Origin: Prevotella sp.
Lineage (GTDB): Bacteria > Bacteroidota > Bacteroidia > Bacteroidales > Bacteroidaceae
Assembly (NCBI GenBank): GCA_017960525.1
Contig: JAGCZA010000115.1
Location: forward strand, 1 to 42,708
Direction: 5' to 3'
DNA: 42,708 nt
Shown here: positions 1 to 42,708 of the stretch, in pieces
Numbering within the stretch: position 1 is the first letter of the stretch
Layout: the number at the start of each line of letters is the position of its first letter
Position numbers and translations under genes: made by a program
The notes under the pieces: model-generated
Told to the model about the DNA's origin: nothing
Database searches by the model: none
What the model saw: the letters and a program-made list of their open reading frames with translations, nothing else

Positions 1-12
1 AAAAATTTGTAT

Positions 13-20
13 TACCTTTG
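13..20 (+). promoter_or_regulatory. Bacteroidetes -7 element (TACCTTTG)
   Basis: TACCTTTG matches the Bacteroidetes TAnnTTTG consensus. The matching -33 element would lie before the window start. Transcription would begin near base 24-27, exactly where the folded RNA candidate begins, and no plus-strand gene follows, so this promoter probably serves a non-coding RNA. Confidence 0.6.
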
Positions 21-25
21 CACAT

Positions 26-112
26 AAGAACGTATGTAACAATTTGATTTTAAGACGATTCAAAGTTACAAATTTTCCTGCAATTATGCAAGGAATGCGT
101 TCTCTTTTTTAT
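26..112 (+). ncRNA. Candidate small structured RNA, about 85 nt
   Basis: The stretch has no convincing reading frame but can fold into a closed three-helix structure. The ends pair (AGAACG at 27-32 with CGTTCT at 98-103). An inner helix pairs GTAAC plus TTTGA (36-47) with TCAAA plus GTTAC (60-69). A small hairpin forms at 77-93 (CCTGCA with TGCAGG, one bulged A). A run of six T at 105-110 follows the closing stem as in an intrinsic terminator. A promoter element ends 7 bases before the first paired base. I do not recognise the RNA family. Promoter, fold and terminator agree with one another, but expression is inferred. Confidence 0.5.
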
Positions 113-277
113 ATCTATGAATAATTCAGGCTAGAGAATTTGGGAGAAAGGACGGTTCTTTTTCTAAGAGAGGTCGTATGCGCCTGTGAGTCTGGACGGC
201 AGTTTTGCCGCTTTTGAAAAAAGTGGGCGGAGATTTGCCTTGGTTACGGCTTTTTTCCCAATGAGGTCAGGGTAGTT
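113..277. other. Non-coding interval downstream of proB
   Basis: No gene is seen here. A short stem CGGCA-GTTT-TGCCG at about 198-211 followed by CTTTT could act as a weak terminator for plus-strand transcription. No strong terminator for the minus-strand proB operon is visible. Confidence 0.4.
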
Positions 278-1069
278 TTATGGAACGAACTCTGTGTGTG
301 GGGTGGTGTCGCGGCGGGTCATCAGGTCGATGAGGATGTTGTCGCGCTCGCCGTTGGCTATGATGACGCGGATGCCGGCTTGCTGCACCTTCTGGGCGGT
401 GGTGTACTTGGAGTGCATGCCGCCTCGACCGAAGGCACTCTTTTCCGGCTGGATGTATTCGGAGAGGTCGCGGCCTGGGGCGACCTTCTCTATGAGCTGG
501 GCATTGGGGTCGTCAGGATGGGAGGTGAAAATGCCGTCGATGTTAGAGAGCAGGATGAGTGTGTCGGCTTCCATCATCTGGGCAATGAGGCCTGAGAGTT
601 CGTCGTTGTCGGTGAACATCAGCTCGGTGACCGAGACGGTGTCGTTTTCATTGACGATGGGCAACACGCCGTTGTCGAGCATCACCGTCATGCAGGCGCG
701 TTGGTTGCGGTATTGCTCGCCGGGCTGGAAGTTCTCTTTCATTGTGAGCACCTGGCCAACGTGGATGCCGAACTCGCGGAACAGGTCGTAGTAGAGGCCG
801 ACGAGTTTCACCTGGCCCACGGCGGAGAAGAGTTGGCGCTGCTCCACTGAGTCGAGTTGGTGGGCGTTGGGCGACGTGGTGTTGAGCACAGCGCGCAGTT
901 CACCGCGTCCGCTGGCCATTGCGCCGCTGGAGACGACGATGACCTCTGTGTCGTGCTGCCTTAGCCAGGCTATCTGGTCTACGAGTGCCGACATACGTGT
1001 GACGTCGAGTTTTCCGTCGGGGCGGGTCAGCACGTTAGAGCCTATTTTCACTACTATCCTTTGTTTCAT
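278..1069 (-). CDS. proB: Glutamate 5-kinase (short form without PUA domain)
   Basis: Phosphorylates glutamate to gamma-glutamyl phosphate, the first step of proline synthesis, in the cytoplasm. The 263-residue product is a complete amino-acid-kinase fold: the N-terminal phosphate loop (VVKIGSNVL), VIVVSSGAMASGRGEL near residue 45, the substrate region LPIVNENDTVS, DNDELSGLIA, and the nucleotide-binding GRGGMHSKYTTAQKV near residue 215. The E. coli enzyme has about 367 residues; the missing part corresponds to the C-terminal PUA domain, so proline feedback may differ. It is the last gene of a minus-strand run, 13 bases after the Omp28-like gene. No proA is seen in the remaining 277 bases. The family call is secure; co-transcription with the envelope genes upstream is inferred from spacing. 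Confidence 0.93.
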   Translation of the reverse strand: MKQRIVVKIGSNVLTRPDGKLDVTRMSALVDQIAWLRQHDTEVIVVSSGAMASGRGELRAVLNTTSPNAHQLDSVEQRQLFSAVGQVKLVGLYYDLFREFGIHVGQVLTMKENFQPGEQYRNQRACMTVMLDNGVLPIVNENDTVSVTELMFTDNDELSGLIAQMMEADTLILLSNIDGIFTSHPDDPNAQLIEKVAPGRDLSEYIQPEKSAFGRGGMHSKYTTAQKVQQAGIRVIIANGERDNILIDLMTRRDTTPHTEFVP

Positions 1070-1082
1070 TGGAGATTGCGGA

Positions 1083-1946
1083 TTAATGGTTGTCTATTTT
1101 GCGTCTCACCACCTGGGTGACGCCGTTGTCGTTGTAAATGAAAGCCACTACGGCCAGATGGTCTGTCCGCCAGTCGGCTTCTGGTGTGTAGGTGTAGGTG
1201 AGCGTTGTCTTTTCGCCTCTGGCCAGGCTGATGTCTTCGCCCCAGTCGCCATTGACGGCACAGCGTAGCACGTGGTTGTGCACGTAGTCGTCATTTGGAC
1301 TGCCGTCGGGTATTTTCTGTGGTGCCGTGATGCTGTCTTCGGTGAGCCAGAGTTGCAGTTTTCCGCTGAATGCCTCGCGGGCAGCAAGTGTGACTTGAAT
1401 ATTGGGGTTGGCGGCTTCCACAAAGATATTGACGGGTGGCACAGGGAGAACTTCCAGGTCGTAACTCACCTTGGCGCTCCACCAGTCGGTGGAAAGCGGG
1501 CCGTCGCTGCGGTCAATGATGCCCATTGGCTGCACGTCGATGCCCCAGTGTTTATAGTAGGTGTCGCCCAGTTCGGTGGCCAGCCCTTGCGGGTCTTTCT
1601 CCTGTCTGACGCCCAAGGGGCCTGAGTGGATGCCTACGGGCACGATGGTCTCGCTGTCGTATTTCTTCAGCAATTGCTCAATGAGCGTAGTGGCGTTGGG
1701 GCAGTTCACGCAGTTCTGTCCTGTGTAGTCTTCAATCAGCACATGGCGGGGAATCTCTGCGAAGAAATCTACTGGCGGCTCTTCAGGGATGGTGTCGACG
1801 GTCACCGTGTCTTTCTCCACCACGTTCACCACGCGCAGCCTCTCGTCCTCGTCTATGTAGGAGCAAGCCTGGAAAGCGAGCGCTGCGCTAATGAAGAGTG
1901 AAAAGTGAAGCGTGAAGAGTATGAGGTGTAATCTGTTCTTTTTCAT
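1083..1946 (-). CDS. Omp28-like outer-membrane protein with CxxC thioredoxin fold
   Basis: A 287-residue exported protein resembling the Omp28 family of Bacteroidales. A hydrophobic N-terminus ends in LAFQAC, so Cys28 may be lipidated, although FQAC is a poor lipobox. A thioredoxin-like segment follows, with YTGQNCVNCPNATTLIE holding a CxxC pair (Cys79/Cys82), then a beta-rich C-terminal part. It sits between a DUF6029-like barrel and proB; the TlpA-like thioredoxin two genes upstream suggests a shared redox or envelope role. Part of the signal peptide (FTLHFSLF) is encoded by a 7-bp tandem repeat. The precise function is unknown; Omp28 proteins are mostly described as surface or fimbria-like outer-membrane components. 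Confidence 0.8.
   Translation of the reverse strand: MKKNRLHLILFTLHFSLFISAALAFQACSYIDEDERLRVVNVVEKDTVTVDTIPEEPPVDFFAEIPRHVLIEDYTGQNCVNCPNATTLIEQLLKKYDSETIVPVGIHSGPLGVRQEKDPQGLATELGDTYYKHWGIDVQPMGIIDRSDGPLSTDWWSAKVSYDLEVLPVPPVNIFVEAANPNIQVTLAAREAFSGKLQLWLTEDSITAPQKIPDGSPNDDYVHNHVLRCAVNGDWGEDISLARGEKTTLTYTYTPEADWRTDHLAVVAFIYNDNGVTQVVRRKIDNH
1891..1918. repeat. Heptanucleotide tandem repeat in a signal-peptide coding region
   Basis: Four head-to-tail 7-mers on the plus strand: ATGAAGA, GTGAAAA, GTGAAGC, GTGAAGA. Read on the minus strand they encode part of the hydrophobic signal segment of the Omp28-like protein. The unit matches the GTGAARA-type repeats at 7878, 8211 and 14899. Confidence 0.75.
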
Positions 1947-1957
1947 GCGGATAGAGG

Positions 1958-3685
1958 CTAAAAACTGTAGTTATAGGAAAAAGTGAAACCTCTTTGTGCG
2001 GGAATCCATCGGCACACGCCGCCGGAACAGTTGAAGCCCGCCACTGTGCGGCTGTAGCCCGCCTGGATGCGGTGTGCACCCGTGTTGAAGGTGACGAGGG
2101 CTTGGTAGTAGTGGTGGTGGGTGTTGTCTTTATGGACGGCAGGGTCGCTGTTGCCGCAGTTCCACATATCGCTGAGGGTCACCATCCAATGGGGAGCCAG
2201 CGACAACTCTGCCAGAGCGAAGAGCCAGTCGCCCTCGTCCTGCTTGGTGTTGAGGTATTGGGCTTCCATTCGCAGGGTGGTCTTTGGTGAGAACTGGTAC
2301 TTGCCGTCGGCAATGAAGATGTTGCTGTGCACCATGCCTCCCTCGCCCTCGATGACGCCCTTGTTGTAGCGCTGGTTAATATATAGGAGGTCAAGTTTGA
2401 AGGCTTTTGAGAACTTGCGTGACAGTTGGATGTCGAGGTCTTGGTAGTAGGTCTGGTCGCCCCACTTGAAGAATTTCGAGGTGTAGCCCGTGGTGCCTGC
2501 CAGGTGCATATTGGTGGTGGCGAGTGAGCCGATGGGGTCTGCGTCGGCAGTCAGCGGCTGGCGGTCCAGGGCACGCACATAGGAGTAGTTCACCTTCACG
2601 TTCATCCCGTACTTGCCTCCCAGCGGTGTCTTGCGCTTGAAGTTGTAGCCCAGTTCGGCCTGGTAGGCCCATTCGCCGTCGGCCATTTGCGTGGCGTAAG
2701 GGTAGAGTGCTGCCAGCGCGTAGGTGTGCTCTTGGGTGAAGGCCGGCAGATGGTTGATGGCCGACGAACTGCCCAGCACCGTCCGTTTGCTCTTGAACGA
2801 CATGTCCTCAGAGCGTTTGGCCTGCAAAAGCAGGCTGAGTCCTTTTTGCGAAAAAGAGGTGGAGAGCATGGCCGTGCTTCCGCGACGGTAGATGTAGCCG
2901 TTGGCCTGCGACGGGTCGTAACTTTTCTGTGCATACTCTGCGAGGACGTTCCAGGGGCCGTGGTTCAGGCTGGCCCTCACGTCCCAGGCGTTCACATACT
3001 TGGGTTGCTGCACCTGGTAGGTGACAATCTTGTAGCCTTTCTCCGTAGGCAGTTCCGCGTCGTGCTCCAGATAGTCGGGGTCTTCGCGCTTGTTCACCCA
3101 CGATGCGCCAAGGGTGAGGCGTGTGCCTTTCTGCTGCAGGGCAGGCAACCATTCGTCGATGTCCACTTCGGCATCGGCTCCGCTGACCAATCCCTTGTTC
3201 CACTCCCAGTAGTGGCGCTGGCGACCGGCCAATGCCTTCAGGCGCGTGCCGCGTGCGGGCTTCAGCAGCAGTCTGGCTCCCAGCAGCGAATTGTCGAGGC
3301 CAAGCGAGCGTTCCTCGTAGGTGCGCAGGATAAAGCCGGAGCCAAACTCCTCGTAGAATGTGCCTGCGGTCAGTTCGGCCCATTGCAACTTGCCCTTGAC
3401 ATAGAAATGGGGCACGCCCCAGCCCTTGAAGTCGCTCTCGAAGCCTGGCAGCGGGTGCTCCATATATTCCATCCTGGCGCCTGCCTCCACGTATTTGTGC
3501 TGGAGTCTCAGGTCCACGTAGGTGTTGGTCAGAAAGTCTTCTGTCTTCTCTGCCCCGATGTCGCTGTCGCTTTGCGGCAGCAGCACATCGCTATGTATGC
3601 TTCCGCTCAGAGTGACCTTGTTGTCGTTTTGTGCGCTGGCGCCGACGGCCACCAGGCAGGCCAGGACAATCGTCTGTAGTCTCAT
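1958..3685 (-). CDS. DUF6029-like outer-membrane beta-barrel protein
   Basis: A 575-residue protein with a clear signal peptide (cleavage after VGASA). The body consists of alternating polar/hydrophobic strands rich in Tyr, Trp and Gly, ending in FSYNYSF; a C-terminal aromatic residue is typical of outer-membrane barrels. The sequence resembles the Bacteroidetes DUF6029 family, usually found beside TlpA-like and Omp28-like genes as here (gaps of 4 and 11 bases). It is probably a surface barrel or porin-like protein; substrate and function are unknown. The barrel assignment rests on composition and periodicity, the family name on recall of the conserved gene order. Confidence 0.75.
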   Translation of the reverse strand: MRLQTIVLACLVAVGASAQNDNKVTLSGSIHSDVLLPQSDSDIGAEKTEDFLTNTYVDLRLQHKYVEAGARMEYMEHPLPGFESDFKGWGVPHFYVKGKLQWAELTAGTFYEEFGSGFILRTYEERSLGLDNSLLGARLLLKPARGTRLKALAGRQRHYWEWNKGLVSGADAEVDIDEWLPALQQKGTRLTLGASWVNKREDPDYLEHDAELPTEKGYKIVTYQVQQPKYVNAWDVRASLNHGPWNVLAEYAQKSYDPSQANGYIYRRGSTAMLSTSFSQKGLSLLLQAKRSEDMSFKSKRTVLGSSSAINHLPAFTQEHTYALAALYPYATQMADGEWAYQAELGYNFKRKTPLGGKYGMNVKVNYSYVRALDRQPLTADADPIGSLATTNMHLAGTTGYTSKFFKWGDQTYYQDLDIQLSRKFSKAFKLDLLYINQRYNKGVIEGEGGMVHSNIFIADGKYQFSPKTTLRMEAQYLNTKQDEGDWLFALAELSLAPHWMVTLSDMWNCGNSDPAVHKDNTHHHYYQALVTFNTGAHRIQAGYSRTVAGFNCSGGVCRWIPAQRGFTFSYNYSF

Positions 3686-3689
3686 ACCG

Positions 3690-4175
3690 CTACTTTATCA
3701 ACTCACGAACCTTCTCTATCAGTTCCGCCTCGGCGCCGTCGGTGTAGCCAATGTGCTTATAGACGATATTGCCCTTGCCGTCGCAGATGAACACGTAGGG
3801 AATCGACTGTATGCTCAAGGCTCTTTGCATATCGCCGTTAGGGTCGAGCAGCACATCGTAGTCCCAGCCTCGGTTTTCCACCAGAGGCTTTACTTTGGCC
3901 ACATTCTGCGCCTGGTCCAGGCTGATGGCGAAGATTTTCACGCCCGTCTCCTCGCGCCATTCGTCGTAAACTTCGCTGATGGCGTCCAGTTCGCGGTTGC
4001 AGGGATGGCACCAGGTGGCGAAGAAATCGACGATAAAGGGCTTTCCGCCGTTGTTGAGCGTGTCGGTGGAGACGGCCTTGCCGTTGATGTCCTTCAGGAG
4101 CACGTTAGGAAGTCGTTGTGCACTTGCTGTCGATGCCACGATGAGCATAACGAAAGCAAAAAAGAGTTTTCTCAT
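3690..4175 (-). CDS. TlpA-like periplasmic thioredoxin
   Basis: A 161-residue thioredoxin-fold protein. The start was set at 4175 (MRKLFFAF): this gives a clean signal peptide ending ASTASAQ and leaves the upstream gene intact, while the longer frame would overlap it and begin with an implausible extension. The active site WCHPC lies at residues 55-59 after PFIVDFFAT, and the cis-proline segment is IQSIPYVFICD. TlpA/ResA-type proteins reduce or isomerise disulfides in exported proteins. The gene overlaps nothing and is 4 bases from the DUF6029-like gene, so a role in maturing its envelope neighbours is a reasonable inference. Confidence 0.87.
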   Translation of the reverse strand: MRKLFFAFVMLIVASTASAQRLPNVLLKDINGKAVSTDTLNNGGKPFIVDFFATWCHPCNRELDAISEVYDEWREETGVKIFAISLDQAQNVAKVKPLVENRGWDYDVLLDPNGDMQRALSIQSIPYVFICDGKGNIVYKHIGYTDGAEAELIEKVRELIK

Positions 4176-4188
4176 AATTATGTGTTGT

Positions 4189-7062
4189 TTATTGATTGAT
4201 TCCAGCCATAATAGAAAGAATGGTGGCAATGTCGGCCACATCAGTTCTGCCGTCGCCATTCACGTCGGTATCGCCTGTCGGTATGCCTGCCATCACGCTG
4301 ATGACGGTGGCAATGTCGGCCACGTCGACTGTACCGTCCTTGTTGACATCGCCTTTCTTGTATTCAGGTTCAACGAGCGAGCGGAAGTCGTACACGCGGT
4401 TCTCCATATTCCTCAGGGCCATAACCTCAGTGAGTTTGAGGGGACGGTTATAGACAATCACATCGTCGAAGCGTGCGTCGGGCGAACCCCAGAAGGAACC
4501 ACAGCCCAGATACAACTCTTTGCTGGCCGCCAGATGGTCCACGATGCAGTTGTAGTCGAAGGCTGCCCTGGTGGAGATTGCGGTGCCGTCCTTCTCTCCT
4601 TTGTACTTGTCGTTCTTGGTCGTCGTGCCATTGATATAGACGGTCACGCCTCCTGATGAAGAAGTGGCACTACGCGAGAAGACGATGGTGACGAGGTTCC
4701 ATTGGCCAACAGCGATATTGTTGGTCTCAACCGTCGAAGGATGGTTGATGTCGAGCCATTTGCCGTTGCCGTCGTTGAAGCCCGTGTAGGTGTTGCCCGT
4801 CATATAGAGGCGGGCATTGCCGTTGACGAAGCCATAAAGGCCGTCCCAGAGATTGTTGTCGGTGCGCTTTACCCAGAACGAGAGGGTGGCACCGTCTTCC
4901 AAAGTCTGTCCGTAGAGTGGATTGGGCATACTGACGTAACTCTCCTTGCCATTGGCGCCGAAGTTCAGGTGCACCACATTGCCCATACGCATGGGGTCAC
5001 CCTCTTCCATTGCTGGTATGGCGGTGGTGCTGTTGCGTTTCAGTTCTGCAACTTGGGTGGCATCGAAAGTGTTGGAGAGTTCTTCGCCGTCGAAGCCGTA
5101 GTGGGCCAGCATACCTGTCTTCCAGTCGGCTGAGGGCTGGGCGTTCTCTGCACACAGCGCTTTCACGGTATAGTCCTGAGTCCAGAAGTAGCCTGGCGTT
5201 TCCAGTCTTGCCGTGAGCGTCACCTCTGTGTCTTCGCTGATGACGTAGGGGTTGTATTTGCCGTAGTCGGAAATGACTTCGGGCAGACTGCTCTTCCAGT
5301 TCAAGGTCACGTTGTCCCTGTCGAGGAGCATATCGTAGAGGTAGGCGTCGCGCTGGAAGGTGGCGTTGTTGGTCACCGGCACCTTCTGCTTGTTCAACTG
5401 CCAGGCCAGGGCATACTTGGGATGATATTTGTAGCCCCATACATTGACCCCGCTGTTAGCCATTGCCGTAAAGGCGATGGCCTGTATGCTGATGCCGTCC
5501 ATCTGCTCAACGACGAGCACACCATTGTAGTTGATGCCGCCCAACTTGATGGTGAAGTAACTGGTGCCGGCCTCGCGGCTCCACGTGCCTTTGTAGTCGC
5601 CAGTCACGGTTCCGTCGGCGTTCAGCGTAATGCTGGCGGGCGTCACCTCCTCCATATTCTCGTAGTCCATCTTGTACTTGTGGATCAGCAGATGGTAAGT
5701 GCCAGGGATGTGTCCTGCCTCCACCAGTTCTGTTGTGGCCACGTCTTGGTCGGTGGTTGTCTCACCATTATACTCGAAAGGAGCCGCCACCAGCCAGCCG
5801 TTCTTGTTGAGGAACACCTGGTGGGTGCGCACTTGGTGGCCGATGGTGCCATTGTTGAACTTGGTGTGGTAAACCAGATAGGTGCGGCCGTCGTTGGCGG
5901 CAATGATGCTGTTGTGGCCCTGTGCACACTCGCCCACGGTCATCGTGCCCCACTGGTTGTAGGCCCCCATTATCTTCTCTCCACGGTTGTCGGTGCCAGC
6001 CCCGAAGTTCTTCACCCACGAGGTGAAAATGGCCGAGCGGCTCTGCGCGTCCTTGTAGGGACCGTTGGGCTTCTCCGAGCGGAACACGCGCATCTCGTAG
6101 CCGCCGTCGGGAGCGAAGCCGCCATAACTGACAAACAGGTAGTAGTAGTTGCCGATGTGCTCGATGTAGGGGCCTTCGCCCGACACGTAGTAGCCGCCGC
6201 CAATCTTGGTGCCGAAGTAGGGGTCGCTGGTTACGCCGTCGCTTGAGCCGTTGGTCGAGGGGTAGACCACGTCGTAGTCGCGCAGACCTGTCGTTTCGTC
6301 GAGTTCGAGCATCCAGATACCGCCGCTCCACGAGCCGTAGACGAGCCACAACTTGCCCTCCTCGTCGTAGAAGACAGCGGGGTCGATGGTGTGCGGCCAT
6401 CGGTTGCCCCACTTGCTACCCACATTGTAGCGTGACGGCAGCGACGACTGTTTACCGATGGCCAGTTCCAGGTCGGTGTCCTTATATGAGTGGCCACTAT
6501 CTTGGAAACCGCAGATGACCACCGGCCCTTGGTAAAGGTACGGCCCTGTAACCTTGTCGGCGGTGAGCAGGATGATGCTGGAATGCCAGGCGTCGCCGTT
6601 GATGCTCAAATACATACACCACTTCTGCATTGTTTCGTTCCAGATGACGTCGGGGGCCCACATATTGCCGTCGATGTTGTAACCGGCATCGGTTCGTGCC
6701 GACCACTCCATCGCGTCGAACTGCGGGAAGTCAGTCTCCACGCCACCCTTCATCACCTTCTTCACAGCAGGGGTGACAAAGGCGACAGAGTTGGCGGCAT
6801 TGGTGTTGGAGCCAGCCTTCCACGTGGGATTGGCCTGCGTCCAGTTCTGGAAATCGGTGGTGTAGGCTCCTACTTTGTGCGAACCAAAGATATAATGACG
6901 CCCTGTGCTGTGGTCGTAAACCACCGACGGGTCGTGTATGCTTCTGCGTGTCTTGCTGGTTTCCTTGTAGAGGGCTTTCGCTTCAGCCGTAGTAACTTCA
7001 GTCTGTGCATTTGCTGTCAGGCCCACTAAGGCTCCAAGCAGCAGGAAAATGATTCGTCTCAT
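4189..7062 (-). CDS. GH43 arabinan-type glycoside hydrolase with LamG and dockerin-like tail
   Basis: A secreted 957-residue multidomain enzyme. After a signal peptide (about 1-19, LTANAQ) comes a five-bladed GH43 module (about 40-430). It has the expected catalytic triad: HDPSVVY (Asp44, base), TIDPAVFYDEEG (pKa-modulating Asp) and SGEGPYIEHIGNYYYL (general acid Glu). A GH43-associated beta domain (about 440-547), an atypical Big-like module (about 555-645, with LNWKSSLPEVIS) and a LamG/concanavalin-like domain (about 650-882) follow. The C-terminus holds two calcium-loop repeats, DVNKDGTVDVADIATVIS and DVNGDGRTDVADIATILS, which look like a type I dockerin. It probably cleaves arabinan or arabinoxylan side chains. 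It leads the minus-strand run that ends in proB. Substrate specificity cannot be read from sequence alone. Confidence 0.88.
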   Translation of the reverse strand: MRRIIFLLLGALVGLTANAQTEVTTAEAKALYKETSKTRRSIHDPSVVYDHSTGRHYIFGSHKVGAYTTDFQNWTQANPTWKAGSNTNAANSVAFVTPAVKKVMKGGVETDFPQFDAMEWSARTDAGYNIDGNMWAPDVIWNETMQKWCMYLSINGDAWHSSIILLTADKVTGPYLYQGPVVICGFQDSGHSYKDTDLELAIGKQSSLPSRYNVGSKWGNRWPHTIDPAVFYDEEGKLWLVYGSWSGGIWMLELDETTGLRDYDVVYPSTNGSSDGVTSDPYFGTKIGGGYYVSGEGPYIEHIGNYYYLFVSYGGFAPDGGYEMRVFRSEKPNGPYKDAQSRSAIFTSWVKNFGAGTDNRGEKIMGAYNQWGTMTVGECAQGHNSIIAANDGRTYLVYHTKFNNGTIGHQVRTHQVFLNKNGWLVAAPFEYNGETTTDQDVATTELVEAGHIPGTYHLLIHKYKMDYENMEEVTPASITLNADGTVTGDYKGTWSREAGTSYFTIKLGGINYNGVLVVEQMDGISIQAIAFTAMANSGVNVWGYKYHPKYALAWQLNKQKVPVTNNATFQRDAYLYDMLLDRDNVTLNWKSSLPEVISDYGKYNPYVISEDTEVTLTARLETPGYFWTQDYTVKALCAENAQPSADWKTGMLAHYGFDGEELSNTFDATQVAELKRNSTTAIPAMEEGDPMRMGNVVHLNFGANGKESYVSMPNPLYGQTLEDGATLSFWVKRTDNNLWDGLYGFVNGNARLYMTGNTYTGFNDGNGKWLDINHPSTVETNNIAVGQWNLVTIVFSRSATSSSGGVTVYINGTTTKNDKYKGEKDGTAISTRAAFDYNCIVDHLAASKELYLGCGSFWGSPDARFDDVIVYNRPLKLTEVMALRNMENRVYDFRSLVEPEYKKGDVNKDGTVDVADIATVISVMAGIPTGDTDVNGDGRTDVADIATILSIMAGINQ

Positions 7063-7084
7063 GGTCAGTATCAGTTTTTGCGTG

Positions 7085-7116
7085 CAAACTTACACATTTT
7101 TTTCCATATACACAAC
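7085..7116 (-). promoter_or_regulatory. Promoter of the GH43-to-proB operon
   Basis: Read on the minus strand: TAAGTTTG (7085-7092) as the -7 element and GTTG (7113-7116) 20 bases upstream as a near-match to TTTG at -33. It lies 22 bases before the GH43 start codon. Confidence 0.6.
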
Positions 7117-7143
7117 AGTATGACAGAAAAACTTCCCATTTTG

Positions 7144-7175
7144 TTTGTTCGTTTCAATTTATTTGCGTAATTTTG
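7144..7175 (+). promoter_or_regulatory. Promoter of the RING/TerD-like gene
   Basis: TTTG (7144-7147), exactly 20 bases, then TAATTTTG (7168-7175): a full match to the Bacteroidetes housekeeping consensus. Initiation near 7180 would start the transcript at the hairpin leader. Confidence 0.75.
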
Positions 7176-7180
7176 CACCG

Positions 7181-7253
7181 ACAAGGTCAAGGGGGGCTTA
7201 CTTCTAACTTTTTTGTAATGAAAAACTAGTTTCCCGATTACCTTGTCTTTTTT
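7181..7253 (+). promoter_or_regulatory. Hairpin leader with T-tract: attenuator or separate small RNA
   Basis: ACAAGGT (7181-7187) pairs perfectly with ACCTTGT (7240-7246), which is followed by C and six T (7248-7253). The predicted transcript begins at the first stem. The interior can form a further T-rich/A-rich helix (TTTTT with AAAAA at about 7209-7225). The layout looks like an intrinsic terminator in the 5' leader, so it could attenuate the RING/TerD-like gene or release a ~73-nt RNA. The start codon lies 12 bases further on. Confidence 0.5.
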
Positions 7254-7265
7254 ATTGATGAGACT

Positions 7266-9590
7266 ATGATAAACAAGGAATTGCTGAAAGTGTCGTTACG
7301 GCAGCGGGCGCTCTATTTGCCGCAGACTGCCGCTGTAGGGGCAGGCCAAGTGCCAGGCCGCATAGAAGTGACGGGTCAGACGCTCGCACTCGTCGTTGAG
7401 TTGCGCAAACTGGGCTTTGCCCTTAGTGAAGAGGCTCTGCGTGCCGTCAATGAACTCGACGAAACAGACCGCGAGGTGCTGCTCGACGTGGTGAACGAGG
7501 TGATGGGCACCCACTTGAACTGGGCGTCGCTGGTACGTGGCTGGCTGGTGCCCACGGGTGAGACCTTGGCCGACCACTTTGCCACCTTCATCGCCAACTT
7601 GCTGCCCGAAGAGGAGCGGCGGCAGATTTCAGGCACCACGCTGCCCTGTGGACACTTCATCCCTGACGGCACATTCCCATTGGAGCGTTACAACGGCTGC
7701 CCTTTCTGCGGTACACCTTTCCGCACGGCAAACTTCAACTACAAGGGTCAAGGCTCCAAACTGCGCCTGCTGGAACTATGGGGTGACAAGCAGATGGAGG
7801 CCTTCTTCCAAGACCTGCTCCTCTCGCCCGTCCCTCTCGACGCCACCCAGCGCGAGTCGCTCAAGAAGATGCTTGACTCCTCACTTTTCACTCTTCACTC
7901 TTCACTTTTCACTGGCGTAGCGCAAAAAGAGACCCGTATGCTGGTGATTGATGAACTGGTGAACCGTGGACTTGACGATGAGGCTGGCAAACTCTTCTCC
8001 ACGCCCAACGACGTGCTGCGCTATCTGTGGTACCGTCATACAGGGCACGTACAACTGCTCAAGCCCTCCACCTTATTATATATACAATACAAGAACCACC
8101 GCCACGAGTGCACCACGCAGGAGGGCCAGGAGACCGTGGCAAAGGCATTGAAGCAGCAGTTACGCCTGAAGTACAGCCGCCCCTGGTGCTACCGTGTAGC
8201 CCGTTGGCTGAATACACTTCTCACCTCACACCTCTCACCTCTCACCTCTCACTTAGAATCCATGCACCCTCGTCGTGAAATGTGGGTGCGCTTCATACGC
8301 GCTTTAAGGTTGGCCGAATATGCCCGCCGACCTGGCTTCGAGCCGCTGGCCGAACTGCTCGACCGCTTCTATCGTCGCGACTATACAGTATGGCAGGGGA
8401 GGGTAGACCGCGCCCTCGGAAAAGCCGACCGCCAGGCCACACTTCAGTTGCTCAGCCAGCGGCCCGGCCTCTTCGCCCGATGCCTTTTCTCCACAATGCT
8501 CACCTTTGGCAAAGAGCCAGTCGTCGAGGCCTTCCGCAAGGTGCTGCCACAGTTGCCCGTGCGCCTGCTCGTCACGCTCGGTTCCCAGGCGACACTCTAT
8601 TTCGACCGCGACCAACAGCGACTGGCACGCACATTAAGCGGTATGGTGAAACGTCTGCCCCCTCATCCCCTGCTGGCCCACTACAACGACGAGCAGCTGG
8701 AACAGATGATACTGGCTGTCACCCACCTTTATCTGGAGGCTATGCAACAGCATTTCGCTTCCTCATTCCCCGCCTCTGAAGGGGAGGGGCAGGGTAACCG
8801 CACTATTTACATCGCCCCTCAACTCTATCACATCCCCGTAGCCGTTGGCGACCGCCAGACAACCGTGCAGAGTGATTCCTCCGCTCTGATGGGCGAGCAG
8901 ATTCCTGTGACAGGCGACAGCGTCCGTCTCTTCCTGCAATGGGGACAAGGCTTGCCCGCACAGCACCTCGATATGGACCTGAGTTGCCTTGTCGTCACCG
9001 CTAAAGAGAGTTATGTCTGCTCTTATTTCAACCTGACAGCCCCAGGCGCACGCCATTCGGGCGACATCCAGCGCATACCCGATATGGTGGGCACGGCAGA
9101 GTACATCGAACTGTCATTGCCAGAGTTGGAAGCCTTTGGCGCCCAGCGTGTGGTGTTCACTTGCAACGCCTACACGGCTGGAAAACTCTCGCCTAACCTG
9201 ATGCTGGGCTGGATGTCGGCGGAAAAGCCTATGACCGTCAGCGATGACACGGGCGTAGCCTATGACCCATCGACTGTCGACCATCTCGTGCGCATCACGG
9301 AGAGCAACCTCTCCAAGGGGCTCGTCTTCGGCGTCCTGGAAGTGAAGCAAAGGGCTGTCACCTGGCTCGAAATGCCTTTTGACGGCCAGACCATCAGCAA
9401 TCTCTCGGCAGAAAACGTCGACACCCTCCTGCGCAGACTAAACGCAAAGCCCACCATCGGCCAGGTACTCGACATCAAGGCCCAGGCCCAACACCTCACA
9501 CCCACGGACTCTCCCGAAAAAGCCGACGAAGCCTACACCCTGGAGTGGGCAAGAAACACCGCCAATGTAAGCCGCCTCCTGCTCGCCTGA
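7266..9590 (+). CDS. RING-finger protein with C-terminal TerD-like domain (MXAN_6230/SCO0854-like)
   Basis: A 774-residue cytoplasmic protein without signal or membrane segments. A treble-clef/RING-like zinc site lies near residues 128-148: LPCGHFIP, then LERYNGCPFCGTPF (Cys128, His130, Cys145, Cys148). A long helical middle follows, and the C-terminal ~230 residues resemble TerD-type beta-sandwich domains (LDMDLSCLVV, RVVFTCNAY). The order matches the MXAN_6230/SCO0854 RING family, linked by comparative genomics to tellurite-type stress systems; no experimental function is known to me. No ter genes lie nearby. Three internal segments are encoded by repeats (about 204-215, 317-328 and 499-510) and look like tolerated insertions. 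Start at ATG 7266, preceded by its own promoter and hairpin leader. Confidence 0.72.
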   Translation: MINKELLKVSLRQRALYLPQTAAVGAGQVPGRIEVTGQTLALVVELRKLGFALSEEALRAVNELDETDREVLLDVVNEVMGTHLNWASLVRGWLVPTGETLADHFATFIANLLPEEERRQISGTTLPCGHFIPDGTFPLERYNGCPFCGTPFRTANFNYKGQGSKLRLLELWGDKQMEAFFQDLLLSPVPLDATQRESLKKMLDSSLFTLHSSLFTGVAQKETRMLVIDELVNRGLDDEAGKLFSTPNDVLRYLWYRHTGHVQLLKPSTLLYIQYKNHRHECTTQEGQETVAKALKQQLRLKYSRPWCYRVARWLNTLLTSHLSPLTSHLESMHPRREMWVRFIRALRLAEYARRPGFEPLAELLDRFYRRDYTVWQGRVDRALGKADRQATLQLLSQRPGLFARCLFSTMLTFGKEPVVEAFRKVLPQLPVRLLVTLGSQATLYFDRDQQRLARTLSGMVKRLPPHPLLAHYNDEQLEQMILAVTHLYLEAMQQHFASSFPASEGEGQGNRTIYIAPQLYHIPVAVGDRQTTVQSDSSALMGEQIPVTGDSVRLFLQWGQGLPAQHLDMDLSCLVVTAKESYVCSYFNLTAPGARHSGDIQRIPDMVGTAEYIELSLPELEAFGAQRVVFTCNAYTAGKLSPNLMLGWMSAEKPMTVSDDTGVAYDPSTVDHLVRITESNLSKGLVFGVLEVKQRAVTWLEMPFDGQTISNLSAENVDTLLRRLNAKPTIGQVLDIKAQAQHLTPTDSPEKADEAYTLEWARNTANVSRLLLA
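7878..7912. repeat. Heptanucleotide tandem repeat inside the RING/TerD-like gene
   Basis: Five adjacent 7-mers: TCCTCAC, TTTTCAC, TCTTCAC, TCTTCAC, TTTTCAC. Translated they give a low-complexity Ser/Leu/Phe/Thr/His stretch (SSLFTLHSSLFT) that breaks the surrounding helical sequence. The reverse complement is the GTGAARA unit seen at 1891 and 14899. Confidence 0.8.
8211..8252. repeat. Second heptanucleotide repeat inside the RING/TerD-like gene
   Basis: Six units in 7-bp register: AATACAC, TTCTCAC, CTCACAC, then three perfect CTCTCAC. They encode LLTSHLSPLTSH. The reverse complement unit is GTGAGAG, a sister of the GTGAARA unit. Confidence 0.8.
8766..8795. repeat. G-rich palindromic insert in coding sequence
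   Basis: CCCC(G)CCTCT, a short loop, then GGGGAGGGGCAGGG. It encodes ASEGEGQG and resembles the insert at 24301 in the receptor gene, which encodes SSREGQG in the same reading frame. Confidence 0.55.
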
Positions 9591-9622
9591 AATGGTTAAA
9601 TAGGTATAAATGCGTCTGAAAA

Positions 9623-9654
9623 TTTGGCTGTACGCTTGCAATTTGCTACCTTTG
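9623..9654 (+). promoter_or_regulatory. Promoter of ilvC
   Basis: TTTG (9623-9626), 20 bases, then TACCTTTG (9647-9654). Initiation near 9661 gives an untranslated leader of about 130 bases. Confidence 0.75.
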
Positions 9655-9660
9655 CAGTCG

Positions 9661-9792
9661 ATTTTACAGAACAAATCCATTGCTGTTCCCTCGAGCAGGG
9701 AGTGGATGAGACCAATAAGACGACGGCTCTCGGGTTAAGGGCGGGCATGGCTCAAGTGGATAATAAAAACATTAAAACATCAAAAAACTAAA
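9661..9792 (+). promoter_or_regulatory. Long structured 5' leader of ilvC
   Basis: The leader is unusually long for this window. It contains CCCT-CGAGC-AGGG (about 9687-9699), flanked by a possible CCA/TGG closing pair, and a second imperfect stem from GAGACC to GGCTCTC (about 9708-9731). I see no codon-rich leader peptide and no terminator T-run, so the regulatory role, if any, is unresolved. Confidence 0.35.
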
Positions 9793-10842
9793 ATGGCAGA
9801 AATGAATTTTGGTGGCGTCATCGAAACCGTAGTCACCAGTAAGGAGTTCTCCTTGGAGAAAGCACATGAAGTATTGAAGAACGAGACCATCGCCGTTATC
9901 GGTTATGGTATTCAGGGTCCCGGCCAGGCCTGCAACCTGCGCGACAACGGTTTCAACGTCATCGTTGGCCAGCGTGCCGGCAAGACCTACGACAAGGCCG
10001 TTGCCGACGGCTGGGTGCCCGGCAAGACGCTGTTCTCCATCGAGGAGGCCGCCGAGAGGGGCACCATCCTCTGTATGCTGCTGAGCGACGCCGGTCAGAT
10101 TCAGCAGTGGCCCACCATCAAGAAATACCTGAAGCCCGGCAAGACCCTGTACTACAGCCACGGCTTCGCCATCAACTGGAGTGATCGCACAGGCGTCATT
10201 CCTCCAAAGGATGTCGACGTGATTATGGTGGCACCTAAGGGCAGCGGCACCAGCCTTCGCACCATGTTCTGCGAGGGTCGCGGCCTCAACTGCTCGTATG
10301 CCGTCTATCAGGACGCTACCGGCCATGCAACTGAGAAGACGCTGGCCTTTGGCATAGGTATTGGTGCCGGCTATATGTTTGAAACCACTTTCCAGCGCGA
10401 GGCCACCAGCGACCTGACTGGTGAGCGCGGAAGTCTGATGGGAGCTATCCAGGGCTTGCTGCTGGCACAGTACGAGGTGCTGCGCGAGCACGGTCACTCA
10501 CCTTCGGAAGCCTTCAATGAGACCGTTGAGGAACTCACTCAGAGCCTCGGCCCGCTCTTCGGCGAGCGCGGAATGGACTGGATGTACGCCAACTGCTCAA
10601 CTACCGCCCAGCGCGGTGCTCTCGACTGGGCTCCCCGCTTCCACGATGCCATCAAGCCCGTGATGGAGTGGCTCTATTACTCGGTGCTCACTGGCCATGA
10701 GGCCCAAATCAGCATCGACGCCAACTCGAAGCCCGACTACCGTGCCGGACTGGAGAAGGAACTGGAGGCTATGCGCAACCAGGAGATGTGGCGTGCAGGC
10801 GCCGTCGTCCGTCAGTTGCGCCCTGAGAACAGCCAGGACTAA
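9793..10842 (+). CDS. ilvC: Ketol-acid reductoisomerase
   Basis: Converts acetolactate or acetohydroxybutyrate with NADPH and Mg2+ to the dihydroxy acid in valine, isoleucine and leucine synthesis. The 349-residue product has the N-terminal Rossmann signature VIGYGIQGPGQACNLRDNG and the knotted helical C-terminal domain with metal-binding acids in SDLTGERGSLMGAIQGLLLAQYEVL. It is single-standing: no ilvB, ilvN, ilvD or leu genes adjoin it. It has its own promoter, a ~130-base leader and a strong terminator, so it is probably monocistronic and independently regulated. Confidence 0.96.
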   Translation: MAEMNFGGVIETVVTSKEFSLEKAHEVLKNETIAVIGYGIQGPGQACNLRDNGFNVIVGQRAGKTYDKAVADGWVPGKTLFSIEEAAERGTILCMLLSDAGQIQQWPTIKKYLKPGKTLYYSHGFAINWSDRTGVIPPKDVDVIMVAPKGSGTSLRTMFCEGRGLNCSYAVYQDATGHATEKTLAFGIGIGAGYMFETTFQREATSDLTGERGSLMGAIQGLLLAQYEVLREHGHSPSEAFNETVEELTQSLGPLFGERGMDWMYANCSTTAQRGALDWAPRFHDAIKPVMEWLYYSVLTGHEAQISIDANSKPDYRAGLEKELEAMRNQEMWRAGAVVRQLRPENSQD

Positions 10843-10864
10843 GGAACTTTCCCTATTCAATCTT

Positions 10865-10907
10865 GCTTGGGCCATAGTATCTCATTACTTTGGCCCAAGC
10901 ACTTTTT
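10865..10907 (+). terminator. Rho-independent terminator of ilvC
   Basis: GCTTGGGCCA (10865-10874) pairs perfectly with TGGCCCAAGC (10891-10900), 16-base loop, followed by ACTTTTTT. Confidence 0.85.
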
Positions 10908-10950
10908 TCTGTGGGTACTTTTAGGGATATTCATAAAAAAGGTTCATAGA

Positions 10951-10982
10951 TTTTGCCAGTTCCCAAAAATTTCTTACCTTTG
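10951..10982 (+). promoter_or_regulatory. Promoter of the sigma-70 paralogue
   Basis: TTTTG (10951-10955) and TACCTTTG (10975-10982) separated by 19 bases. The leader before the ATG at 11008 would be about 20 bases. Confidence 0.7.
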
Positions 10983-11007
10983 TGGGCAAAAGAACTGCAT
11001 ACGCAAT

Positions 11008-11697
11008 ATGGAAGACAACAGACTGAACAAATATCTGGACGAAATAGGGCGCGAGTCGCTACTTACTGAGGAGCAGGAGCAAACGCTTTCAGCCCGCGTC
11101 AGACAGGGCGACGAGAGGGCCGTGAACCGACTGGTGGAGGCCAATCTGCGCTTTGTGGTGGCCATCGCCCGCCAGTATCAGGGCAAAGGCTTAACGATGG
11201 ACGACCTGGTGAGCGAGGGTAATTTGGGCCTCATAAAAGCCGCTGGCAAGTACGATGCTACCCGTGGCTTGCGCTTCGCCAACTACGCTGTGGTGTTCAT
11301 ACGCCAGCAGATAGAGCGAGCCTTGGCGCGGGAGAGCCGTGAACAGCGCGTGGAGAGCGGTGCCGACGGCCAGTCGCGCTCGGTGGATGCTCCGTTGGGG
11401 GCCAAGCCCAACATGAGCCTACTCTCTGTGCTTGTCGATGCCAATTCGCCATTGGCCGACGAGCGGGTGGTTCGTACTGATGTGGCTGATGCCGTGGAGT
11501 ATGCCCTTCGCTCGCTCGATACTCGCGAGTCGCAGGTGGTGAACGCTTTCTTTGGCATAGGCCAGGAGCATTTGACGATGGCGGAGATTGGTCAGGAGAT
11601 GGGCCTTCAGCGTGAGCGCGTGCGCCAGATTCGCGACCGTGCCATCCGCCGTCTGCGCAAGGCATACAGGCAGAGGCTGAATCTGCTCCGCGCCTAA
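11008..11697 (+). CDS. Reduced sigma-70 paralogue lacking region 3
   Basis: A 229-residue RNA polymerase sigma factor; the start MEDNRLNKYL at 11008 fits the promoter and the usual N-terminus of Bacteroidetes sigma A. Region 1.2 (NKYLDEIGRESLLT), region 2 (EANLRFVVAIARQYQ, LVSEGNLGLIKAAGKYDATRGLRF) and region 4 (MAEIGQEMGLQRERVRQIRDRAIRRLR) are well preserved. Two changes stand out. The region 2.3 motif normally YAVWWIRQ reads YAVVFIRQ. The sequence also jumps from ARESREQRV straight to SVDAPLG, removing the ~45-55 residues of region 3 found in the ~286-residue primary sigma. It is probably an alternative group-2-like sigma, not the housekeeping one. Promoter choice cannot be predicted. Confidence 0.85.
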   Translation: MEDNRLNKYLDEIGRESLLTEEQEQTLSARVRQGDERAVNRLVEANLRFVVAIARQYQGKGLTMDDLVSEGNLGLIKAAGKYDATRGLRFANYAVVFIRQQIERALARESREQRVESGADGQSRSVDAPLGAKPNMSLLSVLVDANSPLADERVVRTDVADAVEYALRSLDTRESQVVNAFFGIGQEHLTMAEIGQEMGLQRERVRQIRDRAIRRLRKAYRQRLNLLRA

Positions 11698-11734
11698 TGT
11701 CCTTTATTACTTGACAATAACTGAAACAACCGAA

Positions 11735-13288
11735 ATGGCAGAACAAAACAACTCTGGGGGCAGGCGCTCCAGTCGCCAGCAACCCGTGGACAATACTTAT
11801 GCACACGTTCAACCGCAGGCCTTGGAAGTGGAGAAGGCCGTGCTGGGTGCAATACTTGTAGACAAGGATGCCTACGCCGTGGTGTGCGAGTTGCTTTTTC
11901 CAGAAAGTTTCTACGAGAAACGCAACCAATATATCTATGAGGCCATACGTGACCTGGCTATGGCCGAGCGGCCTATCGACGTGCTCACCGTCACGGAGCA
12001 ACTTGCCCGCAACGGGCGTCTCGACGAGGTGGGAGGCGGTGCCTATATGGCCGAAATATCGGGTCGTGTGGCTTCGTCGGCTAATGTTGAGTACCATGCC
12101 CGTATCGTGGCGCAGAAGTTTCTGGCCCGGCAACTTATACAGTTTGCCAGTGATGTCGAGACCAAGGCTTTCGACGAGACCATCGACGTTGATGAACTGA
12201 TGCAGCATGCCGAGGGTTCGCTCTTTGAACTGTCGCAGAAGAATATGAAGAAGGACTACACGCAGATTGACCCCGTCATCAAGCGTGCCCTCGACGTACT
12301 CAATAAGGCTGCTGCCAACACCGACGGACTGACGGGCGTGTCTTCAGGCTACCATAAGTTGGACGACATCACCAGCGGGTGGCAGGATTCCGACCTCGTT
12401 ATTATTGCCGGACGCCCGGCTATGGGTAAGACCTCGTTTGCCCTGTCGATGGCCACAAATATAGCGGCTGACTTTAATGTGCCGTTGGCTTTCTTTTCGC
12501 TTGAAATGTCGGACGTGCAACTCACCAACCGCCTGATGTCCAACGTCTGCGAGATTCATGGCTCGAAGATACTCAGCGGTCAACTCCAGCGCGACGAATG
12601 GGACCGGCTGGACAAGCGCATTACCAAACTGATGGGTGCTCCTATTTATATTGATGACACGCCTGGTCTTTCTGTCTTTGAGTTACGTACCAAGGCCCGC
12701 CGACTGGTGCGCGAGCATGGCGTGAAGATTATTATGATAGACTATCTCCAACTGATGAATGCCAACGGTATGCGTTTCTCCAGCCGTCAGGAAGAGGTCT
12801 CCACCATCAGCCGCTCGCTGAAGGGACTGGCCAAGGAACTCAACATCCCCATCCTGGCCCTGTCGCAGTTGAACCGTGGTGTGGAGAGCCGCGAGGGATT
12901 GGAGGGCAAGCGTCCCCAATTGTCCGACCTGCGTGAGTCGGGAGCCATCGAGCAGGATGCCGATATGGTGCTCTTCGTCCATCGCCCAGAGTATTACCAC
13001 ATCTATCAGGACGAGAACGGACGCGACCTGCACGGCATGGCGCAAATCATCATTGCCAAGCACCGTAAGGGCGCTACGGGCGATGTGTTGCTCACCTTCC
13101 GTGGTGAGTTCACCCGCTTTGAGAACCCTGAAGACACCCGTCTTGACCACCGCTCACCCCAGGGAGGGGGCGAGATACTGGGGTCGAAAGTCAATGGTCA
13201 GGCGCCTGATGACCTGTCGTCCGGCTTCTCTTCTTTCGACGACACGTCGCTGCCGCTGCCCCCTGCTGACGGCCCCGCTCCATACTAA
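11735..13288 (+). CDS. dnaB: Replicative DNA helicase
   Basis: Hexameric 5'-3' helicase that unwinds DNA at the replication fork. The start was placed at ATG 11735 (MAEQNNSGG); an in-frame TTG at 11711 is less likely. The N-terminal primase-interacting domain (about 28-165, LEVEKAVLGAILVDKDAY) precedes the RecA-like core with Walker A GRPAMGKTSFAL (about residue 225), Walker B IIMIDYLQLM, and LSQLNRGVESREGLEGKRPQLSDLRESGAIEQDAD. The 517-residue length is normal for Bacteroidetes DnaB. The C-terminal tail after the core is variable and includes a G-rich segment (near 13155) resembling the dispersed palindromic inserts. It lies 37 bases after the sigma gene. Confidence 0.96.
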   Translation: MAEQNNSGGRRSSRQQPVDNTYAHVQPQALEVEKAVLGAILVDKDAYAVVCELLFPESFYEKRNQYIYEAIRDLAMAERPIDVLTVTEQLARNGRLDEVGGGAYMAEISGRVASSANVEYHARIVAQKFLARQLIQFASDVETKAFDETIDVDELMQHAEGSLFELSQKNMKKDYTQIDPVIKRALDVLNKAAANTDGLTGVSSGYHKLDDITSGWQDSDLVIIAGRPAMGKTSFALSMATNIAADFNVPLAFFSLEMSDVQLTNRLMSNVCEIHGSKILSGQLQRDEWDRLDKRITKLMGAPIYIDDTPGLSVFELRTKARRLVREHGVKIIMIDYLQLMNANGMRFSSRQEEVSTISRSLKGLAKELNIPILALSQLNRGVESREGLEGKRPQLSDLRESGAIEQDADMVLFVHRPEYYHIYQDENGRDLHGMAQIIIAKHRKGATGDVLLTFRGEFTRFENPEDTRLDHRSPQGGGEILGSKVNGQAPDDLSSGFSSFDDTSLPLPPADGPAPY

Positions 13289-13334
13289 AGGAATAAAAAA
13301 AGTTAAATAGCATACGTCCTGACATCTTTTTGTT

Positions 13335-13342
13335 TAATTTTG
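13335..13342 (+). promoter_or_regulatory. Possible rsmI -7 element close to the start codon
   Basis: TAATTTTG lies 8 bases before the ATG at 13351; initiation about 6-7 bases downstream would give a nearly leaderless message. No clear -33 match is seen, so this is tentative. Confidence 0.4.
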
Positions 13343-13350
13343 TCGGCGAT

Positions 13351-14025
13351 ATGGGAACATTGTATGTCGTACCCACGCCAGTGGGCAACTTGGAGGACAT
13401 GACACTGCGCGCCATCAGAGTGCTGAAAGAGGCCGACTTGGTGCTGGCGGAAGACACCCGCACGTCGGGCGTCCTGTTGCAGCACTTTGGCATTAAGAAC
13501 CAGATGATGTCGCACCACAAGTTCAATGAGCACGGCACGGCGACTGCCATCGTTCAGCGGTTGCTTGCCGGCCAGACCATTGCCCTCATCAGCGATGCCG
13601 GCACTCCTGGTATCAGCGACCCAGGCTTCTTCCTGGTGCGCGAGGCGGTGAGGGCTGGCATCGAGGTGCAGACCCTGCCGGGTGCCACAGCCTTTGTACC
13701 GGCCTTGGTGAGTAGTGCGTTGCCCTGCGACCGCTTCGCCTTTGAAGGCTTCCTGCCGCAGAAGAAAGGGCGCCAGACGCGCCTTGAGGCGTTACGCGAA
13801 GAACCCCGCACCATGATATTCTACGAATCGCCCTACCGTCTGGTAAAGACGCTCCAACAGTTTGCCGAAGTGTTCGGGCCAGAACGGCTGGTCAGCGTCT
13901 GCCGCGAAATCTCCAAGGTTTATGAGGAGAGCGTGCGCGGCTCGCTTCAGGAGGTGTGCGCCCACTTCACGGAGAAGCCTCCTAAGGGTGAAATCGTTGT
14001 GGTGGTGGCAGGAAAAGATAATTGA
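13351..14025 (+). CDS. rsmI: 16S rRNA (cytidine1402-2'-O)-methyltransferase
   Basis: Methylates the ribose of C1402 in the decoding centre of 16S rRNA using S-adenosylmethionine. The 224-residue protein starts at ATG 13351 (MGTLYVVPTPVGNLEDMTLRA) and carries the tetrapyrrole-methylase-fold motifs of this family: LAEDTRTSGVLLQHFGI, IALISDAGTPGISDPG, LPGATAFVPALVSSALP and FEGFLPQKKGRQ. An upstream in-frame start at 13330 would lie inside the predicted promoter. It is slightly short at the C-terminus compared with E. coli (about 286), as usual in Bacteroidetes. The coiled-coil lipoprotein gene follows 16 bases later. Confidence 0.94.
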   Translation: MGTLYVVPTPVGNLEDMTLRAIRVLKEADLVLAEDTRTSGVLLQHFGIKNQMMSHHKFNEHGTATAIVQRLLAGQTIALISDAGTPGISDPGFFLVREAVRAGIEVQTLPGATAFVPALVSSALPCDRFAFEGFLPQKKGRQTRLEALREEPRTMIFYESPYRLVKTLQQFAEVFGPERLVSVCREISKVYEESVRGSLQEVCAHFTEKPPKGEIVVVVAGKDN

Positions 14026-14041
14026 CAATAGAAACAAATAT

Positions 14042-14902
14042 ATGAATACAATGAAAAAACTATTATTATTTGCAGCCTGCATCCTCACTTTGGGTGCCTG
14101 CAACGAAAGCGTGAACAAGCGCGAAAGTGTCGACCTGAACCAGAAAATCGACTCGCTCACAAGGGTCAATATCCAGAAGGACAACGAGATTAACGACATG
14201 CTGGAGACCTTCAATACCATCGAGGAGGGCTTCCGCGCCATCAATGAGGCACAGGATCGTGTCACTCTGGAGCGAAGGGGCGAGGGTGTCGACGCCAACG
14301 AGCGCATCAGGGAGAACATGCAGTTCATCCAGGAGACCCTGAGTCAGAACAAGGAACTCATCAACAAACTGCGCCGGAGCCTCAGACAGAGTAGCGTTGC
14401 CAGTGAGCAGATGAAAAAGACGCTGGAGAACCTGACCAAGCAGTTCGCCGAAAAAGAGTCGGAACTGGCCGCCCTGCGCAGCGAGTTGGAGGAGAAGGAC
14501 ATCCACATTGCCGAACTGGACGAGATGGTGGCCTCGCTGTCGGAAGACGTGGCCTCGCTGCGTGACGAAAGCGACCAGAAAACAGAGACCATCAACACCC
14601 AGGACAGGGAGCTGAATACGGCATGGTATGTCTTTGGCACCAAGAACGAACTCAAGGAGCAGAATATCCTAAAGAGCGGCGAGGTGCTGCAGTCCAATTT
14701 CAACAAGAACTATTTTACCAAGATTGACATTCGGGTGGACAAGGAAATCAAGCTGATGTCACGCGATGCCAAGCTGCTCACCAACCATCCCACGGGCAGT
14801 TACACTCTGGACCGCGACGCCAATAAGCAGTATGTGCTGCGCATCACCAATCCCCAGCAGTTCTGGGGCACCAGTCGCTATCTGGTTATTCAGGTCAAGT
14901 GA
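14042..14902 (+). CDS. Coiled-coil lipoprotein of unknown function
   Basis: A 286-residue predicted lipoprotein: signal MNTMKKLLLFAACILTLGAC with a good lipobox (LGAC, Cys20). Residues about 30-185 form a long heptad-patterned coiled coil rich in Glu, Lys and Leu. The C-terminal ~90 residues (from AWYVFGTKNELKEQNIL) look like a compact beta domain. I know of no assigned function; the layout resembles periplasmic spacer or adaptor lipoproteins. A second possible start codon is at 14051. The stop codon at 14900-14902 lies inside a 7-bp tandem repeat that continues into the ftcD start. Confidence 0.82.
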   Translation: MNTMKKLLLFAACILTLGACNESVNKRESVDLNQKIDSLTRVNIQKDNEINDMLETFNTIEEGFRAINEAQDRVTLERRGEGVDANERIRENMQFIQETLSQNKELINKLRRSLRQSSVASEQMKKTLENLTKQFAEKESELAALRSELEEKDIHIAELDEMVASLSEDVASLRDESDQKTETINTQDRELNTAWYVFGTKNELKEQNILKSGEVLQSNFNKNYFTKIDIRVDKEIKLMSRDAKLLTNHPTGSYTLDRDANKQYVLRITNPQQFWGTSRYLVIQVK

Positions 14903-14940
14903 TAAGTGAAAAGTGATAGGTGGATGATGAAAAGTGACCG
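14899..14940. repeat. Heptanucleotide repeat spanning a stop codon and the next start codon
   Basis: Six units in 7-bp register: GTGATAA, GTGAAAA, GTGATAG, GTGGATG, ATGAAAA, GTGACCG. They contain the lipoprotein stop codon, a Shine-Dalgarno-like AGGTGG (14918-14923) and three possible ftcD starts (GTG 14906, ATG 14924, ATG 14927). Confidence 0.8.
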
Positions 14941-16606
14941 ACAACTTATAGAGTGCGTGCCCAACTTCAGCGAGGGGCGCGATATGGGCGTCATACGCCA
15001 GATAACCGATGAGATAGAGCGCTTGGAGGGGGTAAGGCTTCTCAACGTAGAACCTGGCCAGGCCGCCAACCGTACGGTGGTGACATTTGTAGGCGAGCCT
15101 AATGCCGTCTGCGAAGCTGCTTTCCAGGCTGTGAAGAAGGCTGGCGAGTTGATAGATATGCGACGCCATGAGGGTACTCATCCGCGTATAGGCGCTACCG
15201 ATGTGCTGCCGTTAGTGCCTGTCCAGAGCATCACCCTGAAAGAGTGCGCTGAACTGGCTCAGGCATTGGCACGACGCATTGCCGACGAACTTCTCATCCC
15301 ATGCTACTGTTACGAGGCAGCTGCCATTCTGCCGGAACGCAAGAACCTGGCCGTATGCCGCGCAGGAGGCTATGAGGCACTGAATCGGAAGCTGACAACT
15401 CCCGGAAAGGAGCCAGACTTTATCAGCGACAAACTGAGAAAGGGCGGCGATACGGGCGAATTGGAACTGGACGCTGCTTCGCCTGTGTGGCGTACGGGCT
15501 GCACGGTAGTAGGTGCACGTAATTACCTGATAGCTGTGAATTTCAACTTGAACACCACTTCAGCTCGACTGGCCAACGATATAGCGCTTACCTTGCGTGA
15601 AAAGGGCAGACCGATGCGCCAAGGAGGTTCGCCTGCTGGTGCTATTGTCTACGACGAAGACGGCAAGCCCATGATGAAGCCAGGAAAGCTGAAGAGCACG
15701 AAGGCCTTGGGCTGGTATATCGACGAATATGGCATTGCACAGGTGTCGATGAACCTGACTGATATAAGTGTGACGCCGCTCCATACAGCTTTCGAGGAGG
15801 TGTGCCGTGCCGCAAGGAAGCGTGGGATGCGTGTCACGGGTACTGAGATTATCGGCCTTGTCCCCAAGAAGGCACTCGTCGATGCTGGAAAGCATTTCTT
15901 GGAAAAACAACACCGTTCGGCTGGTGTCCCTGAAGACGATATCGTCAAGATTGCCGTCAAGTCGATGTGTCTCAACGATATACGTCCTTTCAATCCAAGG
16001 GAGAAGGTTATAGAGTATATGCTGGAGGATGCTGATGCGGCTGCCCGTCAAAACCTGGTGAAAAGCAGCATCAAGGAGTTTGCCGAACAAATTTCCCGTG
16101 AGAATAACTGTCCTGGCGGCAGTAGTGCATCGGCTTATCTCGGCACCTTGGCTGCGGCATTGGGAGCGATGGTGGCCAATGCTTCTGCCAACCAGGCTGG
16201 CTGGGAAGACCGTTGGGACGAGTTCTCCCAGTGGGCTGTGATGGGGCAGGATATGATGCGCCAGTTGCTCTCGCTTGTCGACGAGGAGGCCAAGCATCCG
16301 AAGCGCAATGCCGAAGAGCAGGCGCGTGCCTCGCTCCGTACCATGCACGTGGTGATGCAGACCTTTGTGGTGTTGCGCTATATGGCCCAGGAAGGTGCTC
16401 ACGACAATATCAGCAACGTGGGGGTGGGGGCATTGGCTGCCCATGCGGCTGTGGCTGGTGCCGGACTGGTTGTGAAGCACAATGCTTCGTTACTGGACGA
16501 CTATATGCGTGCAGGAGAGTTGGTGGCCAAAGCCAACGACATTATAAAGCGCGCCAACGAGGCGGAGCACGAAATCATGGAAGTGGTGGAAAAGAGTTAT
16601 TCGTGA
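14924..16606 (+). CDS. ftcD: Bifunctional glutamate formimidoyltransferase / formimidoyl-THF cyclodeaminase
   Basis: Transfers the formimino group from formiminoglutamate to tetrahydrofolate, then releases ammonia to give 5,10-methenyl-THF: the end of histidine breakdown feeding one-carbon metabolism. The N-terminal transferase domain (QLIECVPNFSEGRD, RRHEGTHPRIGATDVLPLVP) covers about 1-300. The cyclodeaminase domain (from about 350, SSIKEFAEQISRENNCPGGSSASAYLGTLAAALGAMVANAS) is fused to it, giving about 560 residues as in the mammalian enzyme. No hut genes adjoin it. The start is uncertain (14906, 14924 or 14927); 14924/14927 is favoured by AGGTGG just upstream. The 3' end overlaps rlmH tail to tail by 10 bases. 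Confidence 0.92.
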   Translation: MMKSDRQLIECVPNFSEGRDMGVIRQITDEIERLEGVRLLNVEPGQAANRTVVTFVGEPNAVCEAAFQAVKKAGELIDMRRHEGTHPRIGATDVLPLVPVQSITLKECAELAQALARRIADELLIPCYCYEAAAILPERKNLAVCRAGGYEALNRKLTTPGKEPDFISDKLRKGGDTGELELDAASPVWRTGCTVVGARNYLIAVNFNLNTTSARLANDIALTLREKGRPMRQGGSPAGAIVYDEDGKPMMKPGKLKSTKALGWYIDEYGIAQVSMNLTDISVTPLHTAFEEVCRAARKRGMRVTGTEIIGLVPKKALVDAGKHFLEKQHRSAGVPEDDIVKIAVKSMCLNDIRPFNPREKVIEYMLEDADAAARQNLVKSSIKEFAEQISRENNCPGGSSASAYLGTLAAALGAMVANASANQAGWEDRWDEFSQWAVMGQDMMRQLLSLVDEEAKHPKRNAEEQARASLRTMHVVMQTFVVLRYMAQEGAHDNISNVGVGALAAHAAVAGAGLVVKHNASLLDDYMRAGELVAKANDIIKRANEAEHEIMEVVEKSYS

Positions 16607-17067
16607 TGGTAGGGTTCGCCCTTGATGATGGTGCAGGCACGATAGAGCTGTTCGGTGAAGACGAGGCGCACCATCTGGTGTGAGAACGTCATCCGCGACA
16701 GCGACAGTTGTTCATTCGCGCGGGCATAGACGCCAGGTGAAAAGCCGTAGGGGCCGCCGATGACGAACACCAGCCGGCGGCTTGTAGACCATTTCTGCTC
16801 CAGCCAGCGGGCAAAGTCGAGACTGCGCAGCTCCTTCCCTCGCTCATCGAGGAGCACCACCGTGTCCTGTGGCTGCAATTGTTTCAGTATGAGTTCCCCT
16901 TCTGCCGTCCGCTGCTGCTCTTCTGAGAGGTTGCGGGCGTTTTTCAGTTCTGGTATGACGGTAATGCCGAAGGGCATATAGTGGGTGATGCGGCTGGCAT
17001 AGTCGCTGATGCCGGCGTCGAAGTGGCGGTCGGTGGTCTTGCCCACGAGTATCAGTTCAGTCTTCAT
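16597..17067 (-). CDS. rlmH: 23S rRNA (pseudouridine1915-N3)-methyltransferase
   Basis: SPOUT-class methyltransferase modifying pseudouridine 1915 in helix 69 of 23S rRNA on assembled ribosomes. The 156-residue length is typical. Motifs: LLDERGKELRSLDFARWLE, FVIGGPYGF (SAM-binding knot) and SLSRMTFSHQMVRLVFTEQL, ending in IIKGEPYHHE. It is the last gene of the ssb operon and overlaps lpxB by 11 bases, so translation is probably coupled. Confidence 0.96.
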   Translation of the reverse strand: MKTELILVGKTTDRHFDAGISDYASRITHYMPFGITVIPELKNARNLSEEQQRTAEGELILKQLQPQDTVVLLDERGKELRSLDFARWLEQKWSTSRRLVFVIGGPYGFSPGVYARANEQLSLSRMTFSHQMVRLVFTEQLYRACTIIKGEPYHHE

Positions 17068-18202
17068 TCGCTTTTCCCCTGGTTAATAGCTGGTACATAG
17101 TGGTGGCTGCCTTTTCTGGGGCGCAGTCGTCGCCCAGCTGCTGCCACAGTTGCTGATAGTCTTCCAGCATTTGCCTGCGGGCGGGAGCGTCGTCTGGAAG
17201 AATGGCGGCCAGTTCGCGGCGGATGTTGTCGAGTGTGAACGAGTCGGCCACCAGTTCGCGCACCACCTCACGGTTGGCAATGAGGTTCACCAGCGAAATG
17301 TATTTCACTTTCAGCACTTTCTTCCGCAACCAGCCGATGAGGCGGGGTAGGGGGGTCTCGTAGCACACCACCTGAGGTACGCCGAAGAGGGCTGTTTCCA
17401 AGGTGGCCGTGCCGCTGGTGACGAGGGCGGTATGGGCCTGACTGAGGAGTGCGTAGGTCTGGTTGTCCACCCTGCGGACACTTGTGCCGGTGGTGAACTG
17501 CTCGTAGAAGCTGCTCTCTATGCCGGGAGCGCCGGCCAGCACCAGTTCGTAGTCGTCCTCAAACTGGCGTGCAGCCTCAATCATTGTGGGCAGATTGTCC
17601 TTGATTTCCTGTCGACGGCTGCCTGCCAGCAGGGCGATGACCTTTTTCGCTTTTGGCTTGTCGTTGCTGCCAGCCTCGTTGAGGAACGTGCGCACTTCGT
17701 CGGCGGTGGGGTTGCCAACATAGTGGATAGGGTAGTGGTGCTTGCCCTCGAAGAAGTCCACCTCGAAGGGCAGGATGGAGAACAGTTCGTCCACGTCACG
17801 GCGGATGTTCTTGATGCGGTACTCCTTCCACGCCCATATCTTAGGGGCGATGTAGTAGTAGACCTTTGGTGTCGGCTGGGACAGGGCGTGCACATACTTT
17901 GCGATGCTGAGGTTGAAGCCTGGGTAGTCCACCAGTATGACCACGTCAGGCTGCCATTTGCTGATGTCTCGTTTGCACAGCCGCATGTTGCGGAGAATGG
18001 TGGGCAGATGGAGCAGCACGGGAATGAAACCCATATAAGCCAGTTCGCGGTAGTGCCTCACCATCGTGCCGCCAGCGGCAGCCATCAGGTCGCCGCCGAT
18101 GAAGCGGAACTCAGCCTGCGGGTCTTTCCGTGCCAATGCTTGCATGAGTCGCGAGGCATGCAGATCGCCGCTGGCCTCTCCGGCAATCAGATAGTATTTC
18201 AT
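17057..18202 (-). CDS. lpxB: Lipid-A-disaccharide synthase
   Basis: Condenses UDP-2,3-diacylglucosamine with lipid X to form the lipid A disaccharide at the inner face of the inner membrane. The 381-residue protein shows AGEASGDLHASRLM at the N-terminus, YYIAPKIWAWKEYRI, YVGNPTADEV, LLAGSRRQEIKDNLPTM and the sugar-nucleotide-binding TSGTATLETALFGVPQVVCY. It overlaps surE by 4 bases and rlmH by 11. Its presence confirms an LPS-bearing Gram-negative envelope. Confidence 0.96.
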   Translation of the reverse strand: MKYYLIAGEASGDLHASRLMQALARKDPQAEFRFIGGDLMAAAGGTMVRHYRELAYMGFIPVLLHLPTILRNMRLCKRDISKWQPDVVILVDYPGFNLSIAKYVHALSQPTPKVYYYIAPKIWAWKEYRIKNIRRDVDELFSILPFEVDFFEGKHHYPIHYVGNPTADEVRTFLNEAGSNDKPKAKKVIALLAGSRRQEIKDNLPTMIEAARQFEDDYELVLAGAPGIESSFYEQFTTGTSVRRVDNQTYALLSQAHTALVTSGTATLETALFGVPQVVCYETPLPRLIGWLRKKVLKVKYISLVNLIANREVVRELVADSFTLDNIRRELAAILPDDAPARRQMLEDYQQLWQQLGDDCAPEKAATTMYQLLTRGKANED

Positions 18203-18978
18203 AGGTTCTTGTTCCAGTCGCCCATTTGGCGGAGCATATCGTAGTCGGTCAGGTCAATCGTGGTCGGCGTGATGGCCACATAGCCGTGCTGTAAGGCCCA
18301 GTTGTCGGTATCCTCGCGGTCGGCTTCGTCGTTGCGGAAGTGACCCACCATCCAGTAGTAGTCGTAGCCACGGGGATGATGGCATTTCGTCACTTCGTTG
18401 TACCAGGTGCCGAAGGCCATCCGGCACACCTTGATGCCACGATAGTCGCGCTGGCCTTCTTGCAGGAGCGGGAAGTTGATGTTCAGGCACACACCCTTGG
18501 GCAGTCCTTCGCGCAGCACCCTCTGGGTGAACTCCCTCACGTAGGGACGCAAAGGCTCGAAGTCGGCGTCGGGGCTGTAGTCGCAGAGCGAGTAGGCTAC
18601 CGAGGGAATGTACTTCATACAGCCCTCTATTGTCACGCCCATCGTGCCGCTATAGTGGGAGTTTACTGAGGCGTTGTCGCCGTGGTTGATGCCTCCGATG
18701 ATCATATCGGGCTGGCGGGTGAGTATCTCCGAGAGAGCCATTTTTACGCAGTCGACCGGTGTGCCGTTGCACGACCAGATGTCCACACCCTCATATCGCT
18801 CTTGCAGCTCTAATCGTAGTGGGGTAGTGGCCGAGAATGCGCGTGAGAAGCCGGAGCGTGCCGAGTCGGGTGCGCACACTACGATGTCGGCCAGGTCGGA
18901 GAGCATTTCTACCAGACAGTTGATGCCTTTAGCCTGAAAGCCGTCGTCGTTAGAGATCAGTATTAGTGGTTTGCTCAT
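18199..18978 (-). CDS. surE: 5'/3'-nucleotidase
   Basis: Metal-dependent phosphatase acting on nucleoside monophosphates. The 259-residue protein has the SurE signatures ISNDDGFQAKGI (metal-binding Asp pair), SCNGTPVDCVKMAL and IGGINHGDNASVNSHYSGTMG. It lies between the PPTase and lpxB genes with 4-base overlaps on both sides. The coupling of surE with lpxB is a known Bacteroidetes arrangement, although no shared pathway is evident. Confidence 0.96.
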   Translation of the reverse strand: MSKPLILISNDDGFQAKGINCLVEMLSDLADIVVCAPDSARSGFSRAFSATTPLRLELQERYEGVDIWSCNGTPVDCVKMALSEILTRQPDMIIGGINHGDNASVNSHYSGTMGVTIEGCMKYIPSVAYSLCDYSPDADFEPLRPYVREFTQRVLREGLPKGVCLNINFPLLQEGQRDYRGIKVCRMAFGTWYNEVTKCHHPRGYDYYWMVGHFRNDEADREDTDNWALQHGYVAITPTTIDLTDYDMLRQMGDWNKNL

Positions 18979-19574
18979 ATTGTCGTTTCTATTGGGTGGT
19001 AAGTCAGCACATAGTCGCTGGTCAGCTCGTGGCGGATGTCTACAAGCTGTCCGCGCTTCATATTTTCTATCAGCAGACGTGAAGGTGAGAGGCTGACGAG
19101 GCGCATATCGAAGTACTCCAGATTGTCTTCAGAGTGCAGCTTGTAGAGCGCCTCCTTGGCCGACCAGAGGGTGAGCATCTGTTCGATGGTGGCGGCCTCT
19201 TCGTCGGGTCGGATGAACTTCCGGGCAATACGTGCCACTCGGTCGCCCCTCTGCTCAATGTCTACGGCCACGTCTTCCGATTCAGACAGTATCAGGGCAG
19301 CATAACCGCGCGTGTGGCTGATGCTTACGTTATAGCCCTCTACCACAGGTCTCCCGCTTGGCAGATGGCCGATGAGCAGACTTTTGTTGCCCGTCATTGT
19401 GGCCAGCAGGGCACGGATGCTGTAGAACTCCCTCTGCCGTCCTTCGTTCTTGAAGGGCATTTCCAGGGCGGCAAGGTGGGGAAACAGTTCCAGCATCTCT
19501 GCCGCCGTCTCGTCCATGCGCCACAGGCCCAGGCGGGTGTGGCTCGTCACGTCACGTATTTCCTTCAGTGGCAT
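18975..19574 (-). CDS. 4'-phosphopantetheinyl transferase superfamily protein
   Basis: Probably loads the phosphopantetheine arm of CoA onto carrier proteins. The 199-residue product carries the family motifs: YNVSISHTRGYAALILS, DVAVDIEQRGDRVARIARKF (Mg2+-binding Asp and Glu) and LWSAKEALYKL. It is closer to the Sfp/Gsp group than to the short AcpS type. Its 5' end overlaps gldE by 23 bases. No polyketide or peptide synthetase genes are nearby, so it may serve the fatty-acid acyl carrier protein. Confidence 0.88.
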   Translation of the reverse strand: MPLKEIRDVTSHTRLGLWRMDETAAEMLELFPHLAALEMPFKNEGRQREFYSIRALLATMTGNKSLLIGHLPSGRPVVEGYNVSISHTRGYAALILSESEDVAVDIEQRGDRVARIARKFIRPDEEAATIEQMLTLWSAKEALYKLHSEDNLEYFDMRLVSLSPSRLLIENMKRGQLVDIRHELTSDYVLTYHPIETTI

Positions 19575-20886
19575 CTTCCTTGTTCACGATGACTTTTATT
19601 TTTGAGATGCGGTGGCCGTCAATCTCCACAATCTCGAACTTAAACTGTCCGTAGTCTATCCGCTCGTGAGGCTTCGGGAAGTCGCTCTTCAGTTCCAGCA
19701 TCAGGCCGGCCAGCGTGTCGGCGTCGCCCTCCACCTCCTCGAAGATGTCGTCGTCGAGCTTCAGAATCTTGTAGAAGTCGCTCAGCAGCGTCTTCCCCTC
19801 AAACACGTAGGTATTGGCGTTGATGCGCACATAGCTCTTCTCCTCCTCGTCGTACTCGTCGTTGATTTCGCCCACTATCTCCTCCAGGATGTCCTCCAGC
19901 GTCACCAGGCCGCTGGTGCCGCCAAACTCATCGACCACAATGGCGATGTGCACCTTGTTCTCCTGGAAGTCGCGCAGCAGGTCGTCAATCTTCTTTGTCT
20001 CAGGCACGAAGTAGGGCGGGCGGATGAGCGACTGCCAGCGGAAAGTGGACGGCTTGGTCAGGTGGGGCAGCAAGTCCTTGATATAGAGGATGCCGCGCAC
20101 CTGGTCGATGGAACCCTGATAGACGGGTATGCGCGAATAGTTGTTCTCCACGATGCATTGCAGCACCTCCGGGAACGTGCTGCGGAAGTCCAGGTCGACG
20201 ATATCCTGTCGGCTGGTCATCACCTCCTTGGCCGTCTCGTCGCCGAAGCGGACGATGCCCTCCAGCATATTCTGCTCCTCCTTCAGTTCCTCCTTGTCGG
20301 TCAGTTCCAGAGCCTGCTCCAGGTCGTCCACACTCAGCACGCGGTTCTCCTGCTGAAGCACCTTGCCGGCCAGTGAGCCGGAGCGGATGAGGATGCTCGA
20401 CAGGGGGTAGAACAGCCGCCGAAGCAGGGCGATGGCGGGCGCAAACATACGGCACACGTTCAGCGCGTGCTGGCCGCAGTACACCTTCGGCATAATCTCG
20501 CCGAAGAGCAGCAGCAGGAAAGTAAGCACCACCGTGATGACCACGAACTCCAGCCAGCGGGCCGCACCGAAGTCTATCCAACTGGCAAGGAAATAGTTGC
20601 ACAGCATAATGATGGTCACATTGACCAGATTGTTGGTGATGAGGATGGTGGCTAGCGTGCGCTCAGAGTCTTCACGCAGTTGCACGATGGTCTTGTCCAC
20701 ATCGCTCTTCTCCTCGTCCAGTTCGTTCAGGTCGGTAGGCGATAGCGAGAAGAACGCAATCTCCGAGCCGGAGGCGAATCCCGAAAACAGCAGGAGTACC
20801 AGGGCCAGCACGCCGGCAAACACCTCGCCGGGGCCGAGCGCATTGACAGTCACTTCGCTGAAAATCTGTTGAAGATAGTCCATCAC
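19552..20886 (-). CDS. gldE: GldE-type membrane protein with CBS and CorC/HlyC domains
   Basis: A 444-residue inner-membrane protein of the CNNM/HlyC family. An N-terminal CNNM domain with about four hydrophobic segments covers residues ~20-200 (VLALVLLLFSGFASGSEIAFFSLS, ILITNNLVNVTIIMLCNYFL, VVLTFLLLLFGEIMPKVYC). A CBS pair (~215-340, FRSTFPEVLQCIVENNYSRIPVY) and a C-terminal CorC/HlyC domain follow. Named GldE after the Flavobacterium gliding gene, but conserved in non-gliding Bacteroidales next to ssb, as here (4-base overlap), so gliding need not be implied. A role in divalent-ion transport or membrane stress is plausible from related CNNM/CorC proteins. Confidence 0.88.
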   Translation of the reverse strand: MMDYLQQIFSEVTVNALGPGEVFAGVLALVLLLFSGFASGSEIAFFSLSPTDLNELDEEKSDVDKTIVQLREDSERTLATILITNNLVNVTIIMLCNYFLASWIDFGAARWLEFVVITVVLTFLLLLFGEIMPKVYCGQHALNVCRMFAPAIALLRRLFYPLSSILIRSGSLAGKVLQQENRVLSVDDLEQALELTDKEELKEEQNMLEGIVRFGDETAKEVMTSRQDIVDLDFRSTFPEVLQCIVENNYSRIPVYQGSIDQVRGILYIKDLLPHLTKPSTFRWQSLIRPPYFVPETKKIDDLLRDFQENKVHIAIVVDEFGGTSGLVTLEDILEEIVGEINDEYDEEEKSYVRINANTYVFEGKTLLSDFYKILKLDDDIFEEVEGDADTLAGLMLELKSDFPKPHERIDYGQFKFEIVEIDGHRISKIKVIVNKEDATEGNT

Positions 20887-21236
20887 TGTGCCTCAGTTTC
20901 CTTTTGTGCCTTGGGCGTGAGCATTTCCATATTGTCCGCCCATATCTCAGTGGCATACTGCCGCTGGCCCTTCTTGTCGTCGTAGACGGTGTAGCGTATG
21001 CGCCCCTCGATGTAGAGTTTGTCGCCCTTGTGCACATAGTGCTCCACCACTTCGGCCAGGCGCCGCCACAGTATCACGTTGTGCCAGTCGGTATGGTCGG
21101 GCACCTGTGTGCCGTTCTGCAGGGTGTAGCCCCGCTCGGTGGTGGCCAGGCGCACCCGCGCCACAGCCACGCCCTGGTCCACGTAGCGCACCTCAGGCTC
21201 TGCGCCCACGTTGCCTATCAGCATTACTTTGTTCAT
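20883..21236 (-). CDS. ssb: Single-stranded DNA-binding protein, short form
   Basis: OB-fold protein that binds single-stranded DNA in replication and repair. The start MNKVMLIGNVGAEPEVRYV is canonical, and LATTERGY, DWHNVILWRRLAEVVEHYVHKGDKLYIEGRIR and WADNMEMLTPK complete the fold. At 117 residues it stops soon after the OB domain (KAQKETEAQ) and lacks the acidic DDDIPF-like tip that recruits partner proteins in most bacterial SSBs. It is first in the operon ssb-gldE-PPTase-surE-lpxB-rlmH and is driven by a strong promoter. Confidence 0.93.
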   Translation of the reverse strand: MNKVMLIGNVGAEPEVRYVDQGVAVARVRLATTERGYTLQNGTQVPDHTDWHNVILWRRLAEVVEHYVHKGDKLYIEGRIRYTVYDDKKGQRQYATEIWADNMEMLTPKAQKETEAQ

Positions 21237-21266
21237 TTCCTCTCCATTATTCTTTTAATGACGATG

Positions 21267-21298
21267 CAAAGGTACGAAAACTTTTTCGGAATGGCAAA
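21267..21298 (-). promoter_or_regulatory. Promoter of the ssb-gldE-lpxB-rlmH operon
   Basis: On the minus strand: TTTG (21295-21298), 20 bases, TACCTTTG (21267-21274). A full consensus match; the six overlapping genes downstream probably depend on it. No equally good promoter is seen for the divergent ECF sigma gene. Confidence 0.8.
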
Positions 21299-21371
21299 TA
21301 AAGTATATGTATTTCATAAAAAAAGCCGTTATTACTTTACAATTTCTTTGTCTGAACTGTATTATTTATGT

Positions 21372-21860
21372 ATGACTCGAAAAGAAATCGAAAAACTGTT
21401 TAAGATGCACTACGCACAGATGTACCGTCTGGCCGTGACCATCCTCTACGATGAGGACGAAAGCAAGGACGTGGTGAGCGAGGTCTTTGCGCGACTGATG
21501 GTCAGAGACATCACTTTGCAGGAGGATACGGCTGAGGCATATCTGATGATGAGCGTCAGAAACCAGTGCCGCAACGAACTGGAACGGAAACAAGTGCGTG
21601 AACGGTTCCTGCGGTTGCTGTCTGACGAGGCTGTCGAACCGACGATTGCCCAAAGTGAAGGACTGCGTATGAGGGAACTGATGCGCTATGTCCGTGAACA
21701 ATTGCCACCATTGAGCCAGCAGGTGTTCAAACTGCGTTTCGTCAAGGAGATGACCTGCCAGGAAGTGGCCGATGAACTGGGCGTCAGCCGTCAGACTGTC
21801 CACACGCACCTACGGCAGTCGGTAGAGAAAATCAGACTATTTTTCAATTCAAACACATAG
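21372..21860 (+). CDS. ECF-type RNA polymerase sigma factor
   Basis: A 162-residue extracytoplasmic-function sigma. The start MTRKEIEKLFKMHYAQMYRLA at 21372 matches the usual ECF N-terminus. Region 2 covers about 5-75 (LAVTILYDEDESKDVVSEVF) and region 4 about 105-160 (LPPLSQQVFKLRFVKEMTCQEVADELGVS with an HTH). The anti-sigma gene follows after 6 bases and a TonB-receptor-like gene after that. This is the classical Bacteroidetes cell-surface-signalling trio, in which an outer-membrane receptor signals through the anti-sigma factor. The target is probably the trio itself. Confidence 0.92.
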   Translation: MTRKEIEKLFKMHYAQMYRLAVTILYDEDESKDVVSEVFARLMVRDITLQEDTAEAYLMMSVRNQCRNELERKQVRERFLRLLSDEAVEPTIAQSEGLRMRELMRYVREQLPPLSQQVFKLRFVKEMTCQEVADELGVSRQTVHTHLRQSVEKIRLFFNSNT

Positions 21861-21866
21861 TGCAAT

Positions 21867-22520
21867 ATGATGACAAAGAAACAACTGACAGAACAGTTTC
21901 TGGAGTTGCAGGAACATCCGGAACATTTGACCGACGAGCAGTTGCAGCAGGTGCTCAATGATGAGCAGATGCAGGAGTTGGTGGAGCAAATGGCTTTTAC
22001 CAAGAGGGCTTTCGTACAAGAAGAGGAAACTCCGATTAGTGCGCCATCTGTGGCTGACGAATGGGCTAAGTTCGCGACAAGTCATTATAATGATGACACA
22101 CAATCCCGTTTCCGTTTTGGTAAGATTGCAGCCTCCTTCACTGGGGTACTCTTGGCATCGGGTATCGCTTTGGCCGCTATCCACATCGTGCGTCAGAGTG
22201 TTGGAGGGGATTTGCAATCCCCGTATCAAGAGGTGCAGATTTCAACTTCGTCTCAAAACGCATTGCTATCCGACACCACCAAGACCGACACGATTACGAT
22301 GGAGCCTCGTGTCTTTGACAACGTGACATTGGAAACAATGCTCACAGAGATAGCCGCTGTCCATCATGTCGGCATCAGTTTCGAGAACAAGGAAGCCCGT
22401 GAACTGCGTTTCCACTTCGTCTGGAAACGAGAGGACAGTCTTGACCGCATCGTGGAGAAACTGAACACCTTTGAGGCCGTGAACATTGTTGTGGAAAATG
22501 AAAAACTGGTTGTAAGATGA
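21867..22520 (+). CDS. Transmembrane anti-sigma factor with C-terminal STN-like (DUF4974) domain
   Basis: A 217-residue single-pass inner-membrane protein. A helical cytoplasmic N-terminus (about 1-80, acidic and Gln-rich) presumably binds the sigma. The membrane segment is about 86-107 (KIAASFTGVLLASGIALAAIHIV). The periplasmic C-terminus (about 145-217, VFDNVTLETMLTEIAAVHHV) resembles the STN/DUF4974 fold that contacts the receptor. It differs from full-length FecR proteins by having no recognisable FecR core between membrane and STN-like parts. A palindromic insert (22206-22222) lies in the linker. The stop overlaps the receptor start (ATGA). Confidence 0.82.
   Translation: MMTKKQLTEQFLELQEHPEHLTDEQLQQVLNDEQMQELVEQMAFTKRAFVQEEETPISAPSVADEWAKFATSHYNDDTQSRFRFGKIAASFTGVLLASGIALAAIHIVRQSVGGDLQSPYQEVQISTSSQNALLSDTTKTDTITMEPRVFDNVTLETMLTEIAAVHHVGISFENKEARELRFHFVWKREDSLDRIVEKLNTFEAVNIVVENEKLVVR
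22206..22222. repeat. Palindrome GGGGATT-TGC-AATCCCC
   Basis: A perfect 7-bp inverted repeat with a 3-base centre inside the anti-sigma linker, encoding GDLQSPY. It looks like a small dispersed element rather than a coding constraint. Confidence 0.55.
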
Positions 22521-25105
22521 TGAGACGGCAGAGTTTATTGTTTCTTATTTGTTGTTTTTTCTTTGGCGTAGCACATAGTCAGCGTATCAGCCACGTGTAT
22601 GATAATATGTCGCTGAGTGATGCCTTGCTCCAGTTGCAAAGCGAGCAGTCTGCATACGTCATCAACTTCCTCTATAACGAGTTGGAGGACTATCGTATTA
22701 CCCTTACCGTCAATAATAAAAAGTTGCCCGATGCCATTCAGCAGATGATAGGCTTCTATCCCATCCGTATGACCGTCAAACCCAATGACAAAGAGATTTT
22801 TGTGGAGTGTACCCACAAGACTGACCGCCACCTTACGGGAACCATCATTGACGAACAAGGTCTGCCTGTGGCATACGCCAACATTGCCATTCTCAATCCC
22901 GCAGACTCCATCCTACTCAGCGGTGGCGTGTCGAATGAGGGCGGTTATTTTGCCATTCCTAATGAGCAAGAACAAATCCTTGCCCGCATCTCCTACGTCG
23001 GATACAAGACCGTCTATCTGCCTTGCGACAAGGACGATATGGGAACCATACAGATGCAGCCCGACAACTACACCTTGAACGGCGTGTTGGTGCAAGGTGA
23101 GCGTCCCAAGGTGGTACTGCAGGGCAATTCGCTGATGATGAATGTGGAGGGAACGGTGATGGAACGAATGGGTACGGCAGAAGATGTGCTTACCCGCGTC
23201 CCGATGATTGCCAAGCGGGGCGAAGGCTATGAAATCTTAGGAAAGGGTACGCCGCTGATTTATCTGAATAACCGCAAACTGACTGACCTGAACGAACTGA
23301 AGAACATCCAGTCGGACAACATCCGCACCGTGGAGGTCATCCAGAATCCAGGTGCCCGCTACGATGCAACGGTCAATGCTGTCATCATCATCCGCACCAA
23401 GCGGGCAGCAGGCGAGGGCCTGGGTGTGGAATTGACATCGTGGAACCGTAAGGGACGCGGCTACCTAAACAACGAGCGCATCAACCTGACTTACCGCACA
23501 GGCGGGCTGGAACTTTTCGCTAACCTCTTTGGAGCCTACAACAAAAGATGGAGTAGTGGAGAGTTTGAGCAGACTGTCTTTGCCGACACGTTGTGGGTGA
23601 TAAGCAATAAGCAGAAGAATAATGTTCGTAATCCTTTCTTAGAAGGACGTTTCGGATTCAACTACCAAATCAATGATAACCACTCTTTTGGCGGGTTCTA
23701 TCAAAACACATACGACTACGTGAAGACTTGTAGCGAGTATGTTGACAATCTACAAGCAAACGGAACACCATACGACCATTTGCAGAACAGCAATGTCAAA
23801 CGTGACAAGAACACCCCATACCATCAGGTCAATCTTTACTACACGGGCAAGGTGGGGCAGTTCAGCATCGACTTTAACGCTGATTACACTTCACGCAAAC
23901 AGCCGAGTATCAATCAGCAGCAGGAACTCAGTTCCGAGTACGAAGACCGCGATGTGAATACCGAGAGTCAGACGCGGAGTAAAATGTTTGCCGAGAAACT
24001 ATTCGTCACCCATCCGCTGTGGAAAGGTCAGATAGAGATTGGCGAAGAATACACCAATACGCGCTGGCGCAGCAGATTCGATAATCGGGAGGGATACATC
24101 AGCAACAGCAACAACGAACAGCACGAAAGCAACATTGCTCCCTTTATGGAACTACGCCAGCGTTTAGGCCGTTTCCAGTTGTCCGCTGGTCTGCGTTACG
24201 AGCACGTGAAATCAGAATACTTTGCTAATGATCTGCGACGCGACGAGCAATGCCGTACCTACGACGGACTTTTCCCCTCGTTAGCCGTATCAACTCAACT
24301 CCCCTCCTCTCGGGAAGGGCAGGGGGTGAGGCTTTCCCTCAGTTACACCAAACGAACAACTCGACCGTCTTATTGGCAATTGAGTAGCGATGTTATCTAT
24401 GAAAGCCGCCTGAATCGACAGACTGGCAATCCCTATCTGAAGCCCATCAAATACCACAACCTAAACGGGACGGTAATGTGGAAGTGGCTCTATCTGACTG
24501 CGAACTACTCTCATTGTGTTGATCCTATTCTCTTCACGGCAAACAGTCTGGAAGAAGATTCGAAAGTAAACCTCGTAACGCATAAGAACTATGATCATGC
24601 TGATTGGTTTACTATTACACTCGGAGTACAGAAGAACGTTAAGTTAGGACAGGCCACCTGGACACCACAATACAACGTCATGCTGATGAAGCCGTGGTTT
24701 AAATCAACATTCCTTGACGAAGAAAAGAGTTTCAACCATCCGATGCTGGCACTACAATTGGGTAATATCGTAACGTTTCCTCACGACTGGCTGTTGCAAG
24801 CAGACTTCAACATACATACCCACGGCTACCAGCAGAATGCGTGGTTCGACTGTACCAATGCGATGCTATCGTTCAGTATCAGTAAAGACTTCTTCAATCG
24901 TCACCTTAACATTAAACTGACTGGCAACGACCTCTTTAATGGCGGCATCAACCGCTTTACGCTCTACAGCAATCGCTTGATGATTCATAAAGAGGAGGAC
25001 AACGACTCCCGTTATGTCTCACTCTCCCTGCGCTACCGCTTCAACGTCACCCCTTCGAAGTACAAGGGCACAGGTGCCGGCAATGCCGAGAAAAACCGAC
25101 TATAA
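22517..25105 (+). CDS. TonB-receptor-like outer-membrane beta-barrel protein with N-terminal STN and carboxypeptidase-like domains
   Basis: An 862-residue outer-membrane protein. A signal peptide (about 1-21, FFFGVAHSQ) is followed by an STN-like signalling domain (about 24-105, MSLSDALLQLQSEQSAYVINFLY), a carboxypeptidase-regulatory-like domain (about 108-190, LTGTIIDEQGLPVAYANIAIL), a plug-like segment (about 195-290, VEVIQNPGARYDATVNAVIII) and a barrel of the outer-membrane protein beta-barrel family. With the upstream sigma and anti-sigma it forms a signalling receptor: ligand occupancy would be transmitted through the STN domain. The ligand is unknown; no SusD partner is intact nearby. 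The frame contains a G-rich palindromic insert at 24301. Confidence 0.85.
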   Translation: MMRRQSLLFLICCFFFGVAHSQRISHVYDNMSLSDALLQLQSEQSAYVINFLYNELEDYRITLTVNNKKLPDAIQQMIGFYPIRMTVKPNDKEIFVECTHKTDRHLTGTIIDEQGLPVAYANIAILNPADSILLSGGVSNEGGYFAIPNEQEQILARISYVGYKTVYLPCDKDDMGTIQMQPDNYTLNGVLVQGERPKVVLQGNSLMMNVEGTVMERMGTAEDVLTRVPMIAKRGEGYEILGKGTPLIYLNNRKLTDLNELKNIQSDNIRTVEVIQNPGARYDATVNAVIIIRTKRAAGEGLGVELTSWNRKGRGYLNNERINLTYRTGGLELFANLFGAYNKRWSSGEFEQTVFADTLWVISNKQKNNVRNPFLEGRFGFNYQINDNHSFGGFYQNTYDYVKTCSEYVDNLQANGTPYDHLQNSNVKRDKNTPYHQVNLYYTGKVGQFSIDFNADYTSRKQPSINQQQELSSEYEDRDVNTESQTRSKMFAEKLFVTHPLWKGQIEIGEEYTNTRWRSRFDNREGYISNSNNEQHESNIAPFMELRQRLGRFQLSAGLRYEHVKSEYFANDLRRDEQCRTYDGLFPSLAVSTQLPSSREGQGVRLSLSYTKRTTRPSYWQLSSDVIYESRLNRQTGNPYLKPIKYHNLNGTVMWKWLYLTANYSHCVDPILFTANSLEEDSKVNLVTHKNYDHADWFTITLGVQKNVKLGQATWTPQYNVMLMKPWFKSTFLDEEKSFNHPMLALQLGNIVTFPHDWLLQADFNIHTHGYQQNAWFDCTNAMLSFSISKDFFNRHLNIKLTGNDLFNGGINRFTLYSNRLMIHKEEDNDSRYVSLSLRYRFNVTPSKYKGTGAGNAEKNRL
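24301..24330. repeat. G-rich palindromic insert in the receptor gene
   Basis: CCCCTCC, loop, GGGAAGGGCAGGGGGTGAG. It encodes PSSREGQGV within a surface-loop-like part of the barrel and matches the insert at 8766 in both sequence and frame. Confidence 0.6.
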
Positions 25106-25531
25106 CACAAGGCGTTCCCATGAATTGTATCTTTACCTGCTTCATCTTTGCAACAAAGGAAAAGAGACAACATCATGGAATGCCTTTCCTTTTGGAATAG
25201 TTGTTTGAGAATGTAAAGGAAACTGACAATAATTTCCTTCGTCGTAGTGTCTGCATTTAGAGTTAAATGATGCACAAATGGAGGAATTTGTGCATATTTT
25301 GAAGGGTTGGAAGTTGCACAGAATTTGGGATGTGTGCAGAAATTGGGGGAAGGGAATGACGTTTTGACGGTTTTTTGCACGCAGAATGGGGGAAAAGGGT
25401 GGAAAAAGCGTGGAAGAACTGCTGTTCGTTGAAAGTGCTATTCTCTTGGAAGGCCTGTAAATGCAGGTGGTTCTGATTTCTTTACACGCTGGCTTTTGTG
25501 AAATTTGGACGGAGCAGATTGGTACTTTGAT

Positions 25532-25578
25532 GGCACCTTTCTGGTAGTTTGCCCGTAGCAAACTACCAGAAAGGTGCC
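25532..25578. repeat. Perfect 20-bp hairpin repeat
   Basis: The left arm 25532-25551 is the exact reverse complement of the right arm 25559-25578, with a 7-base loop (CCCGTAG). The 16-mer CCTTTCTGGTAGTTTG in the left arm recurs at 36709-36724, and the TCCAAACTCC that follows the right arm recurs there too. Confidence 0.9.
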
Positions 25579-25700
25579 TCCAAACTCCATTTTCCCTCTT
25601 TTCCCTGTCACATTTCCTCTATTCCACCCCAGGGCCGACCCTCTTGGGGAAAATGCAACGTATGAAGGGGTTGTTGTAAGAAAAAATGTAGTAAATTGAA

Positions 25701-25770
25701 AACGGATTTCACGGATTGAACGGCTAACCCTCCATGTGGTTGTAAATCCGTCCAATCCGTGAAATCCGTT
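25701..25770. repeat. 23-bp near-perfect inverted repeat
   Basis: Arms 25701-25723 and 25748-25770 are complementary at 22 of 23 positions, 24-base loop. The arms are built from the short direct motif ACGGATT (AACGGATTTC, ACGGATTGAA). Confidence 0.85.
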
Positions 25771-25810
25771 GTTCAAAGACAATTAGAATGTCTCAGTTGA
25801 GGTGAGAAGA

Positions 25811-25897
25811 TTAGTAGCCGGGGTTCTGCCAGGCTTTCTTCTGCTCGGCGCTCAGGTTGGAGCCGTCGCTGTTCTGCAGGGCATCGATGTGAAGATG
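25811..25897 (-). pseudogene. C-terminal remnant of a SusD-like protein
   Basis: The minus-strand frame ending at the TAA of 25811-25813 reads LQNSDGSNLSAEQKKAWQNP followed by GY, the characteristic end of Prevotella SusD-like lipoproteins. Upstream the frame runs only about 40 codons before a TGA (about 25936) and no start or SusD body exists, so this is a short fossil. The matching SusC gene is absent. Confidence 0.6.
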
Positions 25898-25963
25898 AAG
25901 CATACGGGCTGCTCTGTGCCCTGCGTACCATATTCAGTATGATGAAGGACAGGAGGAAAGCCC

Positions 25964-25998
25964 AAAAAGCCCCCGAAAAGCAATCGCTTTAAGGGGGC
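25964..25998 (-). terminator. Terminator of the rpsF-rpsR-rplI operon
   Basis: On the minus strand GCCCCC (25993-25998) pairs with GGGGGC (25969-25974); an inner AGC/GCT pair supports the stem, and TTTTT (25964-25968) follows. Confidence 0.75.
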
Positions 25999-26082
25999 AA
26001 TTCTATTCTTCCACAGAGGGCCAGTCATATTCATATTCTGCCCTCGTAGGCCAAATGAGCATAGCTTTTCCAGCCTGTCTGT

Positions 26083-26655
26083 TTATTCTGCGGCGGGAGC
26101 CTCTTCCTCCTCGGCGGGAATCTCCTCCTCAGCCAAAGTCTCTTCCTCTTCTACGGGGGCGGCAACCTCCTTGGGAGCCTTGAGGGCAGCCTTGGCAGCA
26201 GCCAGTTCGTCGGCGTTTTCGGCAACCACAGTAACAGGAATCTCGACGGTCACCTCCTTGTGGAAGTGAACAAGGGCGACATACTCGCCGACTTTCTTGA
26301 TGTCCTTCATCGTGATAATCTTGCGGTCAACCTCCTTGCCCAGCTTCTGCAGTTCCTCGGCAACGGTAGCCGTATTCACAGAGCCGTAGAGCTGGCCTGT
26401 GGTGCTCACCTTGGCGGCAATGGTCAGAGCAACGCCTTCCAGAGCCTTTCCGCGCTCTTCGGCGGCAGCCTTCTGGGCAGCCAGCTTGTGGGCCTGCTGT
26501 TTCAGGTTCTCGGCCAGCACCTTCTTGGCGCTCTCAGAGGCGATGACGGCCTTTCCCTGGGGGATAAGGTAGTTACGGCCATAGCCCGACTTCACATTCA
26601 CAATATCGTTCTTGTATCCCAGACCGATAATATCTTCTTTCAGTATCAATTCCAT
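26083..26655 (-). CDS. rplI: 50S ribosomal protein L9 with acidic tail
   Basis: Large-subunit protein binding 23S rRNA near the L1 stalk. The N-terminal domain MELILKEDIIGLGYKNDIVNVKSGYGRNYLIP is canonical, followed by the long connecting helix (about 40-75) and the C-terminal domain to about residue 148. The last ~40 residues (from APKEVAAPVEEEE) are a Glu/Ala-rich acidic extension absent from E. coli L9 (149 residues); similar tails occur in Bacteroidetes. It is last in rpsF-rpsR-rplI, followed by a strong terminator. Confidence 0.97.
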   Translation of the reverse strand: MELILKEDIIGLGYKNDIVNVKSGYGRNYLIPQGKAVIASESAKKVLAENLKQQAHKLAAQKAAAEERGKALEGVALTIAAKVSTTGQLYGSVNTATVAEELQKLGKEVDRKIITMKDIKKVGEYVALVHFHKEVTVEIPVTVVAENADELAAAKAALKAPKEVAAPVEEEETLAEEEIPAEEEEAPAAE

Positions 26656-26674
26656 TCTTGAGTCCTCCTTTTCG

Positions 26675-26941
26675 TTATTTCATCAAGTCGGTTACGTAGG
26701 GCAGCAATGCAATCTGGCGGGCACGCTTAACGGCCTGGGCCACGCGGCGCTGGTACTTCAGAGAGGTGCCGGTGATGCGGCGGGGGAGAATCTTTCCCTG
26801 CTCGTTGAGGAACTTCTTCAGGAATTCGGGATCCTTGTAGTCGATGTACTTGATGCCACTCTTCTTGAAACGGCAATACTTCTTGCGCTTGGTGTCGATT
26901 GACGGCGCATTGAGGTAACGGATTTCGTTCTGTTCTGCCAT
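26675..26941 (-). CDS. rpsR: 30S ribosomal protein S18
   Basis: Small-subunit protein that pairs with S6 on the platform. The 88-residue length and the [20 protein letters not shown] and [20 protein letters not shown] segments are canonical. Positioned 3 bases after rpsF and 19 before rplI in the usual order. Confidence 0.98.
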
Positions 26942-26944
26942 GAT

Positions 26945-27292
26945 TTAAGCCTCCTCTACTTTAGTTGACAACTTCTTGCGGCGCTTCTCAGCATACTCGG
27001 CGGCATACTTCTCAAGCTTCACGGTCTGGAAACGAATCACCTTCTCGTCACGGCGATAGGCGGTCTCCAAAGTCTTAACGATGGTTGGCTCTGCCTTGAA
27101 CTCGACCAGGAAATAGAAGCCACTGGTCTTCTTCTCAATCTGGTAGGCCAACTTTTTCAGTCCCCAGGCCTCTTCGTTCACAATCTCTGCACCATTGTCG
27201 GTGAGCACTTTCTTGAACTTAGCGACCGTTTCCTTTGTCTGATCGTCAGACAAAACGGGAGTCAAAATGAAAACGGTTTCGTACTGATTCAT
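26945..27292 (-). CDS. rpsF: 30S ribosomal protein S6
   Basis: Small-subunit platform protein, partner of S18. The 115-residue product starts [18 protein letters not shown], with the typical [23 protein letters not shown] and FRRDEKV-like ([13 protein letters not shown]) strands. First gene of the ribosomal operon; the promoter lies about 48 bases upstream. I saw no convincing S6:S18-binding leader motif. Confidence 0.98.
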
Positions 27293-27339
27293 ACTTCAGT
27301 TTTGATTTGTTAATAATGTTAATTTGCAAAATGCGGCTG

Positions 27340-27347
27340 CAAAGGTA
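27340..27347 (-). promoter_or_regulatory. -7 element of the rpsF operon
   Basis: Minus-strand TACCTTTG, 47 bases before the rpsF start. The -33 region 20 bases upstream (CATT) is a poor match. Confidence 0.65.
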
Positions 27348-27439
27348 CTAATTTCTTTGCGAATAAAAATGATTAATTATAGAATATTTATCTAAGCCCC
27401 CCTTTTTTTTAACTTGTTTTTGTAATTTTACCGTTTTCT

Positions 27440-27471
27440 TTTGGTGGTTTCTCTTTTTTTTTCTAATTTTG
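27440..27471 (+). promoter_or_regulatory. Promoter of the four-gene envelope operon
   Basis: TTTG (27440-27443), exactly 20 bases, TAATTTTG (27464-27471), then GCACCC. The start codon at 27503 is about 25 bases from the expected initiation site. Confidence 0.75.
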
Positions 27472-27502
27472 CACCCGTAACCATGACTAAGAAAACGAAA
27501 CT

Positions 27503-29416
27503 ATGAACTACAGGCACTATGCATTTTATCAACGGTTGGCTGTCCTTGCCCTTTTGGTGATGACGAGTTCTTCATTGTTCGCACAGAACAAGATTACCCA
27601 GAAACAATGGGAGGCCATCCAGCAGGACGAGCACTATCTGATTGGCTCCGGCAGGTCGGCGAACTTAGAAGAGGCCCGCCAGCTTGCTATGGCCGATTTG
27701 GCTGGGCGAATTTCTTCCAAGGTCGAGTCGCAGTTCAGCCACGTGTTGCAGAGTTCGGCCAAGGGTAAAAATGTCTCTTCAGAGTCGAAAATGAACAGCA
27801 TCATCCAGACCTATTCGTCGGTGACGCTTAACAACGTTGGCGAATACCAGGCAAAGGAGAAAGGCCAGGTCGTGGTCTATCGCTATATGAAAGACTCGGA
27901 ACTCAGGTCGATGTTCCGCCGCCGCATCAATTTGGCGAAGAAATGGGCGCGAGAGGCTACCTACCAGCTCAAGGACGAAAAGATTGGCGACGCCTTGCAG
28001 GGCTACTACTGGTCGCTGGCCTTGTTGCGCAGCTGTCCTGACCCCGAACTGGAGACCGTTGAGGAAGAGTCGCTTGAGATTAATATGGTACAAGGTATCT
28101 ACAATAGGGTGAAGGATATTCTCACCGACATGACCGTGAAAGCCACCTCGGTGGACACCGAAGACGGACAGCAGAGAGTCACCTTGGAATTCCTCCACAA
28201 AGGCAAGCCCGTAGTGAATTTCAACTATAAGACCTGCGACAAGAAGGGAAACGACTGCGGCGAGATCTATACAGCCAAGGACGGGGTAGGGGAGCTGATA
28301 ATCCCTGCTAATGAAAAGTTAGGGAAGCAGACAGTCGTATGGGCTGAATACGAATTCCGTGACGAGGCCAACATCCACTCCGAAATCCGCGAGGTGCTGG
28401 AAAAGACCGACCCGGTACCCTTTGCGGCTGCCAAAATGGCCATCGACTTCAGCGGCTGCAAATCGACCAGTGGCTACGAGGTTCAAGTGCTGCCGGCCAA
28501 TAACATTCATGCTCCAATGTCAGACACCAACGACATGAAAGCTGTTGTTGATGATAGCGACAGGCCACAACAGGCAAAGAGCGGGTCGGTAGGCAACAGC
28601 TGCGCTGAGACCATGAAGGCCGTGAGTGAGGGTATGAAGGCAAGGAACTATGCTTCGCTGAAACCCCATTTCACCAGCGAGGGGTGGGATATGTTCAACA
28701 AGCTTGTCAACTATGGCGATGCCAAGATGCTCAAATCGCCCACCCTGCAATTGACAGTCTGCGGCGACTACACCGTTTGTCGCAGCATCCCCATGAGCTT
28801 CACCTTCAAGGGCAACCACCGCACATTTACTGAGGACGTGGTGTTCTATCTCAACCAAGAGGGCAAAATCTGCGAGGTCGCCTTCGGTCTGGAGGCAGCT
28901 GCCGTGAACGATATAATGTACCGCGATGCCTGGGATGAGTATGCACGCTATACTATGGTTCACTTCTTAGAGACTTACAAGACGGCTTACGCCTTGAAAC
29001 GTCTGGACTATATCAGCAGTATCTTCTCAAATGATGCGCTTATCATCACAGGCTCCATTGTAAAAAGCACAGGCAATCGCGAACTTGGCCCCACAAAAAC
29101 AGCACACGTAAAATATACTCGCCAGACGAAAGAAGAGTATATCAACAGTCTGAAACGATGCTTCGCAGGGAACGAATATGTGAACATTCACTTTGGCGAC
29201 AACATTGTGAGACGTTCCACCACCAAGCCTAACGTCTACGGCATACAAATCAAGCAAGACTATTTCTCCTCGCGTTATGGTGACACAGGCTATCTGTTCC
29301 TGCTTATTGACTTTGAGAAGCCTAAAGAACCACTCATACATGTGCGCACTTGGCAGCCTGACAAAGACCCCAACATAAAAGACGGGCGTATTGGTATTAA
29401 TGACTTTTTATTGTAA
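27503..29416 (+). CDS. Exported protein with LPP20-like and NTF2-like domains
   Basis: A 637-residue exported protein of unknown function; signal peptide about 1-27 (LVMTSSSLFAQ). The N-terminal part (about 40-150, YLIGSGRSANLEEARQLAMADLAGRISSKV) resembles LPP20-type lipoprotein domains, though no lipid-accepting Cys is present. A beta-rich middle region (about 205-320) follows, then two segments that look like NTF2-like domains (about 370-470, SCAETMKAVSEGMKARNYASL; and about 495-625, TYKTAYALKRLDYISSIFSN). It is first in a tight operon with a PEGA barrel and two Big2 lipoproteins, suggesting a periplasmic component of an outer-membrane assembly. The domain calls come from pattern resemblance and need profile confirmation. 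Confidence 0.65.
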   Translation: MNYRHYAFYQRLAVLALLVMTSSSLFAQNKITQKQWEAIQQDEHYLIGSGRSANLEEARQLAMADLAGRISSKVESQFSHVLQSSAKGKNVSSESKMNSIIQTYSSVTLNNVGEYQAKEKGQVVVYRYMKDSELRSMFRRRINLAKKWAREATYQLKDEKIGDALQGYYWSLALLRSCPDPELETVEEESLEINMVQGIYNRVKDILTDMTVKATSVDTEDGQQRVTLEFLHKGKPVVNFNYKTCDKKGNDCGEIYTAKDGVGELIIPANEKLGKQTVVWAEYEFRDEANIHSEIREVLEKTDPVPFAAAKMAIDFSGCKSTSGYEVQVLPANNIHAPMSDTNDMKAVVDDSDRPQQAKSGSVGNSCAETMKAVSEGMKARNYASLKPHFTSEGWDMFNKLVNYGDAKMLKSPTLQLTVCGDYTVCRSIPMSFTFKGNHRTFTEDVVFYLNQEGKICEVAFGLEAAAVNDIMYRDAWDEYARYTMVHFLETYKTAYALKRLDYISSIFSNDALIITGSIVKSTGNRELGPTKTAHVKYTRQTKEEYINSLKRCFAGNEYVNIHFGDNIVRRSTTKPNVYGIQIKQDYFSSRYGDTGYLFLLIDFEKPKEPLIHVRTWQPDKDPNIKDGRIGINDFLL

Positions 29417-29439
29417 TACTAACATAACCAAACTAATCT

Positions 29440-31227
29440 ATGGAAAGACTTATTAGAAAAATTGTTCCTGTCGTGCTGTTGGCCGTCTTTTGGTGTATGG
29501 CGGCCAATGCGCAGAAAACTATGGACGTTCAGAAATTCTCGCGTCTGGACAACGACCTGATGGCCAGAGTCACAAAGCCAGTCCGCGACCATGATGAGGG
29601 TAAGTTGTGTGCTCTTATCCGCGTGGCGACAAGCCTTACCGACTTGGAGGTGAGAGCCGACGCCCTTGGCATTGTGCAAAAAGAACAGCACGCTGGTGAA
29701 TTGTGGCTCTATGTGCCTTACGGAGCAAAGAGTTTGTCGCTTGCGCATCAGGGCTACTACCCCTTGCTCTACCAGTATCCGCTTCCCATCGAAGAGGGCG
29801 TTGTCTACGAATTGCGGTTGAGCAGCTCCGACGCGCCAAGTGCCAACCAGAACACGCAGCTCTTTGTACTCACACACCAGCCCGACGAGGCTACTGTCTT
29901 CATCGACGATATGGAGGTGCCCTCCGAGAATGGCGTCTATGCTGCCATGATGAGCAAGGGCGAGCACACCTACAAAGTGACGGCAGACCAGTATGAAGAG
30001 GCCGAGGGCACCTTCGAACTGGCCGATGCACCCGTGCGCGAGTCGGTAAAGTTGCAGCCCCTCTTTGGCACATTCCAGATTCTCACGCAGCCGGAAGACG
30101 GCTTTAACATCAGTGTGAACGGGAAGCCTGCTGGCAAGTCCCCCTACAAGAGCGGACGGGTGGAACCTGGCCGCTACCGCATCCACATTGACAAGGATGG
30201 TTTCTTCCCGCTTGACACCCTTCTTCGCCTGCGTGAAGGTGACAACCTGAATGTCACTTGCCGCCTTACGTCACATTCCGACAGCTTGTTCTCAAACAGA
30301 TTGTTGCCTGGCAAGAGGGTGTCGTTTGGCGTAAACGTGGGCTATCTGATGCCTTTTGCTTCATCGAGTGCAAGCGGAGGCTTTACGGGCAGCCCCATCA
30401 ATTATTCTTTGACTGACTCCCGCGAAGATGTCGATTACAAGTCGCAGTCAGGATTTACGGCTGGCATTTTTGCTGATATACGCCTCTACAAGAATCTGTT
30501 CCTCATCGTGGGTGCCAATTATTCCCAATACAAGTATTCCAATGAGTTTAATGTGCCGATTGCAAATGCAATAGTGGGGACGCAACAAAAACAGGTGTTA
30601 AAGGGCGATATGGAAAACAGCTACAAGGAAGACTATACGTTGAATACGATTGAGATACCCATTCTGGCCTCATACCGTTTTGTGATGAACAAGAATAGTA
30701 GCGTTCATCTGAACCTTGGTCCGTACATCAGTTATGGCCTGTCCGCCAAAATGAAACTAACAGGGTCAACGGATAGCAACGGAAACATCTACTCAAGCGA
30801 CAGGTATAGTGACCCTAATCAGTCGTTTGGAACATACACCTATACCTATCATATAGAAGGTGACTTTGACTTATATGAGAACTCGTTCAACTATATGCAG
30901 ACAAGCGAAAGTGGCGCAAATCTTAGTAATTCTTTGAGGAAGGATTATGGCCCCTTCCACGACTCGCCTTTCAGCAAATTGAACTATGGTCTCAAGCTTG
31001 GCGTCACCTACGAGTTTCGTGGTTTCCAACTTGGCGCAGGCTACAATCTGCAGTTGTCGAATATGGCTAATAGCGGATATTATGAGTCGTCGCGAATACC
31101 CATATTCAACAACCAAGTGGGGGCAAACAATATGAGCGGCTATACCCATCGCATACATTCGATAGAGATAAAACTGGGATACGTGTTTAGAAACTATAAA
31201 TATATACCAACTAAATTTATAAAGTAA
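29440..31227 (+). CDS. PEGA-domain protein with C-terminal outer-membrane beta-barrel
   Basis: A 595-residue protein; signal peptide about 1-25 (CMAANAQ). After an N-terminal beta domain there are two PEGA-like repeats: about 143-205 (LTHQPDEATVFIDDMEVPSENGVY) and 209-280 (ILTQPEDGFNISVNGKPAGKSP). From about residue 297 an outer-membrane barrel begins (RVSFGVNVGYLMPF), with Tyr-rich amphipathic strands such as LNLGPYISYGLS and FQLGAGYNLQLSN, ending in a short FIK tail. PEGA domains usually contact peptidoglycan or other surface polymers. The stop (31225-31227) overlaps the next start by one base. Probably anchors the complex in the outer membrane. Confidence 0.75.
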   Translation: MERLIRKIVPVVLLAVFWCMAANAQKTMDVQKFSRLDNDLMARVTKPVRDHDEGKLCALIRVATSLTDLEVRADALGIVQKEQHAGELWLYVPYGAKSLSLAHQGYYPLLYQYPLPIEEGVVYELRLSSSDAPSANQNTQLFVLTHQPDEATVFIDDMEVPSENGVYAAMMSKGEHTYKVTADQYEEAEGTFELADAPVRESVKLQPLFGTFQILTQPEDGFNISVNGKPAGKSPYKSGRVEPGRYRIHIDKDGFFPLDTLLRLREGDNLNVTCRLTSHSDSLFSNRLLPGKRVSFGVNVGYLMPFASSSASGGFTGSPINYSLTDSREDVDYKSQSGFTAGIFADIRLYKNLFLIVGANYSQYKYSNEFNVPIANAIVGTQQKQVLKGDMENSYKEDYTLNTIEIPILASYRFVMNKNSSVHLNLGPYISYGLSAKMKLTGSTDSNGNIYSSDRYSDPNQSFGTYTYTYHIEGDFDLYENSFNYMQTSESGANLSNSLRKDYGPFHDSPFSKLNYGLKLGVTYEFRGFQLGAGYNLQLSNMANSGYYESSRIPIFNNQVGANNMSGYTHRIHSIEIKLGYVFRNYKYIPTKFIK

Positions 31228-32591
31228 TGAAAACGAAAAGACTTTTATTCGTGTCGTTAATGGCCCTTTTGGCTATGACGATGTTTGTGGGGTGTTCTAA
31301 AGACGATGATTCGTCAGAGCCTGAGTATGCCCTCGAAGGTGAGTGGCTGGAATATAATAGTAGTGGTGAAATGGAACTCTATCAAGTTACCGATTATAGT
31401 AAAAGCGGAAGTTTCAAGATGCTACTTGTATGGGTAAGTGCTCAAAACAATGAATGGCAGAACATGTCTGGCAAATACAGCTATGACAAGGTAAACAATT
31501 CACTCCTGCTCAATTATGAAACAGAAATAGCTGGTAACAAGAACGTCACAATGTCTTTTAAAATAAGTTTTCGTGATGCCTACACTATGAGTATGTACGA
31601 CGAAAGCATGGGTGACAAAACCGATTTGTATCGAATTGTAGCCACGTATAATATGACTGTCGGACAAGAAAAGAAAATTGAGGCGGACGTCATAGACAAT
31701 CCCGTTTCCTACCAGTCTACGGCCAAAAGAGTGGCTACAGTCGACAATGCGGGTACTATTCGTGCCATCAAGCGTGGCACGTCGTACATTCTGGTGAAGT
31801 CGTCGACATCAACTGCCGTTGTCAGAGTAGTCGTGACCGATCCCGAGAACGTCATAGACGATTGTATGAAATATCTTGGACGCAACATAAACGAAGTTTC
31901 TGGCGAGTTTGACTTCAGACCGACTTTTGACTCCCAGCTGCAAGGGAATGATATGTGGGTCAGAGCTTACAATGTCGTAGATGAATACACGATGGATGTA
32001 GGTCTTTTCTATAATATCAGAGACAATAAAATAACTGCGGCAGTAGCCGATCTGCGTGAAACGGCCAAATGGAATGATATTATAGCTTCGTTCAACCGAA
32101 AATATGAATTTATTAATTCTATGGCTGTAGAAGGTGGAACAACTTATACTTACGATACTGAAAAGGACGGGAAAAAGGTGCAAATACTTTTAGACACGTC
32201 AGACAACACGGTGATGTATGTCTTAGGTTCCGACTCATACGAACAGTTAGACCAACTCATTAATTTGTCGATTGAGGAGATAGCAAATACCCTTGGAGTG
32301 GAGCTTGATGAGGATGATATTGAATCAGGCTACTTGATGGTCGATGTTTACGGTAATGATATCTTCGACCAAGTGACGGTGTCTTTCGACTCTGAGACCA
32401 AGGCAATTCAATATGTATCACTTACTTGCAAGGAAGGAATCACCCGCGCCCACATTGAGGGATGGTACAAGGAGCACTATAATGAAACTGGTGTGGAGCA
32501 GATACCATACGTAAATGAGACACTCGATGTGTTTATAAGCTTCTCCCAAAACAGAAGGGGTAGGACAACTGTAATGTATGCAAGATTCTAA
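31227..32591 (+). CDS. Lipoprotein with Big2-type Ig domain and two copies of a novel C-terminal module
   Basis: A 454-residue lipoprotein; signal and lipobox LLAMTMFVGCSKDDD (Cys23). The Asp/Glu run right after Cys resembles surface-export signals of Bacteroidetes lipoproteins. Residues about 36-135 look lipocalin-like (LEGEWLEYNSSGEME ... YRIV). A Big2-like domain follows (about 138-207, YQSTAKRVATVDNAGTIRAIKRGTSYILVK). Two related ~115-residue modules then occur (about 208-330 and 343-454), each starting with a helix of the form DDCMKYLG / EEIANTLG followed by strands. The downstream lipoprotein shares the whole architecture with one module. Function unknown. Confidence 0.72.
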   Translation: MKTKRLLFVSLMALLAMTMFVGCSKDDDSSEPEYALEGEWLEYNSSGEMELYQVTDYSKSGSFKMLLVWVSAQNNEWQNMSGKYSYDKVNNSLLLNYETEIAGNKNVTMSFKISFRDAYTMSMYDESMGDKTDLYRIVATYNMTVGQEKKIEADVIDNPVSYQSTAKRVATVDNAGTIRAIKRGTSYILVKSSTSTAVVRVVVTDPENVIDDCMKYLGRNINEVSGEFDFRPTFDSQLQGNDMWVRAYNVVDEYTMDVGLFYNIRDNKITAAVADLRETAKWNDIIASFNRKYEFINSMAVEGGTTYTYDTEKDGKKVQILLDTSDNTVMYVLGSDSYEQLDQLINLSIEEIANTLGVELDEDDIESGYLMVDVYGNDIFDQVTVSFDSETKAIQYVSLTCKEGITRAHIEGWYKEHYNETGVEQIPYVNETLDVFISFSQNRRGRTTVMYARF

Positions 32592-32604
32592 ACATAGAAG
32601 GAAA

Positions 32605-33624
32605 ATGAAAAAAGCATTTGAGATAGCAGCCTTGGTGTTGTGCTGCGTGGCAGTTTTTACTGGCTGTAAGAAAGACGATGACGAAGCCCCTGTGATCCTT
32701 AGTGCAGATATGTTTGGTGAATGGTGTTCACTTGCCGACTACGATAATTCTGCAACCGTCTTGAGACTGGGGAGAAATATGGATCTCACTTGGAATACTT
32801 ATCAGAACATTACCACCAACCCGAAGCTTTCAGAAGAGCTGTCGGGCTACTGGATTTATCATACTGACAGTCGTGTCATCGCAATGAACGTGAATTACTC
32901 GAAACGTGATGACATGATTACGGAGAATACTGTAACCGAATCATTTAACGTGGCCAAGCTGACTAAAAATTCGATGACCCTCCGAGATATGCAATACGGT
33001 TCCGAGACGACCTATTACCGTGTCGTGGAATCACACGAAAATGTGTATGGAGAGGCGTTTGACATTAGTTATGGAAAGGACACGACCGCAGTTAAGAGTT
33101 TCACGTCGTCGAATCCTGGTATTGCCCGAGTCGACAACACCGGGCATGTGACAACCAATAATGCGGGAATTGCATTTATTACCGTCCATATTGGCGATGA
33201 TGTCGCGATAGTGAAAGTTGAGGTGAAGACGCGTGTGGGCGTGTATGTGCAAGAGTTAAGCTTGACGATTGATGATGTGCTGGCTGCTCATGGCCAGCCG
33301 GACAATTCCGGGGCTGTTGGGCAAAATATGGCTATTATTTACCGCCAGTCCATTTTCGACGAGGCTCTTTCTGCTATCCAGTACCAGTATGATACGAGTA
33401 CGCGAGAGGTGACACGAATCTTGACGCTGTACAAGTCTGTATCAGACTATAATACAGACCGTGCTTTTATCCTGTCTAATTATGTTGACCACGGTTACAA
33501 CACGTATGGTCCGGAAGAGGAGTATTACCAGAACAAGTATTTGCTTTCTCCCTTCGAGGACTCTGGTTCGTACTTTATCTCTTACAATAATTTGGTGTAT
33601 TATGTGAGGGAGGGGCATTTCTAA
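32605..33624 (+). CDS. Lipoprotein with Big2-type Ig domain, paralogue of its upstream neighbour
   Basis: A 339-residue lipoprotein. The start was set at ATG 32605 (MKKAFEIAAL), which gives a normal signal peptide and a GAAGGAAA ribosome site; the longer frame from 32578 overlaps the previous gene. The lipobox is VFTGC (Cys21), followed by KKDDDEA. An N-terminal lipocalin-like region (FGEWCSLADYDNS) leads to a Big2-like domain (TSSNPGIARVDNTGHVTTNNAGIAFITV, about 135-210) and one C-terminal module (about 215-339) beginning SLTIDDVLAAHGQ. The parallel with the previous gene suggests duplication followed by loss or gain of one module. Last gene of the operon, ended by a bidirectional hairpin. 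Confidence 0.72.
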   Translation: MKKAFEIAALVLCCVAVFTGCKKDDDEAPVILSADMFGEWCSLADYDNSATVLRLGRNMDLTWNTYQNITTNPKLSEELSGYWIYHTDSRVIAMNVNYSKRDDMITENTVTESFNVAKLTKNSMTLRDMQYGSETTYYRVVESHENVYGEAFDISYGKDTTAVKSFTSSNPGIARVDNTGHVTTNNAGIAFITVHIGDDVAIVKVEVKTRVGVYVQELSLTIDDVLAAHGQPDNSGAVGQNMAIIYRQSIFDEALSAIQYQYDTSTREVTRILTLYKSVSDYNTDRAFILSNYVDHGYNTYGPEEEYYQNKYLLSPFEDSGSYFISYNNLVYYVREGHF

Positions 33625-33627
33625 CCA

Positions 33628-33662
33628 AATGACGAAATGAGAAATGAAAAATGAAAAATTTG
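33628..33662. repeat. AAATGAA heptanucleotide repeat, left arm of an inverted pair
   Basis: Five 7-bp units after the stop codon: AATGACG, AAATGAG, AAATGAA, AAATGAA, AAATTTG. The mirror-image repeat is at 33680-33707 (CAAATTT, TTCATTT, TTCATTT, TTCGTTT). Confidence 0.75.
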
Positions 33663-33698
33663 CAGACGCTCTGTCTAATCAAATTTTTCATTTTTCAT
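33644..33698. terminator. Bidirectional hairpin between convergent genes
   Basis: A 19-bp perfect inverted repeat (33644-33662 with 33680-33698) and a 17-base loop, A-rich on one arm and T-rich on the other. It separates the lipoprotein operon from RNase G and can terminate both. Confidence 0.7.
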
Positions 33699-33715
33699 TT
33701 TTCGTTTGCAAATAG

Positions 33716-35293
33716 TCACTTGCTTACTTCGTTGCTTTCCCTCATATCGATGAACTGGCGCTTGGAGTCGTAGAATTCGTATTGCAGGAAGGCGAGTTTC
33801 TGGCTTGGGACGATGCGGATGCCAAGGCCGTACTTCAGCTGCCACTTCAGCTTGAGGGAAACGACGCCTTGGTTGATGTAGGCTGCCACGTAGGGGTGGA
33901 CGTGCAGGGAGAAGCGGCGGATGCCGATTTGGTTGACCAGGCGGTCAATCTTGCTTTCCAGTTGGTCGGCGAAGAGGATGCTCGACTTGATTTTTCCTGT
34001 TCCGTGACAGGTGGGGCAGCTCTCTTCTACGGCGACATCCATTGCCGGACGGACGCGCTGGCGCGTGATTTGCATGAGTCCGAACTTTGACAGGGGCAGG
34101 ATGTTGTGGCGGGCGCGGTCTTTCTTCATGTTTTCGCACATTCGCTCGTAGAGCATCTGGCGGTCTTCGGCCAGGTTCATGTCGATGAAGTCGACAACGA
34201 TGATGCCGCCCATATCGCGTAGGCGCAACTGGCGTGCCAGCTCGTCGGCGGCTCCCAGGTTGGTCTCAAGGGCGTTGGCTTCCTGTCCGTTTTCTTTCTT
34301 GATGCGTGTTCCGCTGTTCACGTCGACCACGTGCATAGCCTCTGTATGCTCGATGATGAGGTATGCTCCCCGCTTGTAGTTCACCGTCCGCCCGAAGCCC
34401 GACTTGAGCTGTTTGGTGACGTTGAAGTTGTCGAAAATGGGGACGGTGCCCTTGTAGAGCTTGACGATGTCGGCTTTTTCGGGGGCGATGAGTGTGACGT
34501 AGTCCAGAATCTGGCGGTGTATGTCGGCATCGTTCACGTAGATGCCGTCATAAGTGGGGTTGAAGAGGTCGCGCAGCAAAGCCACGGCGCGCGTCTGCTC
34601 CTCGAAGACGAGGATGGGTCGCTTGGTGGTTTTCTGGAATTGGGTGATGGCTTCTTCCCATCGTTTCAGCAGCACTTTCAGCTCTTGGTCGAGTTCGGCG
34701 GCGCGTTTCCCTTCTGCCACGGTACGGACGATGACGCCGAAGTTCTTCGGTTTCATGCTCTGCACCAGCTGTTTCAGGCGTGAGCGCTCTTCTCCGCGTT
34801 TGATTTTGCTGCTCACCGACACTTTGTCGCCGAATGGGATGAGCACCATGTACCGCCCTGCGAAGCTGAGGTCGCAGGTCAGTCGCGGGCCTTTGGTGTT
34901 GATGGGTTCCTTGACTACCTGGACGAGAATTTCCTGCCCCACGGAGAGTGTGTTCTGTATGCTTCCGTCTTTGGGCAGGTCGGGCAGGTGTGTGGCGTTC
35001 TGGATGGGGAAGAGCTTTTTGCGGTCGCTGCCTACCTGTTTGAGGTATTTCTCATACGAGCTGAATTGTAGTCCCAGGTCAAGATAGTGGAGGAAGGCTT
35101 CTTTCTCAGAGCCTACGTCCACGAAGCAAGCGTTCAGTCCGGGCATGAGCTTTTTGACTTTGCCCACGTAGATGTTTCCCACGGCAAACGACATTTCCCT
35201 TGGCTCGTTCTGGTATTCCACCAGGTTTTTGTCTTCGAGCAGGGCGATGGAGATTTCCTTGGGCTGCACATCAATGATTACTTCGCTTGTCAT
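33716..35293 (-). CDS. rng: Ribonuclease E/G family endoribonuclease
   Basis: Single-strand-specific endoribonuclease processing rRNA and mRNA. The 525-residue protein begins MTSEVIIDVQPKEISIALLED. An S1 RNA-binding domain occupies about 38-130 (GNIYVGKVKKLMPGLNACFVDVGSEKEAFLH). The catalytic region carries the metal-binding acids in VVDVNSGT and IIVVDFIDM and the zinc-link cysteines CPTCHGTG. It lacks the long C-terminal scaffold of E. coli RNase E, so it is RNase G-like. It lies downstream of HU and a tiny basic protein on the same strand, separated from them by a prominent hairpin. Confidence 0.95.
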   Translation of the reverse strand: MTSEVIIDVQPKEISIALLEDKNLVEYQNEPREMSFAVGNIYVGKVKKLMPGLNACFVDVGSEKEAFLHYLDLGLQFSSYEKYLKQVGSDRKKLFPIQNATHLPDLPKDGSIQNTLSVGQEILVQVVKEPINTKGPRLTCDLSFAGRYMVLIPFGDKVSVSSKIKRGEERSRLKQLVQSMKPKNFGVIVRTVAEGKRAAELDQELKVLLKRWEEAITQFQKTTKRPILVFEEQTRAVALLRDLFNPTYDGIYVNDADIHRQILDYVTLIAPEKADIVKLYKGTVPIFDNFNVTKQLKSGFGRTVNYKRGAYLIIEHTEAMHVVDVNSGTRIKKENGQEANALETNLGAADELARQLRLRDMGGIIVVDFIDMNLAEDRQMLYERMCENMKKDRARHNILPLSKFGLMQITRQRVRPAMDVAVEESCPTCHGTGKIKSSILFADQLESKIDRLVNQIGIRRFSLHVHPYVAAYINQGVVSLKLKWQLKYGLGIRIVPSQKLAFLQYEFYDSKRQFIDMRESNEVSK

Positions 35294-35336
35294 TCTTTTT
35301 TCTCTTGCTGTTGTTTTAAAGTAGTACTAACAAAGA

Positions 35337-35387
35337 AAGGAGTACCCCGGCACACTTCTGAGTGTTGTACCCTGGGGTAGGCTCCTT
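35337..35387 (-). promoter_or_regulatory. Three-tier hairpin upstream of RNase G
   Basis: Nested stems: AAGGAG (35337-35342) with CTCCTT (35382-35387), ACCCC (35344-35348) with GGGGT (35374-35378), and ACACT-TCTG-AGTGT (35352-35365). On the transcribed (minus) strand it starts 10 bases after the end of the rng-distal neighbour's end signal region and stops 43 bases before the rng ATG. It could be a terminator of the HU message or a cleavage/autoregulation site in the rng leader; the T-tract after it (TTTCTTTG) is only moderate. Confidence 0.55.
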
Positions 35388-35412
35388 CCATTCTTCTTCT
35401 CGGCATCAGAGC

Positions 35413-35502
35413 TTATTTGCTCTTATGACGGTTCTTGCGCAGTCTCTTCTTACGCTTGTGAGTGGCCATCTTGTGGCCCTTTTTCTTTTTTCCGTTTGGC
35501 AT
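35413..35502 (-). CDS. 29-residue basic protein, AURKAIP1/COX24-like (candidate ribosomal protein)
   Basis: A very small gene: ATG at 35502, TAA at 35413-35415. The product starts MPNGKKKKGHKMATHKRKK and is more than half Lys, Arg or His. Its length and composition match the short Bacteroidetes proteins annotated with the AURKAIP1/COX24 domain, related to mitochondrial mS38 and mycobacterial bS22, which bind the small ribosomal subunit. An internal ATG (codon 12) could give a still shorter form. It lies between HU and RNase G. Existence is supported by conservation of the pattern as I recall it; the ribosomal role is inferred from homologues. Confidence 0.7.
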   Translation of the reverse strand: MPNGKKKKGHKMATHKRKKRLRKNRHKSK

Positions 35503-35556
35503 AATTGTAAAGATGTTTTGTGTATGATGTGTAATGAATTACTTAGTTTCCCGCGT

Positions 35557-35838
35557 TTAGTCCTGCACCATGCGGTTCATGAAGCTTTTGCAGGGCTTGA
35601 AGGCTGGCAGGTCATGGGCTTCGATGACCAGCGTAGTGTTTTTCGATATGTTGCGTGCGGTCTTCTTGGCACGATGCTTCACGATGAAGCTGCCGAAGCC
35701 TCTCAGATAAACATTTTCCTTGTTGTTGGCCAGACTCATGCGAATCTCTTCCATAAATGACTCAACGACGGCCAATACCTCTTTGGAGCCGATACCTGTC
35801 TGTAGTGAAATCGATTTTACTATTTCTGCTTTTGTCAT
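35557..35838 (-). CDS. HU-family DNA-binding protein
   Basis: Nucleoid-associated dimeric DNA-bending protein. The 93-residue product begins MTKAEIVKSISLQTGIGSKEVLAVVESFM and has the beta-arm region VYLRGFGSFIVKHRAKKTARN with ISKNTTLVIEAHDLPAFKP. Length and motifs are canonical. Own promoter (35882-35889); the basic 29-residue protein follows 54 bases downstream. Confidence 0.95.
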   Translation of the reverse strand: MTKAEIVKSISLQTGIGSKEVLAVVESFMEEIRMSLANNKENVYLRGFGSFIVKHRAKKTARNISKNTTLVIEAHDLPAFKPCKSFMNRMVQD

Positions 35839-35881
35839 AATTATTAAGTGCTTATAAAGTGTAATTCAAAAATTTAGGCTG

Positions 35882-35889
35882 CAAAGGTA
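35882..35889 (-). promoter_or_regulatory. -7 element of the HU gene
   Basis: Minus-strand TACCTTTG, 43 bases before the HU start. The -33 site 20 bases upstream (35910-35913, TTTT) is a three-of-four match. Confidence 0.65.
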
Positions 35890-35969
35890 CTCATTTTCAG
35901 TCTGATAAGAAAATATTTTTAGATTTTTTTTCTAATCAGGGTGCATTTTCCTGTTTTTCCCCTTCTTTA

Positions 35970-36668
35970 TCAGTTGCCAAAGTAGGCTGTCAGCTCTTCT
36001 TTGGCCGCCGTATTGTCGTTGGCCAGGTCGCGGATGATGCGCCCTTTTTCCAGCAGGGCGATGCGCGTGCTGATGTCAACGGTATGTTGCAGGTTGTGGC
36101 TGCTGATGAGCAGGGTGGCCCCTGTCCGGGCGGCATAGTCCGTAAGCATGCGCTTGAGCACCACCTGGCTGGTGGGGTCGAGGAAGTTGAACGGCTCGTC
36201 GAGAATCACCAGTTGCGGCTGGCGGATGAGGGCCGATATGATGCCCACTTTCTGTTTGTTGCCTGCGGAGAGGTTGCGGATGAGTTTCCGTTGGCCGAAC
36301 ACTTCGCCGCCGGCAAAGTGGTCGAACTTCGACAGGCGTTCTTCCACGTCGTGCTGTGCGATGCCGCTGATTTTTCCGAGGAACGAGAAATACTCTTCGG
36401 GCGTGAGGAAGTCGATGAGGAAGCCCTCGTCGATGTATGCGCCTGTAAACTGTTTCCATTCTTCGCTTTCGGCAGGGTTGATGCCGTCGATGGCCACTTG
36501 GCCGCTGTCGGGCTTCAGCAGGTCGAGCAGCATGCGGAACAGGGTGGTCTTGCCCGCGCCATTGTTTCCCACCAGTCCCAGCACCTCGCCGTCGCCAATG
36601 CGGAACGAGTCGATGTCGCACGCCGTGGTGGTGCCAAAGTCTTTCTTCAGGTTGCTTATTTCTATCAT
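35970..36668 (-). CDS. ABC transporter ATP-binding protein without an adjacent permease
   Basis: A 232-residue ATPase. The start was set at ATG 36668 (MIEISNLKKDFG); the frame extends upstream into the 22-bp repeat array but without family similarity. Walker A GLVGNNGAGKTTLFRML, Q-loop region QFTGAYIDEGFL, signature LSAGNKQKVG and Walker B LVILDEPFNFLDP are intact. It resembles the ATPases of bacterial export systems that lack a binding protein. No permease is encoded on either side (HU downstream, miaB divergent), so its membrane partner must be elsewhere. Expression may be controlled by the palindromic array just upstream. Confidence 0.88.
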   Translation of the reverse strand: MIEISNLKKDFGTTTACDIDSFRIGDGEVLGLVGNNGAGKTTLFRMLLDLLKPDSGQVAIDGINPAESEEWKQFTGAYIDEGFLIDFLTPEEYFSFLGKISGIAQHDVEERLSKFDHFAGGEVFGQRKLIRNLSAGNKQKVGIISALIRQPQLVILDEPFNFLDPTSQVVLKRMLTDYAARTGATLLISSHNLQHTVDISTRIALLEKGRIIRDLANDNTAAKEELTAYFGN

Positions 36669-36698
36669 GGTCGTATCCCTGTTTTTGGGGTCTCTTTT

Positions 36699-36786
36699 TT
36701 TGGTTCGTCCTTTCTGGTAGTTTGGTTCGTCCAAACTCCCACTTTGGTTCGTCCAAACTATGAGTTTGGTTCGTCCAAATTTTTAG
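36699..36786. repeat. 22-bp tandem array of palindromes
   Basis: TTTGGTTCGTCC occurs at 36699, 36721, 36743 and 36765, exactly 22 bases apart. In copies 2-4 it is followed by AAA, completing the palindrome TTTGG-N5-CCAAA (extended AGTTTGG/CCAAACT in copy 2). The ten spacer bases differ among copies. It lies 31 bases upstream of the ABC ATPase start and about 165 bases before the miaB promoter. Confidence 0.9.
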
Positions 36787-36951
36787 GCCGGTCCACTTCG
36801 GGTCTGCAAAATTAGTCAAAAAAGGCGTAAGTCGGGGCCACAGGCTGCAAATCTCCTCTTCTTTTAAGCATTTTTTAGGGTTTGCCGCCTGCTTATCGCT
36901 AAATAGCATTAAATCGGAAGTCAAAGTTGCGCTTTTTTGTCCGATAATTCG
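36787..36951. other. Intergenic stretch between the palindromic array and the miaB promoter
   Basis: No gene or clear signal is seen; together with the array and promoter it completes the 311-base divergent interval between the ABC ATPase and miaB. Confidence 0.6.
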
Positions 36952-36959
36952 TAATTTTG
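36952..36959 (+). promoter_or_regulatory. -7 element of miaB
   Basis: TAATTTTG followed by CAGCG, 20 bases before the ATG at 36980. The best -33 candidate (GTTG at 36926) is at 22-base spacing. Confidence 0.6.
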
Positions 36960-36979
36960 CAGCGTCAATCAACAAGACT

Positions 36980-38305
36980 ATGAAACATCTTTATATTGAG
37001 ACCTACGGCTGTCAGATGAATGTGGCCGACTCCGAGGTGGTCGCCTCCGTGATGAAAATGGCTGACTACGAGACCTGCGAAACCATCGACGGGGCCGATG
37101 CCGTCTTTCTGAACACCTGCTCCGTGCGCGACAATGCCGAGCAGAAAATCATCCACCGGCTGGCAGAATTGCGAAGCCTGAAGTCGAAGAGGCCCTTTCT
37201 CATCGGCGTGCTGGGCTGTATGGCCGAGCGCGTGAAGGAGTCGCTGCTCAACGACCATGGTGCCGACATCGTGGCTGGACCTGACAGCTACCTGTCGCTC
37301 CCGCATCTGGTGGCTCAGGCCGAAATGGGTCAGAAAGCCATCGACGTGGAGTTGTCGGCTACAGAGACCTATCGCGACGTGGTGCCCCAGCGTATGAGCA
37401 TAGGCCGGAGCATTGGCGGCTTTGTCAGCATTATGCGAGGCTGCAACAATTTCTGCCACTACTGCATAGTGCCCTATACACGCGGGCGTGAGCGCAGCCG
37501 CGACGTGGACAGTATATTAAAAGAGGTGTGCGATCTGCGCGACCGAGGTTACAAAGAGGTGACCCTGCTCGGGCAGAATGTCAATTCCTACAGGGCCACA
37601 GACGAGCGTCAGCCTCAGACAGCCGTCGACTTCCCCCAACTGCTGCGCCTTGTGGCCGGACAGGCACCAGAAATGCGCGTCCGCTTCACCACCTCGCATC
37701 CAAAGGATATGAGCGACGAGACGCTTCACGTCATTGCCGAAACGCCCAACGTCTGCCCCCACATCCATCTGCCCGTGCAGAGCGGTTCCAACCGCATACT
37801 GCAACTGATGAACAGAAAATACACACGCGAGTGGTATCTGGGGCGTGTGGAAGCCATTCGCCGCATCATTCCTGCTTGCAGCATCACCACCGACATCTTT
37901 GTGGGCTATCACTCGGAAACCGAGGAAGACCACCAACTCTCGTTGAGCCTCATGCGCGAGGTGGGTTACGATGCCGCCTTTATGTTCAAGTACAGCCAAC
38001 GGCCAGGCACCTACGCCTCCAAGCATCTGCCCGACGACGTGCCCGAAGAGGTGAAGTTGCGTCGCCTGAACGAGATGATTGCTCTGCAGACGGAGATTTC
38101 CGCCCAGCAGAACCGCAAGGACGAGGGCCAAGAGTTCGACGTGCTGGTAGAGGGCTTCTCCAAGCGCAGTCGTGAGCAACTCTGCGGACGGACCGGGCAA
38201 AACAAGATGGTCGTCTTCGACAAGGGGGCGCATCATATTGGGGAGACCGTGCGCGTCAGAATCACAGGCAGCACCAGCGCCACACTCTTCGGTCAAGCCC
38301 TTTGA
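36980..38305 (+). CDS. miaB: tRNA-2-methylthio-N6-dimethylallyladenosine synthase
   Basis: Radical-SAM methylthiotransferase that modifies i6A37 in tRNAs reading UNN codons. The 441-residue protein has the N-terminal MTTase domain with its three cluster cysteines (YGCQMNVADSE, FLNTCSVRDNAEQK, GVLGCMAERVKE), the radical-SAM motif CNNFCHYCIVPYTRGRERSR (CxxxCxxC) and a C-terminal TRAM domain (about 375-440). The neighbouring tRNA-Ser(GCT) reads AGY codons and is not a usual target, so the adjacency is probably chance. A T-rich/A-rich inverted stem (about 38308-38338) may terminate it. Confidence 0.95.
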   Translation: MKHLYIETYGCQMNVADSEVVASVMKMADYETCETIDGADAVFLNTCSVRDNAEQKIIHRLAELRSLKSKRPFLIGVLGCMAERVKESLLNDHGADIVAGPDSYLSLPHLVAQAEMGQKAIDVELSATETYRDVVPQRMSIGRSIGGFVSIMRGCNNFCHYCIVPYTRGRERSRDVDSILKEVCDLRDRGYKEVTLLGQNVNSYRATDERQPQTAVDFPQLLRLVAGQAPEMRVRFTTSHPKDMSDETLHVIAETPNVCPHIHLPVQSGSNRILQLMNRKYTREWYLGRVEAIRRIIPACSITTDIFVGYHSETEEDHQLSLSLMREVGYDAAFMFKYSQRPGTYASKHLPDDVPEEVKLRRLNEMIALQTEISAQQNRKDEGQEFDVLVEGFSKRSREQLCGRTGQNKMVVFDKGAHHIGETVRVRITGSTSATLFGQAL

Positions 38306-38307
38306 AC

Positions 38308-38338
38308 GCTTTTTTCGTCCTTTCCGAGAAAAAAAACG
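38308..38338 (+). terminator. Weak inverted repeat after miaB
   Basis: CGCTTTTTTCG and CGAGAAAAAA pair imperfectly across TCCTTTC. No T-run follows the second arm, so termination is uncertain. Confidence 0.35.
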
Positions 38339-38345
38339 TGAAAAA

Positions 38346-38377
38346 TTTGCAGGGAATAAAAAATAGTTGTACCTTTG
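38346..38377 (+). promoter_or_regulatory. Promoter of tRNA-Ser
   Basis: TTTG (38346-38349), 20 bases, TACCTTTG (38370-38377), then CACCC. The primary transcript would carry about 43 bases before the mature tRNA. Confidence 0.75.
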
Positions 38378-38426
38378 CACCCGCGTTTGAGAGAAAACGC
38401 TTTTTGGCGGACAAATCGGAAGCCAG

Positions 38427-38516
38427 GGAAGTTTGGGTGAGTGGCTGAAACCAGCAGTTTGCTAAACTGCCGTACGGGTTCCCGTACCGGGGGTTCGAAT
38501 CCCCCAGCTTCCGCCA
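38427..38516 (+). tRNA. tRNA-Ser (anticodon GCT)
   Basis: Acceptor GGAAGTT (38427-38433) pairs with AGCTTCC, discriminator G, encoded CCA (38514-38516). The anticodon stem-loop is GCAGT-TTGCTAA-ACTGC with anticodon GCT, reading AGC/AGU. The T-arm is GGGGG-TTCGAAT-CCCCC. A long class II variable arm (about 38471-38489) confirms a serine tRNA. A terminator follows directly. Confidence 0.95.
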
Positions 38517-38528
38517 AAACCAGTAAAG

Positions 38529-38555
38529 AGAGAGCTGAACAAGCTCTCTTTCTTT
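38529..38555 (+). terminator. Terminator after tRNA-Ser
   Basis: AGAGAGCT (38529-38536) pairs with AGCTCTCT (38542-38549), 5-base loop, followed by TTCTTT. Confidence 0.75.
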
Positions 38556-38648
38556 ATGCCCGTTTCCTTGTCGGGCCCGAAAATCAGCCCCTTACCGTCA
38601 AACAGCGTTAATAATCCAAAATCTTTTCGCTGTTTCATCTTTATTTTG

Positions 38649-38656
38649 TACCTTTG
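38649..38656 (+). promoter_or_regulatory. -7 element of pheT
   Basis: TACCTTTG followed by CACCC; the -33 site (TTTTC near 38624) is partial. The leader to the pheT ATG is about 43 bases and T/A-rich. Confidence 0.65.
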
Positions 38657-38704
38657 CACCCAAGTTTTTTAACAGTAAACATCTATATCGTAAAACAAGA
38701 GAAG

Positions 38705-41152
38705 ATGAACATTTCTTATAAATGGCTGAAGGAGTACGTTGACTTCGACCTCACACCACAACAGGTGTGCGACGCACTGACCTCCACTGGCTTGGAGGTG
38801 GACTCTTTGGAAGAGGTGCAGTCTGTCCGTGGCGGGCTGAAAGGGCTTTATGTGGGCAAGGTGCTCACCTGCGAGTTGCACCCCAACAGCGACCATCTGC
38901 ATGTGACGACGGTAGACCTCGGACGGGGCGAGCCGTCGCAAATTGTATGCGGCGCGCCCAATGTGGCTGCCGGACAGAAGGTTATCGTGGCCGATTTGGG
39001 CTGCGTGCTCTACGACGGCGACCAGGAGTTCCAAATCAAGAAGTCGAAACTGCGCGGCGTGGAGTCGTGCGGTATGATTTGTGCCGAGGACGAGATTGGC
39101 GTAGGCACCTCACACGAGGGCATCATCGTTTTGCCTGACGATGCTGTCGTCGGCACTCCTGCTGCTGAATACTATCATTTAGAGAGCGACTGGCTCATCG
39201 AGATTGACATTACGGCCAACCGCGCCGACGCCCTGTCGCATTGGGGTGTGGCCCGCGACCTTTATGCCTGGCTGCATCAGAACGGCTATGAGACCAGCCT
39301 CCATCGTCCTGCCGTCAGTAGTTTTGCTGCTGACAACAACGACCTCCCCATCGATGTGGTCATCGAGAACTCGGAGGCCTGCCGTCGCTATGCCTGCGTG
39401 AGCGTCACCGGCTGCGAGGTGAAGGAGAGTCCCGACTGGCTGAAGAACAAACTGACCACCGTGGGCCTGCGTCCTATAAATAATATTGTAGACATCACCA
39501 ACTATATTATGATGGCCTACGGTCAGCCCCTGCATACCTTCGATGCCGATATGGTGAAAGGCAATAAGATTGTGGTGAAGACTATGCCCGAGGGCACGCC
39601 TTTCGTCACCCTCGACGGTGTGGAGCACAAACTGAGCGACCGCGACCTGGCCATCTGCAATGTTGAGGACCCGATGTGCATCGCCGGCGTGTTTGGCGGC
39701 AAGGGCAGCGGCACCTATGAGACCACCAGGAACGTGGTGCTTGAAAGCGCTTATTTCCACCCCACGTGGATTCGCAAGTCCGCCCGTCGTCACGGTCTCT
39801 CGACCGATGCCTCGTTCCGTTTCGAGCGCGGGATCGACCCCAATGGCGTCATCTACGCCCTGAAGCAGGCCGCCCTGATGTGCAAGGAGTTGGCCGGCGG
39901 CAAAATATCAATGGAGATTTGCGACAAATACCCGTCACCCATCGAGAACGCAAAGGTGGACTTGAAGTACAACTATGTGCACAGCCTCGTGGGAAAGGAC
40001 ATTCCTGTGGAGGCCATCAAGGGCATCTGCGAAAGCCTTGAAATGAAGGTGCTGAAGGAGGATGCCGAGGACCTGCTGCTGGAAGTTCCCGCCTATCGTG
40101 TGGACGTGCAGCGCCCCTGCGACGTGGTGGAGGACATCCTGCGCATCTACGGCTACAATAATGTGGAGATTCCCACGCAGTTGAAGTCGTCGCTTGTCAT
40201 CAAGGGCGACGAAGACCGCAAGCACAAACTGCAGAACTTGGTCTCGGAGCAACTCGTCGGTGCCGGCTTCAACGAAATCCTGAACAACTCGTTGAGTAAG
40301 TCGTCATATTATGACGACAAACAGGATGTGGTCCGCATTATGAACCCACTCTCCAGCGACCTCGGTGTGATGCGCCAGACGCTGCTCTACGGTGGACTGG
40401 AGAGCGTCGAGTACAACGTGAAGCGCAAGGCCGCCAACCTCCGCTTCTTCGAGTTCGGCAACTGCTATTTCTTCGACCCTGAGAAGCAGAATGACGACGA
40501 CCCTATGCAGGCCTACAAGGAGGAGAACTATATGGGCATCTGGATGACCGGCAAGCGTGTGGAAGGCTCTTGGGCACATCCCAACGAGGACAGCAGTTAC
40601 TATGAACTGAGCGCCCACGTGCAGAATATCCTTGCCCGCATCGGTATGAAGCCTGGTCAGTTGGTGACCAAAAAGAGTGAGAATCCCTGGTTCTCCGCTG
40701 GTGTGACCATCGAGAACCGTGGTGGCAAGAAGTTCATTGAGATGGGCATCCTGTCCAAGAAACTGCTGAAGCAGTTCGACCTCACCCAGCCCGTTTATTT
40801 CGCCGAGTTGAACTGGACGCAACTGATGAAGGCCACGAAGAAGAGCGAGGTGACCTTCACCGACATTCCCAAGCAGCCCGCCGTCAGCCGTGACCTCGCC
40901 CTGCTCGTGGACAATGCTGTGGAGTTCGCCCAGATAGAGCAGATTGCTCGTCAGAGCGAGAAGAAACTGCTGAAGCGCGTCGAACTCTTCGACGTCTATG
41001 AGGGCAAGAACCTGCCTGCCGGCAAGAAGTCGTATGCCGTCAACTTCATCCTCCAGGACGAGGAGAAGACCATGAACGACAAGCAGATTGACGCCATTAT
41101 GCAGAAACTCATCGCCAACCTGAAGAAACAACTCAACGCAGAACTAAGGTAA
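38705..41152 (+). CDS. pheT: Phenylalanine-tRNA ligase beta subunit
   Basis: Beta chain of the alpha2-beta2 synthetase that charges tRNA-Phe. The start was set at ATG 38705 (MNISYKWLKEYVDFDL), which agrees with the family; the longer frame would begin within the promoter. Domains in the 815-residue protein: EMAP-like tRNA-binding (about 38-155, VGKVLTCELHPNSDHLHVTT), B3/B4 editing (about 205-380), B5 (about 400-475), catalytic-like core (about 490-690) and C-terminal FDX-ACB anticodon-binding (about 720-815). No pheS is adjacent, as usual in Bacteroidetes. Followed by yebC. Confidence 0.97.
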   Translation: MNISYKWLKEYVDFDLTPQQVCDALTSTGLEVDSLEEVQSVRGGLKGLYVGKVLTCELHPNSDHLHVTTVDLGRGEPSQIVCGAPNVAAGQKVIVADLGCVLYDGDQEFQIKKSKLRGVESCGMICAEDEIGVGTSHEGIIVLPDDAVVGTPAAEYYHLESDWLIEIDITANRADALSHWGVARDLYAWLHQNGYETSLHRPAVSSFAADNNDLPIDVVIENSEACRRYACVSVTGCEVKESPDWLKNKLTTVGLRPINNIVDITNYIMMAYGQPLHTFDADMVKGNKIVVKTMPEGTPFVTLDGVEHKLSDRDLAICNVEDPMCIAGVFGGKGSGTYETTRNVVLESAYFHPTWIRKSARRHGLSTDASFRFERGIDPNGVIYALKQAALMCKELAGGKISMEICDKYPSPIENAKVDLKYNYVHSLVGKDIPVEAIKGICESLEMKVLKEDAEDLLLEVPAYRVDVQRPCDVVEDILRIYGYNNVEIPTQLKSSLVIKGDEDRKHKLQNLVSEQLVGAGFNEILNNSLSKSSYYDDKQDVVRIMNPLSSDLGVMRQTLLYGGLESVEYNVKRKAANLRFFEFGNCYFFDPEKQNDDDPMQAYKEENYMGIWMTGKRVEGSWAHPNEDSSYYELSAHVQNILARIGMKPGQLVTKKSENPWFSAGVTIENRGGKKFIEMGILSKKLLKQFDLTQPVYFAELNWTQLMKATKKSEVTFTDIPKQPAVSRDLALLVDNAVEFAQIEQIARQSEKKLLKRVELFDVYEGKNLPAGKKSYAVNFILQDEEKTMNDKQIDAIMQKLIANLKKQLNAELR

Positions 41153-41153
41153 C

Positions 41154-41195
41154 AAATAGAAAATCGAAAATAAGTAAATCGTAAATCAAAATGGG
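41154..41195. repeat. AAATCGA-type heptanucleotide repeat over the yebC start
   Basis: Six 7-bp units between the pheT stop and the yebC ATG: AAATAGA, AAATCGA, AAATAAG, TAAATCG, TAAATCA, AAATGGG. The last contains the yebC start codon (41191). The register is exact although the units vary. Confidence 0.65.
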
Positions 41196-41922
41196 AAGAG
41201 CATTTGAATACCGTAAAGCAACAAAACTGAAGAGATGGGGCCACATGGCCAAGACATTCACCAAGATTGGCAAGCAAATCGCCATTGCCGTGAAGGCTGG
41301 CGGTCCCGAGCCGGAAAACAATCCCGCCCTGCGTGCTATCATCGCCAACGCCAAGCGTGAGAATATGCCGAAGGACAACATCGAGCGTGCCATCAAGAAC
41401 GCTATGGGCAAGGACCAGAGCGACTACAAGGAGGTGACCTACGAGGGCTACGGCCCCCACGGCGTGGCCATTTTCGTGGAGACACTGACCGACAACACCA
41501 CCCGTACTGTGGGCGATGTCCGCTCGGTCTTCAACAAGTTCAGCGGCAACTTGGGAACCCAGGGCAGCCTTTCGTTCCTTTTCGACCACAAGGCCGTCTT
41601 CACCTTCAAGAAGAAGGACGGACTGGATATGGACGAGATGATTCTCGACCTGATTGACTATGGTGTGGAGGACGAATACGACGAGGACGAGGAGGAGAAC
41701 AGCATCACCATCTATGGCGAGCCGTCGAGTTTCGCCGCCATCCAGAAACACTTGGAGGAGAACGGCTTCGAGGTGACTGGTGCCGAGTTCACCCGCATCC
41801 CCAACGACCTGAAGGACGTGACTCCCGAACAGCGCGAGGCCATCGACAAGATGGTGGAGAAACTGGAGGACTTCGACGACGTGCAGACCGTCTACACCAA
41901 CATGAAGCCCGAAGAGGAGTAA
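41191..41922 (+). CDS. YebC/PmpR/TACO1-family protein
   Basis: A 243-residue cytoplasmic protein of the YebC family, linked in different bacteria to transcriptional control and, by homology with mitochondrial TACO1, to translation of difficult sequences. The N-terminus MGRAFEYRKATKLKRWGHMA is the Bacteroidetes variant of the usual GHSKW start. It continues with KIGKQIAIAVKAGGPEPENNPALRAIIANAK, NMPKDNIERAIK and the conserved YEGYGPHGVAIFVE, TLTDNTTRTV and GSLSFLFD. It follows pheT after 38 bases made of heptad repeats and ends at a strong bidirectional terminator. Which activity applies here cannot be told. Confidence 0.93.
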   Translation: MGRAFEYRKATKLKRWGHMAKTFTKIGKQIAIAVKAGGPEPENNPALRAIIANAKRENMPKDNIERAIKNAMGKDQSDYKEVTYEGYGPHGVAIFVETLTDNTTRTVGDVRSVFNKFSGNLGTQGSLSFLFDHKAVFTFKKKDGLDMDEMILDLIDYGVEDEYDEDEEENSITIYGEPSSFAAIQKHLEENGFEVTGAEFTRIPNDLKDVTPEQREAIDKMVEKLEDFDDVQTVYTNMKPEEE

Positions 41923-41940
41923 TCACTCAATAAACCCACA

Positions 41941-41981
41941 AAAGAAAGCCGCCCGGTGAAATTCATCAGGCGGCTTTCTTT
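41941..41981. terminator. Bidirectional terminator between yebC and gapA
   Basis: AAAGAAAGCCGCC (41941-41953) pairs perfectly with GGCGGCTTTCTTT (41969-41981), 15-base loop. T-rich tails exist in both directions, fitting the convergent genes. Confidence 0.85.
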
Positions 41982-42002
41982 ATGAGTTAAGTTTCAAAAC
42001 TC

Positions 42003-42708
<706 letters not shown>

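What the first reader, a model, noticed from the sequence alone, without database searches (positions are those of the whole stretch)
1891..41195. A family of 7-bp tandem repeats recurs at six loci, inside genes and across start and stop codons
Units in exact 7-base register occur at 1891-1918, 7878-7912, 8211-8252, 14899-14940, 33628-33662 (mirrored at 33680-33707) and 41154-41195. The unit drifts from GTGAARA to GTGAGAG, AAATGAA and AAATCGA but the period never changes. The repeats sit within coding regions (signal peptide of the Omp28-like gene, twice in the RING gene) or fill the space between adjacent genes. A fixed heptad period with variable sequence suggests a process rather than one mobile copy: slippage, a templated insertion mechanism, or selection for a spaced binding pattern. 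I know no standard annotation class for it.
Basis: seen in the sequence. Interest (0 to 1): 0.72.

Follow-up and report, generated by a model that had tools for sequence, protein, structure and literature searches.

The report
Repeat arms of four-helix-bundle gene elements
The 7-base repeats look like scattered copies of the mirrored repeat "arms" that flank a small, little-understood protein gene (the 23S-rRNA-intervening-sequence or four-helix-bundle family) in this bacterium and in cyanobacteria, which may explain why such repeats are scattered through many bacterial genomes.

Summary
Period-7 tracts occur at all stated places and throughout the genome (probably a rumen Prevotella): 67 per Mb in unselected stretches, against at most 12.5 for any other period from 5 to 13. 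The unit does not simply drift; it falls into families. The same families form the arms of IVP genes (PF05635/TIGR02436, the four-helix-bundle or S23 protein of 23S rRNA intervening sequences).

39 of 39 Prevotella IVP genes tested (about 20 distinct sites) and 14 of 14 plasmid ones (13 cyanobacterial, one Gemmatimonadota) have flanking tandem arrays, mostly period 7 or 8, usually inverted. Control genes rarely have them on both sides. Of 89 other tracts sampled, 68 match an IVP arm of the same genome, against 33 of 115 from other Prevotella. The seven window tracts best match four of these families, two of them weakly.

Arms fold as long hairpins; elements lie between adjacent genes. The serC-serA element is absent from 20 of 20 relatives examined.

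I infer a REPIN/RAYT-like arrangement with IVP as partner of the repeats. Mobility and binding are not shown, one cross-genome prediction failed and one was mixed, and slippage may still shape tract length.

The parts
1891..1920 (+). Heptad tract without a gene partner, family GTGAAGA/GTGAAAA (like the arms of IVP copy L206). Read on the minus strand it encodes most of the signal-peptide core LILFTLHFSLFISAALAF of the Omp28-like gene 1083-1946
   Evidence: (score 24.0 to L206; null 95% 8.5, null maximum 17); translation; Omp28 PF11551
7872..7913 (-). Heptad tract, family GTGAAGA (L206), inside gene 7266-9590 in the stop-free orientation (reads DSSLFTLHSSLFT); replaces about 9-11 residues of the homologues, net +3 to +5 aa
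   Evidence: (24.5; null 95% 9.5; null maximum 26 because random windows can overlap tracts); 23 of 23 homologues compared lack it
8211..8252 (-). Heptad tract, family GTGAGAG (L200), second one in gene 7266-9590, net +4 aa
   Evidence: (26.0; null maximum of 150: 11.0); 23 of 23 homologues compared lack it
14895..14940 (+). Heptad tract GTGATAA/GTGAAAA with a decayed end, just before and across the stop of 14042-14902 and into the start region of the formiminotransferase gene (start 14906 or 14924, end 16606)
   Evidence: (best match L206, 14.0; null 95% 9.5; weak)
33628..33662 (+). Left arm of an inverted heptad pair with no gene in the loop, family ATGARAA (L207), between convergent genes
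   Evidence: inverted score 20; 22.5; null maximum 12; hairpin -35 kcal/mol, z -7.3
33680..33707 (-). Right arm of the same inverted pair
   Evidence: (17.5; null maximum 10)
41154..41195 (.). Imperfect tract AAATCGA/AAATCGT (L209 family) filling the gap between gene 38654-41152 and gene 41191 (or 41245)-41922
   Evidence: (best match L209, 13.5; null maximum 12.0; weak)

Best explanation
The tracts are single or paired copies of the arms of a small element whose complete form is: a tandem array (unit 7 or 8, sometimes 9-11 bases), a four-helix-bundle IVP gene (PF05635/TIGR02436, about 110-130 aa), then the same array inverted. SHOWN: this architecture in Prevotella, cyanobacteria and one Gemmatimonadota plasmid; long predicted hairpins; placement between neighbouring genes, often within operons; unit families shared between IVP arms and dispersed tracts of the same genome; array period clustering on the IVP tree; site polymorphism. 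INFERRED: (1) the IVP protein, crystallised with five chains per entry in two relatives and distantly similar to Avd of diversity-generating retroelements, recognises the repeats at a fixed register, so spacing is kept while sequence changes; (2) the transcript hairpin acts like a 23S rRNA intervening sequence and may be cut out by RNase III; (3) hairpin copies, with or without the gene, spread to new sites (perhaps as RNA via a reverse transcriptase, or as single-stranded DNA), leaving gene-less pairs and single arms as in REPIN/RAYT systems; (4) selection removes copies that hurt genes, which explains the intergenic bias and the stop-free orientation inside genes.
For: IVP genes: 9 own copies (one with an in-frame stop; the broken tenth left out) and 30 from relatives, 39 of 39, have flanking tandem arrays (p<=0.01 against shuffles), 33 of 39 on both sides, inverted arms (score >=12) in 35 of 39; periods 8 (23), 7 (11), 9 (3), 10 (1), 11 (1). 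Controls: both-sided arrays at 5 of 62 small genes of this genome, of which 2 are IVP and 2 GxxExxY genes, and at 0 of 33 RING/FTCD loci. Plasmids: 14 of 14 IVP genes fetched (of 29 records) have arrays, 12 with period 7 and 2 with period 8, 13 of 14 both-sided, 11 of 14 inverted; control genes on four of these plasmids 2 of 45. Cognate families: 68 of 89 non-arm tracts match an own-genome arm against 33 of 115 from other Prevotella, 2 of 9 from G140 and 2 of 14 from G068 (Fisher 1e-11); unselected stretches only 25 of 39 (p 1e-4). On cyanobacterial plasmids 16 of 24 solo tracts match the local arm and 1 of 24 a foreign one. Tracts per Mb at periods 7/8: G024 with no IVP match 2.5/0; G140 (6 matches) 22.5/15; G068 (10) 37/24. 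GTGANNAx3 in 117 of 175 IVP-positive and 6 of 25 IVP-negative genomes (p 9e-5). Period clusters on the IVP tree (9 changes, shuffled mean 14.3, 0 of 200 as low). Own inverted pairs: 13 forward-to-reverse, 0 reverse-to-forward, 11 of the 13 with matching units. The serC-serA element is absent in 20 of 20 relatives. Two relatives with 92-93% identical frdA/frdB flanks carry IVPs 53% identical with different arms. Folds z -4.5 to -8.4.
Against: No transposition, excision, target duplication or protein-repeat binding was observed. The AAGGTTWT prediction failed: 0 matches in four of the five genomes whose known IVP arm has that kind of unit, only the arm itself in G181, and 5 each in G110 and in G117, which has no IVP match. 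The AGTTGACR prediction was mixed: G110 158, G068 38, G070 13, but G026 1, G016 0, G004 0, and five other genomes have 30-42. Tracts occur in some IVP-negative genomes (G018 25, G136 13 GTGANNA matches; G109 2 and G209 1 AGTTGACR matches), mostly draft assemblies. 21 of 89 own tracts and 8 of 24 plasmid tracts match no local arm; many of the plasmid matches lie within 2 kb of the element. In the named Prevotella loci the pair rule is weaker: 7 forward-to-reverse against 2 reverse-to-forward and lower unit similarity. Controls also have one-sided arrays: p<=0.01 at 14 of 62 own genes, 10 of 33 relatives' loci and 9 of 45 plasmid genes. The 30 relatives' loci are the best-scoring ones and not independent: 14 lie between frdA and frdB and 6 between etfA and an acyl-CoA dehydrogenase gene, so vertical inheritance explains part of the tree signal. 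Repeat number can slip: it differs between strains in the published Coxiella case (PMC4990558).
Confidence: 0.7

Rival explanations
1. Ordinary heptanucleotide microsatellites: slippage by a polymerase that favours 7-base steps makes tracts anywhere, and IVP genes merely sit in slippage-prone non-coding DNA.
For: Heptanucleotides were the commonest long simple repeat in most genomes of the Mrazek 2007 survey, with a polymerase-contact idea, as described in passages of PMC4679880 and PMC4692102. Period-7 tracts exist far from IVP genes. Repeat number differs by one between strains in the published Coxiella case.
Against: Own-genome arms are matched and inverted. Period-8 arrays accompany other IVP clades. 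Mixed 4-unit runs are shared by 13 pairs of distant loci, against at most 12 in 500 order shuffles. In-gene tracts replace sequence with net +9 to +15 bases. The IVP-less genome G024 has 2.5 tracts per Mb. Control genes seldom have both-sided arrays.
Confidence: 0.15
2. IVP elements land in pre-existing tracts: the tracts are the target, not the arms, and spread by recombination among themselves.
For: In the serC-serA gap, where among 21 genomes only this one has an IVP gene, 11 of 18 relatives tested carry a short tandem tract (period 7 in 5, period 8 in 3, longer in 3) with other units. G109, G117 and G136 have tracts but no IVP match.
Against: Insertion into one tract would leave direct, not inverted, halves. 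Period and unit go with the IVP lineage, though shared sites contribute. At frdA-frdB the gene and its arms changed together.
Confidence: 0.12
3. Selected signals: the unit core NTGA supplies stop and start codons (GTG/TTG/ATG overlapping TGA) in all three frames every 21 bases, or binds a translational regulator, so tracts are kept at gene junctions.
For: 64 of 98 tracts are outside or across gene ends (null about 13). 19 of 25 co-directional tracts that overlap a gene end have TGA on the sense strand. In MacGregor 2015 most TAACTGA repeats of one genome lie just upstream of start codons (abstract).
Against: The bias is what purifying selection plus open-frame geometry predicts: inside genes 29 of 34 have TGA on the antisense strand, and a sense tract near a gene end makes the stop by definition; wholly intergenic co-directional tracts show no such preference (6 sense, 9 antisense, 6 neither). 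Families such as AAATCGT and cyanobacterial units such as GGGAGTA and AAAAGCT hold no TGA.
Confidence: 0.08

Closest known systems
Intervening sequences (IVS) of 23S rRNA with S23p ORF (Leptospira, Coxiella)
   Same: Same protein family (23S_rRNA_IVP); about 430 bases; terminal inverted repeats forming a long stem; in Coxiella, tandem heptamers (GACAGAT) next to the ORF with variable number (passages of PMC4990558)
   Different: No Rfam match, so no rRNA, at the 26 IVP loci scanned; they sit between protein genes. The arms are whole tandem arrays, and matching arrays are dispersed over the genome
REPIN / RAYT systems
   Same: Gene flanked by repeats of the type dispersed in the same genome; inverted pairs predicted to form hairpins; several families per genome (abstract of PMC3116915)
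   Different: The arm is a tandem heptad/octad array, not a REP. The partner is a four-helix bundle, not a Y1 transposase; the genome's only PF01797 match (C28:1268-1489) is over 5 kb from the only period-7 tract found on that contig
Heptanucleotide repeats of cyanobacteria (STRR), Xanthomonas (GGGAATC) and Beggiatoaceae (TAACTGA)
   Same: Period 7, intergenic bias; in Xanthomonas variable unit positions and 70-75 convergent inverted pairs per genome (passages of PMC4692102)
   Different: Term checks of the two papers find no mention of S23 or four-helix bundle, and PMC4692102 says the repeats were generally not associated with mobile elements. Here 13 cyanobacterial plasmid IVP genes are flanked by such arrays
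Avd of diversity-generating retroelements
   Same: Three of eight own IVP proteins scanned match the Avd model weakly (E 2.8e-6 to 1.4e-8)
   Different: Scores far below the Avd cut-off; template repeats and reverse transcriptases beside them were not searched

Membership tests
23S rRNA intervening sequence | ORF of the 23S_rRNA_IVP family | tested here: met
   PF05635 above its cut-off at all 11 own-genome matches; TIGR02436 in 8 of 8 IVP proteins scanned. This holds for the complete elements; the window's own tracts enclose no such ORF
23S rRNA intervening sequence | location inside a 23S rRNA gene | tested here: not met
   no Rfam match at 26 IVP loci; flanks are protein genes such as frdA/frdB, etfA/acyl-CoA dehydrogenase and serC/serA, names from my reading of the translations
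23S rRNA intervening sequence | terminal stem cut by RNase III | tested here: inconclusive
   long terminal stems predicted; cleavage cannot be tested here
REPIN/RAYT | Y1 (HUH) REP-associated transposase flanked by the repeats | tested here: not met
   one PF01797 match in the genome; no period-7 tract within 5 kb on that contig (L029)
REPIN/RAYT | dispersed extragenic inverted doublets matching repeats that flank a gene of the same genome | tested here: met
   many tracts are single, not doublets
Long simple sequence repeats (heptanucleotide) | period-7 excess over other periods | tested here: met
Long simple sequence repeats (heptanucleotide) | length change by whole units between strains (slippage) | not testable with these tools
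   one genome per species held; no reads
Diversity-generating retroelement | Avd, reverse transcriptase, template and variable repeats together | not tested
   only weak Avd similarity was seen; reverse transcriptases were not searched in the own genome

The most novel reading that the evidence does not exclude
Heptad and octad tracts across Bacteroidota, cyanobacteria and probably other phyla are the arms and footprints of one element class spread with the help of the IVP four-helix-bundle protein. Its ring of subunits reads one repeat per subunit, which fixes the period while the sequence changes. 23S rRNA intervening sequences would be members that landed in rRNA, and the long-unexplained heptanucleotide repeats of cyanobacteria and Xanthomonas would be their scattered arms.
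Probability: 0.4. Interest if true: 0.93.

Novelty: new variant of a known kind. Interest (0 to 1): 0.84.

Why it matters
Heptanucleotide repeats have been put down to polymerase slippage or unknown regulation. A gene family that, in every copy tested here, carries them as flanking arrays gives a concrete handle on where they come from. It also gives a context to the IVP/S23 proteins, which the Coxiella paper says have no known function, and connects rRNA intervening sequences, cyanobacterial repeats and Bacteroidota repeats in one testable model: does the protein bind its own array, and do arrays spread only where the protein is present?

Tried and rejected
Stop-start linker: the NTGA core looked like a selected stop/start signal, but orientation counts follow from open-frame geometry and several unit families lack TGA. 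Slippage alone: rejected as sole cause (see rivals). 23S rRNA location: I first took the conserved flanks of 14 relatives' loci for 23S rRNA; Rfam found none and translation showed what I read as frdA/frdB. Viral contigs: no IVP relative among 15 pattern matches. Avd gene of a cyanobacterial retroelement as a contrast: only a one-sided tract, inconclusive. The AAGGTTWT prediction failed. Protein identity against arm similarity (Mantel 0 of 500, rho 0.34) is confounded by shared sites. The first flank tests used wrong orientation or coordinates for some IVP loci; one search corrects them and is the one cited for IVP counts, while the control counts come. The broken tenth IVP copy (L208/L210) was left out of the 39; its inverted-arm scores were 8 and 7. 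Strain variation, target duplications and mobility could not be tested.

Sampling: part of the own-genome sample came from contigs known to hold tracts; stretches chosen by number alone are reported separately. Gene calls are from a simple codon-usage script of mine. The five unlisted IVP-negative genomes were identified by elimination. The null draws random windows that can overlap tracts.
Full report
1. Observation. The window is one whole contig (C51) of a 3.97-Mb, 146-contig genome. Its nearest named FTCD relatives are mostly Prevotella, many from rumen, so I take it for a Prevotella. Period 7 stands out in the window (6 tracts by lag scan, at most 1 at any other period up to 30 except 14 and 21) and in the genome: 67 tracts per Mb in 640 kb of stretches chosen by contig number, against 12.5 or fewer for every other period from 5 to 13. 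One third-order Markov simulation of the first 361 kb gave none. A unit-specific pattern (GTGANNA three times) occurs in 123 of 200 Prevotella genomes, from 0 to 278 matches each.

2. Placement. Of 98 tracts in the 943-kb sample, 34 lie within predicted genes and 64 in gaps or across gene ends; random placement gives 85 and 13. Inside genes 29 of 34 run in the orientation without TGA on the sense strand; of 25 co-directional tracts that overlap a gene end 19 have TGA on the sense strand, and wholly intergenic ones show no preference (6, 9 and 6 neither). In gene 7266-9590 none of the 23 homologues compared (26 other genomes had a match, some only short) has either tract. Each tract stands in place of about 9-11 native residues with a net gain of 3-5 residues, 4 in most, so it is a replacement, not an addition of 7n bases.

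3. Pairs. In the own sample, tracts cluster: 26 neighbouring pairs within 600 bases against 6.7 expected. 13 pairs are forward-then-reverse, none reverse-then-forward, and 11 of the 13 have matching units. In the named Prevotella loci the trend is weaker: 21 pairs against 6.9, 7 forward-reverse, 2 reverse-forward. Short-loop pairs, including window 33628-33707, fold as strong hairpins (z -5.9 to -8.4).

4. The gene in the long loops. The four inverted pairs with loops of 360-445 bases enclose a four-helix-bundle gene. The genome has 11 PF05635 matches, which I count as 10 gene copies, one of them broken. Eight IVP proteins scanned hit TIGR02436; three also hit the Avd model weakly. One of them finds PDB 2rld (E 1e-32) and, barely, 2gsc (XCC0516, E 0.067), each with five chains. 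With orientation corrected, 9 own copies and 30 relatives' copies (the best-scoring 30) all have flanking tandem arrays at p<=0.01; 33 of 39 have them on both sides, and inverted arms score 12 or more in 35 of 39. Among 62 control genes of similar size 14 pass p<=0.01, since the genome is rich in tracts, but only 5 are both-sided, including 2 IVP and 2 GxxExxY genes. RING and FTCD loci of relatives give 10 of 33 at p<=0.01 and 0 of 33 both-sided. The 30 relatives' loci are not independent: 14 lie between frdA and frdB, 6 between etfA and an acyl-CoA dehydrogenase gene, and L200/L238 and L221/L225 share sites, leaving about 20 distinct sites (gene names from my reading of the translations). Rfam finds no rRNA at 26 loci scanned.

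5. Same families in arms and dispersed tracts. Of 89 own tracts that are not arms, 68 match an own period-7 IVP arm (score 16 or more), against 33 of 115 tracts from named Prevotella loci, 2 of 9 from G140 and 2 of 14 from G068 (p 1e-11 for the first contrast). In stretches chosen without regard to hits it is 25 of 39 (p 1e-4). Window tracts: 1891, 7872 and 14895 match L206; 8211 matches L200; 33628 and 33680 match L207; 41154 matches L209. The 14895 and 41154 matches are weak. Mixed runs of four units are shared by 13 pairs of loci more than 700 bases apart, against a mean of 3.8 and a maximum of 12 in 500 order shuffles (three units: 41 against 26.2, reached in 4 of 500).

6. Other genomes. 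Tracts per Mb at periods 7 and 8: own 104 and 7 (part-selected sample), G068 (10 IVP matches) 37 and 24, G140 (6) 22.5 and 15, G024 (none) 2.5 and 0. G068 has period-8 AGTTGACR tracts with no IVP detected nearby, like the arms of its copy L218. The GTGANNA pattern is in 117 of 175 IVP-positive and 6 of 25 IVP-negative genomes (p 9e-5); clade and completeness are not controlled. The AGTTGACR pattern is found in 35 of 200 genomes: high in three of six predicted ones (G110 158, G068 38, G070 13) and 1, 0, 0 in the others (G026, G016, G004), but also 30-42 in G009, G028, G029, G103 and G146, whose further IVP arms I did not read; 2 of 25 IVP-negative genomes have 1-2 matches. The AAGGTTWT pattern did not behave as predicted: 7 of 200 genomes, none of them a predicted one except the arm itself in G181.

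7. Period follows the protein. On a tree of 39 IVP proteins the array period needs 9 changes; shuffles need 14.3 on average and none of 200 as few. Shared sites contribute to this.

8. Site polymorphism. The L204 element fills the serC-serA gap (427 bases). In 20 relatives that gap is 7-174 bases, too short for an IVP gene; 11 of 18 gaps long enough to test hold a short tandem tract, with differing units. At frdA-frdB, G004 and G102 share flanks at 92-93% identity but carry IVPs 53% identical with different arms: gene and arms changed together.

9. Beyond Bacteroidota. PF05635 is in 90 of 118 Bacteroidota genomes drawn (their flanks could not be read). A tblastn of plasmids found 29 records, mostly Nostocales. 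Of 14 fetched, all have arrays (12 with period 7, 2 with period 8), 13 on both sides, 11 inverted. Sites include nrdB/nrdA (IVP on the opposite strand), cas6/cas4 (twice) and cas10/cmr3. Controls on four of these plasmids: 9 of 45 at p<=0.01, 2 of 45 both-sided, both on the Nostoc ATCC 53789 piece, one of them the gene directly upstream of the element. In 50-kb pieces, solo tracts match the local arm in 9 of 9 (Nostoc ATCC 53789), 3 of 8 (N. edaphicum), 4 of 6 (P. galeata) and 0 of 1 (Anabaena 90), many of them within 2 kb of the element, and a foreign arm in 1 of 24; the Gemmatirosa piece had no further period-8 tract and mostly period-9 tracts. In print, the Coxiella IVS paper describes three tandem heptamers next to the S23p ORF, with number varying between strains (passages).

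10. Mechanism. Shown: architecture, predicted hairpins, families, site variation. Inferred: recognition of the arrays by IVP at a fixed register, RNA-level excision as in rRNA, and spread of hairpin copies. The ring-as-ruler idea rests on the five-chain crystal entries and on the statement in PMC4990558 that the Xanthomonas protein is a homopentamer; no binding data were seen. GxxExxY genes (PF13366/TIGR04256) have inverted arrays too at two of three near-complete copies in this genome (periods 9 and 10), so more than one gene family may use this design.

11. Literature seen: outline, abstract and passages of PMC4679880; passages of PMC4692102, PMC4990558 and PMC5524665; outline and abstract of PMC3116915; search listings otherwise. 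The Mrazek 2007 survey and the Calothrix repeats are known to me here only through those passages. No paper linking IVP genes to tandem arrays outside rRNA was among the listed results of searches of the open library (long result lists were cut; one search was uninformative); subscription papers are not covered.

Noticed in passing
window 36690-36780; also L003, L004, L006, L014 and others: A second repeat class: about 3 copies of a 22-base unit with a palindromic core (TTTGGTTCGTCCAAAC plus a short variable spacer), almost always intergenic (own sample 42 intergenic, 7 partial, 1 coding of 50). Other Prevotella have 22-base arrays with quite different palindromes, also G024, which has no IVP match. 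Unexplained.
   Followed up: partly
L304 1400-1884 and L305 1440-1900: GxxExxY (PD-(D/E)XK-like) genes are also flanked by inverted tandem arrays (ACGGATTAA, period 9; a 10-11-base GCGGACT unit). Similar ACGGATT 9-mers occur as a gene-less inverted pair in G140 (L249 10436-10529).
   Followed up: partly
L313 (G096) and L318 (G134), serC-serA gap: A different insert of about 150 bases with GGGAGGG-type inverted ends occupies the same gap in two relatives.
   Followed up: no
L329 (Anabaena sp. 90), L336 (Pseudanabaena galeata), L332 (Picosynechococcus): IVP elements sit between cas6 and cas4 of type I-D CRISPR operons in two cyanobacteria and between cas10 and a Cmr3 gene of a type III-B operon in a third.
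   Followed up: no
L342 10109-10539: The avd gene of a retroelement on an Anabaena plasmid has a one-sided period-7 tract (TTGGTAA) at its end; a near-identical tract lies beside cas genes in P. galeata (L345 25076).
   Followed up: no
L019 11990-12456 and 13917-14321: Two IVP copies 72% identical in DNA lie about 1.8 kb apart on contig C19, one with an in-frame stop.
   Followed up: no
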